Below, piece by piece: positions 1 through 64,000 of a stretch of 64,000 nucleotides of DNA. Each line of letters starts with the position of its first letter. The first letter of the stretch is position 1. The notes under the pieces are model-generated. The model was not told the origin of the DNA, did no database searches, and was given only the letters and a program-made list of their open reading frames with translations. The position numbers were made by a program, and so were the translations under genes. The stretch is from Branchiostoma floridae (taxonomy: Eukaryota > Chordata > Leptocardii > Amphioxiformes > Branchiostomatidae): NCBI RefSeq assembly GCF_000003815.2, contig NC_049986.1:81398-145397 (forward strand). Direction: 5' to 3'.

Positions 1-1419
1 CGAACAACGTATCATGTTCACTTATCTTGTCATAAAAGTACTCAGTTTTTTAATTGAGAGCTAAGAACGGCTCTTACTCTTAGCATGTAATTTCAAGCTT
101 GCATTTTATCTGGTAGTATTATTCTAACGTTAAAAACTCGAAAGAATACAACACATCAACGTTTGTAATAAATGGACCATCAGCATCAAGCAAATGTTTC
201 TTTATTATAAGGAGTGTTTATCGGATATACTTCTAATGCTAAGGTCAGTAGTTTTTTGTCATATGCATGTATTGATAGCTGAATATAGCTGATGCTTGTT
301 TATAAATACATTTTAGTGATTATTAATATCATTCAGTTGTACGACATATCTCAAAATTGATTATGTACCATAGTTTTACGTAGCCACTATGACTATTGTC
401 AGCAGTATCTTTTCATTTTTATTTCTGCGTCTTACTTTTATCATATCTTTATTACCTTTGAGCATCTTTTGCCTATGTTGTACATTCTGCAGAGTCGACT
501 GATTAAACTCTTGTTGTAGATTAGCTTATATTAGTACATTTTTTCGTCTACTACCATCAAATAATTAGACAGGAAATTTTAACGCTATGGGGGGCGTCTG
601 GGAATGGGAACGGACAATAGTAAAGAAGTCATTTATTGCAATTAAATTTTTTCTGTAAGTTCAATAATGTGCACTTAGTATGGGGAATCAATTCAAATCA
701 AATCAAATATATCAAATTCGAATAGATACTTGTTCACTTTCGTTCAAACTTCCTCATAAAACCATGCCATTGCTGTCACACTCAATTCGCCCCATTCAGT
801 CTTTGAGAGGTCATTAGAGTGCAGCGCAAGTCTTTCCAAAATATGACTGACGTCACGAAATGTTATCTTATGTAGGGCTTCACCTCTTTGAACACCTACA
901 AACTAATGCATGCCCTGGTAAAGTAGATACATGAAGTAAAACTGGAAAAATAGGATCCAGCAGACCATACGGAAGAGCTGGTAAAATTCGATGTAAAACT
1001 TTGCGCTTTGGTCATGAATATTGATTACATGAGAACGGAGCTATTCGCATTGAAACGAATCGGCAAATCCCTCCTACAAAACACTGCTAGTCAATTCCAA
1101 TCGATCCACCTCATCCATTCACTGGAGCTGAATTCGGATTGGATCAATTTGCATTAGTCACAAGCTGGACTGCTTACACCGAGGAAAAATTTATTAGAAT
1201 CTTTTCGAATCAGCTCTGGAAGCGAATTGATTCGCATCGGTTTTACCGAGTTTAATCATGGATGTAGATTTCATATTTTTCGGCCGAACATCTATTTCTT
1301 GAGGCACACGTTCATCCATTTTGCATCACCAAAAAAATCATTATAACGTAAGCGTAAAAAAAGTTTATTGTGCATTTGAACACGTGCATCGTCGGCATAT
1401 CCCTATACATTTCAAAGCT
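1..1419. other. Intergenic, no feature recognised
   Basis: AT-rich sequence with no splice-bounded exon, RNA gene or recognisable element. The open frames here are short and show no domain. Confidence 0.5.
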
Positions 1420-1922
1420 ATGTAAGCAAGGATAGGCTATTGAAAAAAGGCTTAAACTTTGTTCCAACACAAAAAGAAACTCACCATAAATTTTCGGCCG
1501 AACACCCCGACCTTCTTCAGATGAAATGACTCGCTGCACTAATACGGAAGTCGTCGGATGACGTCAAGTAGCAGCGAATCATACATGGCGGGAAGGCGAA
1601 ACCTGCCACCAGCACGGTTCAACGAGGGTTGATGTGCCTTAATGTTAATAGCCTCTTTGACGCCCCTCACGAACCAATCCTGTTCAGAGTCCAAGATACG
1701 AACTTGATCCAGAGACACGGAATGGCCCGGAGATTCAACGTGTATATGCTGAGATACCTCTGAAGATGTGCATTAGTGCAGCGAGTCATTCATCTGAAGA
1801 AGGTCGGAGTGTTCGGACGAAAATTTGTGGTGAGTTTCTTTTTGTATTGGAACAAAGTTTAAACCTTTTTTATGGATTTTATCAACACAGATGAGCTTTC
1901 ATTCGGATAAGGATAGGCTATT
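1420..1922 (-). mobile_element. Penelope-like element remnant with inverted flanks
   Basis: A coding remnant at 1539-1760 is flanked by two inverted copies of one sequence, about 1420-1545 and 1772-1922. The copies share the stretch that reads gtgcagcgagtcatt, then ctgaagaaggtcgg, then gagtttctttttgt, followed by the aacaaagttt region. Penelope-like elements often carry terminal repeats in direct or inverted arrangement around the reverse transcriptase/GIY-YIG frame, which fits this layout. Only the end of the protein remains, so the copy is dead. Confidence 0.6.
1539..1760 (-). pseudogene. C-terminal fragment of a Penelope-like GIY-YIG endonuclease region
   Basis: On the minus strand an open stretch of about 73 codons ends at TAG (1541-1539). 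It contains HVESPGHSVSLDQVRILD, then EQDWFVRGVKEAINIK, then PSLNRAGGRFRLPAMYDSLL. The order 'GHS-x-LD-x-V-x-ILD', 'W-x-RG-x-KEA', 'PSLNR-x-GG' is typical of the tail after the GIY-YIG domain in Penelope-like retroelements. That is a family match from memory, not a search. The reverse transcriptase and the catalytic GIY-YIG core are absent, so this is a truncated remnant. Confidence 0.65.
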
Positions 1923-2787
1923 ATGTTTTCGACAAATATTCCTGAAGCTTGATTACAGATAAGCGCCTAACATGCTAATGCTTTTCCCTTAAAAATTTTG
2001 GCCCAACCTAGAGACTTTTTGGGTTAGAAGGAACAGGTAGGGTCTAAGCTTTGCCATTTTGGTCAAAATTTGCTCAGTTTAGCAGTTTAGGTGGAGAGGA
2101 TTTTAGCTGTCGGTGGGATCAGGAGAAAACGGGGGTGAAAAGTGAGGTTTCTTTCATAGAGCGAGGATTCCTCGGAGTTTGTGGTGGTCAACAACCAGTT
2201 TTCCTTTAATGGTTCTAAAGATGAACCTTGTGACTCTCTGGTGGAGAAAAAAAATGTAAGATTGAAATTCGGGTCAGTATTTTTCTGAAGCCTTGTTTTA
2301 GTCCTTGTCTTAGTGTGTTTTAACATGCTATTCTATGGAGATCTCCACCTGTGGTATCAGTCCTAGATCCTATACACCATGTACTTTCATTGCAATCAAC
2401 ATTTTACTGATGATAAGTAACTTCAATTAAAATTGTATATTGATAGGTAGTCATCAGCAATGTTACGAGAAGCGTCATAATATATTAAGTAACATTGAGA
2501 GGAACTTTTCGATACTAGCGGTACTCCTAAAATGTGTAGAAAGTAAGGGTCCTTTGTTTTGAATTCCTTTCTTTAGGTCTAAGCTATTGTTGGACCTGTC
2601 TAATTTTTGTTAGTGAGGCACGCATACAAATTACAGAAAAATTCTTCTTCTTCAAACAGTGCAAAGCACCTAGCGTAAAATATGATGTTACGAGTGCTTG
2701 CTACTTACTGATCATGAGTTTCAAAACAAAGTAAGCATCACTGATATCAATACGAAAATTTACTTTGTCGAAAATATAAAGCTACGC
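1923..2787. other. Intergenic, no feature recognised
   Basis: Sequence between the Penelope-like remnant and the 3' end of the lectin receptor gene. No exon or structured element was seen. Confidence 0.45.
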
Positions 2788-2793
2788 TTTATT
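2788..2793 (-). promoter_or_regulatory. Polyadenylation signal AATAAA of the lectin receptor gene
   Basis: The minus strand reads AATAAA about 100 bases downstream of the TAA at 2892-2894. It sits in a short 3' UTR rich in AATATCAG repeats, where a cleavage signal is expected. No downstream GU-rich element was tested. Confidence 0.55.
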
Positions 2794-2891
2794 TCGTCTG
2801 ATACTACTGATATTGCTTTTACGTCTGATATTGCTTTTCCTTTTCTTCGATCAAGCTATGCCATTTTTATCAGTAACAGTAGTGGCATTTT

Positions 2892-2996
2892 TTATCCCGT
2901 TGGGGTCTTGCAAATGTAGGGACGAACGTAGGAGCAGATGCCGCTGAACCACTCTCCATTCGTCATTTCAGTCGGAAATGACAAACCTCTGCCAGT
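2892..2996 (-). CDS. C-type lectin domain, last exon with stop codon
   Basis: The acceptor reads tttttgtgacag, followed in phase 0 by 34 codons and TAA. The peptide contains GEWFSGICSYVRPYICKTP, the W-x(4)-C-x(7)-C end of a C-type lectin fold. The usual WND calcium site is replaced by EWFSG. Phase 0 matches the end of the preceding exon. A nearer AG (gactggcag) would run into a stop, which decides the acceptor. Confidence 0.75.
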   Translation of the reverse strand, partial: TGRGLSFPTEMTNGEWFSGICSYVRPYICKTPTG

Positions 2997-5900
2997 CTGT
3001 CACAAAAATGAAAGATTCCTTTGGTATACTTAATTTCTCTTCCCTGTGACTTTTACTCAATCAATTCATTGTGCACCTTTAAACACTTAAGCAAACGTGC
3101 AAAAGTTAAACTAGAGAGCTATCAAACATTTGTAATTTCCGCCGTACTGCCCATTATTGCTCTATGTTGAATGAAAGCTTGGAATCTAATGTCAATATCG
3201 TAAATAAACATCGTAGAAATCCTGAACTATATAATCCATTTCTATAACTGATAGAGTAATGGGTTCAGTAATGAATGTAATAATAATAAATAAGAAAGAA
3301 TTCCTATGACACTAAAATGTATAGAGAAATGGAAAGAAATGCTTTTATGCTCATGAAAAATGATAGTGTGTCCTGTTAAGTGATAAGAAATTGAGGGATA
3401 TGGTGAAAAAAAAAATAAAGAAAGACTGAATGCAGCTTTAGGACTTTCTAAAGACCATAGATGCAGAATGCAGTGACTGATGATGATAATGATGATGGTA
3501 AAAACATCAATTACCTTGGCGTACACATTACCACATCCATAATAAGCACGTAGTTCGTTGCCAGGTTTACCCGGAGCCCAGTTTGTGTAGATAAGCGGTG
3601 AACCATCCACCCACGCCCATTGTCTATGCTGAATTTTTAGTCCAAACCAGACAAGATCACGGTCCTTGGCTGCAATAAACAAAAACAATTTTTAATTTGT
3701 TAACATATTCAGACTGGGGGCGGATTGCCCGCGGCAAATTTAGTAACTTTGTATCAAATTTAGATGGCAACAGTTTTACAAAGTTTGGAATGCTTTCTAT
3801 TTTTCGCGCTATTTTTTGCCATGGCAACCAGTTGTAGACGTAGTATATAAACAAAAAATCACTGACTTCGGTTCTAAAAAATGTATTTTTTTCAGGATGG
3901 TTTGCTACATTAATACTATTTCATCACATTATCAAATTAATGTAATTTTATTGAATAAATTGTTACATAATTTAGTATATCTTTCCTATCTAAATTATGG
4001 TAATGGATGACGCCATCAGTCAAAATACAAAAAAAATGGCGGACCATATCATCATAATGACCAGATCAAGTATAACTAGCTTATTGCTACAACGTTTATC
4101 ATACACAGTATATACCGTCGCTTCTCTGATATGCCCTCTGGGAACATGGACATCTCTAACACCTGGAATATTCAATCCTCGTCCAAATTTTGTACGAGGG
4201 CATTGATTGACTTAAAATGATTATAAACTTTAACTTTATTCAAGTATAATACATTGTGGATACTAGGGAGCAGGCTGGTATCGTGACCACAAACATATAC
4301 ATTACAATACAAAATAAATATGTACATAATATGTATAAGAAAATTAAAATTAAAAACAGGTAACGTTAAAGCTAGCACGGCTGAAAGTGGATCTTTTGGT
4401 AGATGTCACATACATATAAAGTGCTTCTGAAAGCTGCCTATTGATGACAAAGTCACGAATAATTGAACCCAGGGGCAGTAGAGATCTAGAAATAGTAAGC
4501 CGCAACCACACAGGGCTTTCAACAGTGGATGTGAGTTTGCTACGCTGGTATCAGTTACATATGTGATGATTTTGAGAGTTCTCTCATGGAATGCAGTGGG
4601 TTTATAAACTCTCTTTATTAATCATGCAAATAAGGTCTTGACTTGACAAATAGGGGATTGTTTGTATCTAAAAACAGTAAGCCGCTGTCATATACCGTCA
4701 AATTACACATTATATACCGTGTAATTTGATGAAACACGACTAGCTGACAGGTGCAAACAGGTAAAATGCTTTAAATCTGTAACGGATAAGATCTAGAACG
4801 GAATTATAGAATCTAGAACAGGTGTTCTATTCTCTTGTTCTTTCAGCTAAGTGCTTGTCTTATTACTATATATACATGTAATATGATAGTTCCCTCTTAA
4901 CGGGATATACACAACACTGGTAATTAAGAGCACAGGTTGTCAAGGAAGAATGTTGCCTAGCAACGGTTGCCATGTAAATGTTTATTTGTGTATATGTTGT
5001 TATTACTATGAAATTTAATGCAAAATGTAATGCTCGTATTCTTCGTTTTTGCACCAAACGCCTTAACTATTAGCATGATTAGGCTTGGGGTGCTCCGAAT
5101 GACCTTTGACCTAAAATGGTGGCACCAAACCCCAAACTCATGTTCTATGTAAGTCAATACAAAAGCCAAGTAGACTAAAAAGTCATGACGATTTGTTAAC
5201 ATATTCAGAATCTATTTTTTAGATTCCCAGGTTATTTACATGATTTTTGAAAGATTAAAAAAGGAAATAGCAAACTAGAAAGGCGACATTTGTTTGGTAG
5301 CAAATACAGCATATTTAAGCCATCTCCCTCCACATGCAACAACAAAATAACCAATTTGAATGAGAGTTCAACGCAAAAATAAATCTTATAAAATCTCCCT
5401 TTGCAAGAATGCACTCCAGTACACCCCATGTGAATTTACATTACAGACCAGTCCAGAAATACTCCCACTTAAAGACATGGCCTTTTGAATAAGAAACCAA
5501 ATCCAAAATTGAAGTTAGCAAAAAAAGGTCCCCCGTGCATGAAAAGGTATAATAGACCAGTCTAAAAACACTTTGACACTGGCATACAGTCCTGCAAGTG
5601 AGAAAGCCTGAAAATGGATAAACAACATTGAGGTCATTAACCCTGTGGCCATCGGAAAATGACCCAAAATTCCCCCCAAAATTGTTTTGAAGTAATTCAT
5701 GCCAGAAATAATACATTGGTCATTTGAATGAATATCTAGTGCACCCCATCTGTCAAAATTCAGGTCATTTGGTTGCAAAACCAGTGTACAGGAGCCAAAA
5801 GTGTCCTTATTTTGTAAAGAAACAGCCAAAAAATCGCAAAATTACGCATTTTGTTGTACTGTATGCCAAAAGTGTAATTGAAACCATGTGCGCATATGTA

Positions 5901-8900
5901 AAGTGTACTTCTATGCCAGATTTCAGCTCAATTGGTTGTAAAACCAGGGTACATGAGCCAAAAATGTACTGTTTTTTTTTTTTTTTAAATAGGCAAAAAA
6001 ATTGCACAATAAAGCATTTTGCTGTACTGTATGCTAAAACTGTTATTGCCTTTATGCTGGCATATCATCAAGGCACGTCTGTACCAAATTTCAGGTCATT
6101 CTGTTGTAATATCTGTGTACAGGGGGCCAAAATATACTGTTTTGGTCTAAAAATTGCCCCAAAACTCAATAAAATCATTTTAGGGGCAGATATGAAAAAA
6201 ATGAAAAAAAAAAAAAAATTCTGGGGGTATTGGCCCACTCTATCCTTGTTTCAAATTTCAAGTCATTCGGTCCAGGAACGACGGAGATACCTTGTTCTGA
6301 AGATTTGACAGGAGAAAGAAGAGGAAGAAGAAAGAAGAAACATTACGAATACAATATAATTCACCATACCTATGGTATGGCTGAAATATAATGAAATGCG
6401 AAATTGTGTGCTTATATAAATTTTAGAACATATTACATTTTTCACAGATTCTGTTTTCTTAATTTTCCAGCTGAGCAGTAGTTTTTTATTAGTAATTAAT
6501 CTACTAGAGATATGTAGATGAAAAGTATCAACGTTCAAAGACGGCCAACCCACCACCGGGACCGGTGAGGAGACGTGCAATGAAGTTGTTCTCGTCGGCG
6601 TTTGTGACAGAGGCAAGATTTGCACCGTGTTGTTTACATTCTTTGTCCGCCTGGAACCAGTTGACTTTGTTTCTTACAAACAGGTAGCAGTGGTTCTTGT
6701 AGCCACTCCACCCAGTCTGACATGGTAGGGCTTGAAAATAAAACGAGAGTTCTGTGAGCTTACGATGTTCACTTTCACTTTATTTATTTTACCAGTAATT
6801 ACATCTCAGGCCGGAAATCGGCCTGCTTTTTAGGTAATCCTGGACATAAAAGTACAAAGTACACATAGCACATATACAATACATAATAAAAATTATCCAT
6901 TATCAAAGTCCAGACTACGGAGCATCAGCCAGATCCAGTTCTAATTCTCAATGAACTTCTTAAAAGTCCTGAGGCTGACCAATTGCCGTTGCTTTAGCGG
7001 TAGTGAATTCCAGAGGAAAGGTCCGTAGGACTGTAGACTGTTTCGGAATGCAATGACTCTTGCTGGTGGACAGCAGAGTAGGTGAGGGTCGTAGTCCCTT
7101 AGACGTTTTACCTCTGACCGAGTAGGGCGTACACTCATTGTTGGTGGAGCCTCCCACTTGAACAAAGATGCCAAGTACGCCGGCGCCTTTCCACGAATTG
7201 TCTTAAAGACAGTCACAAGAGTCGTAATTTCTGTCCGTTTACGCACAGAGTCTATCCCTGCCTCTGCTCTCAAGTTGTCGACTGTCACGTGGTCTCGGAG
7301 TTTGTGTCCTGTGATGAGCCTTGCAGCCCTGTTTACCAGTCTATCCAGCTGTAACATAAGAGTTTTGTTGCCTTGTGCAAGGCTTGGTAGTCATGCTGTG
7401 GCGCAATACTCCAGATGAGCCAGTAATAGTGTCTGATACATGGTTTTCAGCACGGGTATGTTTCGGGAGGAATGCGCTCATTTTCAGTCTGACTTAACGC
7501 TAATCGGTGTGTTTTGGGGGGTGGGTGTCCTTTCGAGGCCTGTGCCAACTTTCATGTGTCATAATAACGCCGGAAAGACTAATGCTAGAACCACCAAATT
7601 TAGTGACTTTTCCTAAAATGTAGTTACAAAGTTTGGAAAATTTTCCATTTTTGTGTTGCCATGTTGTTAATAAGGTTAATAGGAAGGGATCAATATTAAT
7701 GACATGTATGTTTGAGGCATGCAGAGAAAATCACTGCTAAATGTTAACGGAGATATACTTACCAGTAGTTCCATGTAGTATGGAGTATTTCGTAGTAGTA
7801 GAGCTGGCAACAAAACCTGCTTCTGTAACGATAAATGTAGCTCAAATTAAAGTCCATTGTGTTCTGTAACGTTAATGTAGCCCATATTAAAGGTACATGT
7901 GTGTTTTTCTGTGTGTTTGCGAGCAAGTTCTGTGCGAGCAAATACATGCTTACCGGTACCGTCAAAATTAGTTTTACTGTCAGTGCTGTAGGGAATGGAG
8001 GGGTTGGTGCTAGCAGAGCTGACGATGACATCATGTTCTGTAACGTTAAATCTACACAGTTAGAGTCAATTATGTGTATTAGAGTTTCTTTGTGATTTCT
8101 TGTGTGTGTGTGTGCGTTTGTGTGCACGTGTGTGTTGGGGGTGTTTTATGTACCTTTATAAGTGTCTTTGTAATACTGTGTGTGTGAACAGATACATGCA
8201 AAATTTCAAGACAAATATATAAAATATGTAGCAGATCACAATATTCATTCCCGACCCTCTGTGTTCTATGACGTGAGTACCTAAAGTTGTACAGAAAAAT
8301 TGCTGATGGCTGATTCTGAGTAGAAAGCCTTATTTTAGAGGCATCCATATAAGGACTTTAAACGATGTAAACTATATCTCTTTTGTATACTTTGTCTGAC
8401 TGTTGCCTCTTTCATCATGAAAAGCAGCCTGCAGGTCGATTTGAGCTTTCATGAATAAACAAAGTTCGGACAAACAAACAAGTGCTATGTAGTCAAGGAG
8501 TTTATCGACTGAGACTCTGATTTTGACTTTGAAGGTATTCCAGTTAAGTTATTACCCTTGGAAGATTCAGACAATTACAAAAGAGCAGCCCTCCTTCCGT
8601 CTGCATAATCAGAATCGGGTTAAATTTAACAAAAGCTGGTGAAAGAAGCAAGATTTTCACCATGTTGTTTGTATTCTTTATTCGCCTGGATTCAGCTGAG
8701 TTTTATTCTTAGAAACATGTAGCAGTGGTTGTTGTAGTCACTCCACCAGTCTGACATGGTACCGGTAGGGCTTCAAAAAAGACAGTGCCGTGAGCTTAGC
8801 TAGTTCGGGCAAACTTAGCCTGACTTAACGGAAAGATGTTGATAAACACAAAAAGTACAGCAGAGAAAAATATAGCCCATATTAGGTATTTTTGTGTGAG

Positions 8901-9522
8901 ATGTATGCAACAAATATTTGCCAGCAGTGCGGTGATAATCGTTGTGTGGTACTAGCGATTCTGTGTGTGCACTCTGTTAAATATACTTGTTAAATATACA
9001 ACGTTTGTGTGTGTGTGTGACCATATCATGTCCGGAAAAAGAAATACATTGCAGAAACTGATATGATATAATATTCTCATTAACTATGCAAATGTACTCC
9101 TATTTTGCATGATTAGTATTGTATTTTGCACTACATTGTCAAAGGTACATGCCCAAAATAATAGAAATCCGTTGTTCCTTTTTTGAGTTTTCGTTTTAAG
9201 AAGTTTTTGACAAAAATGCCCCTACTATCTTACTCTGGTCGCTTGGGAGCCCAAACGTATGTCACTTCTTCTTGAACACAAGAGCTATCTAACAACTAAG
9301 TATCATGGTCACAGCGTGTTCAGAATTCGAGATATCGAAACCGGAAGTTATGCTGCAGTACCAACGAAGCAGCTACGGGGCTCAACATCTAATCATTTCC
9401 AGCTTTTATCACACCATACCAACACACTAAGTATGAAAGCAATCCACTTAGCCGTTCTTGACTTACCTTGTTCACACACACACATACACACAAACACACA
9501 CACACACACACACGCGCGCGCG

Positions 9523-9576
<54 letters not shown>

Positions 9577-12500
9577 CACACACACTAGTGAAAATATAAC
9601 CTCCGTGACATTTAATGGAGGAAAAATATCAAGTTAAATATCTCACCTGTAGTGCTATGGAGAGCGGAGGTGCTGGTATCAAGAAAAGCGGCAACGGTGG
9701 CAAGTTCTGTAATGTTACATATAGCCCATATTAAATGTACGTGTGTGTTTTAGTCTGTATGTTTGCGAGATTTTGTGTTAGCAAATGTATGCTTACCGTC
9801 AAGATATTCTTACCACTTATTTTTACCACTTATTATATTTCAGCCATACCATAGGTATGGTGAAATATATTGTATTCGTAATGTTTCTTCTTTCTCCTGT
9901 CAAATCTTCAAATCGAATCATCTCCGTCGTTCCTACACCAAATGATCTGAAATTTAGTACAAAGGTAGAGTGGGCCAATACCCTAGGTATTTTTTTTTTC
10001 CATTTTTTTCATATCTTTCGTTAAAACGATTTTATTGGGTTTTTTGGCAATTTGTATGTATATTCTGGCCCCCTGTACCCTGGTATTACAGCCGAATGAC
10101 CTGAAATTTTGTACAGAGGTGCTTTGATCACATGCCTACATAGATTCAATAACAGTTTTGGCATAAGGTACAACAAAATTCTTAATTTAGCGATTTTTTT
10201 TGCCATTTTTTGCCAAAAAAGTGACATTTTTGGCTCCCGTACGCTCGTTTTACAATCAAATGACCTGAAATTTGGTATAGGAGTGCCCTACACACATGTG
10301 CACATATATTCAATAACAATTTTGGCATACAGTACAACAAAATGCAAATTTTGCGGTTTTTTTGGCAATCTTTTGACAAAAATAGGACATTTTTGTCTCC
10401 TGTACCCTCATTTTACAACCAAATGACCTGAAATTCGCTAAATATTAATTCAAATGACTCATATATAATTTACGGCATGAACCGCTTAAAATTATATATT
10501 TGAGGATTTTTCATGTCATTTTCCAATGTCCACAGGGGTCAACGACCTGGAGAGGGAGATGGCTGAAATATGCTGTATTTGCTCTCAACTTCTCAAGCAA
10601 ATGTCGGCCTTTCTAGTTCTTATTCTTGTGTTATCAGAAGCATGCTAAATTTCAAGACAAGTATATGTAGCAGCATGTGATATTTATCCCCGATTCCTGG
10701 TGGTCTATGACGCGGGTAGCAAAAGTAGTAGGGATAAAATTGCTGATGACAGGGTACAAAGCCTTATTTTAGAGTAAACTATGTATAAACAATGCTATGT
10801 GGTCAAGCCCGTAAGGGGCGGCATCACCCCGTCGTGTGTAAACATGTGCGAACATGTGATCACGTCGACCGATGATGATGAAAAGCATTGCTCATAAGTA
10901 TTGAGGGAGCTATGATACTTACCAGTAGTACCGTGTAGTATGGAGTTATTGGTACGGGCAGAGCTGGCAACGGTAACAGTTTCTGTAACGATAAATGTAG
11001 CCCATATTAAAGTCCCTTGTTTGTGTATATGTGTGTGTGTGGGTGTGTGTTTAGATACATGCTGTAAATATCAAGTTAACTAGAGTTCCACGAACACATG
11101 TACATGTACATACCTTTGCCAAATAAACCAGTTTTTTATGTACAATAATGTCTGTAGATATAAACATATTACTCATTACGTTTTATTTTATATGATTGGA
11201 GTTGATTCATAAAATTTCGCCATTAATTATGCTAAGTAGATGCCAATTTACATAACTAATATTCAATTTTTGTCTCAAGCATACCGGCTTATGCAGTTCC
11301 AAAATAGACGCTAGGGGACCCACACATGCACCTCTTACTTTCTGCCCACTTTCTCAGTCCTCAAGTACTATCATGTAATGCAGTGATTTAAAAACTTTCC
11401 TCTTTGTAAAATGAAAATAAAGAAATTCCATGTGATAACTTTTTTGTAATCTTCGATGACGTAATTTCATCGAAATCGCATGAAAATCGCTGCTCTTTGG
11501 GTCATAAAAAACGCTTCACCGTTGCAGCGGACTATTACAAAAATGGTTTCGCTGGCCGACCAACTACTCGCACAAAGATAATACAACCCACGGGCTTTTC
11601 AGGAAATAAGACAAATCTATGCTCAGCTTTAATGATCACCAAGCATTAGGGAGCAAAAGTTAGAGAGACAACAGCGCACTTCCGGCCTATTACACCACCA
11701 TTTCGCCAACTCCGGTCAGATTTGAACTCCGACCCGGAACCTCAACACGTTCATATTTTCCTTTAAATTATTGCAAATGAGACCATTTGCATAATTATTA
11801 TATATTGAAATTTCTCTCTTCCTCAGCTACATATTTTTTACAAGTTTGAAAGCCCTATCATGGAATGCAGTGGATTTAGAAACTTTCTTCCCTAATGATG
11901 CAAATTAGCTGTTGATTTGCATAATTAGCATTACATTAGGTAAGTTATCACTTAGGCCATCCACATACCAAAAGTCATGACGATCTGTCAACATATTCTC
12001 AAGTTATTCTAGTTCAAACTTTGAAAGGAAACCGGCACCTGTAGTTCCAAAAAGCCGATAGGGGGCCCAATCACAACACTTACTCTCTGCTCCAAAGGCT
12101 ATCTAACACCCAAGAATCACGACCACAGCATGTTCAGAACACGAGTTATCAAAAATGGAAGTTCCGCTGCAGTACATTAGGAACCCGCTAGGGGCCCATT
12201 ATATCGAACTTGACCTTCGTTTTCCAGACGCCTACCCATGTGCCAAATATCATCAGGATCCATCCAAGGCTTCTTGAGTTATCCCGGTGACAGACAGACA
12301 GACAGACAGACAGACGTACAAGCCTAAAACATAACCTTGCCATTCTGGCAAAGGTAAATATACTTACCAGTAGTGCTATGGAGAGCGGAGGTGCTGGTAT
12401 CAACAAAAGTGGCAACGGTGGCAAGTTCTGTACATCAATATAGGCCATATCAAATGGGCATGTGTGTTTCAGTCTGTGTGTTTGCGAGTTCTTGTGTGAG

Positions 12501-15500
12501 CAAATGTATGCTTTCCGTCAAAATATTCGTACCACTTATTCTTACCATTCATTCTTATGATCAGATGCATGCTCAATTTCAAGACAAGAAAAGTAGCAGC
12601 ATCTAATATCTATCACAGATTCCCGAGTGTCTATGACGCAGCTACCGTAAGTAGTACGCAGAGGCAGCCATGCATAAACAATGCTATGTGGTCAAGAAAC
12701 ATATCGAATGAGACTGCTTAATTGTGATTTTTCAGGTTTTCCAGTTCGTGTATTAATGCGACCGATGATGTAACTGACTTTGTAGTGTGATCCGCCTGCA
12801 ATTACGTTTAAAAGTGAGCGTCTAAAGGCTATATGCAGACAGAGTTTTAATCTTGTTCTTTTTAATCATCTTGTTCGGGGACCTTATATCTCCATGAAAT
12901 ATTCTGATTATGCAAATAACTTCCACATCTCCATAATCTATGCTTAGTTATATGGTTATATGTATGTATACTTTTTTGCAACATATGCAAATTGAAATTT
13001 GCATAAGTTGTACAAATGTGTATATGTACGTAATGAAGTGCAACTTATTTTAAATAGAACTTAAAACTTTAAAACTTTATTATGTACATCTCTGAATAAG
13101 CTAATCGCATTATTAACAGTATGAATAATCAGAATTGGGTTAAATTTGATAAGTGCGTGTTTGCTTAAACCTCAAGAGAGAGATACAGACTTACTGCCGG
13201 TGCTGGAGATGGCAATAGCAGTAACCTTGAAGGTAGTCCAATTTTGGGGGCCCTGCATAGGAATGGGCCACAGAGTGACATAATTTTCCAACCTTAAGGG
13301 TCCAGAAGAAAATGGTCCTAAACGAGACTGGGTCTACTTCCCAACCCTCCTTCATTACTGCTGTACTAAGCAAAAGTAGCTGAAGCAAGTCGAAACGTAT
13401 GTATTGGACTTTTGTCGTGACGAAAGAATGTGAGTAGTACTGTAAATGATTTATTAGTATGATTGTACACCTTACCGTTTGAAGGCCTTGCTCCTTTGTG
13501 TTATGATAAACCCCTATGAGGATTCCAGCAATAATTGATCCTACCAGGACAACAGTGGCAACAAGGCAAAAACAACGCCCAATGGAATAAGAGCCTGTGA
13601 AAATAGTTAGAAGAGTAAGAGGATAACAATAATAAAAAAATAGAAACGAACAAAAAGAAAATGAGAATTACAAATATGATTCTTTGCAAACCTTACAGTG
13701 TCATAAAGGCTGCGTCGTGCATATTGTGAATATCAGATAAAACGAACAGACATAACAGCAATGCATTGATTTCTTTTCCATACATAACAAAGGAACAGAC
13801 AAAAAATATTGCATCATTGAAATTTCTAGCAATGTAAGCACAAGTAAATATGATGCTTCTCAGTTATTAACAAATGCACAGCATATAATTTGTAAAATGT
13901 TACTTTTATAACAGCCCCAGTTGCAGCAACACATACATCAGTGAGACCATCGCTAAAAGAAAAGTGCAAAGTATATTACATATTCGTGGGACCGCGTAGC
14001 GCAGTGGGACCGTGTTCGGGCCGTGACCGAGAGGTTGCGGGTTCGAATCCACCTGCCGTGTAAAGTGCCCTTGTGAAAGGCACTTTACACGGCTTTCCTC
14101 ACTATACTCAGGTGAAAATGATTTACATCATTCACCCGGACGGGAGACCTGGCGCGTATGAAAGGGTATGTCAACCCGCAAGGGGCGGTATAACCCCGTC
14201 GTGTGTAAACATGTGCGAACATGTGCGATCACGTCGACCGATTGTGTACATGTATGTTCGTCTGCATCTCTGTGGATCTGCCGCTACCAGCCCAAAGCTG
14301 CCTAGGCAGATCCGTGTAATGAGTTGTATCATTGGCAATAAAATAAAAAAAATAAAATAAAATAAAATACCTAACGCTAGCTAATAGTTTCCACGACTTA
14401 TAACACAAGTAGGGATAATTTTATCAAATCCCAAATCCACAACTGTTCTAGACCTCGAACCCCACTGGTTTCAACGTGGAGATAGAGGCAAAGCATAAGG
14501 GAATATACAATCCCTGTCACTCTAAATAAAAAAGGGAACCTACCTCTCGAAATTTGCGGATCATATAAGGAATTCCATAGTTATCTGTATTACACAAGGA
14601 GCAAAGGTCAACAATCATGGTCGTTATGGTTAAAAGGAAGCACCACAGAACATTACACATGATAGCTATGGTCGTCGTACCATTCTATGCCTATTGACCA
14701 GGGCTCGTAGCGTACATCGGATTTGCATGTAGACCGCCTGGAGGAATCCGGAGCTCATGTATATCAGCGTTACCCCTACGTCTGTTTGTGGGAATTCGTC
14801 GACAATTGTCATCGGAGACATCCCTAGTATCCCAGATCATTAATCATTAAGTAATGCAAATAAGTTCCTCATTTGCATATTTCATATCTACATATGTTCC
14901 GCCGATTACGATTAACAAGTGTTACATTTATCGAAGTCCAGTTATCGCAAACAATAGAATTATACAATTTCCTCATTAATTGTGAAAATTAAGTCCTCAT
15001 TTGCATAAAATGCATATCATTTTAAACATCTTTGCCCAAGCTACCTGCATACCTAAAATGCAAGCAATCCGTCGTTCCTTTCTGCAGTTTTCCTCTTTGG
15101 AGTGTCTTGACAAAAACGCCCCTGCAGTTCCACAATTAAATGTTAGGGGACTGAAACTTGCCCCACTTTTTCATGACGCTAAAAGCTATCTACCACCCAA
15201 ATGTCACGACCATATCACGTACGGGACAAGAGATACATTGAAAAAACTGCTATGATAGCATATTCTCATCAATTATGCAAATGTACGCCTATTTTCCATA
15301 ATAAGTATCTTACCTTGTACAACATTGTCTAAGGTACCTACATACAAAAAATCATGAAAATCCGATGTTCCCTTCTTGAGTTATTCTCGTCAGAAGTTTT
15401 TGACAAAAATACCCCTGCTTTCCCAAAACTAGTCGCTAGGGGGCCCAAACTTATGTCACTTCTTCCTGAGCACAAGAGCTATCTTACAGCTTAAAATCGT

Positions 15501-17946
15501 GTCCATAGCATGTTCAGAACACCGAGAGAGCAAAACCGGAAGTTGCGCTGCAGTACCAAGGGAAGTTGCTAGGGGGTCCGAAATCTAATAATTTTCAGCT
15601 TTCATCACACACTACCAACACACCAAGTATGAAACCAATTCACCTAGCCGTTCTTGATTTATCTTGTTTACACACAGACACACACACAGACACACAGACA
15701 GACAAACGCGGGGTAAAATATAACCTCCATGACATTTCATGAAAGTAATAACATAAGATTTTATTAATGTAACAGAAATAAGCAATTTTTGGCAAAACTC
15801 CCTGTCAACAAACGGNNNNNNNNNNNNNNNNNNNNNNNNNNNNNNNNNNNNNNNNNNNNNNNNNNNNNNNNNNNNNNNNNNNNNNNNNNNNNNNNNNNNN
15901 NNNNNNNNNNNNNNNNNNNNNNNNNNNNNNNNNNNNNNNNNNNNNNNNNNNNNNNNNNNNNNNNNNNNNNNNNNNNNNNNNNNNNNNNNNNNNNNNNNNN
16001 NNNNNNNNNNNNNNNNNNNNNNNNNNNNNNNNNNNNNNNNNNNNNNNNNNNNNNNNNNNNNNNNNNNNNNNNNNNNNNNNNNNNNNNNNNNNNNNNNNNN
16101 NNNNNNNNNNNNNNNNNNNNNNNNNNNNNNNNNNNNNNNNNNNNNNNNNNNNNNNNNNNNNNNNNNNNNNNNNNNNNNNNNNNNNNNNNNNNNNNNNNNN
16201 NNNNNNNNNNNNNNNNNNNNNNNNNNNNNNNNNNNNNNNNNNNNNNNNNNNNNNNNNNNNNNNNNNNNNNNNNNNNNNNNNNNNNNNNNNNNNNNNNNNN
16301 NNNNNNNNNNNNNNNNNNNNNNNNNNNNNNNNNNNNNNNNNNNNNNNNNNNNNNNNNNNNNNNNNNNNNNNNNNNNNNNNNNNNNNNNNNNNNNNNNNNN
16401 NNCGTAGCGTACATCGGATTTGCACATAGACCACCAGGAGGATTCCGGAGCTTATGAATATCAACGTTGCCTTTATGTCTGTTTGGGGGAATCCGGCGAC
16501 CATTGTCATCGGATACATCCCTAGTATCTGCTGAAGGGCGATTTTCTACAAATGTACTGCCATGAGGTTCGTCAGATACGTCTGTTCCAGTTATTGTACA
16601 TTGAGAGGGCCCTGCAGTTCCTGAAGCTGTTTCCCCACGATTTGTTTCTTCCCTACATGTGTATGTAACAGAGTACGGTTCAATGTGGTCAAATACGTAA
16701 AAATGGCTGGTTTCATCTTGAGCACGCTGTTCGGAGATTTTGGTGTTTAAAGCTGTGTTTTGTGTCCAGACTTCGGATGCTTGTTCTGTATCAATGTCTT
16801 GATCATCTGTATCCATGTGAGGCACTGGCTCTTCACGTATGTTACACGATGTTGTTTCATCCTGTGGGATATTTGAAGACCCTGTGCCGGAGCCTGAGTT
16901 GTTTGCCGTGTATAGGACACTGAATTCTTTCGTTCTTAAAATGCTCGTCGACCAGTTTGGATCTCCATCACTTGCTGCATATGTTAGGTTTGGATTTTCC
17001 CGGACCAGTCTAGCTGAAGGCTGTAGGTTTACTGCATCTGTCAAATGGTCAAACGCGATATAAAGTCGATGAAAATTTTAAAAATAATTCAAGGTTTGTA
17101 GTCATAGCATGTGATTTGCTGGGAAGCCTAAAGACTAAAGGTCACTGGATAATCGATGATTTTTAGCGATAACCAAAGGGAGCAAATGAACGATACAAAA
17201 GTTGACAAATCAATACGTCGATGAAGGTTAGACATAAATATTGAGATGCACATGGTAGCAACGTGAATATGTTTTGATGTTGTTTCGGTCATTTCAAAGG
17301 TCTTCCGTGATGATCCCATTACTTCGCAATAGTTTCTAAGCTTTTGAAATATCTCAATGATGTAACATTGCCATTGTTGTTGTTCACTAATATTTTCCGT
17401 CCTTTGGAAATGGGTATAAAGGCATTTACAGTCGAGGCTTGTTTCAAATCAATATCAGTATTTTATAGTATACCTTTATAAGAGATCAAAATATTCATAC
17501 AAATGTAAAGACAAGTGGCAGCTATACATGTGCATTTGGTAACTCTTCAAATAATATTTACGCTCAGTCTGATTTTTATCTAATACAATTATCGCATTTT
17601 CTTAAGTAAAGTTGTTGTTATTTTATAAACGGGGAAGCTTATAATTATTACGTAAACATCCTGTCAATTTATGCGTATACGGCTCACGTCAATTTTCCCA
17701 AAAGGGGCCCGGTTGGGTTATGAAAATTATAAAAATAGAAATGAATACGTAAAAATATTTTAAAAAAATAATTCTACGACTATTCTCTTTATGTCTTGTA
17801 TATTTAGGTGTCTTTTATATCATGCTTACTCCCCGGAGCTTCCTGGTCGGGTCCCTGTTTAAAAATGTGAATTGGGTTTTACCTGTGGCAGATTGTGCCT
17901 CCACATCTGGCTCTGTCGTCGACATCATCATGCGAACATCAGACAT
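2892..17946 (-). CDS. Type II transmembrane C-type lectin-domain receptor (multi-exon)
   Basis: Twelve exons were assembled from splice sites and compatible phases. They are 17946-17883 (ATG), 17037 into the gap at 16402, 13594-13476 (transmembrane), 13252-13195, stalk exons 12427-12368, 10982-10923, 9706-9647, 8037-7954 and 7822-7763, and lectin exons 6730-6557, 3669-3515 and 2996-2892 (TAA). The product has a tyrosine-rich cytoplasmic N terminus, one membrane segment, a Ser/Thr-rich stalk and a C-terminal long-form C-type lectin domain with six cysteines. It is probably a cell-surface recognition receptor. The Ca/sugar-binding EPN/QPD and WND motifs are missing, so the ligand may not be a simple sugar. 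The 3' end of exon 2 is unresolved because of the assembly gap. Use of all five stalk exons in one transcript is inferred, not shown. Confidence 0.75.
3515..3669 (-). CDS. C-type lectin domain, middle exon
   Basis: The exon is bounded by an acceptor ttattgcag and a donor AAG/gtaatt; it enters in phase 1 and leaves in phase 0. It encodes VWFGLKI (WIGL position), WAWVDGSPLIYTNWAPGKPG (the characteristic loop) and GCGNVYAK (third core cysteine). The Ca-binding EPN or QPD triplet is replaced by KPG-N. This is the clearest protein match in the first 15 kb. Confidence 0.85.
3690..5215. other. Lectin gene intron, repeat-rich
   Basis: Intron sequence between the first and second lectin-domain exons. 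It contains a short motif repeated elsewhere in the window (tgccatggcaac with flanking 'tttacaaagtttgg') and AT-rich DNA. No exon or element ends could be defined. Confidence 0.4.
5220..6390. repeat. AT-rich interspersed repeat, family A, copy 1
   Basis: The copy contains three to four degenerate sub-units of about 150 bases, each with a 'ggttgtaaaaccag..gtaca..gagccaaaa' core. It ends near catacctatggtatgg. The same material occurs in inverted orientation at about 9835-10630, and its core again inside the 31745-34139 element. The 194-codon open frame across it is repeat sequence, not a gene. Confidence 0.65.
6557..6730 (-). CDS. C-type lectin domain, first exon
   Basis: The acceptor is tttattttcaag and the exon enters and leaves in phase 1 (2 + 57 codons + 1). 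It encodes CQTGWSGYKNHCYLF, WFQADKECKQHGANLASV and ENNFIARLL. These are the N-terminal cysteine pair, the third cysteine and the 'ANLASV..EN-F' helix 2 signature of long-form C-type lectin domains. The donor is either at 6557 (gtggtg) or six bases earlier at 6563 (gtcccg). Both are in the same phase and differ by two residues. Confidence 0.85.
6790..7440 (-). mobile_element. Non-LTR retrotransposon 3' end (reverse transcriptase tail plus 3' UTR)
   Basis: On the minus strand from about 7436 to the stop at 6941 the frame encodes LLLAHLEYCATA, an in-frame TGA (7393-7391), then LDRLVNRAARLITGHK, LASLFKWEAPP and YGPFLWNSLP near the end. This matches the C-terminal tail after the reverse transcriptase of CR1/Jockey-type LINEs, by family recognition. 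The premature stop and the missing 5' part make it a dead, 5'-truncated insertion inside the lectin gene intron. The palindromic 'aggccggaaatcggcct' lies in the presumed 3' UTR. Confidence 0.7.
7763..7822 (-). CDS. Stalk exon (60 bases, phase 1-1)
   Basis: Acceptor taacgttacag-type, donor G/gtaagtat. Frame E-AGFVASSTTTKYSILHGTT-G is Ser/Thr-rich. It is a homologue of the other stalk exons at 9647, 10923 and 12368, and shares the upstream intron sequence tagcccatattaaag with them. Confidence 0.6.
7954..8037 (-). CDS. Stalk exon, longer variant (84 bases, phase 1-1)
   Basis: Acceptor tttaacgttacag, donor ACCG/gtaagc. It encodes a Ser/Thr/Pro/Asn-rich module (VIVSSASTNPSIPYSTDSK) and keeps the same phases as the 60-base units. 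It lies in tandem with 7763-7822. Confidence 0.6.
8640..8756 (-). pseudogene. Dead copy of the first C-type lectin exon
   Basis: The segment aligns by eye to 6600-6730 (catgtcagactgg, ccactgctac, ttgtttgtattcttt on the appropriate strand). A one-base loss after 'cagactgg' shifts the frame, and a TGA follows in 'cagctga'. The cysteine and tryptophan landmarks are lost. It marks a tandem duplication of the stalk-plus-lectin unit, of which only the proximal lectin exon survives. Confidence 0.7.
9050..9605. repeat. AT-rich repeat, family B, with (CA)n tract
   Basis: The copy includes 'atagaaatccgttgttcc', 'tttgacaaaaatgcccct' and an ending of a long CA tract (9476-9586) followed by 'tgaaaatataacctccgtgacattt'. 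A second copy is at about 14860-15755 with the same order of blocks. The open frames over the CA tract are low-complexity artefacts. Confidence 0.6.
9647..9706 (-). CDS. Stalk exon (60 bases, phase 1-1)
   Basis: Acceptor taacattacag, donor ACAG/gtgaga. Frame E-LATVAAFLDTSTSALHSTT-G. Nearly identical to the exon at 12368-12427, so one is a recent copy of the other. Confidence 0.6.
9835..10630. repeat. AT-rich interspersed repeat, family A, copy 2 (inverted)
   Basis: Inverted relative to 5220-6390, from 'ccataccataggtatgg' to 'tatgctgtatttgctctc'. It contains two to three sub-units with the core 'tttacaa(c/t)caaatgacctgaaat'. It interrupts the tail of a stalk-exon duplication unit. Confidence 0.6.
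10805..10875 (+). mobile_element. Truncated SINE fragment
   Basis: Matches the internal part of the SINE at 13984-14369 (aaggggcgg, accccgtcgtgtgtaaac, atgtgcgaacatgtg, cacgtcgaccgat) but lacks the tRNA-like head and the A-rich tail. Confidence 0.65.
10923..10982 (-). CDS. Stalk exon (60 bases, phase 1-1)
   Basis: Acceptor cgttacag, donor ACTG/gtaagta. Frame E-TVTVASSARTNNSILHGTT-G, with an NNS sequon for possible N-glycosylation. It is most similar to the exon at 7763-7822. Confidence 0.6.
11080..12354. mobile_element. AT-rich non-autonomous element, family C, copy 1
   Basis: The copy starts at ctagagttccacgaacac and ends at gccattctggcaaagg, flanked by TAA on both sides (11077-11079 and 12355-12357). 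The homologous spot in the neighbouring duplicated unit near 9630 reads straight through as 'tcaagttaaatatctcacc', an empty site. A related, longer copy in opposite orientation lies at about 27758-29905. It contains a (gaca)n tract at 12292-12315. No protein is encoded. Confidence 0.6.
12368..12427 (-). CDS. Stalk exon (60 bases, phase 1-1)
   Basis: Acceptor ttgatgtacag, donor ACTG/gtaagta. Frame E-LATVATFVDTSTSALHSTT-G. It is the stalk unit nearest the membrane segment. Confidence 0.6.
13195..13252 (-). CDS. Juxtamembrane exon
   Basis: Acceptor cctatgcag, donor GGCA/gtaagt. It is 58 bases, entering in phase 0 and leaving in phase 1, which exactly joins the transmembrane exon to the phase-1 stalk exons. 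It encodes GPQNWTTFKVTAIAISSTG with an NWT glycosylation sequon. Confidence 0.55.
13476..13594 (-). CDS. Transmembrane exon of the lectin receptor
   Basis: Acceptor ttttcacag, donor ACG/gtaagg, 119 bases, entering in phase 1. It encodes SYSIGRCFCLVATVV, then LVGSIIAGILIGVYHNT. This is a membrane segment of about 22 residues preceded by Arg and two Cys (possible palmitoylation) and followed by the outside-facing KEQGLQT. Orientation is inferred from the cytoplasmic tail lying N-terminal, making it type II. Confidence 0.7.
13984..14372 (+). mobile_element. tRNA-derived SINE, apparently full length
   Basis: The head looks like a tRNA gene: an A-box-like TAGCGCAGTGGG and a B-box GGTTCGAATCC about 40 bases later. 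A unique body follows, with a hairpin (gtaaagtgccc / ggcactttac), and an A-rich AATAAAATAAA tail at 14335-14372. This arrangement is that of an RNA polymerase III SINE. A partial copy is at 10805. It sits between the transmembrane exon and exon 2 of the lectin gene, in the opposite orientation. Confidence 0.75.
14700..14831 (-). CDS. Second copy of the 3' end of the cytoplasmic exon
   Basis: On the minus strand it encodes DVSDDNCRRIPTNRRRGN, then ANPMYATSPGQ and TAG. The equivalent part of exon 2 at 16403-16530 reads DVSDDNGRRIPPNRHKGN and ANPMYAT up to the gap. A possible donor after AGCCCTG (gtcaat) is in phase 1 and would fit the transmembrane exon, though it is weak. It may be the true exon end, a duplicated exon, or an assembly duplication across the gap. 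Confidence 0.45.
14860..15755. repeat. AT-rich repeat, family B, copy 2
   Basis: The same block order as 9050-9605: 'cgtcgttcctttctgcag', 'ttgacaaaaacgcccctgc', then an imperfect (CA)n/cacagaca tract near 15670-15705 and 'ataacctccatgacatttc'. Two internal sub-repeats of about 330 bases are visible (the 'ctcatcaattatgcaaatgtac' and 'agctatc' blocks). Confidence 0.55.
15816..16402. other. Assembly gap (587 N)
   Basis: A run of N that removes the 3' part of the lectin receptor cytoplasmic exon or its following intron. Open frames drawn across it are meaningless. Confidence 0.99.
16403..17037 (-). CDS. Cytoplasmic exon of the lectin receptor, partial at the gap
   Basis: The acceptor is gaccatttgacag. 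Entry phase 1 joins G from exon 1 to AT, giving an Asp codon. The exon stays open for about 210 codons to the gap. It is acidic and Ser/Thr-rich, with tyrosines in NLTYAAS, SVLYTAN, FYVFDHIEPYSVTYT and NPMY. NPMY has the NPxY form used for endocytosis or PTB-domain binding. No strict ITIM or ITAM spacing is present. This large exon probably carries the signalling function. Confidence 0.7.
17883..17946 (-). CDS. Start exon of the lectin receptor
   Basis: ATG at 17946-17944 followed by 21 codons (MSDVRMMMSTTEPDVEAQ, then SAT) and a donor ACAG/gtaaaa in phase 1. The phase joins exon 2 without a break. There is no signal peptide, as expected for a type II membrane protein. A start in another upstream exon cannot be excluded. 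Confidence 0.65.
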
Positions 17947-17949
17947 GTT

Positions 17950-19140
17950 GGTCTAAAACTGACAGGGAGAAAATAACTGTTCTTGGGCTGAAAACTTGGT
18001 ACAATGTATCGGTGAAACAGAATGTTTAATTATTCAAGAAAATATTAGAGCATTTTAATGATGTGTTTTGACCTTACATTGTGTTTGCGTAAACGGTATT
18101 GTACACCAGCAGACCAATTTGCTAAATTTACGGGGTTTGGTTCCCGTATGAAATGTAACTTTGCATTTATTATGTACATGTTGAGTAGAGAAAAGGTTTT
18201 GGAATAGAGTGTTCTATCAGCCCTTTTGTATCAGAGCCACACAAAAAATGTGTTTTACAAAAACAAGTTGTAGACTAAATAGGAGATTAAATCGTGATGA
18301 CGTTATACGTAAGCAAAATGGTGTTGTTAAACATTTTACATTAGGTACATGCTACTTGATTTCCATTCCTACATCTTTAACTGCATTACCTTGGTCTTTT
18401 TTACATGTATTAGATTAGTAAAAAATTGATTTACAATAAAAACCATGGATTGCATACACGGCAATTTATAGAAATGTGGAACTCCTTGTTAATGTCAATC
18501 ATTATTTTTATGATAGAAATTAATGAAAACTGTCAACAAACATCCTAAACGAGCAATGGGTGATCTTTTCCACTTGACAATATGTTTTGTGGAGTTTTGC
18601 TAAACATTTGCGCCCCAAACAACTAATAAAATTGAAATATCGATATTATTGAAAAACAGTTACAATACCATAAGTTATGTCGTCTGATGGGCGTTGGCTC
18701 TAATGGCGTTGGATCACGATGTTAGGGTTCGAATGCCGATTATGATGTTCGGTTTCCGATCCTGATGACGACGATGTAAGGGTTGGAATCCTGTTCTGAG
18801 GTCGAGGTCTCTCAGGACTCGCTTTACAGTCTTCAACGCTCGTAGCTTGTCAAAAAAGAGCCAAGCCCGAAGAAGATTTGAGAACACTTAAGCGTATGCC
18901 AATCAAGTTTTAAAAAATACGCGATCAGTGGTACAATGCAGCTTGTTGACAAATTTAAAGACATACAGAATGGCAAGTAAGTCAGAAAAATACAGAGAAT
19001 GCCTGTATTACTGTACAGGCGTAGAAAATATCTGAAGAGAAAAACAGGCCCGACCTGACTCGTTTAGATTACAAAATCAATTGTCGACGTTGTAGGAAAA
19101 TAACAATGTATAATTCAAACTGACCTTTGGCTCCAGATTC
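17950..19140. other. Region 5' of the lectin gene, no gene recognised
   Basis: AT-rich DNA that should contain the lectin gene promoter. I could not place a TATA box or other core element convincingly. Confidence 0.35.
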
Positions 19141-19393
19141 ATTCACATTGAGTAGCTACAGGCACAACAACGTCAACAAGTCTAATTGCTGTGATGGTTG
19201 AGTACATTGTATTCACGTTGAGTGGCTACAGAAACAACAACGTTACCAAGTCTCATTGCTGTGATGGTTGAGTACATTGTATTCACGTTGAGTGGCTACA
19301 GGAACAACAACGTCACCAAGTCTTATTGATGTGATGGTTGAGTACATTGTATTCACATTGAGTAGCTACAGGCACAACAACGTCACCAAGTCA
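19141..19393. repeat. Minisatellite, 70-base unit, about 3.6 copies
   Basis: Units start at 19141, 19211, 19281 and 19351, each beginning 'attcac(a/g)ttgagt(a/g)gctacag' and ending 'gttgagtacattgt'. The period is exactly 70. It differs by a few bases per copy and lies just upstream of the P450 pseudogene. Confidence 0.9.
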
Positions 19394-20109
19394 TCTTCCC
19401 GTCTTGTTGTTTGAGAGAATGTTACATGTTACCCCTTGACAGTAGGCGGCAACGTGATCGGTTGGTGCTTGCTGGTCATGGCTGTGCAGGGCCTTTGTTG
19501 GACATAAATACAAACCTGACATGTGAGAATGGACTATCTGATCCATGTGGTGTGCATTTGTTTAGTTGTCCGAACAAGGGGACGTACAGCCACGTGACAT
19601 CACCGACAACCTGACTGTGTCAGTCGCCAACATCATCTGCTCCATGATGTTTGGGAAACGCTACGACTACGATGATGTCAAGTTTGTGAAACTGACCAAG
19701 ATAATAACCAAGCTGGTCGCCCAACTCGAATTCAGTCAACTAATGACTGTTTTTTTTCCTTTTCTGCGATTCGTACCTGGAGGTAAGATATTGCTAGCTC
19801 GGGTGCCATCCGATTATTACCGGGACGTAATCTCATGGTGCTCAGGCTAGGATATTAGATACGTAAAGACGTTTTGTTCATAATGAATAGCTTCGAGTTT
19901 GAGCACTCACCTCAGTATTTATGAATAATGTTCACCAACCGAATCAATCTGATATGTTCGGTTACTACCTTAATGTTTTCATAATTTCAGCAAATATCTA
20001 CTTTGTGATGACTGACTCATAAACCATAATTAGTTTCAGGAATATGGTTCAGTTCCTACGGGGGTACAGTTTGCCGATTTGCACCTATAACTCATGTTCC
20101 TGCGGATGG

Positions 20110-20290
20110 ATATGTATTTGATTTGATTTGATTTATTCGGCTGTATAGTCATAAAAAAATACAGCTAGGGCTACCCAACTAGCCGAAGGCTATTATCAAG
20201 GGCTAGCCCTGGTAACAATACAAAATACATTACACAATAGTATACAATATACAACGTCAACAGTATTAATGATACAGGTAACTTTGACAA
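20110..20290. repeat. Short dispersed repeat in the pseudogene intron
   Basis: It starts with (atttg)n-type sequence and 'atttattcggctgtatag', then the self-complementary 'gggctaccc' and 'gggctagccctggtaa'. It resembles a LINE or SINE 3' tail of the kind also seen near 6790, 42832 and 53330. No coding sequence. Confidence 0.35.
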
Positions 20291-20815
20291 CAGAGGCGAT
20301 CCGCGTTTACAGCTTGACTAGCAGTCGTACTATCTAGAATGTTAGTCTATGATATAAATAATATTACTCGGTTAACTATGTAAGGCTAGTTAGTCAGTGA
20401 TTAACACGTTTGAACGCTATAATGTATACGTACTACATTGCAGATCATTCAGTAGGAACAGTAGTTGTTGCCATCAATAGCTACTATCAGTAATACAATA
20501 ACTTTGATATATGTGAGTAGATATTGAAGTTATGATGAAACATGACGATTTCAGGCCGTCTAGCAGCTTTTTCAGGCCAACAAGGCCTTACTAAGAGCAG
20601 TAAATTCCATTGTCGAAAAACACACGCATACCCAAGATCGGTGATCTCATTTTGGGTCACCCAGCTTGTAGTTTCTGCCTGTTTGTTCGACAATGACGCA
20701 GCAATAATGTTGTTTAGTACATAGATATTTGTTTTCTGCACGATATCATATCGAAAAACCGTTTTCTTACCAGTAAATTCAACAAAGAGGATTTGTCGAG
20801 AGCAATAACCCTCAA

Positions 20816-22407
20816 ACACCCGAGTGGGGTCCATTTGGACCCCAGGCGTACATTTTGAAGTGCCATTTGAACATTTTTTTATTTGAAGAAAAAATCCTTC
20901 CGTGACTTTGTCAGATCAGCCAATATGTCTTATACCTTCTCGTACGTTTTCGCAAAGATTGGTACAATAATGTGGAAATTATAAAGAAAGTTTGTGTTCA
21001 GTCCCTCTGGGGTCCAAACGGACCCCAGCAAAAATGTGCAGTTTTAAAACAAACTTTGGAGGCCAACTCCTTAACCACTTATAGTATGACTACCAAACTT
21101 TAAGTCGATAATAAGAATGTAAACCTAAATCCTAACAAAAATTTCAGTGTCATCAACATGCAATGTGGCGACATTATGACGTCATTTACCTAATCAGGGC
21201 GGCCATCTTGGATTTTCAACAATGACGTCATGAAATAAGCGTAAATTATAAATTTTAAGTCATAAAAGTTACATTGAATTTCATAGTATTTGATTATTGT
21301 CAAAATCAGGTGTAGTTTACCAGGAAAACCTTGTTTAAATTGAAAGTGTCAAATTTTGGCAAAAATATGCCTGTTAGAATATGGTTGCCATGCCAACGCC
21401 CAAAAATAATAAACTTACTTTATTGATCAAAAACTTTTGCGAACAATATTTTGTGATAAATTACCAAGTTTCGTAGCTTTAGCTCAAGCCGTTCATGAGT
21501 TATGTGACATAAATGTTGCTGAGGGCCTCAAAATTCCCCTATCTGGTCGGAATAGGTTTAGTGCAAAACGTGGTCCTTCTGAAATTTTGCATCAATTATG
21601 ATAATGAGTTAGAATTAGCAACATCTTAACCCTATCTAGACCGGGCTTTTTTGGTATACCTGGGAAGGGGGGGGGGGTTCTTTTGACCCCCCCTTCGTAA
21701 TTTCAAAACGGCTTGTGTTACGATCACCAAATTTAAAGGGAATAATGTTCTAGTAAAGTTTTATATTTTCTGTAATTTTTGTATCGTTATGACGTAATAT
21801 GTCGTAATTATGACATCATAATGTCATCTTTTGGGCTAAAATCGTCTAAATATGAAATTTAAGCAATACTTACAGGTATTAAACAAAACGATGACTATAA
21901 AGGTTACATTATTGGTGTCTAAGTCTGCCAAGTCTTTTGATGCCGATGACGACGACACTGACGCCTATATGACGTCAAAATGACGTCATTTGTCCGCCAT
22001 CTTGGATCGACAAGCTTGAATTTTCTAAAATACGATTTTTTTCACATACAACCCCAAAACCCAATAAAACTGGACTAAAACGGTTCAAGTAATCGTGTTT
22101 TGTAAGAAAATAAAAGGATCTTGGATTTTGACTCAAACTCAAAATTACACAGAATGTTAATTGTATAGATAAAAAAGTTTGGTCTAGCAATAAAACCTTG
22201 ATATCCTATAATTCAAACTGAAATTACTAAATTTGGTAAATAGGCCTGTCAGAAACCCGTTGCCATGGCAACAGGAAAAAATTACAACTCAATTTTTTTT
22301 TGCTGAATTGTTGCCAACAATATTTTTGGAAAAGTCACTAAGTTTCGTAGTCATAGCATACGTTGTTCGGCAGTTATATGACGTCAAAGTTGGCGCAGGC
22401 ACTTTTA
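20816..22407. repeat. AT-rich insertion replacing most of pseudogene exon 4
   Basis: The sequence between the two surviving ends of exon 4. It opens with the motif 'ggggtcc..ggacccca' twice (near 20825 and 21007). It carries repeated 'atgacgtca' and poly-G/poly-C blocks (21668). The same poly-G, 'aaacggcttgtg' and 'tgacgtca' blocks occur at 38890-39130 and 56290-56520. Ends and target duplication could not be fixed. Confidence 0.45.
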
Positions 22408-23422
22408 GCGATGGGGTCTTCTGTACATAGTCCTGTGTAGCAGCAGAAGGTACTTTACAGCGTGGAGTGCGCCACGGGCGCACACCAGTGAGAAGTTGGT
22501 CTGGTTCTCTTACGACAAAACGCCTGACGTGCGGCACTTTGGGAAATGGCGGCTCAAATTGCCGATTCAATGTTCCTGCATAACTTTGCCTCTCAGACAT
22601 GTCCAAACATGCGCCGTCAATTTTTTTTTCCATGCGGAAACCTTAGAGGGGCGTAAAAGGAAGGCGCCTAATCTTTCTCTGACAAATCTTGTCGAAAATT
22701 GACTGAAAGACAGTCACTTTCAGGGTATGTTCGGCATTGTTGTATGTCATAACTTTGAGATGATATAGATAATTTCTCCACGGTGGTCACAAAAATTAGA
22801 TTCAATGCACAGGTAGGTAGATTTGTCACAAAGATGATGCCGAAAACCGCACTAGTTGACCTCTCCGGAAAAAGAGAGAGAGAGAGGTCCGAGAGTGCGC
22901 TCCGTCCTTGTCAGTCCATAGGCTGTAAGCCAATGTGTTGTCGTCGTATCGCCCGTGCTGAACTGCCCGGGTTGGTGTTTCGAGTGTGTCCCAAAATTCG
23001 CATACATATCTCTCGGGATCACCCGAGTGGGTGCTGAAAGTTCCAAACGCGAGTACCGAATGATGCAGAATATAACCGAAGTGCGATTTTGCGACAAACG
23101 CCGACTGACGGCACGCCCCCATTGCAAACAATTCCTGTCGCAGCACTTGCGTAATCGGAATTTTGAAGGAGCTAATCGTATACACACCAAGAGATCTTCA
23201 ATTTCTGAAGTTTAACCTAAAACACAATTCATAACTTACATATGCACCCTTGGAACTCCAGATATCTTATTTAAAGTAAAAACGTCTAATTAGTGGACTA
23301 ATTCTATTAGTGGACACTGTTATTGCAGTTGCTGTAAGCTTTGTTGATTCGTATGAGAAAATACTGTAACAGGTCCAAGCTGAGCTGGACAGTGTCCTGG
23401 GAACAGACCATGACGTGCCCAC

Positions 23423-25194
23423 TGTTACATCCTAGAATGTCGTCTATCCTAAAAGCGCTTTTAGGATAGAAGCGCTTTTAGGATAGACCGGCATCCAAAA
23501 TGTGCTTCTATCCTAAAAGCGCTTATGGGATATCCAGAACACGTCGCAAGCGAGGAGCGCATTCTGGATATCCTGAATGCGCTTCTGTCGGAGCGCATTC
23601 AGGATAAGCCGGCGTGTTTATCCAGAACGTGCACTTGTGGGAGGAACTTAGTGTCTTAGGAGGCGGAGACTATCTTGTATGTGATTTTTCGTAGTCAACC
23701 TGAGGCCGCCATCTTTGTTCTCCCACGAGCCTGTCACTTCCGGGTTTGATTGTGATAGAAGATCGCATATACTTACACCAAATCAACGTAGTTTGCATAA
23801 ACCAAATCATTTTTGGGGACTCCGTGGCCCGATCTAACCCTCACATAATCACGTAAAATCTAGGTTAAGCCGTTGCTTTATAAACTGCGTATTTCCATCA
23901 CGTAGATTACGGCAGGTGTCGCGAGGTTCGAACTAAATATGGAAACTTTGGTGTAATCAATCGCCAGAAGTGACCGCTGCCATTTTCTCGCGACGTGTTG
24001 ACTGCATGGACCCAACACACCGAGGTAGTATCGCTATCTCCGGTTCGATAGTTCGAAACAAAACCAGAAGCAGCAAACCATTAACAAAGTCAACATGCAC
24101 AGGAGAAGACAGATGTCGGCCGCCTTCGACAGGAGTGCATTCAGGATATCCAGAATGCGCTTCTTCGCTTGCGACGTGTTCTGGATATCCTAGAAGCGCT
24201 TTTAGGATAGACCCAGATTTTGGATGCAGATCTATCCCAAATGTGCTTCTATCCCAAAAGCGCGTCTAGGATATCCAGAATGCGCTCCTTCGCTTGCGAC
24301 GTATTCTGGATATCCCAGAAGCGCTTTTGGGATAAAGCACATTTTATCCCAGAAGCGCTTTTTAGGATAGACGACAAGATACTTTTCTTGTTAGACGAAC
24401 ATCTGCTTCTATCCCAGAAGCACTTTTGCGATAGAATACAACCTGGGAACTGAATGGCTTGGGGAATTGATCAATGTGCAGCTGGACGTTTTCACTGACT
24501 GTCATCATGTTTTATTACGGTACATTTTGTAATACATTTTATATGATACATTTTGTAGTACATCAATTAGATTGATGAAAATCATATAGTGAGAATTAAA
24601 AGGACAAAATAGTGTTTAATCTGCATGGAATTAAGTTTGATAAATGTCCCATTATCTGTGTACACTGTATACAAATTGTATTCAGCAGTGTATAATTACC
24701 TCTGTGCATTAACTTGCAATAAAGATAACTTCCATTAGAAGATTTGTCATCTTTTCTTTTCATATCCATGAAGGAGAAATAAAAGCTACTATACAGTACG
24801 ACAGGGCTTTGAGAAATTTCATCACTAACTAAAAAGACTGTTGCAGATATATATCATCACATCCAGTCCCTCCATGCTTTTATTTCAGAAACAAGATGTC
24901 TTGAATAAATGACTCTAAATGGTGGAATTCAGCCAGCATTCAGCGCAATTATCGCAAGTAGACTGTCGCGACGTCTCGCGATCGCGAGGTCGAACCAAAT
25001 ATGGAAACAATTGCCGCTTGCGGTCCTGTCAATCACCATGATTGACGGCGACAAAGAAGCGCGTCTGGGATATCCAGGATGCGCTCTGGCTTAGGGCGCT
25101 TTTAGAATAGAAGCACATTTAGGATGCAGGCTTATCCCAGAAGTGCTTCTATCCTAAAAGCGCTTTTGGGATAGAGCACATTTGGGATAGTACA
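23423..25194. mobile_element. Fold-back element inserted in P450 pseudogene exon 5
   Basis: Exon 5 reads gacgtgCCCAC before the insert and CCCACcctggc after it (23418-23422 and 25195-25199). The intact genes read gtgcccaccctggc, so CCCAC is a 5-base target duplication. The element begins TGTTACATCC and its opposite end reads TGTACTATCC. It is packed with at least nine copies of a palindromic core, (a/g)aagcgcttttaggata and variants, in both orientations, around less repetitive middle sequence. No protein frame was recognised. Confidence 0.7.
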
Positions 25195-26096
25195 CCCACC
25201 CTGGCCCACAGGTCCCAGCTCCCATATACCGAGGCTACTGTCATGGAGATCCAGCGAATCAGGGTCATCGCTTCCCTCAGTGGTCCTCACACTGTAACAG
25301 AGGACACAACTTTCCGAGGCTATGATATCCCGCAGGAAGGCAGGTAAGTTATTTATAAATCGTTGCTATCTTCGTTATGGCTCGCTTAACATTGACCTAC
25401 ACCGCAATGCAACACTTGCACATGCGCACTCGGAACTGTGGAGGTCATTACTGGGTCATAGATAAGAGAGGTAGATGTGAGGATTTCTTCATGTTTCAAT
25501 TGAGTAATCATAAACAAATCAGCTCTTTATGGGTTTCAATCGCAAAATGATGTTTTCACAGTCATACCATTACGGCTCAGACACCGAAAGTTATAACGAA
25601 ATGTGTTTACTGTACATTCTCTTCAAAGATTCTTCCTAACCTGTGGTCAGCTAACATGGACCCGGAGTTCTGGCCGGACCCAGATAAGTTTGACCTCCGA
25701 AGGTCCCTTGACTCTGACGGCAAGGTGGTCTGTATACCGGAATCCTTCATGTCATTTCTACTGGTAAGCGGCTTCAACCCAAAGTCCAACAAAACCACAA
25801 GGAATGTTTTGAACCTTAAAATATCAAGATATTCAAACAAGTTATTAATGTCATCAAAATGTATTGTCTGTAATGTTGTTTCATTCTTTCTTATTACCTA
25901 TTCTACAGGTCACTGTGTCTGCCTCGGTGAGCAGCTGCCTCGTTTCTTGCCTCCTGAAACACTTCACCTTCAAGTTGCCAGAGGGCGCCTTACGTCCAGT
26001 GTTGCAAGAAATTTTGGTCCCAAGAGATTTTTGCGCTGTTGGGTATTGTGCTGTTGGGTATATAAATTATATATGTGTATTTTTCTGTGACACAGT

Positions 26097-26127
26097 GTGC
26101 ATGTGTGTGTGTTTGTGTATATACATA

Positions 26128-26159
<32 letters not shown>

Positions 26160-26212
26160 TGTGTGTGTGTTTGTGTATATACATATTTGTGTGTGTGTGT
26201 GTGTGTGTGTGT
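26097..26212. repeat. (TG)n microsatellite
   Basis: Interrupted TG tract with 'tatacata' breaks, just 3' of the P450 pseudogene. Open frames on both strands here are artefacts. Confidence 0.95.
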
Positions 26213-26219
26213 TGTACAG

Positions 26220-27279
26220 AGGCAATGTCAAGGACGGTTGGCCCAAAACACCGTAAGATATTTCGCCGTAGGCTATAGTTTGGCGTAGCGTGACTGCGCA
26301 AGTTGGGTTACACCCTGTCTATACTCTGTCTACAGCACAGATATCTGTACGTTAACTTGTTTACTCCTGCAGACCAGTTTTGACTCAAGCAGCCAACAAA
26401 CGTGTTACAATTCACTACGGGCAATCAAGCAAGGTAAGCTAGACGTTCTGTTGGTCTATATCAGTCTAAGTACGCTGAGTATAAGATAGATTTGCAATTG
26501 TCAGGGGAGTATTGCCACCGAAGGGTTTGATCGGCCAGGAGGGTGAATGTTTCCCTTCCCGCGGACTGACTCTCCTGGCCTAATATGCCCTTTTTTGTCA
26601 GATTCTAAGATCCATGCATGTCCCCTTAGGAAAGCCTGGTGAAGGCTAACGGTCTGATCTTTGCTTGCCTGTTGGCCAAACACTCTGGAGGAGGAAACTC
26701 TGTATAACTGTGAAAGTGGGAGGGAACTGGCGCCTTTGGGAGTTACACTGTGTGTATTGAAGTTCATCGGAATGTGAAACATATTTGAAAATAGGGATCA
26801 TTCGGTTAAAAAAATTGATCAGCTCATCAGGCTACTTACTGACGATCACAAAGTGGTAAAAACACTACAGAGCCGAATCAAGCCAAAGCCGATTGTAAGG
26901 TACATTGACTTGTGACCTGTCAGTCCAGGTCTATATAACTTATGATTTATGGCCATTGAGGCCTTTCAGGCTCTTTTGCGGGTGTAAACCCTGCTGAAAA
27001 CTCACAAAGTTTGTCTTTGGGACGGTTTTGTAATCAAGTCAAAGCTTACGGACATGACGATTGAAGTAGATTTGAATTTGTGATGTTTTTCTTTACTAGT
27101 TATGTCGTAGATGTGTGAAGCGGCTTGGTCTGACATACATGTGTCATTGGGCACGTGTAACCTTCCTGAACCTTGCGACAATCTGTTTAAAGTACCGCCC
27201 AGGAGTTGTTTGTCCCGATGACAATAAGTCATGCCTTTGGAAGTTTTTATGTACCCTCTACACTTTCTGACCGTCTGGA
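26220..27279. other. No gene recognised; left flank of the inverted duplication
   Basis: Two minus-strand open frames (93 and 96 codons) lie here, but neither shows a domain I recognise. No splice-bounded exon was found. Confidence 0.35.
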
Positions 27280-27294
27280 ATAAAATGTTCATTT

Positions 27295-27432
27295 TGCGTT
27301 GAGATCATTTTCAAGAATCTTGAGACTTATTAAAATGATCTCAAGATTCTCACGAAAAATCTCAAGATTGACTCAATACATCTCAAGATTTACCACAAAA
27401 TCTCAAGAATTTTGAAAGAAATCTAAAGATTT
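27295..27432. repeat. Iterated TCTCAAGATT motif (left arm copy)
   Basis: '(a)tctcaagatt' or its complement recurs about every 20-25 bases, with the hairpin-like 'gatcattttcaag..ttaaaatgatctca'. A mirror copy is at 63845-63985. Function unknown. Confidence 0.7.
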
Positions 27433-27757
27433 TTTTTAATTTTCAACGAGGCTCTAAGACCCTCGCTGTGGTCGATATGATCCAATGAGTACCAGAGAAG
27501 TTTTTCACAAAATCAGCAATGTAAGTTTAAGCTGTAAGAGGCTACAAGCATTTGTCCAAAGTGCTATGCTCATTCCAATAATAATCTGCTCGCTGTAAGT
27601 AATATTCTATAAATGGTTATTTCTGACCAAAAATTATTGTACGGCGATTAATAACCGTATAATAGTAACTAATTATGAGTTATTTGTCAATTTTCTTTAA
27701 TGCTCGTAATTTTCAGACAATTATGTATTTGCCCAAAAGTTATGCCTTGTCACTTTA

Positions 27758-28613
27758 TTACCTTTGCCAGAATAGCCATTCTGGCAAAGGTTATATTTTC
27801 GGTCCGGTTGTGTGCTTTCCCCCCGTTTGTGTGCAGCATAACTCCAGATGACTGCGACGGATGCGGCTGATATTTGGTGGGTGGGTAGGGGTCTGGAGAA
27901 AGAAGGGGGAGTTCGATAATGGGCCCCCTAGCGGCTTGCTAAGGTACTGCAACGGACCCTGCATGCTTGATATCTCGCGTATTGGACTTGCTGCGGTCGT
28001 GATTTTTGAGCGGTAGGGACCCTTTAAAGCAGAGAGTGACTGCTGCGAGTTTGGGCCCCCTAGCGGCTTTCCTGGAAGTGCAGGCGCCGGTTTACTTGCA
28101 AAATTTTGTCCGTGGACAGCATAACTCGAGAAGATTTCGACGGACGCTGATGATATTTGGTGGGTGGGTAGGGGTCTGGAAAACGGAGGTCAACTTCGAT
28201 GATGGGCCCCCTAGCGGCTTCCCTTGGTACTGCAGCGCAACTTCCGGGTGTGTTTTCTCATCTTCTAAACATGGTATGGTCACGAATTTTGGGTGTTAGA
28301 TAGCTCTTGTGCTCAGGAGTGAGTGACATAAGTTTGGGCCCCCTAGTTGCCCTTATTCTTGGTCTACAGATTATTAAATCTCATGTGTACATAGCATGTA
28401 CACCCCATCATGTATAATGTACTGTCCCTATAAACAATTTTCTTGTAATCTTATCGTCTGGTTTATAGTCGGGTTGACCTCTTTTGCAGCAACTATGACC
28501 TTTGGGGTCACTTCTTGTCAATCTTGCACTTTAGGCTTGGGCATGACGTAACCATTACACCCAAATATAGCCACAGTTCCAGAATGGCTATGGTTATGTT
28601 TTGTGCTTGTGAG

Positions 28614-28661
<48 letters not shown>

Positions 28662-29905
28662 TGTGTGTTAACAGCATAACTCAAGAAGCCTCGGATGGAT
28701 CCCGATAATATTTGGTAAGTGGGTAGGGGTTGGGAAAACGAAGGGCAAGTTCAATAATGGGCTCCCTAGTGGCTTGCTAAGGTACTGCAGCAGAAACTCA
28801 ATTTTCTATATCTCGTGTTCTGCGATGTTTAAATGGTAAATAGCCCTTGGGGCAGAGAGTAAGTGCTGTACGTTTTGACCCCCTAGCGGCTTGTTTGGAA
28901 CTGCAGCCGCCGATTTCCTTTCAAACTTTGGAGGAGAATAACTCGGGAACGTGTAGAAGGATCGTCATGATTTTTGGTATGTAGATAGCCCAAGTAACAA
29001 TGTACATGATGAAATACTAATTATTCAAATCAACAGCTAATTTCGTAATTTCATGATAGGACTTTTAAACTTGTCACATATATAGATGAGAAAGAGAAAA
29101 ATATCAATGCATATTAATTATGCAATTGACCTCATTTGCATAATTAATGAGAAAATATGAATGTGTTGACGGATCGTCATGATTTTTGGTATGTAGATAG
29201 CCAAAGGGAAGACTTACATGATGGACTTCTAATTATGTAAATCGACAGCTAATTTGCATAATCAATGAGGAAAGTTTGTAAATCTACTGCATTCCATTAT
29301 AGGACTTTCAAACTTGTCACATTTGTAGCTGAGAAAGAGAAATGTCAATACACATTAATTATGCAAATGTTGATCTCATTTGCATAATTAATGGAAAAAT
29401 ATGAACGTGTCGACGGATCGTCATGATTTTTGGTATGTAGATAGCCTAAGTAAAAACTTACATAATGAGATACCAATTAATAGCTAATTTGCATAATTGA
29501 TGAGGAAAGTCGATAGATACACTGCATTCCGTGATAAGACTTTCAAACTTGTCACATATGTAGTTGAGAAAGATGGCAGAGAGTAAGTGGTGTATGTTTG
29601 GGTCCCCTAATGTCTTTTCTTGAACTGCAGATGTCGATTTTGTTTCAGACTTTGAAAGAGAATAAGTCAAGAATGAAAGGATCATCATGATTTTTGGTAT
29701 GCTCATAGCTTAAGTGATGCTTGATACAATTTGATATTAATAGTGTAAATAGGGATCTAATTTGTATAATCAATGGCGAAATTTTATGAACCAACTCCAG
29801 GCATATAAAATAAAATGTAATGAGTAACATATTTATGTATACAGACATCATTCTACATAACAAACCTGGTTTATTTGGCAAAGTTATGTGTTCGTGGAAC
29901 TCTAG
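27758..29905. mobile_element. AT-rich non-autonomous element, family C, copy 2 (left arm only)
   Basis: Starts near cctttgccagaatagcc and ends near tcgtggaactctag, in opposite orientation to the copy at 11080-12354. The right arm reads through (about 63510-63535: 'tatatcaagtgacaagg'), so the insertion came after the duplication. Inside are a (TG)n tract at 28619-28657 and four degenerate tandem units of about 220-265 bases, each with 'catgatttttggtatg' (near 28965, 29180, 29420 and 29685). The exact target duplication could not be fixed. Confidence 0.65.
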
Positions 29906-30805
29906 TATAGACTGCTCACACAAGACATCCAGAAAGTATTGCTCTGTTAAACGGTTGTTTCAATCTGGGCACAAGACCTTCTAATAACATTGTTAATTAT
30001 ATTTTTTTAACGAAAACATAGAGAGTCAAAATTTTTCTTTTTACAATCTTTTGAATATGTGTGATTTTCATCAACTAGCCACATTTTGTTGACAACAGAT
30101 AGTTACACTAGAAGTTACGTGGCTCGAGTGGCCAACACATGGGTGTCATATGCCTTAATAAGGTTGAAATGACAAATTTGGAGACTTTTGCTTTTCATAC
30201 CCATTTTGGACATGTGAGATTAAATATAACTTTGGTGTAAAACAAAATGAAAATCCCAAAATGAATCATTTGATGAAGTGCATACCAAAAGTGTTGAATA
30301 AATTACATCATGTGGGCATATGTCATAGGCATCCACATACGAACATTCAGGACATATGGTTTCAATGGTAGCCAGGGGGTGGGAGCCCCAGTAAACTAAA
30401 ATGGCTGATTCTGAGGATATTAAGATAGGGCATAGAAGCCGGGACATTTACATTTGTAGTCTGAAAATAGCCCCAAACCACAAAATCAAATCAAATCATT
30501 CAATGTGAGGTATGCCAAAATCGTCAACATGTTCGATTGTTTTTATTTAATTTACCAGGGGTGACAAATCGGCATTGTATTGGTGGTTTTCAATGTGCCT
30601 TGGGGGGGGGGTGTAACCCAAGACAAACATGTACATACATGTTAAATAGAATAATAGGTAGCATTGAAAGAGAAAATTAACCTTAACGCAATACGAATCA
30701 ATACAAATGATAGCAACTTAGGAATAATCAATACATAATATCATTTTACGATATAAGTAAATCAAAATTTAATATTGACATAATATGACTAAAAACATAA
30801 GGCCA

Positions 30806-31675
30806 TGTTGATTTGATTATATGGATGGCATCCTCTGGGAACTCCAAAACTGATGCGAGCGAGCGAATAAAAAAAAGTTTGGCCAAAAAAAAAAAGTTGC
30901 CTTCAGTATGAAATCAAAATGGCCAGGAAGGTTGAACATAGGACTTAACACACTTAGTATGGTATACCAACAGTTAGGTGTAGGGACCAGTACATCATAC
31001 GGGTGCAAAACATTTTTATTTTCTTCTTGGACCAATCCGAAAAAAAAGACCTGAAAAAAATCAGAGGAACAGGTTTTGCCAATTACGAAATGGACACACT
31101 ATGTCATCATGCATTTTGGGTCTTACTTGGGGCTAAGAAGACAACAAGAGCGAAGTCAAGTAGATTTAATAGTCAATTTTACCAAGTTTCTACAGTCAAA
31201 GGTACAGAGACAGTTAGCCTTCATTACATGGAGATAGGATTTTAAAATGCCAGTGGGAGTCGGATAATCAACCGAACAGATTCCTTTGTAGCAAAATTGA
31301 CCAATTACCATTACTTTGAGTATTGCCAGTTCTCCAGTTTCCACAGACAGCAAGGTCCAGGTTCAGGTCCGGACCTGAAAATGATCCTCTGGACCTGAAT
31401 ATGACCTTTACCTGAATTTTCTGTACTGGTACCACCCCTACCAACAATAGATTTTTTTCTTTCTGTCCTTTCACATCTTATTCTTTGACTTTAGATTTAT
31501 TTGGGCATTCTATGGCATTAGTTATCTGTTTTCTGATACTTCTATCTAAGGAACATTTCTGCTCATTTTACAGCTGCTTTGCACAATTTATTGTGTGGTC
31601 GAAAACTTTTTTTTTTTTTGGAAACGGCCGAAAATTGGTGCGAGCGCGGATGTCATCCATATAATCAAATCAACA
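30806..31675. mobile_element. TIR-bearing element present in both arms (left copy)
   Basis: Bounded by inverted TGTTGATTTGATTATATGGA and its complement. The inner sequence includes 'ggtccggacctg' blocks that resemble the hAT-type MITE at 46064. The same element is at 61733-62607, so it was there before the duplication. Confidence 0.6.
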
Positions 31676-31744
31676 TTGCCTAAGTAGAAAGAAATGATAG
31701 GGGAAATGAATGAAATAACTACGGCGTCAAGCCTCCAGTTTTAA

Positions 31745-34139
31745 GAGCTGATGTCTGTAAAAACCAAGCAAAATCAAAAAAAAGTTGGCCAAACTGAAAA
31801 AATCAATTTTCCTTAAATTTTGTGTGGTGGTAGGGCCTTGGTCCAAACCTACAAAAATGGCAAAGTTTTAGATCTGCAGTAAACAGTTGCCATGGCAACG
31901 GCCATTTTTCAAAATGGCGGATTTTCACCAAGGGAAGGCCTTAGTCGTGTACAAAATAGACCTTCTTTGGACTCCTGTAGCCCCCACAAATTAACAGATA
32001 TTTTATTGATTCTCACATATGTTATTACCCATATTCTAATAAGAAATGATATATAGTGATGCTCGAAATATTTTTGTAGTGAGGTGCAGCAAATGTTTAA
32101 AAGTGATGTGTTTTCGTGAATTTCCAAAATTGACAAAATCCATTTTTTGACCATTTTCATTGACCATTAGCTCATTAAAAGGCAAATCAATTTGCTTGAT
32201 TTTTGGCACACTTATAGTTTGGACCTCTGTATACATCATATGTAAAAAGAAATTTGGGACTTTAACGGAACGGACCGTGGTGACCCCGAGAGTAAACCAT
32301 TATTTCCATTTCAAGAAAATCGTAACCATAGTATTATTCCTGGAAAAACAGTCATAGCTTACCAAAAATCAATCTCAGTTTCATTTTATGTAGCAGAGAC
32401 ACCTACCTATCACTTATTAAAGCAGGGTCGTTCGAGATTTTTTTTTGTAATTGCCTTTGAAATGATTTTATTGAGTTTTTTTGGTCATTTTTAGACCAAA
32501 AATGTATATTTTGGCCCCAGTACCCTGGTATTACAACCAAATGACCTGAAATTTGGTATAGAAATGCCCTGGACATGTACACACATGGGTTGATAACTGG
32601 TTTGCCATATAATAGAACAAAATGCTTAATTTTGTGATTTTTTGGTGCCATTTTTGGCCTAAAAAGTACATTTTTGGCCCCTGTACCCTGGTTTTACAAC
32701 TAAATGACCTGAAATTTGATATAGGAATGACGTGGACACATGCGCACATAGATTTAATAATAATATTGGCATACTGTGCAACAAAATGCTAAATTTTGTG
32801 ATTTTTGGTCATGTTCTTTTTACAAAAAGTACATTTTTGGCTCCTGTACCCTGGGTTTACAACTGAATGATCTAAATTTGGTATAGGAATGCCCTGGACA
32901 TATGCGCACATGGATTTGTGATTTTTTTTTCCATTTTTTTACTACAAAATACATTTTGGGCTCCTGTACCCTGGTTTTCCAACTAAACTAATCTGAAATT
33001 CGGTATGGGAACGCCCTGGACATGGCTTTAATAACACTTTTTGGCAATTTACAATTTACGAAAATAACACTTTNNNNNNNNNNNNNNNNNNNNNNNNNNN
33101 NNNNNNNNNNNNNNNNNNNNNNNNNNNNNNNNNNNNNNNNNNNNNNNNNNNNNNNNNNNNNNNNNNNNNNNNNTCCAAGGGAGTTCAGGAGGTCATTTGC
33201 TTGTAATGCCTAATAGGGCACATGCAAGGTGCAAAGTACAGGGGCCAAAAATGTACTTTGGATAAAACAATGACCAAAATTACAACATTAAGCGTTTTGT
33301 TGAACTGTATTTAAAAGGGCATTTCTATACCAAATTTCAGGTCATTTGGTAGTAATACCAGGGTACTGGGGCCAAAATATACATTAATTTTTTGGTCTAA
33401 AAATGACCAAAAAAACTCAATAAAATCATTTTAAGGCAATTATTAAAAAAATCTCGAACGACCCTGCTTTAATAAGTGATAGGTAGGTGTCTCTGCTACA
33501 TAAAATGAAACTGAGATTGATTTTTGGTAAGCTATGACTGTTTTTCCAGGAATAATACTATGGTTACGAATTTCTTGAAATGGAAATATTGGTTTACTCT
33601 CGGGGTCACCACGGTCCGTTCCGTAAGAGTCCCAATTTTTTTTTTACATATAATGTATACGAAGGTCCAAACTATAACTGTGCCAAAAATCAAGCAAATT
33701 GATTTGCCTTTAAATGAGCTAATGGTCAATGAAAATGGTCAAAAATGGATTTTTGTCAATTTTGGAAATTCACGAAAACACATCACTTTTAAACATCTGC
33801 TGCACCTCACTACAAAAATATTTCGAGCATCACTATATATCATTTTTTTTATTAGAATATGTGTAATAACATATGTGAGAATCAATAAAATATCTGTTAA
33901 TTTGTGGGGGCTACAGGAGTCCAAAGAAGGTCTATTTTGTACGCGACTAATGCCTTCCCTTGGTGAAAATCCGCCATTTTAAAAAAAATGGCCGTTGCCA
34001 TGGCAACCGGTGACCGCAGATCTAAAACTTTGCCATTTTTGTAGGTTTGGACCAAGGCCCTACCACCACACAAAATTTAAGGAAAATTGATTTTTTTTAG
34101 TTTGGCCACCCTATGCTTGGTTTTTACAGACAGGGACTC
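31745..34139. mobile_element. TTAA-flanked palindromic element (left arm only)
   Basis: Flanked by TTAA at 31741-31744 and 34140-34143. The right arm has a single TTAA at the matching empty site (61667-61670: 'aggatcttaaaactgg'). Termini are GAGCTGATGTCTGTAAAAAC and GAGTCCCTGTCTGTAAAAAC. The two halves (about 31745-32650 and 33230-34139) are inverted copies of each other; the centre carries family A sub-units and a 100-N gap. TTAA duplication is typical of piggyBac and Kolobok transposons. No transposase is present, so it is non-autonomous. Confidence 0.85.
33074..33173. other. Assembly gap (100 N)
   Basis: A run of exactly 100 N at the centre of the palindromic element, probably a placeholder where assembly failed on the inverted repeat. 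Confidence 0.99.
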
Positions 34140-34366
34140 TTAAGATCCCACTGAGCTAGACTGAAAGACAACGTCAATCATTCATTCACGAAGCTCTCTC
34201 TTTCTCTAATGTATCAGTAATGACGCACTAATATCAACTGTTATATTGACGTATAACTATTATAAATGCTGCACAATCAATGTCTGTACTTGTAATTGTA
34301 GGTAAAACTATTATACAATTTTAAATATGTTTTGAAATATCTGTAATAAGTTTTAAACTTAGGACA

Positions 34367-36292
34367 AAGAATGAAGGCGCTATGCGTATCAAGTATCTTC
34401 CCAACTGTTTTCAAAACATTCTCAGGCCTTTGTATTTTGGTCACTGTCACGTACAACGCGATGACTTGACACCTTTGTGAACCGGTGTCAGCCAAGCAGT
34501 AAGAAAGACGCAGGGTCCTTTCGCGAAGCTACTTGAGTGTTTCTTCAAGATTACTCAAGATTACTCTTCATACAACGGCTTTTCACAATAGATCACCCTT
34601 TGACACAAGTTGCAGGTCATCAACAGAAAGGTGAAAATAGTAGCAATTGGCCACCTAGACAGATAACATGCACTCTAGGGGGAGCCCGGTATATTTATCA
34701 TATTATTTTAGTTCCAAAAAGTGTTTCTGTCGAAAAACGTGTTAACTACTTTCACTTGTGATAAGGGTTGACACAATCATATCACATTATTTTACCAGTA
34801 GATTCAATTTGATTTCTTACCATTCTTACTAGTAAAATAATGTGGTAGTGGGGTACTAACACATTATTTCACTAATAGAGACATTCTGTATATCTCTTTC
34901 TAGTAAAATAATGTGTTAGTGGGGTACTAACACATAACAGCTAAAATCCAAGTTATCACAACTTTTCCAACTATCACGTTTTCTGTCCTAAAATTCTATT
35001 CAGGGCTAAATAAATGTGATAAATAATCAAGTCTCTAGGGGGAGTTTTTTCCCTGTCGAAAACTGTAGTTTGGCCCGGCTAACTCCTTTACTGTGTTGTC
35101 CGTCTAATTGACCATTTTCTGCCGTCCCGGACAACACATGGAGTAATCGGTAGAGTCTACAAGGTTCGGACAATTTGACCATATCAGAGTGGCTCTAGAT
35201 CTGTTGCTCATTGAGGGAGGCGACATTTACCTGAACCTCTGTTCTATTTTAAACCCATCTTTAAGAAAGACTTTGTTCACTGACATCACTAAATGTTATA
35301 TTTACCATTAAGGGCAAGGCAGGGAAACTTTATTCAGCCCAAAGCTACCTACATTCTGCTCGACTGCACAAGACGGGTGTCCTTGACCTTCTCCCAACAT
35401 GCAAGCATGACAAAGAATCAAAGCGCTATATGCGTATCAAGTATCTTCCCAACTGTTTTCAAAACATTCTCAGGCCTTTGTATTTTGGTCACTGTCACGT
35501 ACAACGCGATAACTTGACACCTTTGTAAACCGGTGTCAGCCAAGCAGTAAGAAAGACGCAGACTCCTTTCGCGAAGCTACTTGAGTTTTTCTTCAAGATT
35601 ACTCAAGATTACCTCTTCATACAACGGCTTTTGACTATAGATCACCCTTTGACACAAGTTGCAGGTCATCAACAGAAAGGGGAAAATAGTTGCAATTGGC
35701 CACCTAGACAAATAACATGCACTCTAGGGGGAGTTTTTTCCCTGTCGTAAACTGTAGTTTGGGCCGGCTAACTCCTTTATTGTGTTGTCGGTCTAATTCA
35801 CCATTTTCTGCCGTCCCGGACAACACATGGAGTAATTGGTAGAGTCTACAAGGTTCTGACAATTTGACCATATCAGAGTGGCTCTAGATTTGTTATTCAT
35901 TGAGGGACGCGACATTTACCTGAACCTCTGTTCTATTTGAAACCCCATCCTTAACAAAGAATTTGCTCACTGACATCACTAAATGCTATATTTACCATGA
36001 AGGGTAAGGCAGGGGAAACTTTATTCAGCCCAATAGCTACCTACATTCTGCTCGACTGCACAAGGCGGGTGTCCTTGACCTTCTCCCAACATGCCAGCAT
36101 GACAAAGAATCAAGGCGCTATATGCGTATCAAGTATCTTCCCAACTGTTTTCAAAACATTCTCAGGCCTTTGTATTTTGGTCACTGTCACATACAACGCG
36201 ATGATTTGACACCTTTGTGAACCGGTGTCAGTCAAGCAGTAAGAAAGACGTAGGATCATTTCGCGAAGCTACTTGAGTGTTTCTTCAAGATT
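34367..36292. repeat. 690-base tandem unit, about 2.4 copies (left arm)
   Basis: The unit starts at 'tgacatcactaaatg' (35281 and 35971; period 690). A partial earlier copy runs 34367-35280 and is itself interrupted at 34685-35044. Landmarks are 'tcaagtatcttcccaact', 'gacaccggt/accggtgtc', 'cgaagctacttgag' and 'cactctagggggag'. A degraded relic of one end ('ccatatcagagt', 'gacatttacctgaac') lies at 40965-41020, just upstream of P450 gene 1. Reading frames are not conserved between copies. Confidence 0.8.
34685..35044. mobile_element. 360-base insertion with 12-base target duplication (left arm)
   Basis: CTCTAGGGGGAG stands at 34673-34684 and again at 35033-35044, while the other unit copies and the right arm have it once. 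The insert contains two palindromic blocks 'aataatgtg..agtggggtactaacaca' (near 34835 and 34905). Family unknown. Confidence 0.65.
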
Positions 36293-36299
36293 ACACATC

Positions 36300-38880
36300 T
36301 TCCTGTACGTGTATCCCGGCTACACATGCCCTTATAGCAAGGCGAGATAAAGTTTTATTTAGAGGGTAGTTTTAGGTTGGACAGTCACTCATGGAGTAGG
36401 CTAAATCTACCGGTTCAGAGTCAAATCCTTTGGCTAGGCCTTACTAGCTATTTTCAAGGTACATGATACAGATCTATAGAGAACCTTACCAAGTCTGGCT
36501 TTCTAGCGCAATGCTTACCGCCATATCGTTGTCCTTACCGTTGTAACGTTTCTAAGATAAGATATAAATGCTACATGTAAATGCGACATGTGCACTACCG
36601 AACATTGTCTATTACTTTTTTTGTATGATAGTACATGTATATCTTTAGTATATTTAACGTCACGTTAACATTCATAACCAAAATACTGCAACGTGTTCTG
36701 CATTTTTTCAAGTGATACCAAGGATGGTGATACTAATTTAGCAAATGATCAACGTATCATTTTATATCCCAATTACATAACGATGTGTAAAACGTATCTA
36801 ATTGCAATTGCTAGCAGGTTCTAACAGGCTTAAAACTTGACATACAGGATACAAAACTACCCATGTCTTTTTTTACAAAGTTGTAAAAATTACAACTACA
36901 ACGCTTACAACTTACAAATTTCCACATGTGCATGTGCCTAGGCCTAGGATAGTCTCCAATACCTGTAGGAAAGGAATTTTTTGTCATTGAGCCTGTAATG
37001 GGCATATGAAAATGTTCTGATATGCGTTTTAGTTGCGTTTTATAGGAGGCCTTTGGTTTTTGCCAGTTCACACAAAATGAAGTCTTCAAACATGACAGGA
37101 TGACTGTAGTCATTATACTGGTATACACCGTCCTTTGCCGCGCCTGTCACTCGCCTTCCTCCTCTATCACCTCCATGAAAGGACATAACGTCGACGTCCT
37201 TGGTCGGAAGCAACTGATATTTTGAGTTGCGAGTGGAAGTCACAAGTAGTGACTTCCTTTGGTTCAACGTTGGGCATGTCTGACATACTGGTCACAGGGA
37301 ATGTCCATAAAGACATGCATGTTCATAAAGATATTTTATACAATGTAAGAAGATGGGCATGTTTCTTTTGTCAGAAAAGAGGAGGGAACCGTAGGCTTAC
37401 TACTATGATGTGACTTGTGTGGGGACCAGTACCAAACGGTTGGAAGTGTGTCGTGGCACTGTGGTAAAGGTCACCACTTCTCTGACCCCAACACCAAAGG
37501 CTTTCCACTTCTAGACTCGCATGTCTTCATCAGTTTCAAACAAGAAATTGTTCCATGACTTGACGTCTTCCTTTTTTTGTCTTGCATTGCTTGTTTGCTT
37601 TGCCTTGTTTTACCTGTTTGTGCTATTCTACAGCCCTTATGCCTCCACATGACTGCATGTCTTTTAAGGTTAAGTTATGTTTTTCATTGACATACTGTGT
37701 TGTATGTGGATGCTATCTTGGGGTCACAAATGCCTTTATTACCTGCCTGACGGTCTGAGAAGGCAAAGCGTAGCATTGGAATGCTATTTTTCTAACCGAT
37801 CGCTGGCAGAGACAATATCAGTTCAGCGTCCGGCATTGTCCCATGTAGAAACACTTTTCGTTAAAAAAGAAGATGGCTAAATTTTCCAAATAGACACCAT
37901 GAACATTGTAACAAGAATTGAAGCAATTGGTATCACAGCCAAATTCGTTTATGCATAAGCTTTGTTTTGTATATATTTCTTGATAAGATAATGTATAAGT
38001 AGCTGATTTAAAGAAAGTGATAATTAATAGCACTGCTTTTCTTAGTGAAGGGTTCTTGGGCTTGACGGTCTAAAGCACAATTTGAAGAATGGCACAGATA
38101 GTTGACCAATCCTTGTGGCTTTTGTGGCAAATGTGGACAAAACATCCCACATCATATTTGGCATCGCCCCCCCCCCCCTTTATGTGATTACTGCAGCATC
38201 TTGTCAGCTCAAAAAAGTTTGCCATCTGCTGTCTGTACTTCGGTGAGAAGAATTCCATGCCCAGTCCATAACTACGAAAGCTAATTGGTTATCTAGCCTC
38301 CGCAAAGAAGACTGTTTGGCAAAATCTTGGCTTGCTACTCATAGCAAATGGGGCTTCGAGCTGTAAATGGCTGAAAAGAAGTAATCAAAACTAAAACATA
38401 GTGGACGCTTGTGTTCCTATGTGACGACGCCCTCCTTCTCAAGCAGCTTTTGTACTTAGATAATAAAGATTTTTTATACTAATGACTTTTCAGAGCCCTT
38501 GCTTTATTTCCACTGACGTATTTGCATCTGTAAGTAACGACACCTATAGCTGCAGTACAATGTGCATCAGCCAGAATTGCCATGGGGACGGTGACAGACG
38601 ATCACTGAAACGTGGTGAAAATAAAACAAGGGTTGTGAAAAAAAGATCTTTATTCAGTAACGTACACGTACCAACATGATGAAACTATTCATGGATCTTT
38701 TTAACTTCAGAAATACTATTTTCTACCTCAGTCCATCGTTCACAGACAATGGCTATCGGTGTTAGTAAGTCCTCCGCGAATCACTCATCGGTGGCGCCCA
38801 ACATCATTCCTAATCCCTTCGGCCACATAATTGTGCAATTTTTTTCAGTGGGGGCTAGTCTGATGGTAGTAGCGTGTGTT
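36300..38880. other. Left-arm non-coding DNA, mirrored in the right arm
   Basis: Collinear with about 56520-59100 inverted. No exon, RNA gene or element ends were recognised. The short frames are not conserved between the two arms, which argues against coding function. Confidence 0.45.
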
Positions 38881-39340
38881 TGTTTATGTATTAACCCTAT
38901 CCAGACTGGGGGGGGGGGGGGGGGTAAAAGTGCCTGCGGCAATTTTGACGTCATATAGCTCCCAAACGGCTTGTGCTAGAACAACCAAACTTTGTGACTT
39001 TTCCTAAAATATTGTTGGCAGCAATTTATTAAAAAAAGAATGAGTTTATAATTTTTCATGTTGCCATGGCAACGGGTTCCTGTAAGGCAATTTTTTTAAA
39101 ATTATTTTTACTAATTATTACTAATTTTGCTTTAAACAATGGGATTTTAAGACTTTCTTGTTATATATACACCATGTACAAACCCAAATCAATGCATCTA
39201 ATTTATTGTAGTTTTATGACAGTTATGTGTGGTTTTCACACAGGCTCACAGCTACACAAAAAGGCTCCATAACTTACCTCCATAGTGAAACGTCACTACC
39301 CGATTTATCATGGTCCCAAACCCCCCAAATCCATTAAATA
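38880..39340. repeat. Poly-G / TGACGTCA dispersed repeat (left arm copy)
   Basis: Contains the G tract at 38909-38924, 'tgacgtcatata', 'aaacggcttgtg' and 'ttgccatggcaacgggttcc'. Blocks are shared with 21640-22400 and, inverted, with 56290-56520. Confidence 0.5.
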
Positions 39341-39458
39341 CCCTGATATGGTTCGTCTTATACTGTAAGTTCATTTATTTTCACGGGGATAAAATTTCAC
39401 GGTAGGAGCGGAAAGAATATTGTTTCGCGGTGTTTTAAGTATATATGCAAAAAGAGGG

Positions 39459-40235
39459 CCTCTAGCTAGCCAAAGGGTATCGAGTTTTGATACACGATTG
39501 CAACACATTTCCATTAGATCTCCCTCTGATTCAATTCCAACGCTATCATACTTAGTTACGCTTATGATATTGATTATGAAGTAGCAGTTGTTTAAAAGTG
39601 TAGGGTCGTCTTTATTTCTTCTTATTGATTCTAACAGTTTCTTCATCATACTTGGTTACATTTATATATATATATATATATATATATGATATTGATAATG
39701 GATTAGAAGCTATCTCAAGGGGGAATATGGTCTTTATTTGTTATAGATGAGATACTATGCGTAGCAATGAATGAACTTGCATGATAATTGACTCCTAGCC
39801 TTGTTTTGAATGTCAAGATCCAACAGATATGCCTGTAGGTGTGCCCCTTTCAACTTTTCGCCTCTAGCTAGCCATAGGGTATCGAGTTTTGATACACGAT
39901 TGCAACACATTTCCATTAGATCTCCCTCTGATTCAATTCCAACACTATCATACTTAGTTACGCTTATGATATTGATTATGAAGTAGCAATTAAAAGTGTA
40001 GGGTCGTCTTTATTTCTTCTTAATGATTCTAACAGTTTCTTCATCATACTTGGTTACATTTATGATATTGATATCGGATTTGAAGCTATCTCAAGGGGAA
40101 ATATCGTCTTTATTTGTTATAGATGAGATACTATGCGTAGCAATGAATGAACTTGCATGATAATTGACTCCTAGTCTTGTTTTGAATGTCAAGATCCAAC
40201 AGATATGCCTGTAGGTGTGCCCCTTTCAACTTCTT
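39459..40235. repeat. Tandem duplication of about 400 bases (left arm only)
   Basis: 'tctagctagcca' at 39461 recurs at 39863 (period 402), with the following 370 bases nearly identical; the first copy has a (TA)n tract at 39661-39688. The right arm has one copy (about 55150-55490). Confidence 0.85.
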
Positions 40236-41704
40236 TGTATCATTTTTGATGATACGATCTGTGGAGTACGATCTGAAACCTCCTTAACAACATCCTTAGC
40301 GACCAACTTAGCAACAATATTGTCATTACAAGCTGGCAGATGTGTCATTGTTCACACACTCATATCTCCGGATGTAATTGACGGATTTCGATCATTAAAA
40401 GTTTAATATGCAGGGCATGATACAGACGGTAAGTCTATCTCATCAGGCAATGCCACATAAGTAATGTGAATAAATGCACGATATTGGAAAGTAAAGAATA
40501 TATTTCTGACGAGAAAATCACAAAAAATCCGATTGTAGGTGGTCTTGATTTTGAGTTGAATGATATCGAAAATCAACTGATATTTTAGTCATACTCTTAG
40601 CGGGTTTCACTAGCCTGTAAATTTCATGGAAAATATTGATGTTTAATTCATTGCCCCTCTCCCACTATTTAAGACATGAAATTTCCTGTTCATTTGGCGA
40701 TAGGTCTGAAGGCTGATTGCTACACTTACCTTACGTGTATCTTTTTTGGTATCTCTTGCCCTGCTAAAAACTAAAAAAAATCGAAATCGTAACACACTGC
40801 GGGAATGCACGGAGAATGAGCGTGTGCTGAGGAGGTTCCATAATACCACCAGGAAGAAAATCGGCACAATCGACTGCCGTTATTTACCTTTTAACAGCCA
40901 CTGTTGTTGTTTTTTCCTGTTAAAAAGTGTGCGAAATTCAAGGCTGCCTGGGGATTCAAACTCGACCATATCAGAGTAGCAATGTTGTTCATTGAAGTGT
41001 GGGATGTGACATTTACCTGAACTTGGGGGTGGAGGGTGGTTTTGTTTCATTCAATTATCTTTTTCTATTACCCAGAATACTATGCCTAGTGCAATGTATG
41101 AAATTTTCATGCATTCCGTTAGATTAAAGGACGCAACTACAATTTTTGTGACCATTTCTAGGGATATGAACGAATAGACAGCCCAGTTAGTCAGCCCAGC
41201 TTTTTTTGTAAACCCTACATTAAGGGATGTGCAAGGTGAATGAAAAGGATACAAAACTGATGCATCGAAACAGTATTTCTGACGTTACTGGCACATCTTC
41301 CCAATCAACTGACACTCTGAGCCTTTTTGAATATTTTCAGACGAAACATCGTCCTTTTTATCACTTTCTAGAGCTAACTCCTTCCCACCTGACGAATGCC
41401 ATGGCACAGTGCCAACAAACTCCTAGCATCAGTAAACAGTGTCAGTGACTGGTAGATGGTATGTAGCATCAACAGTAATAAACAATAGTGCCTTGTGTAT
41501 GCGAGAAGGGATCCAAATTGTGGACAAGTCGGAAGGGGAGGGATGTTGAATTAGCCCATGCACGGGCATAAGTCAAAAGTATTATTCAGATCTGTCCATT
41601 TCTACATGGACAAATGGATGGAAATATGCTGTATTTGTTCATTTCTTGTAGATGTTGGATTTCTTGTAAGTACAAACCCTCTCATTTTTTTCGAACACAG
41701 AACA
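40236..41704 (+). promoter_or_regulatory. Upstream region of P450 gene 1
   Basis: The proximal part (about 41060-41704) is conserved in the right arm as inverted 54144-54790. It includes the block around 'aacagtatttctgacgtt' and 'cacatcttcccaatcaac'. Conservation may only reflect recent duplication. No TATA box is evident. The more distal part (about 40410-40960) has no counterpart in the right arm. Confidence 0.35.
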
Positions 41705-44700
41705 ATGTTTTCTACGTTGTTGTCAGAAGTCTCCATCCGCACAATCGCGGTGTTTTTGGTCGTCTTCCTCACCCTTCTCTTCTTCTTCAAACGACGTAAG
41801 AACCTCCCACCGTCACCGAGTGGGAGCTGGCCTGTTGTCGGCCACCTGTTGTCCCTCGGCCGAGCGCCCCACCTGAAGCTTACGGAGTGGAGGAAACGGT
41901 ATGGCGACGTGTACACTGTTCGAATGGGGATGGAAGACGTGGTGGTTCTGAACGGCTGCCGGGCCATCAAAGAGGCGCTTGTGGACTACAAGGATGCTTT
42001 CTCTAGCAGGCCAAGCGTGTATGTGCTGAATCTGATTTCTGGGTTTGGAAAAAGTGCGTACGTTCTTCTCTTCAAATTTCAAACATGTATGGTTCTGAAA
42101 TGATGATATCCTGTTAGTGAACGATTTTACATCGTTATATGGAACATTTGGTGTAACAGTTGCATTATTTTCAACATGACGATTGTAAAGGTACCGTCAA
42201 ACTGTCCGGATTTCTTAGTCACCTTCGGTGCGCTAGTAGTCTTTCTAAGAACCCCTATTGTTTTGGTCCCAATTCAACATGTATTGCCTGCGGCGCTATG
42301 CACTAGTACAAGATGACCCAATTCTAGCAAAATTGCAAACAAGGCTAAATAAACAATGGTACAGGCACCATGCCCCTTTTTCTTCCCTTCAATGTAGGGC
42401 GTATGTATATTAATATATATGAATATGATATCATATATTTCACAGACATCGGCGTCTCAAAATTCAACCAAGCCTACAAAGAAAAACGCAAGTTTGCCTA
42501 CAGTGCGCTGAGAAACCTGGGAATAAAAATGGGACCGGGCAGTATGGAAGAGAGCATCAGAGAAGAGGGTCGTCAGCTCTGTCTAAAGGTATTTTTGGGC
42601 ACATTCTCACTTTAAGCCCTTGAAAGGCACAAAATACGTCTTCGATAACGTCACAACACAGCACACAAGTAATCTGGATTTTTACCTGATAGCTGTTTGA
42701 GTTGTGAGTACATCTCAGTCTTTGTTATTTCCAAATGAACATGGCCTTTGTAGTTCTTAATAAGTATAGTAGATACAACCACGACATGAGAAGATGGACA
42801 ATCTGAGCCATGTGGTGTGTATTTTTTAATAATGTTTTATTTGCAAAATCATGCCCGAGGGCTAATTGCATACACAATCTCAAGAACTAAGAGAGGTAAG
42901 TACATAAAACTAGTGTCTAATCAACTGCATGATACTACGAGTATGAATACTATTGTCGGGTTTGACTTCTTCTTTGAAGGCAGTGGTTAATGAACTGTCC
43001 CACGTTCTGTATGATCGTGGGATTTTGAGCTTTTAGTAAAAATGTAGTCTTTTAATAGTTGTCGGAACAAGGGGACGCACGTCCACGTGACATCACCGAC
43101 AACCTGACTGTGTCAGTCGCCAACATCATCTGCTCCATGGTGTTCGGGAAACGTTACGACTATGATGACGTCACGTTTGTGGAACTGACCAAAAGCATAA
43201 ACAAACTGGTCGCCCAACTTGGATCGAGTCAGCTGATGGCCGTATTTCCATTTCTGCGATTCATACCGGGAGGTAGGATATACTAATAGCCTGGGTACCA
43301 TCCGATTACTACCGGGGAACATTTGATACCGATACCCTCGCATGCCCCGTAGTAGTCGGATGGTACCCAGGCTAGGATATTAGATATGTAAAGACGGTTT
43401 GTTTATAAATGACTTTAAGTTTAAGCACTGAATCATTATCTTCAGTTAGTATTTATAACAGGCGTTTACTGACCGCAATGATATGGTATGTTCGGTTCCT
43501 ACCTTCATGGATTAGTAAAGTTAGCATCAAAAACATCTACTTTATCATAACTGACACACAAAATAACATTATAAGGTCCAGGAAGGAGGTTCCAATTCGA
43601 CGGGGAACCGTTTTTGCTTTTGTTTGTACCTATAACTTAAGTTCCTATTGATAAATTTGTATTTAGGTTTTGTATTAATATGTAGGTTTTGATGAAACAT
43701 GACAATTTCTGACAACCTAGCAGCTTTTACACCGCCTTACCAATAGTAGAACGGGAAAGTCCATAGTCGAATAGCACACGTATGTCCAAGATCGATGACC
43801 TGAATTTGAGTCAACCGGCTTGTGTTTTTGCGTGTTTGTTTGACAATGACGCGGCAATGTTGTTGTTCACATTAAGCTATTGTTTTCTGCACGATATCAA
43901 ATTGAATTTTGTATTCTTCACAGTTAATTCATCAAACAGGGTTCTTGTCGAATGCCTAAACGAGGTCCAGGCATACCTTCGACATGAAATTACAAAGCAT
44001 CGCGAGAACCTGGATAACGAGAATCCACGAGACTTCATCGACCTCCTCCTCACCGAACTACAGACCCAAGAGAAGACAGACTGCTTAACAGAGGAGAACA
44101 TTATGTTTATAATCCAAGACCTGTTTACTGCTGGAGTCGGGACAACAGTCACCACCTTGCGATGGGGTCTTCTGTACATGGTACTGTGTCCAGAGGAGCA
44201 GCAGAAGGTACATGTGCTAGTAATGGGTTATGGTCTAGGTCCAAGTTCAAGATCATTCACCTCAACTAGGAAACACTTGTCTAGACGTTTATGCAAAGTG
44301 CTGCTGCCTTACATCGGGTTACAGTTGATTTCAGTGGCTTTGTTTATAATTTTAGTGTTGCAAAACAGTTGCAAGTATGAATAAGCTCGTTCATAAGTGC
44401 GTGTATGCATGCACAAAAACAAGAATCCTGAGTAATCTGTCAAAACGAAAGGCCGCCTAGACAAAAACAAAACTATTTAAACATGAGGGGTCTACACTTT
44501 TGACAAAGTACCCCCCAATTACTGCCGCTGCGCATGCGTAATCGGAAATCGGAACTGTAAAGGAGCAGATTGTATACAATTGCAAGCTAAGGGATCTTCG
44601 ATATATATAAAGTATGACCTATAACTCAATTCATAACTCACATATGCGCACTTGGAACTCCAGGTAGCTTATTTGAAGTAAAAACGACTACTTTAAACTA

Positions 44701-45685
44701 ATGGACACATGCTTTATATAAAAAAAACTCTGTAACAGGTCCAAGCTGAGCTGGACAGTATCCTGGGAACAGACCATGACGTGCCCACCCTGGCCCACAG
44801 GTCCCAGCTCCCGTATACCGAGGCTACTATCATGGAAATCCTGCGAATCAGGTCCATCGTTCCCCTTACGCCTCACGCTCCAAACGAGGACACGACTTTC
44901 CGAGGCTATGACATCCCATCGGGAACGCAGGTGAAATACTTATCAACAGCGATGTTATCTTTGTTACGTCTTGCTGAATTTTGACCTCGACCACAATGCA
45001 TTACTCACACATGCGCACTCGGATCTTTGGGCGTCGTGCATGGGACGTACTAAACGCGAAACAAATATAGAGATTTCTTTTTCACGTTTCAATCGAGTGA
45101 TTATATGTCAAATAAACTCTTTATATTGAACTTGAATTGCAGAATGATGTTTCTATATATATAGCCCCACGCTACATGACATGTCACTACGGTATTGATA
45201 CAGACAGTTAAAGAATCTATTCGTTTTGAAGGTTCTTCCCATCCTGTGGTCAGCTCATATGGACCCGGAGTTCTGGCCGGACCCAGAGAAGTTTAACCCC
45301 TGTAGATTCCTGGACGCTGACGGCAAGGTGGTTACCAGGCCGGAATCGTTCATGCCCTTTTCTACAGGCAAGTTTTTTTTTCCAAAGACCAACATAAGCA
45401 AAAGTGTGTTTTAGAACCTTAAAGTATTCCGTCATAAACAATTATTTGGTGTAATCAAGAATTATTTGCTTGTTTTTTAATTTTTTCTCGTTATCCTATT
45501 CTACAGGTCGCCGTGCCTGCCTTGGCAAGCAGCTGGCTAAGATGGAGCTCTTTCTGCTCTTTTCTTCCCTCCTGAAACACTTCACCTTCAAGTTGCCAGA
45601 GGGCGCCGCTGCACCTTCAACAGATGGCTGCCTGGGTTTAACTTTGGCCCCACCAATAGTGAATATGTGTATAATTCAGCGCTAG
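41705..45685 (+). CDS. Cytochrome P450, CYP2 clan, gene 1
   Basis: Seven exons: 41705-42053, 42446-42588, 43059-43272, 43924-44207, 44739-44930, 45232-45367 and 45507-45685, giving 498 residues, normal for a microsomal P450. The enzyme would be a haem-thiolate monooxygenase anchored in the endoplasmic reticulum. The N-terminal anchor (TIAVFLVVFLTLLFFF) is followed by KRRK and PPSPSG. ExxR is EILR at 363-366, the PERF-like motif is NPCRF at 416-420, and the haem loop is FSTGRRACLG with Cys444. Oddities: the I-helix reads AGVGTT, with Gly308 where gene 2 has Glu, and the exon 6 donor is GC (ACAG/gcaagt) rather than GT. I chose the ATG at 41705 because it places the anchor at the N terminus and is conserved in gene 2. 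Substrate is unknown. Confidence 0.9.
42832..43049. mobile_element. 218-base insertion beside the exon 3 acceptor of P450 gene 1
   Basis: TTTTAATA occurs at 42824-42831 and 43050-43057. Gene 2 has one copy (tattttttaatag, reading toward exon 3). The insert ('atgttttatttgcaaaatc', 'cccgagggctaatt') resembles a LINE or SINE tail. It moved the original upstream acceptor context away, leaving the duplicated TTTTAATAG as the splice acceptor. Confidence 0.65.
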
Positions 45686-45751
45686 GATACTCGTTTCAAA
45701 GCAACTTGCGACAATGATTGATAATACACAAGTTAACATGTACCCAACAAG

Positions 45752-45756
<5 letters not shown>

Positions 45757-45844
<88 letters not shown>
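45757..45844. repeat. (TA)n microsatellite at the inner edge of the left arm
   Basis: About 44 uninterrupted AT dinucleotides starting some 70 bases beyond the end of arm homology. It could extrude as a cruciform. Confidence 0.97.
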
Positions 45845-45846
<2 letters not shown>

Positions 45847-46063
45847 TGAAGCTTTGTCATATGCGCACTATTCAACGGAATCTATCATACTTTGTTTCGG
45901 ATTGATCGTGTAGCGCCTAATATGTTATCACTCATTTTACGACATCGCAGATATTGCTGGTCAAATTGACGTTTACATTTAAAGTAGATGAACTAATATG
46001 AGATGATAAATGACTGAACTCTATTGCTCGACAATTGTACAAGATACAACGTATGGTAACAAC

Positions 46064-46497
46064 TAGGGCTGGGTATCGGTACAGCGTACCGGTACAAAAC
46101 CGGTTTTTCTTATTTGACCGGTCCAGAAAAACCGGACCTGAAAAAAATTAGGTAAACCGGATGTTGGACCGGTTAGAAAATTAAAAGATTATTTTATCAG
46201 GCATTCACACGTTTTGGCGCTTGCAGGTGGAAGAAAATAACAAGAGTGAAGTAGAGTAGAAATTACAGTAATTTCTACCAAGTTTTACAGCCAATCGTAC
46301 AGGTGCAGTTAGCGTTGTAGGATTACAAAACGCCAGTGTAAGTCTAGTACTCCACCGAACATATTTCTTTGTAATGAAATTGACCATTGGTATGAGTCAT
46401 AATGAATCAGGTCCAGGTTCAGGTCCGGACCTGGACCTGATCCTCTGGACCTGAACTGGACCTGGACCTAAATTTTCTGTACCGGTACCCAGTCCTA
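46064..46497. mobile_element. hAT-type MITE, 434 bases
   Basis: Flanked by the 8-base direct repeat GTAACAAC (46056-46063 and 46498-46505). The ends are TAGGGCTGGGTA and, inverted, TAGGACTGGGTA. An 8-base target duplication with short TIRs is the hAT signature. The inside has 'accggt' and 'ggtccggacctggacc' palindromes and no protein. Confidence 0.85.
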
Positions 46498-47073
46498 GTA
46501 ACAACTACTAAACTACATACAGATACCTAGATACAGAACAACAGGATAATATAATCAATAACATTATAAGGTTTATAGTACAGTCACGTGTGAATGATCT
46601 GGTCTCACATTTAGAATAATGTATAGACATATTGACCTTGTTATGCGGATGTGTGCGCATCAATTCTGTTGGTGACAATGTATGGTAATGTACAGGTAAC
46701 AAAAGTGACAGGTACTATATAACAACAATACTAATTACTACATTAATAATGGACTACATCAAGTGGGGTGTGCATTAAGTACTTAAGTGAACTATCTTGA
46801 ACATGATATTGTGTATGTCTATGCTACTTTGCGGCATTTATCTAATATTATTCAGGAATGTATTAACCTAGTAGGTGAATATCTGTAGATGATATAAGAG
46901 TAAATTGAATACATCGCTACTTGTGTGAGGCAATGTTGTATTGGGTTTACATGTGATCAATTGTGTTAACTTTTGCTTGAAGCAATAAAGCTTTAAAAAT
47001 TGTATAAGCAAGTAGTATGGATATTGAAGGTAATACAAACCTTACAATATTAGGACGGGGTAAAATCCTGGTG

Positions 47074-47151
47074 TCATTATTATCTGACTGAAGATTGTTG
47101 AAGCACCGAAGTTCATTATTATCTGACTGAAGCTTGTTGAAGCACCGAAGT
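47074..47151. repeat. 39-base tandem duplication
   Basis: Two copies of a unit beginning tcattattatctgactgaag and ending gaagcaccgaagt, differing at one base. Confidence 0.85.
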
Positions 47152-47340
47152 TGACCTCCCACTTTTGAACCAAAACGATAAAGCGTTAACGTTCTGCTAG
47201 GGATGACATACTACAGACTAATGTGTATTTTTAAAAACTGTGACCTTTGTCAAGCTTTAATCTGCAGTTGGCCTGCGAAAGGCTAATGGTGGACTGGACT
47301 GACCCCTTATTAATTATTATCATATAGCCAGGCGCCGCAG

Positions 47341-47511
47341 ACCAATCAGAAGGCCCCGTTTCATGTTGGTTATGACGCCTTAACGCATAGATTCCGGCCA
47401 GCCCGGTGTGTAATGCTCCTTCTGATTGGTCAGAATGAAACGACAGTGACACCATTGTCGATGCAAATTGACACTTATGTCGTTGTCTATTCATTCTGAC
47501 CAATCAGAAGG
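47341..47511. repeat. Inverted CCAAT-containing repeats
   Basis: 'accaatcagaagg' at 47341, 'ccttctgattggtcag' at 47418 and 'tctgaccaatcagaagg' at about 47495. The last two extend to a near-perfect 22-base inverted repeat around a 50-base loop (47418-47439 with 47490-47511). This could be CCAAT-type promoter sites or the ends of a small element. Confidence 0.5.
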
Positions 47512-47789
47512 GATATGCAGGCATTGGCCAATCTAAAGGAGCGAAACATATGCCAGAGCAGAGGGAATAAGTACTTGCTCCCTCGGTGGTTTTATTCGGT
47601 GGTTATAGCAAAGGCCCAGGCGTTATGACACCATATACACCTCGGGGCGGGTCATTAATCCTTAATCGATAGGAAAGGGGGTGATAAACAATTGAGATAA
47701 CGTCACACTTTTCGAACGAAACCAAAGATTAAAACATGTAGTTAAATCAACCATTACGACATTTGGGCAATGGGTATCGAGTTGGGTTG

Positions 47790-48057
47790 GAAGTAAAATA
47801 CCATATTTACTATCATGTTTTTCATTTATATGTTATCATAATTTGAAGTAAAATACCATATTTACTATCATGTTTTTCATTTATATGTTATCATAATTTT
47901 TTGTTATAAAAATCAGTTTCCCTATGTCTGTATTTCTGCTTGTTTATTTGTATTTACTACGCCTATTGATTTGTATTCATAAGTATTACTCCATTCACTT
48001 TTTTTTACTACGCCTATTGATTTGTATTCATAAGTATTACTCCATTCACTTTTTTTT
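47790..48057. repeat. Two local tandem duplications (55 and 51 bases)
   Basis: 'gaagtaaaataccatattta' units at 47790 and 47845 (period 55), then 'tttactacgcctattgattt' units at 47953 and 48004 (period 51). Copies are almost identical. Confidence 0.85.
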
Positions 48058-48288
48058 ACTTGCTTTATCATTATCATAGGATCCGTGGTATTTCCTTTGT
48101 CTTTGTTTGTTTTGATGGAAAATGATAAAATAAATTTATGGAATATAGCAAAATATCAAATTGACATTGTGTGTGAATGTTGACGCCTTGTCTATCTATT
48201 TTATTTATTTACAGAGATTTTCACATGTAGCTGACTGAGCCAACCTTTGAGGAGAAAATGTCAAAGCAGAAAGTAAAAAATAATCACT

Positions 48289-48915
48289 TTGTCACATGCT
48301 CGTTTCAACCTCAGAGTTTATCAGAAATCCTTCATTCCAGTTCCAGATTTACAGGTAGGTACTAAGTTAATGACAGAGATGGGCACTAGTACCAATTCTG
48401 AGAAAGATATGGAATGTAGGATTGCTCAAGCCTGGAGTTCTCTCCATTCCTTACAAAAGATATGGAAAGCACCCATCAGTAAGCACACAAAAACCAAAGT
48501 GTTTAAAGCATGTACTGAGTCCATTCTACTGTATAGTTGTGAGTCATGGACTATGACAGCAGCCCAGAGCAAAAAATTGGATGTTACTTATACGAAAATG
48601 TTAAGAAAGGTGTATAATGTTTCATGGAGAGACTGTTTAACCAACAAGCAACTATACGGCCCACTCCCAGCCATTTCATCTGTGGTGAGGCGGCGCCGGC
48701 TCGCCATGGCAGGGCATGTGGTTCGTGGGAACGAGCCTGCAGGGAGACTAATGGACTGGCTGCCAGAAGGAAGGCGCAGAGTTGGCCGACCATACATTAC
48801 CTTAAAGACAATGATAGAAAGAGACATTGAACTGTCAGGGTCTAGTTCAATGTCTGCCATGAAGGACAGATCATACTGGAAAACTTGTGCTTTGGACTGT
48901 GCCTCATCGGTGTAA
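48289..48915 (+). pseudogene. RTE-like retrotransposon reverse transcriptase C-terminal fragment
   Basis: An open frame of about 190-208 codons containing CRIAQAWSSLHSLQKIWK, LLYSCESWTMT, LDVTYTKMLRKVYNVSW, RRRRLAMAGHVVRGNE and RRVGRPYITLKTM. These are the ordered landmarks of the region after the palm domain in RTE-type endonuclease-reverse transcriptases. The endonuclease and catalytic FADD-type motifs are absent, so it is a 5'-truncated insertion. It is still open to its stop and may be young. Confidence 0.75.
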
Positions 48916-49796
48916 AACCGGATGAATTATGTATGTATTAGTTATGTATTAGGGCACTAGTACAGTCTCAACCACAAGTCTTATGCAAATCTCAGTATAC
49001 ACAAAATTGAGTTCAGAATAAACAATAATCGTTGAATTTTTAATCAATGACTTCTACACACATCTTAGTGCACTCGTAACCCACTCAATCAGATCAATTC
49101 CTTTTCTTCTCCATTTCATATGTAATAGAATTATACTAACTGGCATCGCATTACTCTGAAATTGACTTCATTACTTGTGGTACGTTTTAACAGCGAATGA
49201 AGTTTTCATGTCCACTAATTATAACTGTTTAATGTAATTTTGCAATGTCTGTCTTTAAAATTGCTTTAAAAAACATTTACATTTGGCCTCCCTATCAATA
49301 CAATTAAGCTAAAAGTATCTGTACTTGCACCGAGGTGCAGTTAACATCTAAAAGTAGCCAAATCTATTACGGACACTCATTTGTCGTATGTCATCCTACG
49401 ACTTCAATGTCACATAATTTTTTCAACAGGCTAACCAAAACAAACCCCTGACCAGTATCTAGGACAATCTTTTCCGTAGTAAGACAATTGAAATTTATAC
49501 GATATAATGCACGAGTATCCCAAGTATTCCCGCATTTATTGTATATATGTAGCTACGATCTACGTAATGGGTCTTTAGAGATGGTTCTCCTTAGTAGGTC
49601 GTGGTTGTACAATATGACGAATATATGTACCGGAAAAATATATAAAGATATATGTTTGTTGGTGGATATAAATATACATATATTCATCATTTACTTTTCA
49701 GTTGGCTGTATGTCAATATCTAAAATATCTAAACAAGGTAACTCAGTCACCTTTTAGAATAGGTATTGTGAGCCAATATCACAATTATGTTGACAT
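48916..49796. other. Spacer DNA, nothing recognised
   Basis: AT-rich sequence with no recognisable exon or element between the RTE-like fragment and the right arm. Confidence 0.4.
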
Positions 49797-49803
49797 TGTA
49801 TCC

Positions 49804-52800
49804 CTAGCGTTTGGTGATGCACATATTTACTGTTGGTGGGACATAGGTTAATCCCAAGCAGCCAACTGTCGAAGGTGCAGCGGCGCCCTCTGGCAACTTG
49901 AAGGTGAAGTGTCTCAGGAGGGAAGAAAAGAGCAGAAAGAGCTCCATCTTAGCCAGCTGCTCACCGATGCAGGCACGACGTCCTGTTTAAAAAGGATGAT
50001 GCGAAAATGTAAGAAAAAAAAATAACGACACCAATGACTTTATAACTTCATAGTGCATTGTTAAAAAGAGACAAAATTTGACAACCAAGCACAGAAAGCT
50101 TTTATATTTATCAGCTACCTCGTACGAAGAAAACAATCTTATGGAGATTTCGGCGGAATTTGGGTTTCAAAACTCACCAGTAGAAAAAGGCATAAAGGAT
50201 TCCTGCCTACGGACCACATTGCCGTCAGAGTCAAGGAACCTACGGGGGTCAAACTTCTCTGGGTCCGGCCAGAACTGCGGGTCCATATGAGCTGACCACA
50301 GGTTGGGAAGAACCTTCGAATCGAATAGATAGTAAAAACATTCTTTAACTGTCAGAATCAATACCATAGAGACATGTCATGTAGCGTGGGGCTATAATAG
50401 CCGCTATATATATAAAAACATCGTTCTGCAATTCAAGTTTAATATAAAAAGTTTATTTGACATAAAATTACTCAATTAAAACGTGAAAAAGAAATCTCTA
50501 TATTTGCCTCGCGTTTATTACGTCCCATGCACGACCCCAAAGATCCGAGTGCGCATGTGTGAGTAATGCATTGTGGTCGGGGTCAAAGTTCATCAAGACG
50601 TAACGAAGACAACAATGCTGTTGATAAATCTCTCACCTGCGTTCCTGATGGGATGTCGTAGCCTCGGAAAGCCGTGTCCTCGTTTGGAGCGTGAGGACCA
50701 CCAAGGGGACCGATGGCCCTGATTCGCTGGATCTCCATGATAGTAGCCTCAGTATACGGGAGCTGGGACCTGTGGGCCAGGGTGGGCACGTCATGGTCTG
50801 TTCCCAGGATACTGTCCAGCTCAGCTTGGACCTGTTACAGAGTTTAAAATAGTGGTTTTTACTTCAAATGAGCTATCTGGAGTTCCATGTGCGCATATGT
50901 GAGTTATGAATTGTGTTATGGGTCAAACTTTATATATTAAAGATTCCTTGGCTTCTATACGATCAGCTCCTTCACAATTTCAATTACGCATGCGCAGCGA
51001 CAGTAATTGGGGGGGAATATGTCAAAATTGTAGGCCCCTGATGTTTTAATAGTTCTAGTCTTAACTATTGTCTTGATTTCTCCATAAAAATGGTCAGACG
51101 TGTTTTGTTTTTGTCTCGGGGGCCTTTCGTTTTGACACATTACTCGGGATTCTTGTTTTTGTGCATGCATACGTGAAATGGCTTATTCACACTTGCGACT
51201 GTTTTGCAACACTAAATGGTTTTAAACTATCAAAAAAAGTCAATGAAATCGACTGTAACCCTCTGTAAGGCAGCAGAACTTTTCATCAACGTCTAGACAA
51301 ATGTTTCCTTTTTGAGGTGACAGATCTTGAACTTGGACCTAGACCATAATCCATTACTAGCACATACGCACTGTGATGTACCTTTTGCTGCTCCTCTGGA
51401 CACAGAACCATGTACAGAAGACCCCATCGCAAGGTGGAGGCTGTGGTCTCGACTCCAGCAGTAAACATGTCTTGGATTATAAACACAATGTTCTCCTCTG
51501 TTAAGCAGTCGGTCTTCTCTTGGGTCTGTAGTTCGGTGAGGAGGAGGTCGATGAAGTCTCGTGGATTCTCGTTGTCCAGGTTCTCGCGATGCTTTGTAAT
51601 TTCATGTCGAAGGTATGCCTGGACCTCGTTTAGGCATTCGACAATAATCCTGTTTGATGAATTAACTGTAAAGAAAATCCAATATGATATCGTGCAGAAA
51701 ACAATTGCTTAATGTGAACAACAACATTGCCGCGTCATTGTCAAACAAACACGCAAAAACACAAGCCGGTTGACTCAAATTGAGGTCGTCGATCTTGGAC
51801 ATACGTGTGCTATTCAACTATGGACTTTAGCGTTCTACTATCGGCGGTGTAAAAGCTGCTAGGGTGTCTTGTTTCATCAAAACCTGCATATTAAAATTAT
51901 ACAAATTTATCAACAGGAACTTAAGTTGGTACAAACAAAAGGAAAAACCGTTCCCCGTCGCATCGAAAAATCCTTCCTGGACCTAATAATGTTTTTGTGT
52001 GTCAGCCATAATAAAGTAGTTGTTTTTGATGCTAACATTACTAATCCATGAAGGTAGGAACCGAACATACCATATTGTTACGGTCAGTGAACGCCTATTA
52101 TAAACACTAACTCAAGATAATGATTAAGTGCTTAAACTTAAAGTAATTTATGAACAAACCGTCTTTACATATCTAATATCCTAGCCTGGGTACCATCCGA
52201 CTACTACGGGACATGCGAGGGTATCGGTATCAAAGGTGCCCCGGTAGTAATCGGATGGTACCCAGGCTATTAGTATACCCTACCTCCCGGTACGAATCGC
52301 AGAAATGGAAATACGGTCATCAGCTGACTCGATCCAAGTTCGGCGAACAGTTTGTTGATGCTTTTGGTCAGTTCCACAAACGTGACGTCATCATAGTCGT
52401 AGCGTTTCCCGAACACCATGGAGCAGGTGATGTTGGCGACTGACACAGTCAGGTTGTCGGCGATGTCACGTGGATGTGCGTCCCCTTGTTCCGACAACTA
52501 TTAAAAAATACACACCACATGGCTCAGATTGTCCATCTTCTCATGTCATCGTTGTATCTACTACTACTATACTTATTAAGAACAACAAAGGCTATGTTCA
52601 TTTGGAAATAACAAAGACAAAGATGTACTCTCACAACTCAAACAGCTATCAGTTAATCGGAATTACTTGTGTGCTGTGTTGTGACGTTATCGAAGACTTA
52701 TTTTGTGCCTTTCAAGGGCTTAAAGTGAGAATGTTCGCAAAAATACCTTCAGACAGAGCTGACGACCCTCTTCTCTGATGTTTTCTTCCATACTGCCCGG

Positions 52801-52905
52801 TCCCATTCTCATTCCCAGGTTTCTCAGCGCACTGTAGGCAAACTTGCGTTTTTCTTTGTAGGCTTGGTTGAATTTTGAGAACCCGAGGTCTGTGAGATAT
52901 ATGAT

Positions 52906-52985
<80 letters not shown>

Positions 52986-53053
52986 CGAGGTATATATATG
53001 ATATCATATGATATCATATATCTCACAGACCTCGGGTTCTCAAAATTCAAAAT

Positions 53054-53091
<38 letters not shown>

Positions 53092-54143
53092 CATACGCCA
53101 TGCATTGAAGGGAAGAACAAAGAGGTATGGTGCCTGTACCATTGTTTATTTACCCTTGTTTGCAATTCTGCTAGAATTGGGTCATCTTGCACTAGTGCAT
53201 AGCGCCGCAGGCAATACATCTTGAATTGGGACCAAAACAATAGGGGTTCTGGGAAAGACTACTAGCGCACCGAAGGTGGCTAAGAAATCAGGCCACCTTA
53301 TAGTGACAGATTTTCGGTTCCTTTTGTTTGTTTGTTTGTTTGTTTATTTATTTATCCAGGGGTACATGGTCGGCGTTTTTCAAAGATCTCTGGGGGGAAA
53401 CCCCGTACATACATAACAATAATCAAGGACAATACAAAATTAAATAAATTGTAACTTAGCAAGAATCGATAAAGAATAACGCAATTTAACTAAGACAAGA
53501 TAAGGCAAATCAATTTTACAACGTTAATCCTAATATAACTCCAAATCATAAGTGAAATCAAATAAGTAATGGATAATTTGCATACCAATGTGAACAGAAA
53601 AAGACATGACGGATTACATTTCATACCATTATCATCATGTTAAAAATTTACCTTTACAGTCGTCATGTCAAAAATAATGCAACTGTTACACTAAATGTTA
53701 CATATAACGATGTAAAATCGTTCACTATCAGGATATCGTCATTTCAAAACCATACATAGTGGCATGCGAAATTGGAAGAGAAGAACGTACGCACTTTTTC
53801 CAAACCCAGAAAACAGATTCAGCACATACACGCTTGGCCTGCTGGAGAAAGCATCCTTGTAGTCCACAAGCGCCTCTTTGATGGCCCGGCAGCCGTTCAG
53901 AACCACCACGTCTTCCATCCCCATTCGAACAGTGTACACGTCGCCATACTGCTTCCTCCACTCCGTAAGCTTCAGGTGGGGCGCTCGGCCGAGGGACAAC
54001 AGGTGGCCGACAACAGGCCAGCTCCCACTCGGTGATGGTGGGAGGTTCTTACGCCGTTTGAAGAAGACGAGAAGGGTGAGGAAGACGACCAAAAACAACG
54101 CGATGGTGCGGATGGAGACTTCTGACAACAACGCAGAAAACAT
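49804..54143 (-). CDS. Cytochrome P450, CYP2 clan, gene 2
   Basis: Seven exons with the same phases as gene 1: 54143-53795, 52889-52747, 52497-52284, 51665-51382, 50831-50637, 50313-50178 and 49982-49804 (TAG), giving 499 residues. It has the same microsomal layout: an N-terminal anchor, KRRK, PPSPSG, the I-helix FTAGVETTAS with Glu308, K-helix EIQR, DPRRF and the haem loop FSTGRRACIG with Cys445. All donors are GT, including GTGAGT at exon 6. I count roughly 45-50 amino-acid differences from gene 1, plus one extra Gly after the K-helix (PLGGPHAP). The differences spread over all exons and leave the motifs intact, so this is a functional-looking paralogue. Substrate is unknown. Confidence 0.92.
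52866..53051. repeat. Local hairpin with (TA)n loop over the exon 2 acceptor of gene 2
   Basis: The exon 2 start and acceptor (52866-52900, containing aacccgaggtctgtgagat) recur as an inverted copy at 53021-53051 (atctcacagacctcgggtt). A (TA)n-rich loop lies between. Gene 1 has one copy only. A (CT)n tract follows at 53052-53075. Confidence 0.8.
53310..53650. mobile_element. Right-arm-specific insertion in gene 2 intron 1
   Basis: Begins with (tttg)n and 'tatttatttatccaggggta' and has 'aaccccgtacatacataac'. It is absent at the matching left-arm place (about 42185-42215). It resembles the block at 30540-30650 (LINE or SINE tail type). Ends are approximate. Confidence 0.5.
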
Positions 54144-54799
54144 TGTTCTGTGTTCGAAAAAAATGAGAGGGTTTGTACTTACAAGAAATACAACATCTAC
54201 AAGAAATGAACAAATACAGCATATTTCCATCCCTTTGCCCATGCCCGTGCATGGGCTAATTCAACATCCCTCCCCTTCCGACTGGTTCACAATTTGGATC
54301 CCTTCTCGCATACACAAGGCACTATTGTTTATCACTGTTGACGCTACACACCATCTACCAGTCACTGACACTGTTTACTGATGCTAGAAGTTTGTTGCCA
54401 CTGTGCCATGGCATTCGTCAGGTGGGAAGGAGTTGGCTCTAGAAAGTGATAAAAAGGACGATGTTTCGTCTGAAAATATTCAAGAAGGCTCAGAGTGTCA
54501 GTTGATTGGGAAGATGTGCCAGTAACGTCAGAGATACTGTTTCGATGCATCAGTCTTGTATCCTTCTTCATTCGCCTTGCACATCCCTTAATGTAGGGTT
54601 TACAAAAAAGCTGGGCTGACTAACTGGGCTGTCTATTCGTGTTATCTAACGCGCCTGGCTATCACGTCAGGCTACTCAGATCCGTTCATATCCCTAGAAA
54701 TGGTCATGTACCAATGTAGTTGCGTTCTTTAATCTAACGGGATGCATGAAAATTACATACATTACACTGGGCATAGTATTCTGGGTAATAGAGAAAGAT

Positions 54800-57700
54800 A
54801 ATTGAATAAAACTAAACCACCCCCAAGTTCAGGTAAATGTCACATCCCACACTTCAATAAACAACAATGCAACGTCTTTTAACAGATACCTTACTAAATC
54901 AATGCGTATATCTATTATATCGTACACGATAAAAAAAGGCTCCTTATGGGGCTTACCAGGACGAACATATAATAAAACATGTTTGAACAGAATTACGCTG
55001 TACAGTACTGCAGCACAAGGAGAATTCTAAACTTTACTTTGTGTAAGAATGACAAGTGGCAGTTACGACCGATGCACACATATTCATGGCACGGCCGTTT
55101 GTTTAACAGATCGTTATCAGTGCAGGAGAAGTCACCTACAGGCATATCTGTTGGATCGTGACATTCAAAACAAGGCAAGGAGTCAATTATCATGCAAGTT
55201 CATTCAGTGCTACGCATAGTATCTCATCTATAACAAATAAAGACGATATTACCCCTTGAGATAGCTTCTAATCCATTATCAAGATCATAAATGTAACCAA
55301 GTATGATGAAAAAACTGTTAGAATCATTTAGAAGAAATAAAGACGATCTTACACTTTTAAACAACTGCTACTTCATAATCAATATCATAAGCGTAACTAA
55401 GTATGATAGTGTTGAAATTGAACCAGAGGGAGATCGAATGGAAATATGTTGCTATAGTGTATCAAAACTCGATACCCTATGGCTTGCTAGAGGCCCCCTT
55501 TTTGCATATATACTAGGAGTCCTTTAAGTTCCGTTCGAGACGTGATAAAAATTTCGAGGTCATGTGCCATCATGGTGTCCGGCTTGTGGTCAGTAAGGGT
55601 CCCGGTGTGTACTACGATATCGTTTAAACCGCGAACTTAAAACACCGCGAAACAATCGTTTCCACTCCTACCGTGAAATCACTCCTACCGTTGGGACCAT
55701 GATAAATCAGGTAGTGATGTTTCAGTATGGAGGTAAATTATGGAGCCTTTTTGTGTAGCTGTGAGCCTGTGTGAAAACCACACATAACTGTCATAAAACT
55801 ACAATACATTAGATGCATTGATTTTGGTTGTACACGGGGTATATAAGGACATTTGAAAAGGAATAAAGTTGGTTTGGCACATGTTATCGTTGTTTTTTTA
55901 CGTGGAGGGGTTTGTTACTGACTAAACCATTGTGTAAACTTAATCTGTTCAATAATGAGACGGGCTCTGTATGGACATTCAAAACACAGATAACATAGAA
56001 CTATTTTATATTGATAATCCATTCAGAAAGACCAATTATAAACTTGAGGTGAGTAACAAAAGGAAATTCTTAACTAGAAAAAAAGTTTGAGCACACATCC
56101 TGATCAATTAGAATATACTGCAAATGTGATGGTCTATTTTGTGTTCGCCTTGCACTCGAGATTGTTAGGATGTGAGTTTAATCTCTGACCGTGTCATACC
56201 AAAGACATTTTAAAAATGGGACCCGCTGCTTTCTCTGCTTAGCACTCAGCACTCAGGAAACAATATGTCAATTTAAACATATCAAGACTGGGTTTTTTTT
56301 TACCATGGAACCCCCCCCCCCTTCGTATTTATTACTGTACGATCACCAAATTTGCAGGGGGTGATGGGCTTGTTGAGTTTCATAATTCCTAGAATTTTTT
56401 ATCATTTTGACGTAATATGACGTAATTATGACGTCATTAATAGTAAGTAACCCGTTGATATGGCTATATGACGTCAAAGTTGCCGCGGGCACTTTTAGCC
56501 CCCCCCCCCATACATATACAAACACACGCTACTGACATCAGACTAGCCCCCACTGAAATAATTTGCACAATTGTGTGGCCTAAGGGATTAGGAATGATGA
56601 TGGGCGCCACCGATGAGTGATTCGCGGAGGACTTACTGACAACGATAGCCATTGTCTGTGAACGATGGACTGAGGTAGACAATAGTATTTCTGAAGTTAA
56701 AAAGACCCATGAATAGTTTCATCATGTTGGTACGTGTACGTCATTGAATAAAGATCCTTTTTTCACAACCCTTGTTTTATTTTCACCACGTTTCAGTGAT
56801 CGTCTGTCACCATCCTCAGGGCAATTCTGGTGGATGCACATTATACTGCAGCTATAGGTGTCGTTATTTACAGATGCAAATACGTCAGTGGAAATAAATC
56901 AAGGGCTCTGAATAGTTATTAGTACAAAAGATCTTTATTATAGTAAGTACAGAGGCTGATTGAGAAGGAGGGCCTCCTCACAGAGGAACACAAGCGTCCA
57001 CTATGTTTTAGTTTTGATTACTTGTCTTCAGCCATTAACAGTTAGAAGGCCCATTTGTTATGACTAGCAAGCCAGGATTTTGGCAAACAGTCTTCTTTAC
57101 GGAGGCTAGATAAGCAATTGGCTTTTGTAGTTATGGACTGGGCATGGAATTCTTCTCAATTAAGTACAGACAGCAGACGGCAGACTTTTTTAGCTGACAC
57201 GAGGCTGCAGTAATTACACAAAGGGGGCGATGCCACGTATGATGTGGGATGTTTTGTCCACATTTGCAACGAATGCCATAAGGATTGGTCAGCTATCTGT
57301 GCCATTCTTCAAATTATGCTTTAGACCATGAAGCCAGAGAATCATTCACTAACAAAAGCAGTGCTAGAAATTATAACCTTATTCAAATCAGCTACATATC
57401 TATTATCTTTTCTTCCAGTCACTACTTATATTTATCTTATCAAGAAATATATACAAAACAAAGCTTATGCATAAACGAATTTGGCTGTGATACCAATTGC
57501 TTCGATTCTTGTTACAATGTTTATGGTGTCTATTTTGAAAATTTAGCCATCTTCTTTTTTAACGAAAAGTGTTTTTAGATGGGTCAATGCGGGACGCTGT
57601 ACTGATTTTGTCTCTGCGAGCGATCGGTCAGAAAAATAGCAGTCCAATGCTGTGCTTTGCCTTCTTAGACCGTCAGGCAGGTAATAAGGGCATTTGTGAC

Positions 57701-59100
57701 CGCAAGATAGCATCCACATATAAGTAAGACGGTATGTCAATGAAAAACATAACTTAACCTTGGAAGACATGCAGTCATATGTAGGCATAAGGGATGTAGA
57801 ATAGCACAAACAGGTAAAACATGGCAAAACAAACAGGTAATGCAAGACAAAAATAGGAAGACGTCAAGTCATGGAACAATTTCTTGTTTGAAACTGCTGA
57901 AGACATGCGAGTCTGGAAGTGGAAAGACTTTGGTGTTGGGGTCAGAGAAGTGGTGACCTTTACCACAGTGCCACGACACACTTCCAACAGTTTGGTACTG
58001 GTCCCCTTGGTCACACACAAGTCACATCATAATAATAAGCCTACGGTTCCCTCCTCTTTTCTGACAGAAGAAACATGCCCATCTTCTTACATTGTATAAA
58101 ATATCTTTATGAACATACATGTCTTTATGAACATTCCCTCTGACCAGTATGTCAGACGTGCCCAACGTTGAACCAAAGAAAGTCACTACTTGTGACTTCC
58201 ACTCGCAACTCAAAATATATCAGTTGCTTCCGACCAAGGACGTATGTCCATGCATGGAGGTGATAGAGGAGGAAGGCGAGTGACAGGCGAGGCAAAGGAC
58301 GGTGTATACTAGTATAATGACTACAGTCATTCTGTCATGTTTGAAGACTTCAATTTGTGTGAACTGGCAAAAACCAAAAGCCCTCAAATAAAACGCAACT
58401 AAAACGCTTATCAGAACATTTTCATATGCCATTACAGGCTCAATGACAAAGAAAATTCCTTTCCTATAAGTATTGGAGACCATCCTAGGCCTAGGCACAT
58501 GCACATGTGGAAATTTGTAAGATATAAGCTTTGTAGTTTAGTTTTTACAACTTTGTAAAAAAAAAAGACATGTACATGTATGTCAAGTTTTAAGCCTGTT
58601 AGAACCTGCTAGCAATTACAATTAAGTACGTTTGACACATCGTTATGTAATTGGGATATAAAATGATACGTTGATCATTTGCTAAATTAGTATCACAAAA
58701 ATGCAGAACACGTTGCAGTATTTTGGTTATGAATGTAAACGTAACGTTAAATATACTAAAGATATACATGTACTATCGTACAAAAAAGCAATAGACAATG
58801 TTCGGTAGTGCACATGCCGCATCTACATGTAGCATTTATGTCTTATGTTAGAAATGTCACAATGGTAAGGACAACGATATGGCGGTAAGCTTTGCGCTAG
58901 AAAGCCAGACTTGGTAAGGTTCTCTCCAGATCTGTAACATATACCTTGACAATAGCTAGTAAGGCCTAGCAAAAGAATTTGACTCTGCACCGGTAGATTT
59001 TGCCTACTCCATGAGTGACTGTCCAACCTAGAACTACCCTCTAAATAAAACTTTATCTCACCTTGCTATATAAGGACATGTGTAACCGGGATACACGTAC
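54800..59100. other. Right-arm non-coding DNA
   Basis: The mirror of left-arm 36300-41030 except for about 54870-55125, which has no left counterpart. It includes the poly-C / TGACGTCA repeat at 56290-56520. No gene was recognised. Confidence 0.45.
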
Positions 59101-61445
59101 AGGAAGATGTGTAATCCTGAAGAAACACTCAAGTAGCTTCGCGAAAGGATCCTACGTCTTCCTTACTGCTTGACTGACACCGGTTCACAATGGTGTCAAG
59201 TCATCGCGTTGTACGTGACAGTGACCAAAATACAAAGGCCTGGGAATGTGTTGAAAACAGTTGGGAAGATACTTGATACGCATATTGCGCCTTGATTCTT
59301 TGTCATGCTGGCATGTTGGGAGAAGGCCAACGACACCTGTCTTGTGCTGTCGAGCAGAATGTAGGTAGCTTTTGGGCTGAATAAATTTTCCCTGCCTTGC
59401 CCTTCGTGGTAAATATAACATTTAGTGATGTCAGTGAGCAAAGTCTTTGTTCAGGATTGGGTTTCAAATAGAACAGAGGTTCAGGTAAATGTCACGTCCC
59501 TCAATGAACAACAGATCTAAAGCCACGCTGATATGGTCAAATTGTCCGAACTTTGTAGACTCTACCGATTACTCCACATGTTGTCCGGGACGGCAGAAAA
59601 TGGTCAATTAGACGGACAACACAATAAAGGAGTTAGCCGGCCCAAACTACAGTTTTCGACAGGGAAAAAACTCCACCTAGAGTGCATGTTATCTGTCTAG
59701 GTGGCCAATTGCTACTATTTTCACCTTTCTGTTGATGACCTGCAACTTGTGTCAAAGGGTGATCTATTGTCAAAAAACGTTGTAGGAAGAGTACGAGGGG
59801 TGATCAATAAGTTCTTGACCAGGCATTCGTTTTTTCTAAATTAGAAGGTAAGTGGCGAGAAAAAGAAGGGTGAAGTGTGATGAGACAATTTGACCCGCAC
59901 ACCTCAGGTTGCAGATCAATTGTCCACTTTTTTTTCGTTATCCCTTACCTAACGTTACTGGGTGTCGCCTGCAACGTAATGATCACAATAATTAAAAATT
60001 TGGTACACATTTATATAAGACTTTATACATGTACGTGAAGTTATCAATAAGTCCTCGGCTGTACCGAGAAATAATAAGCATAGCTCAGATTTCGAAGCAT
60101 AGATGTCAAGTATAAAGTCTTATATAAATATGTACCAAAATTCAAATTATTGTGATCATTACTTTGCAGGCGACATCCAGTAATGTTAGGTAAGGGAGAA
60201 GGAAAAAAACGTGGACAATTGACCTGACCTGATGTGGCGGGTCAACTTGCGCTGCTGGAAGTGAGACACCCAATTCTTTTTGCTTGAAATAGGAAGAGAA
60301 TCATTATCAAACATTTTGACAATGTCTTTTGTTAATTTACGGCATGGGGAACTCGTAAAACACATGTCGGATCACAATTCACACCACTTTTTTCTCGCCG
60401 CTTCTGATTTGCAAAAAACGAATGCCTGTGAAGTAATGACTCCAATGATTTGAAATTTGGAGGATATGGATAAAAGGCTCCATACTATGAAGTTGTGCCT
60501 CAAAATTTGTGTTGTGCTTATCATTTCTTTTTTGGGGCCGAGAACCTATTGATCACCCCTCGTAATCTTGAGTAATCTTTAAGAAACACTCAAGTAGCTT
60601 CGCGAAATGATTCTGCGTCTTTCTTACTGCTGGGCTGACACCGGTTCACAAAGGTGTCAAGTCATCGCGTTATACTTGACAGTGACCAAAATACAAAGGC
60701 CTGAGAATGTTTTGAAAACAGTTTGGAAGATACTTGATACGCATATTGCGCCTTGATTCTTTGTCATACTGGCATGTTGGGATAAGGTCAAGGACACCCG
60801 TCTTGTGCAGTCGAGCAGAATGTAGGTAGCTATTGGGCTGAATAAATTTTCCCTGCCTTGCCCTTCATGGTAAATATAACATTTAGTGATGTCAGTGAGC
60901 AAAGTCTTTGTCAAGGATGGGGTTTCAAATAGAACAGAGGTTAAGGTAAATGTCGCGTCCCTTAATGAACAACAAATCTAGAGCCACTCTGATATGGTCA
61001 AATTGTCCGAACCTTGTAGACTCTACCGATTACTCCACATGTTGTCCGGGACGGCAGAAAATGGTCAATTAGACGGACAACACAATAAAGGAGTTAGCCG
61101 GCCCAAACTACAGTTTTCGACAGGGAAAAAACTCCCCCTAGAGTGCATGTTATCTGTCTATGTGGCCAATTGCTACTATTTTCACCCTTGTTGAGGACCT
61201 GCAACTTGTGTCAAAGGGTGATCTGTTGTCAAAGCCGTTGTATGAAGAGTAATCTTGAGTAATCTTGAAGAAACACTCAAGTAGCTTCGCGAAAGGACCC
61301 TGCGTCTTTCTTACTGCTGGGCTGACACCGGTTTACAAAGGTGTCAAGTCATCGCGTTGTACGTGACAGTGACCAAAATACAAAGGCCTGAGAATATTTT
61401 GAAAACAGATGGGAAGATACTTGATACGCATAGCGCCTTCATTTT
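59100..61445. repeat. 690-base tandem unit, about 2.3 copies (right arm)
   Basis: Units begin near 59110, 60570 and 61255 at 'gaaacactcaagtagctt' and run to about 59793, 61254 and 61445. They are the mirror of 34367-36292. A mariner-like MITE interrupts between the first and second units. Confidence 0.8.
59794..60562. mobile_element. Mariner-like MITE, 769 bases, right arm only
   Basis: TA flanks (59792-59793 and 60563-60564). The ends are CGAGGGGTGATCAATAAGTT and, inverted, CGAGGGGTGATCAATAGGTT. The empty site is seen in the next tandem unit at 61245 (gaagagtaatcttgag). Almost the whole element folds back on itself: 'gtcgcctgca' and 'ataagactttatac' occur inverted around 60080. The TA duplication and TIR style suggest Tc1/mariner; no transposase is present. 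Confidence 0.85.
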
Positions 61446-61732
61446 TTTGTCCTAAGTTTAAAACTTATTACAGATATTTCAAAACATTATTAAGATTGTA
61501 TAATAGTTTTACCTAAAATTACAAGTACAGACATTGATTGTGCAGCATTTATAATAGTTATACGTCAATATAACAGATGATATTAGTGCGTCATTACTGA
61601 TACATTAGAGAGAGAGCTTTGTGAATGAATGATTGACGTTGTCTTTCAGTCCAGCTCAGTAGGATCTTAAAACTGGGGGCTTGACGCCGTAGCTATTTCA
61701 TTCATTTCCCCTATCATTTCTTTCTAATTAGG

Positions 61733-62607
61733 CAATGTTGATTTGATTATATGGATGACATCCGCGCTCGCACCAATTTTCGGCCGTTTCCAAAAAAAAA
61801 AAAAAGTTTTCGACCACAATTGTGCAAAGCAGCTGTAAAATGAGCAGAAATATTCCATAGATTGAATAAAAATTATCAGAAAACAGATAACTAATGCCAT
61901 AGAATGCCAAAATAAATCTAAAGTCAAAGATTAAGATGTGACAGGACAGAAAGAAAAAAAATCTATTGTTGGTAGGGGGAGGTACCAGTACAGAAAATTC
62001 AGGTAAAGGTCATGTTCAGGTCCAGAGGATCATTTTCAGGTCCGGACCTGAACCTGGACCTTGTTGTCTGTGGAAACTTGAGAACTGGCAATACTCAAAA
62101 CAATGGTAATTGGTCAATTTTGCTACAAAGGAATCTGTTCGGTTGATTATCCGACTCCCACTGGCATTTCGAAATCCTATCTCCATGTAATAAAGGCTAA
62201 CTGTCTCTGTACCTTTGACTGTAGAAACTTGGTGAAATTGACTATTAACTCTACTTGACTTCGCTCTTGCTGTCTTCTTGGCCCCCAGTAAGACCCAAAA
62301 TGCCTGATGACATAGTGTGTCCATTTCGTAATTGGCAAAACCGGTTCCTCTGATTTTTTTTTCAGGTCTGTTTCTTTTTCGGATTGGTCCAAGAAGAAAA
62401 AAAAATGTTTTGCACCCGTATGATGTACTGGTCCCTACATCTAACTGTTGGTATACCATACTATGTGTGTTAAGTCCTATGTTCAACCTTCCTGGCCACT
62501 TTGATTTCATACTGAAGGCAACTTTTTTGGGGGGGGCCAAACTTTTTTTTTTATTCGCTCGCTCGCATCAGTTTTGGAGTTCCCAGAGGATGTCATCCAT
62601 ATAATCA
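61733..62607. mobile_element. TIR-bearing element present in both arms (right copy)
   Basis: The inverted counterpart of 30806-31675, with the same ends (TGTTGATTTGATTATATGGA). The 174-codon open frame inside it at 62016-62540 is not conserved as a frame in the left copy and shows no domain. Confidence 0.6.
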
Positions 62608-63844
62608 AATCAACATGACCTTATGTTTTTTAGTCATACTATGATAATATTAAATTTTTGATTTACTTATATCGTAAAATAATGTTATGTATTGATTATT
62701 CCTAAGTTGCTATCATTTGGCTTGATTCGTATTGCGTTAAGGTTAATTTTCTCTTTCAATACTACCTATTATTCTGTTTAACATGTATGTACATGTTTGT
62801 CTTGGGTTACCCCCCAGGGCACATTGAAAACCGCCAATACAATGGCGATTTGTCACCCCTGGTAAATTAAATAAAAACAAACAAACATGTTCACGATTTT
62901 GGCATACATCACCTTGAATGATTTAATTTTGTGGTTTGGGGCCATTTTCAGACTACAAATGTAAATGTCCCGGCTTCCATGCCCTATCTTGATATCCTGA
63001 GAATCAGCCATGTTAGTTTACTGGGGCTCCCACGTGCACCCCCCCCCCGCCTTGCTACTATTGAAACCATATGTACTGAAAGTTCGAATGTGGATGCCTA
63101 TGACATATACCCACATGATGTACTTTATTCAACACTTTTGGATGCACTTCATCAAATGATTCATTTTGGAATATTCATTTTGTTTTAAACCAAAGTTATA
63201 TTGAATCTCACATGCCCAAAATGGGTATGAAAAGCAAAAGTCTCCAAATTTGTTATTTCAACCTTATTAAGGCATGTGACACCCATGTGTTGGCCACTCG
63301 AGCCACGTAACTTCTAATGTAACTATCTATTGACAACAAAATGTGGCTAGTTGATGAAAATCACACATATTCAAAAGATTGTAACAAGAAAAAATTTGAT
63401 TCTCTATGTTTTCGATAAAAAAAGTAAAATTAACAATGTTATTAGAAGGTCTTGTGCCCAGATTGAAGCAACCTTTTAACAGAGCAATACTTTTTGGATG
63501 TCTTGTGTAAGCAGTCTATATCAAGTGACAAGGCATAACTTTTGGGCAAATACATACTTTTCTGAAAATTACGAGCATTAGAGAAAATTGACAAATAACT
63601 CATAATCAGTTAGTATTATACGGTTATTAATCGCTGTACAATAATTTTTGGTTAGAAATAACCATTTGTAGAATATTACTTACAGCGAGCAGATTATTAT
63701 TGGACTGAGCATAGCACTTTGGACAAATTCTTGTAGCCCCTTACAGCTTAAACTTACATTGCTGATATTTTGTGAAAAACGTCTCTGGTACTCATTGGAT
63801 CCTTTCAACCACAGCGAGGGTCTAAGAGCCTCGTTGAAAATAAA

Positions 63845-63985
63845 AAAAATCTTTAGATTTCTTCCAAAAGTCTTGAGATTTTGTGGTAAATCTTGAGATG
63901 TATTGAGTCAATCTTGAGATTTTTCGTGAGAATCTTGAGATCATTTTAATAAGTCTCAAGATTCTTGAAAATGATCTCAACGCAA
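63845..63985. repeat. Iterated TCTCAAGATT motif (right arm copy)
   Basis: The mirror of 27295-27432, near the window end. Confidence 0.7.
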
Positions 63986-64000
63986 AATTAACATTTTTTT

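Follow-up and report, generated by a model that had tools for sequence, protein, structure and literature searches.

An apparent large inverted duplication around two convergent P450 genes in Branchiostoma floridae, possibly founded on recombination between paralogues

A 64,000-nucleotide stretch of a Branchiostoma floridae contig, which we refer to as the window, carries two convergent genes for cytochrome P450s of the detoxification type, one in each arm of a large inverted repeat. This raises the question of whether the locus was truly duplicated, and by what route, or whether two haplotypes have been assembled into one sequence. The initial annotation had described collinear arms in opposite orientation, a 4.1-kb spacer and a right arm that runs to the window edge. 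Self-comparison with blastn confirmed these points, giving a strictly ordered inverted chain whose last paired base is 64000, and the following features.

27279-45690, + strand: left arm, 18,412 bp, chained by inverted self-blastn matches to 64000-49798.
49798-64000, - strand: right arm, 14,203 bp up to the window edge, from the same inverted chain.
45691-49797: spacer separating the two arms, 4,107 bp (self-blastn).
31741-34145: TE-like insert private to the left arm (blastn), with inverted ends of about 830 bp and an empty site in the right arm.
59793-60569: TE-like insert private to the right arm (blastn), with inverted ends GAGGGGTGATCAATA, the left arm being empty.

Read from the outside inwards, the chain pairs 27279-27758 with 64000-63520 and 29906-31746 with 63520-61665, followed by 34140-34684/61670-61132, 35033-35612/61143-60562 and 35613-38959/59791-56463, then by 39164-39319/55845-55691, 39438-39841/55514-55133 and 40976-42193/54873-53649, and, innermost, by 42203-42420/53295-53077, 42402-42831/52933-52499, 43050-45376/52506-50169 and 45470-45690/50020-49798. 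The weakest of these blocks has an E value of 1.6e-61, which excludes a chance origin of the collinear inverted matches. The position at which the left arm had been thought to start, 27280, only mirrors the window edge: base 27279 pairs with base 64000, and therefore the outer end of neither arm is visible in the window. Near 35-36 kb and again near 59-61 kb, a unit duplicated in tandem allows alternative, out-of-order pairings in self-blastn; divergence was counted over strictly ordered blocks with no base used twice, and the pairing 35412-36297/61447-60569 was left out. Counted in this way, the arms differ by 6.2% (716 substitutions in 11,467 aligned columns), a value that, like all our counts, omits insert-only and unalignable stretches and may thus look lower and more even than otherwise.

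Both arms are broken up by private inserts. A TTAAGA direct duplication accompanies the left-arm insert and a short (TAC) direct duplication the right-arm insert, both read by eye. The left-arm insert also contains a 100-N gap (33074-33173), and no N occurs anywhere in 33174-64000. Neither tRNA nor Rfam matches at the gathering threshold were found within the window. As observed in the assembly, the large inverted duplication around the two P450 genes is confirmed. The genes themselves are as follows.

41705-45685, + strand: left P450 gene (L), CYP2-type, seven exons, 498 amino acids (hand-drawn exon models, translation, Pfam).
49804-54143, - strand: right P450 gene (R), CYP2-type, seven exons, 499 amino acids (hand-drawn exon models, translation, Pfam).

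The exon models were drawn by hand from the sequence alone, without transcripts. Predicted exons 1-7 of L are 41705-42053, 42446-42588, 43059-43272, 43924-44207, 44739-44930, 45232-45367 and 45507-45685, with a GC-AG splice pair at intron 6; those of R are 54143-53795, 52889-52747, 52497-52284, 51665-51382, 50831-50637, 50313-50178 and 49982-49804. Both products match Pfam PF00067 (E values of 1.3e-118 for L and 1.8e-119 for R), and the best solved relatives of R, the one product for which structural relatives were sought, are CYP2B and CYP2C. The signature motifs of P450 enzymes are the heme Cys loop, ExxR and AGx(E/D)T. By translation and alignment, R carries all three; L carries the Cys loop and ExxR, its I-helix motif being AGVGTT without the usual acidic residue, and despite this is still a P450 by its Pfam match. 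Both reading frames are open, and an alignment of the two proteins shows differences in 47 of its 499 columns, one gap included, in agreement with the roughly 45-50 differences per 499 residues originally estimated.

Between the genes, the spacer is absent from the arms except for a dispersed repeat at 46058-46504, which matches 30969-31447 and 61981-62428 at 67-68%. It contains an ORF fragment (48277-48912), which we take to be LINE-like and whose only Pfam match, to DUF6451, is sub-threshold, as well as the (TA)n tract that had been noted near the inner end of the homology and that we locate at 45752-45844, starting 67 bp past the L stop codon. The inner edge of the arms had been placed at the two stop codons. 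Homology does stop there, 5-6 bp past each stop; recent homology, on the other hand, ends inside the gene.

44254-45685, + strand: proposed hinge zone in L (changepoint in L-R divergence, Ks by exon), with its counterpart in the 3' part of R down to 49804.

Divergence between L and R is about 5.6% outside L position 44254 and 11.4% inside it, and the changepoint, which falls in intron 4 of the P450 gene, was matched in 0 of 200 shuffles. The step is not single, since the stretch from 44.25 to 45.23 kb is of intermediate divergence, and divergence climbs again from exon 6 (45232). Ks between L and R is 0.075 in exons 1-5 and 0.36 in exons 6-7, corresponding to 20 synonymous differences in 278 sites versus about 21 in 73.5 sites (rounded counts, Fisher p 3.4e-6). 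From this step and a third-position control, older inverted homology is present at the spacer edges. Over the 1.4 kb nearest the spacer the homology is thus older than in the rest of the arms, and it seems that the duplication began within one P450 gene, not beside it. The control makes use of a third copy, which served as an internal yardstick for L-R distances.

19505-25998, + strand: P3, a decayed P450 copy with pieces of exons 3-7 (blastn, tblastn).

Exon 5 of P3 is interrupted by a 1.8-kb insert, and two of the three pieces scanned match PF00067 (3.3e-08 and 2.6e-06). Third-position distances in exons 3 and 5 (120 sites) are 0.058 between L and R, 0.208 between L and P3 and 0.200 between R and P3; in exons 6 and 7 (70 sites) the corresponding values are 0.186, 0.229 and 0.186. 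Because P3 stays about equally distant from L and R in all tested exons, a difference in mutation rate is ruled out as the cause of the step, which we ascribe to a change of ancestry. Faster evolution of L was also dropped as an explanation, with 53 L-only and 45 R-only sites among 1,403 (p 0.48), a count that leaves out the end of intron 2, where the L and R pieces are unmatched. By blast, L intron 6 aligns with P3 at 72% (E 5e-11); intron 6 of R gave no blast match to that of L or P3. Sites private to P3 outnumber those private to R by 201 to 37 in introns 3-5, whereas in intron 6 the counts are 17 and 41, respectively (Fisher p 1e-15). Exons 6-7, with 8 R-only and 13 L-only differences in 207 sites, do not on their own group L with P3, so that the change in tree shape rests on intron 6, and the intron 6 of R could be an unrelated replacement instead of paralogue-derived sequence.

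From these observations, we hypothesize, with some but not strong confidence, that the locus is a genuine inverted segmental duplication, which arose when two P450 paralogues in convergent orientation recombined, a type of rearrangement that is already known. The starting order would have been flank A, P450 X (+), spacer and P450 Q (-). X and Q, which had diverged beforehand (Ks about 0.36), would have aligned with each other as inverted copies inside the gene. The exchange may have been NAHR, with a crossover joining two chromatids or two homologues, or a broken end may have folded back and been copied. Copying would have proceeded outward from X over flank A for at least 14 kb, presumably in a single event, and the product, if the assembly is correct, would read A, X (+), spacer, hybrid X5'/Q3' (-) and inverted A. 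L would then be the X gene and R a hybrid that retains intron 6, exon 7 and the 3' flank of Q; intron 6 points to R as the hybrid, and exons 6-7 do not decide.

The main rival to duplication by recombination, which we consider unlikely but by no means negligible, is an assembly error that fused both haplotypes of a single locus from a highly heterozygous animal, one of them inverted, either at the TA tract or inside the P450 homology. Divergence in the outer arms (5.1% for L up to 37750) and the Ks of exons 1-5 are close to the lancelet allelic values given in PMC4284660 (SNP 4.39%, dS 0.070-0.075). The initial view that L and R differ more than alleles would therefore does not hold for the Ks of exons 1-5, and does hold for the Ks of exons 6-7, with the mosaic gene that it implies, and for omega, which is 0.46 in exons 1-5 against 0.067-0.089 lancelet-wide, a range for all genes and not a P450 norm (PMC4284660). 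The reciprocal TE-like indels between the arms resemble lancelet allelic indels, the large ones being 65-77% TE-derived (PMC4284660). The (TA)n tract so close to the L stop is its own reverse complement and would suit an inverted join; such a join, however, predicts allelic 3' flanks, and those of L and R show no alignment beyond chance (66 columns, 51.5%, against a mean of 46% and a maximum of 79% in 40 shuffles per pair), a comparison that bears on a join at the tract and not on one inside the P450 homology. Alternative amphioxus haplotypes can assemble as separate loci (PMC9673378), and in a recent lancelet assembly curators still corrected 51 missing joins or mis-joins, along with 22 haplotypic duplications (PMC11907188); here, though, the join would sit in gap-free sequence. 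As a weak test, we compared the divergence of L up to 37750, a cut-off chosen after seeing the data, with simulated haplotype pairs at rho/theta of 0.1, 0.3, 1, 3 and 10 (300 runs each), and found it more even: the dispersion of 0.84 in 200-column windows was reached in 1, 0, 0, 1 and 7 runs, respectively, and the evenness in 400-column windows in 6, 2, 2, 13 and 70. Over the step-defined region up to 44254, evenness is not unusual at rho/theta 10 (140/300), and r/mu in B. floridae is about 8 (from 4.6 cM/Mb and 5.89e-9).

It is also conceivable, if rather improbable, that the arms are two haplotypes locked together in cis when the homologous chromosomes underwent exchange at the inverted P450 pair. 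Heterozygosity of about 4-5% would have made the copies divergent (Ks about 0.07) from the first generation, which would explain allelic-level divergence, the mosaic P450 and unrelated 3' flanks together, and new paralogues would arise without waiting for mutation. We give slightly less credence to an old inverted duplication (whole-arm Ks about 0.36) with arms homogenised by gene conversion that fades near the spacer, at the end of the flanking homology. Divergence does increase towards the spacer, passing through intermediate values at 44.25-45.23 kb, the pattern expected of an edge effect, but outer-arm divergence is rather even, not patchy, and a scan of arm identity found no conversion tracts beyond chance, the longest identical run (123 columns) lying within the shuffle range (median 106, 95th percentile 143). 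The ongoing arm-to-arm conversion proposed originally is thus unsupported, and mammalian sex-chromosome palindromes under conversion are >99% identical, against about 95% here (PMC8981503). Hairpin formation by the arms seems unlikely, given the 4.1-kb spacer and about 5% mismatch. Had the palindrome come from a sequencing-read artefact, for instance a hairpin adapter that escaped detection, the arms would be expected to be near-identical, not 5% diverged with private inserts in both; this reading was rejected.

Returning to duplication by recombination, its closest parallels are human inverted duplications with a disomic spacer, of fold-back or homology-mediated origin (PMC3907307). The 21 spacers sequenced in that series have a median of 3,428 bp, and hybrids of homologous inverted repeats form 3 of the 21 junctions: the spacer is short and single-copy in both (4.1 kb here, a median of 3.4 kb in the patients), and a hybrid between inverted homologous elements has the anatomy proposed for this locus. 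The patient rearrangements, in the table rows consulted, are mostly megabase-sized and lie beside terminal deletions, whereas at this locus two genes form the hinge, arm divergence is about 5% and the outer ends are beyond view. ODIRA inverted triplications resolved by secondary rearrangement (PMC10766186) would likewise supply inverted copies, with a spacer that NAHR or end joining has enlarged, but ODIRA predicts triplication or its remnants; we find two copies within the window, which cannot show more. Sex-chromosome palindromes (PMC8981503) also combine large inverted arms, a spacer and genes in the arms, and differ in the identity and conversion discussed above. CYP2 clusters shaped by birth, death and conversion (PMC4076195) resemble the locus in having local duplicates and a decayed copy, unlike which at least 14 kb of flank is duplicated here, and in inverted orientation. 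Among the titles listed in our literature searches, none concerned a P450 duplication of this inverted kind in amphioxus, which does not mean that no such paper exists, and the word P450 is absent from the main text of the amphioxus pangenome paper (PMC12373286).

If the duplication is real, a single step suffices for two convergent P450 genes to found a large inverted duplication and, with it, a hybrid enzyme gene, and homology that seems to end at a stop codon may conceal a breakpoint inside the gene. As a practical test, aimed at highly heterozygous genomes, a divergence step in the hinge gene, measured against an internal third copy, would separate inverted duplications from mis-joined haplotypes.

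Comparing the window with itself, we observed an inverted match chain that pairs 27279-45690 with 64000-49798 and leaves 4,107 bp in between, in keeping with the collinear, oppositely oriented arms and spacer of about 4.1 kb described by the initial annotation. The chain can be drawn strictly ordered, interrupted by inserts private to one arm; alternative pairings arise from a tandemly doubled unit present in both arms. Base 27279 pairs with base 64000, so that the duplication start previously placed at 27280 is imposed by the window edge and has to be abandoned: the true outer ends of both arms fall outside the view, and arm lengths are as seen within the window. A seven-exon P450 gene, transcribed towards the spacer, lies at the end of each arm.

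41705-45685, forward strand: left-arm P450 gene (L), 498 aa, seven exons, hand-drawn model
54143-49804, reverse strand: right-arm P450 gene (R), 499 aa, seven exons, hand-drawn model
19505-25998, forward strand: third P450 copy (P3), decayed, retaining pieces of exons 3 to 7
31741-34145, no strand assigned: 2.4-kb element private to the left arm, with a TTAAGA duplication; right-arm counterpart empty
59793-60569, no strand assigned: 0.78-kb inverted-end element private to the right arm; left-arm counterpart empty

The L and R exon models were drawn by hand using splice signals and homology. Both proteins match PF00067 (E below 1e-117), the closest solved structures to R are CYP2B and CYP2C, and the two differ at 47 of 499 alignment columns, including one gap, as the earlier estimate of about 45-50 residues had it. 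The splice pair of intron 6 is GC-AG in L (45368-45506) and GT-AG in R. P3 exon 5 is interrupted by a 1.8-kb insert (23427-25194) in which short repeats occur, AAGCGCTTTTAGGATAG among them, with some oppositely oriented. Also in the left flank are a C-type lectin exon (6531-6779, reverse strand; PF00059, E 8.3e-06) and a stretch without a Pfam match, 3245-3691 (reverse strand), that by eye is perhaps lectin-like.

In block alignments the substitution divergence of the arms is mostly 3-8%, but the block adjoining the spacer reaches 16%. When 11,467 columns are aligned with each base used no more than once, the best single changepoint falls within intron 4, at L 44254 (divergence 5.6% outside it, 11.4% inside; matched by 0 of 200 shuffles), and a count of 11,110 columns places it identically, as do the non-coding columns of that count alone (5.7% versus 12.3%; 0 of 200 shuffles). 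At synonymous sites L and R diverge by 0.075 across exons 1-5 but by 0.36 across exons 6-7 (Fisher test with rounded counts, p 3.4e-6). With P3 as a control for rate, exons 3 and 5 together (120 third positions) give 0.058 for L-R and 0.20-0.21 for P3 to both, and exons 6 and 7 (70 third positions) 0.186 and 0.19-0.23; since the distances to P3 are level, the L-R distance alone jumps. Judged from these alignments, the last part of L and R is of older homology than the rest of the arms. Homology had been thought to end at the stop codons; matches do seem to end there, because an older gene tail is seen through conserved coding exons, but divergence has already stepped up in intron 4. Divergence is intermediate at 44.25-45.23 kb, and the hinge, the 3' part where it rises, may therefore comprise two steps or have become a patchwork afterwards.

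L intron 6 matches P3 (72% identity, E 5e-11), while R intron 6 has no blast match to L intron 6 or P3; aligned globally, it is 0.576 identical to that of L (40 shuffles: mean 0.471, maximum 0.593). The ratio of P3-only to R-only sites is 17:41 in intron 6, against 201:37 for introns 3-5 taken together (p 1e-15). Of 207 sites in exons 6 and 7, 8 are R-only and 13 L-only, which makes R no more private than L there; the change in tree shape therefore depends on intron 6, and the R copy of that intron may have been replaced by unrelated sequence.

From this anatomy, we infer that the structure most likely originated by recombination of two convergent P450 paralogues in inverted orientation. Such an event would produce arms with recent common ancestry from within the gene outward, a spacer not common to them, and one gene carrying the 3' tail of the other paralogue; each arm would then have gained its own insert. 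Among 21 sequenced human junctions, as excerpted from PMC3907307, spacers span 766-70,466 bp (median 3,428) and 3 are hybrids of inverted homologous repeats. Arm-to-arm gene conversion, earlier named as something such a palindrome can undergo, found no backing, the aligned arm columns bearing no sign of recent conversion.

The doubled unit, about 575-690 bp (35033-36297 and 59108-61251), has copies ~6-7% apart, which hints that the doubling and the arm duplication were roughly contemporaneous or that some homogenisation took place. Arrays of a ~163-168-bp tandem unit are dispersed, in both orientations, at 5754-6143, 10066-10435 and 32477-32918, the last of them within the private left-arm element, which has long inverted ends. 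The spacer holds three two-copy tandem duplications in 1 kb, nearly or fully perfect: 47074-47152 (39 bp), 47790-47899 (55 bp) and 47953-48060 (51 bp).

Alternatively, the arms could be two mis-joined haplotypes of one locus. Outer-arm divergence (5.1% up to L 37750) and the Ks of exons 1-5 are near lancelet haplotype values (SNP rate 4.39%, dS 0.070-0.075; PMC4284660, in excerpt), so in a lancelet the arms could be alleles, and the initial view that the proteins differ more than alleles should holds for the Ks of exons 6-7 but not for that of exons 1-5. It also holds for omega in exons 1-5, 0.46 against 0.067-0.089 lancelet-wide (same excerpt), a norm that may not be that of P450 genes. Of the two N runs in the window (15816-16402 and 33074-33173), the second sits within the left-arm private insert; 33174-64000 is N-free, the hinge region being gap-free, which favours paralogues. 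The L and R 3' flanks, likewise in favour of paralogues, show no alignment beyond chance, one 59-bp AT-rich same-strand match aside. Divergence up to L 37750, a cut-off chosen once the data had been seen, is fairly even (dispersion 0.84, 200-column windows): at rho/theta 0.1, 0.3, 1, 3 and 10, simulated haplotype pairs were as even in 1, 0, 0, 1 and 7 of 300 cases, in 6, 2, 2, 13 and 70 with 400-column windows (dispersion 1.08), and in none of 300 per setting with 100-column windows. When the changepoint defines the region instead (L up to 44254; 200-column dispersion 1.60), the counts were 5, 0, 1, 7 and 140 per 300. Crossover (~4.6 cM/Mb; PMC12500494) over mutation rate (5.89e-9; PMC12862219) is near 8 in B. 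floridae, both values coming from excerpts, so for a lancelet the evenness test lends the paralogue reading mild support only. Taken together, a real duplication appears probable to us and a mis-join rather unlikely; a recount with no base used twice altered several counts and left this weighing unaffected.

The I-helix motif is AGVETT in R and AGVGTT in L, and L is one residue shorter within the R stretch PLGGPH, a deletion located after the ExxR helix; for both motifs we assume the usual P450 meaning. Because of the altered motif and the deletion, L, its frame still open, may have lost or changed its mono-oxygenase activity.
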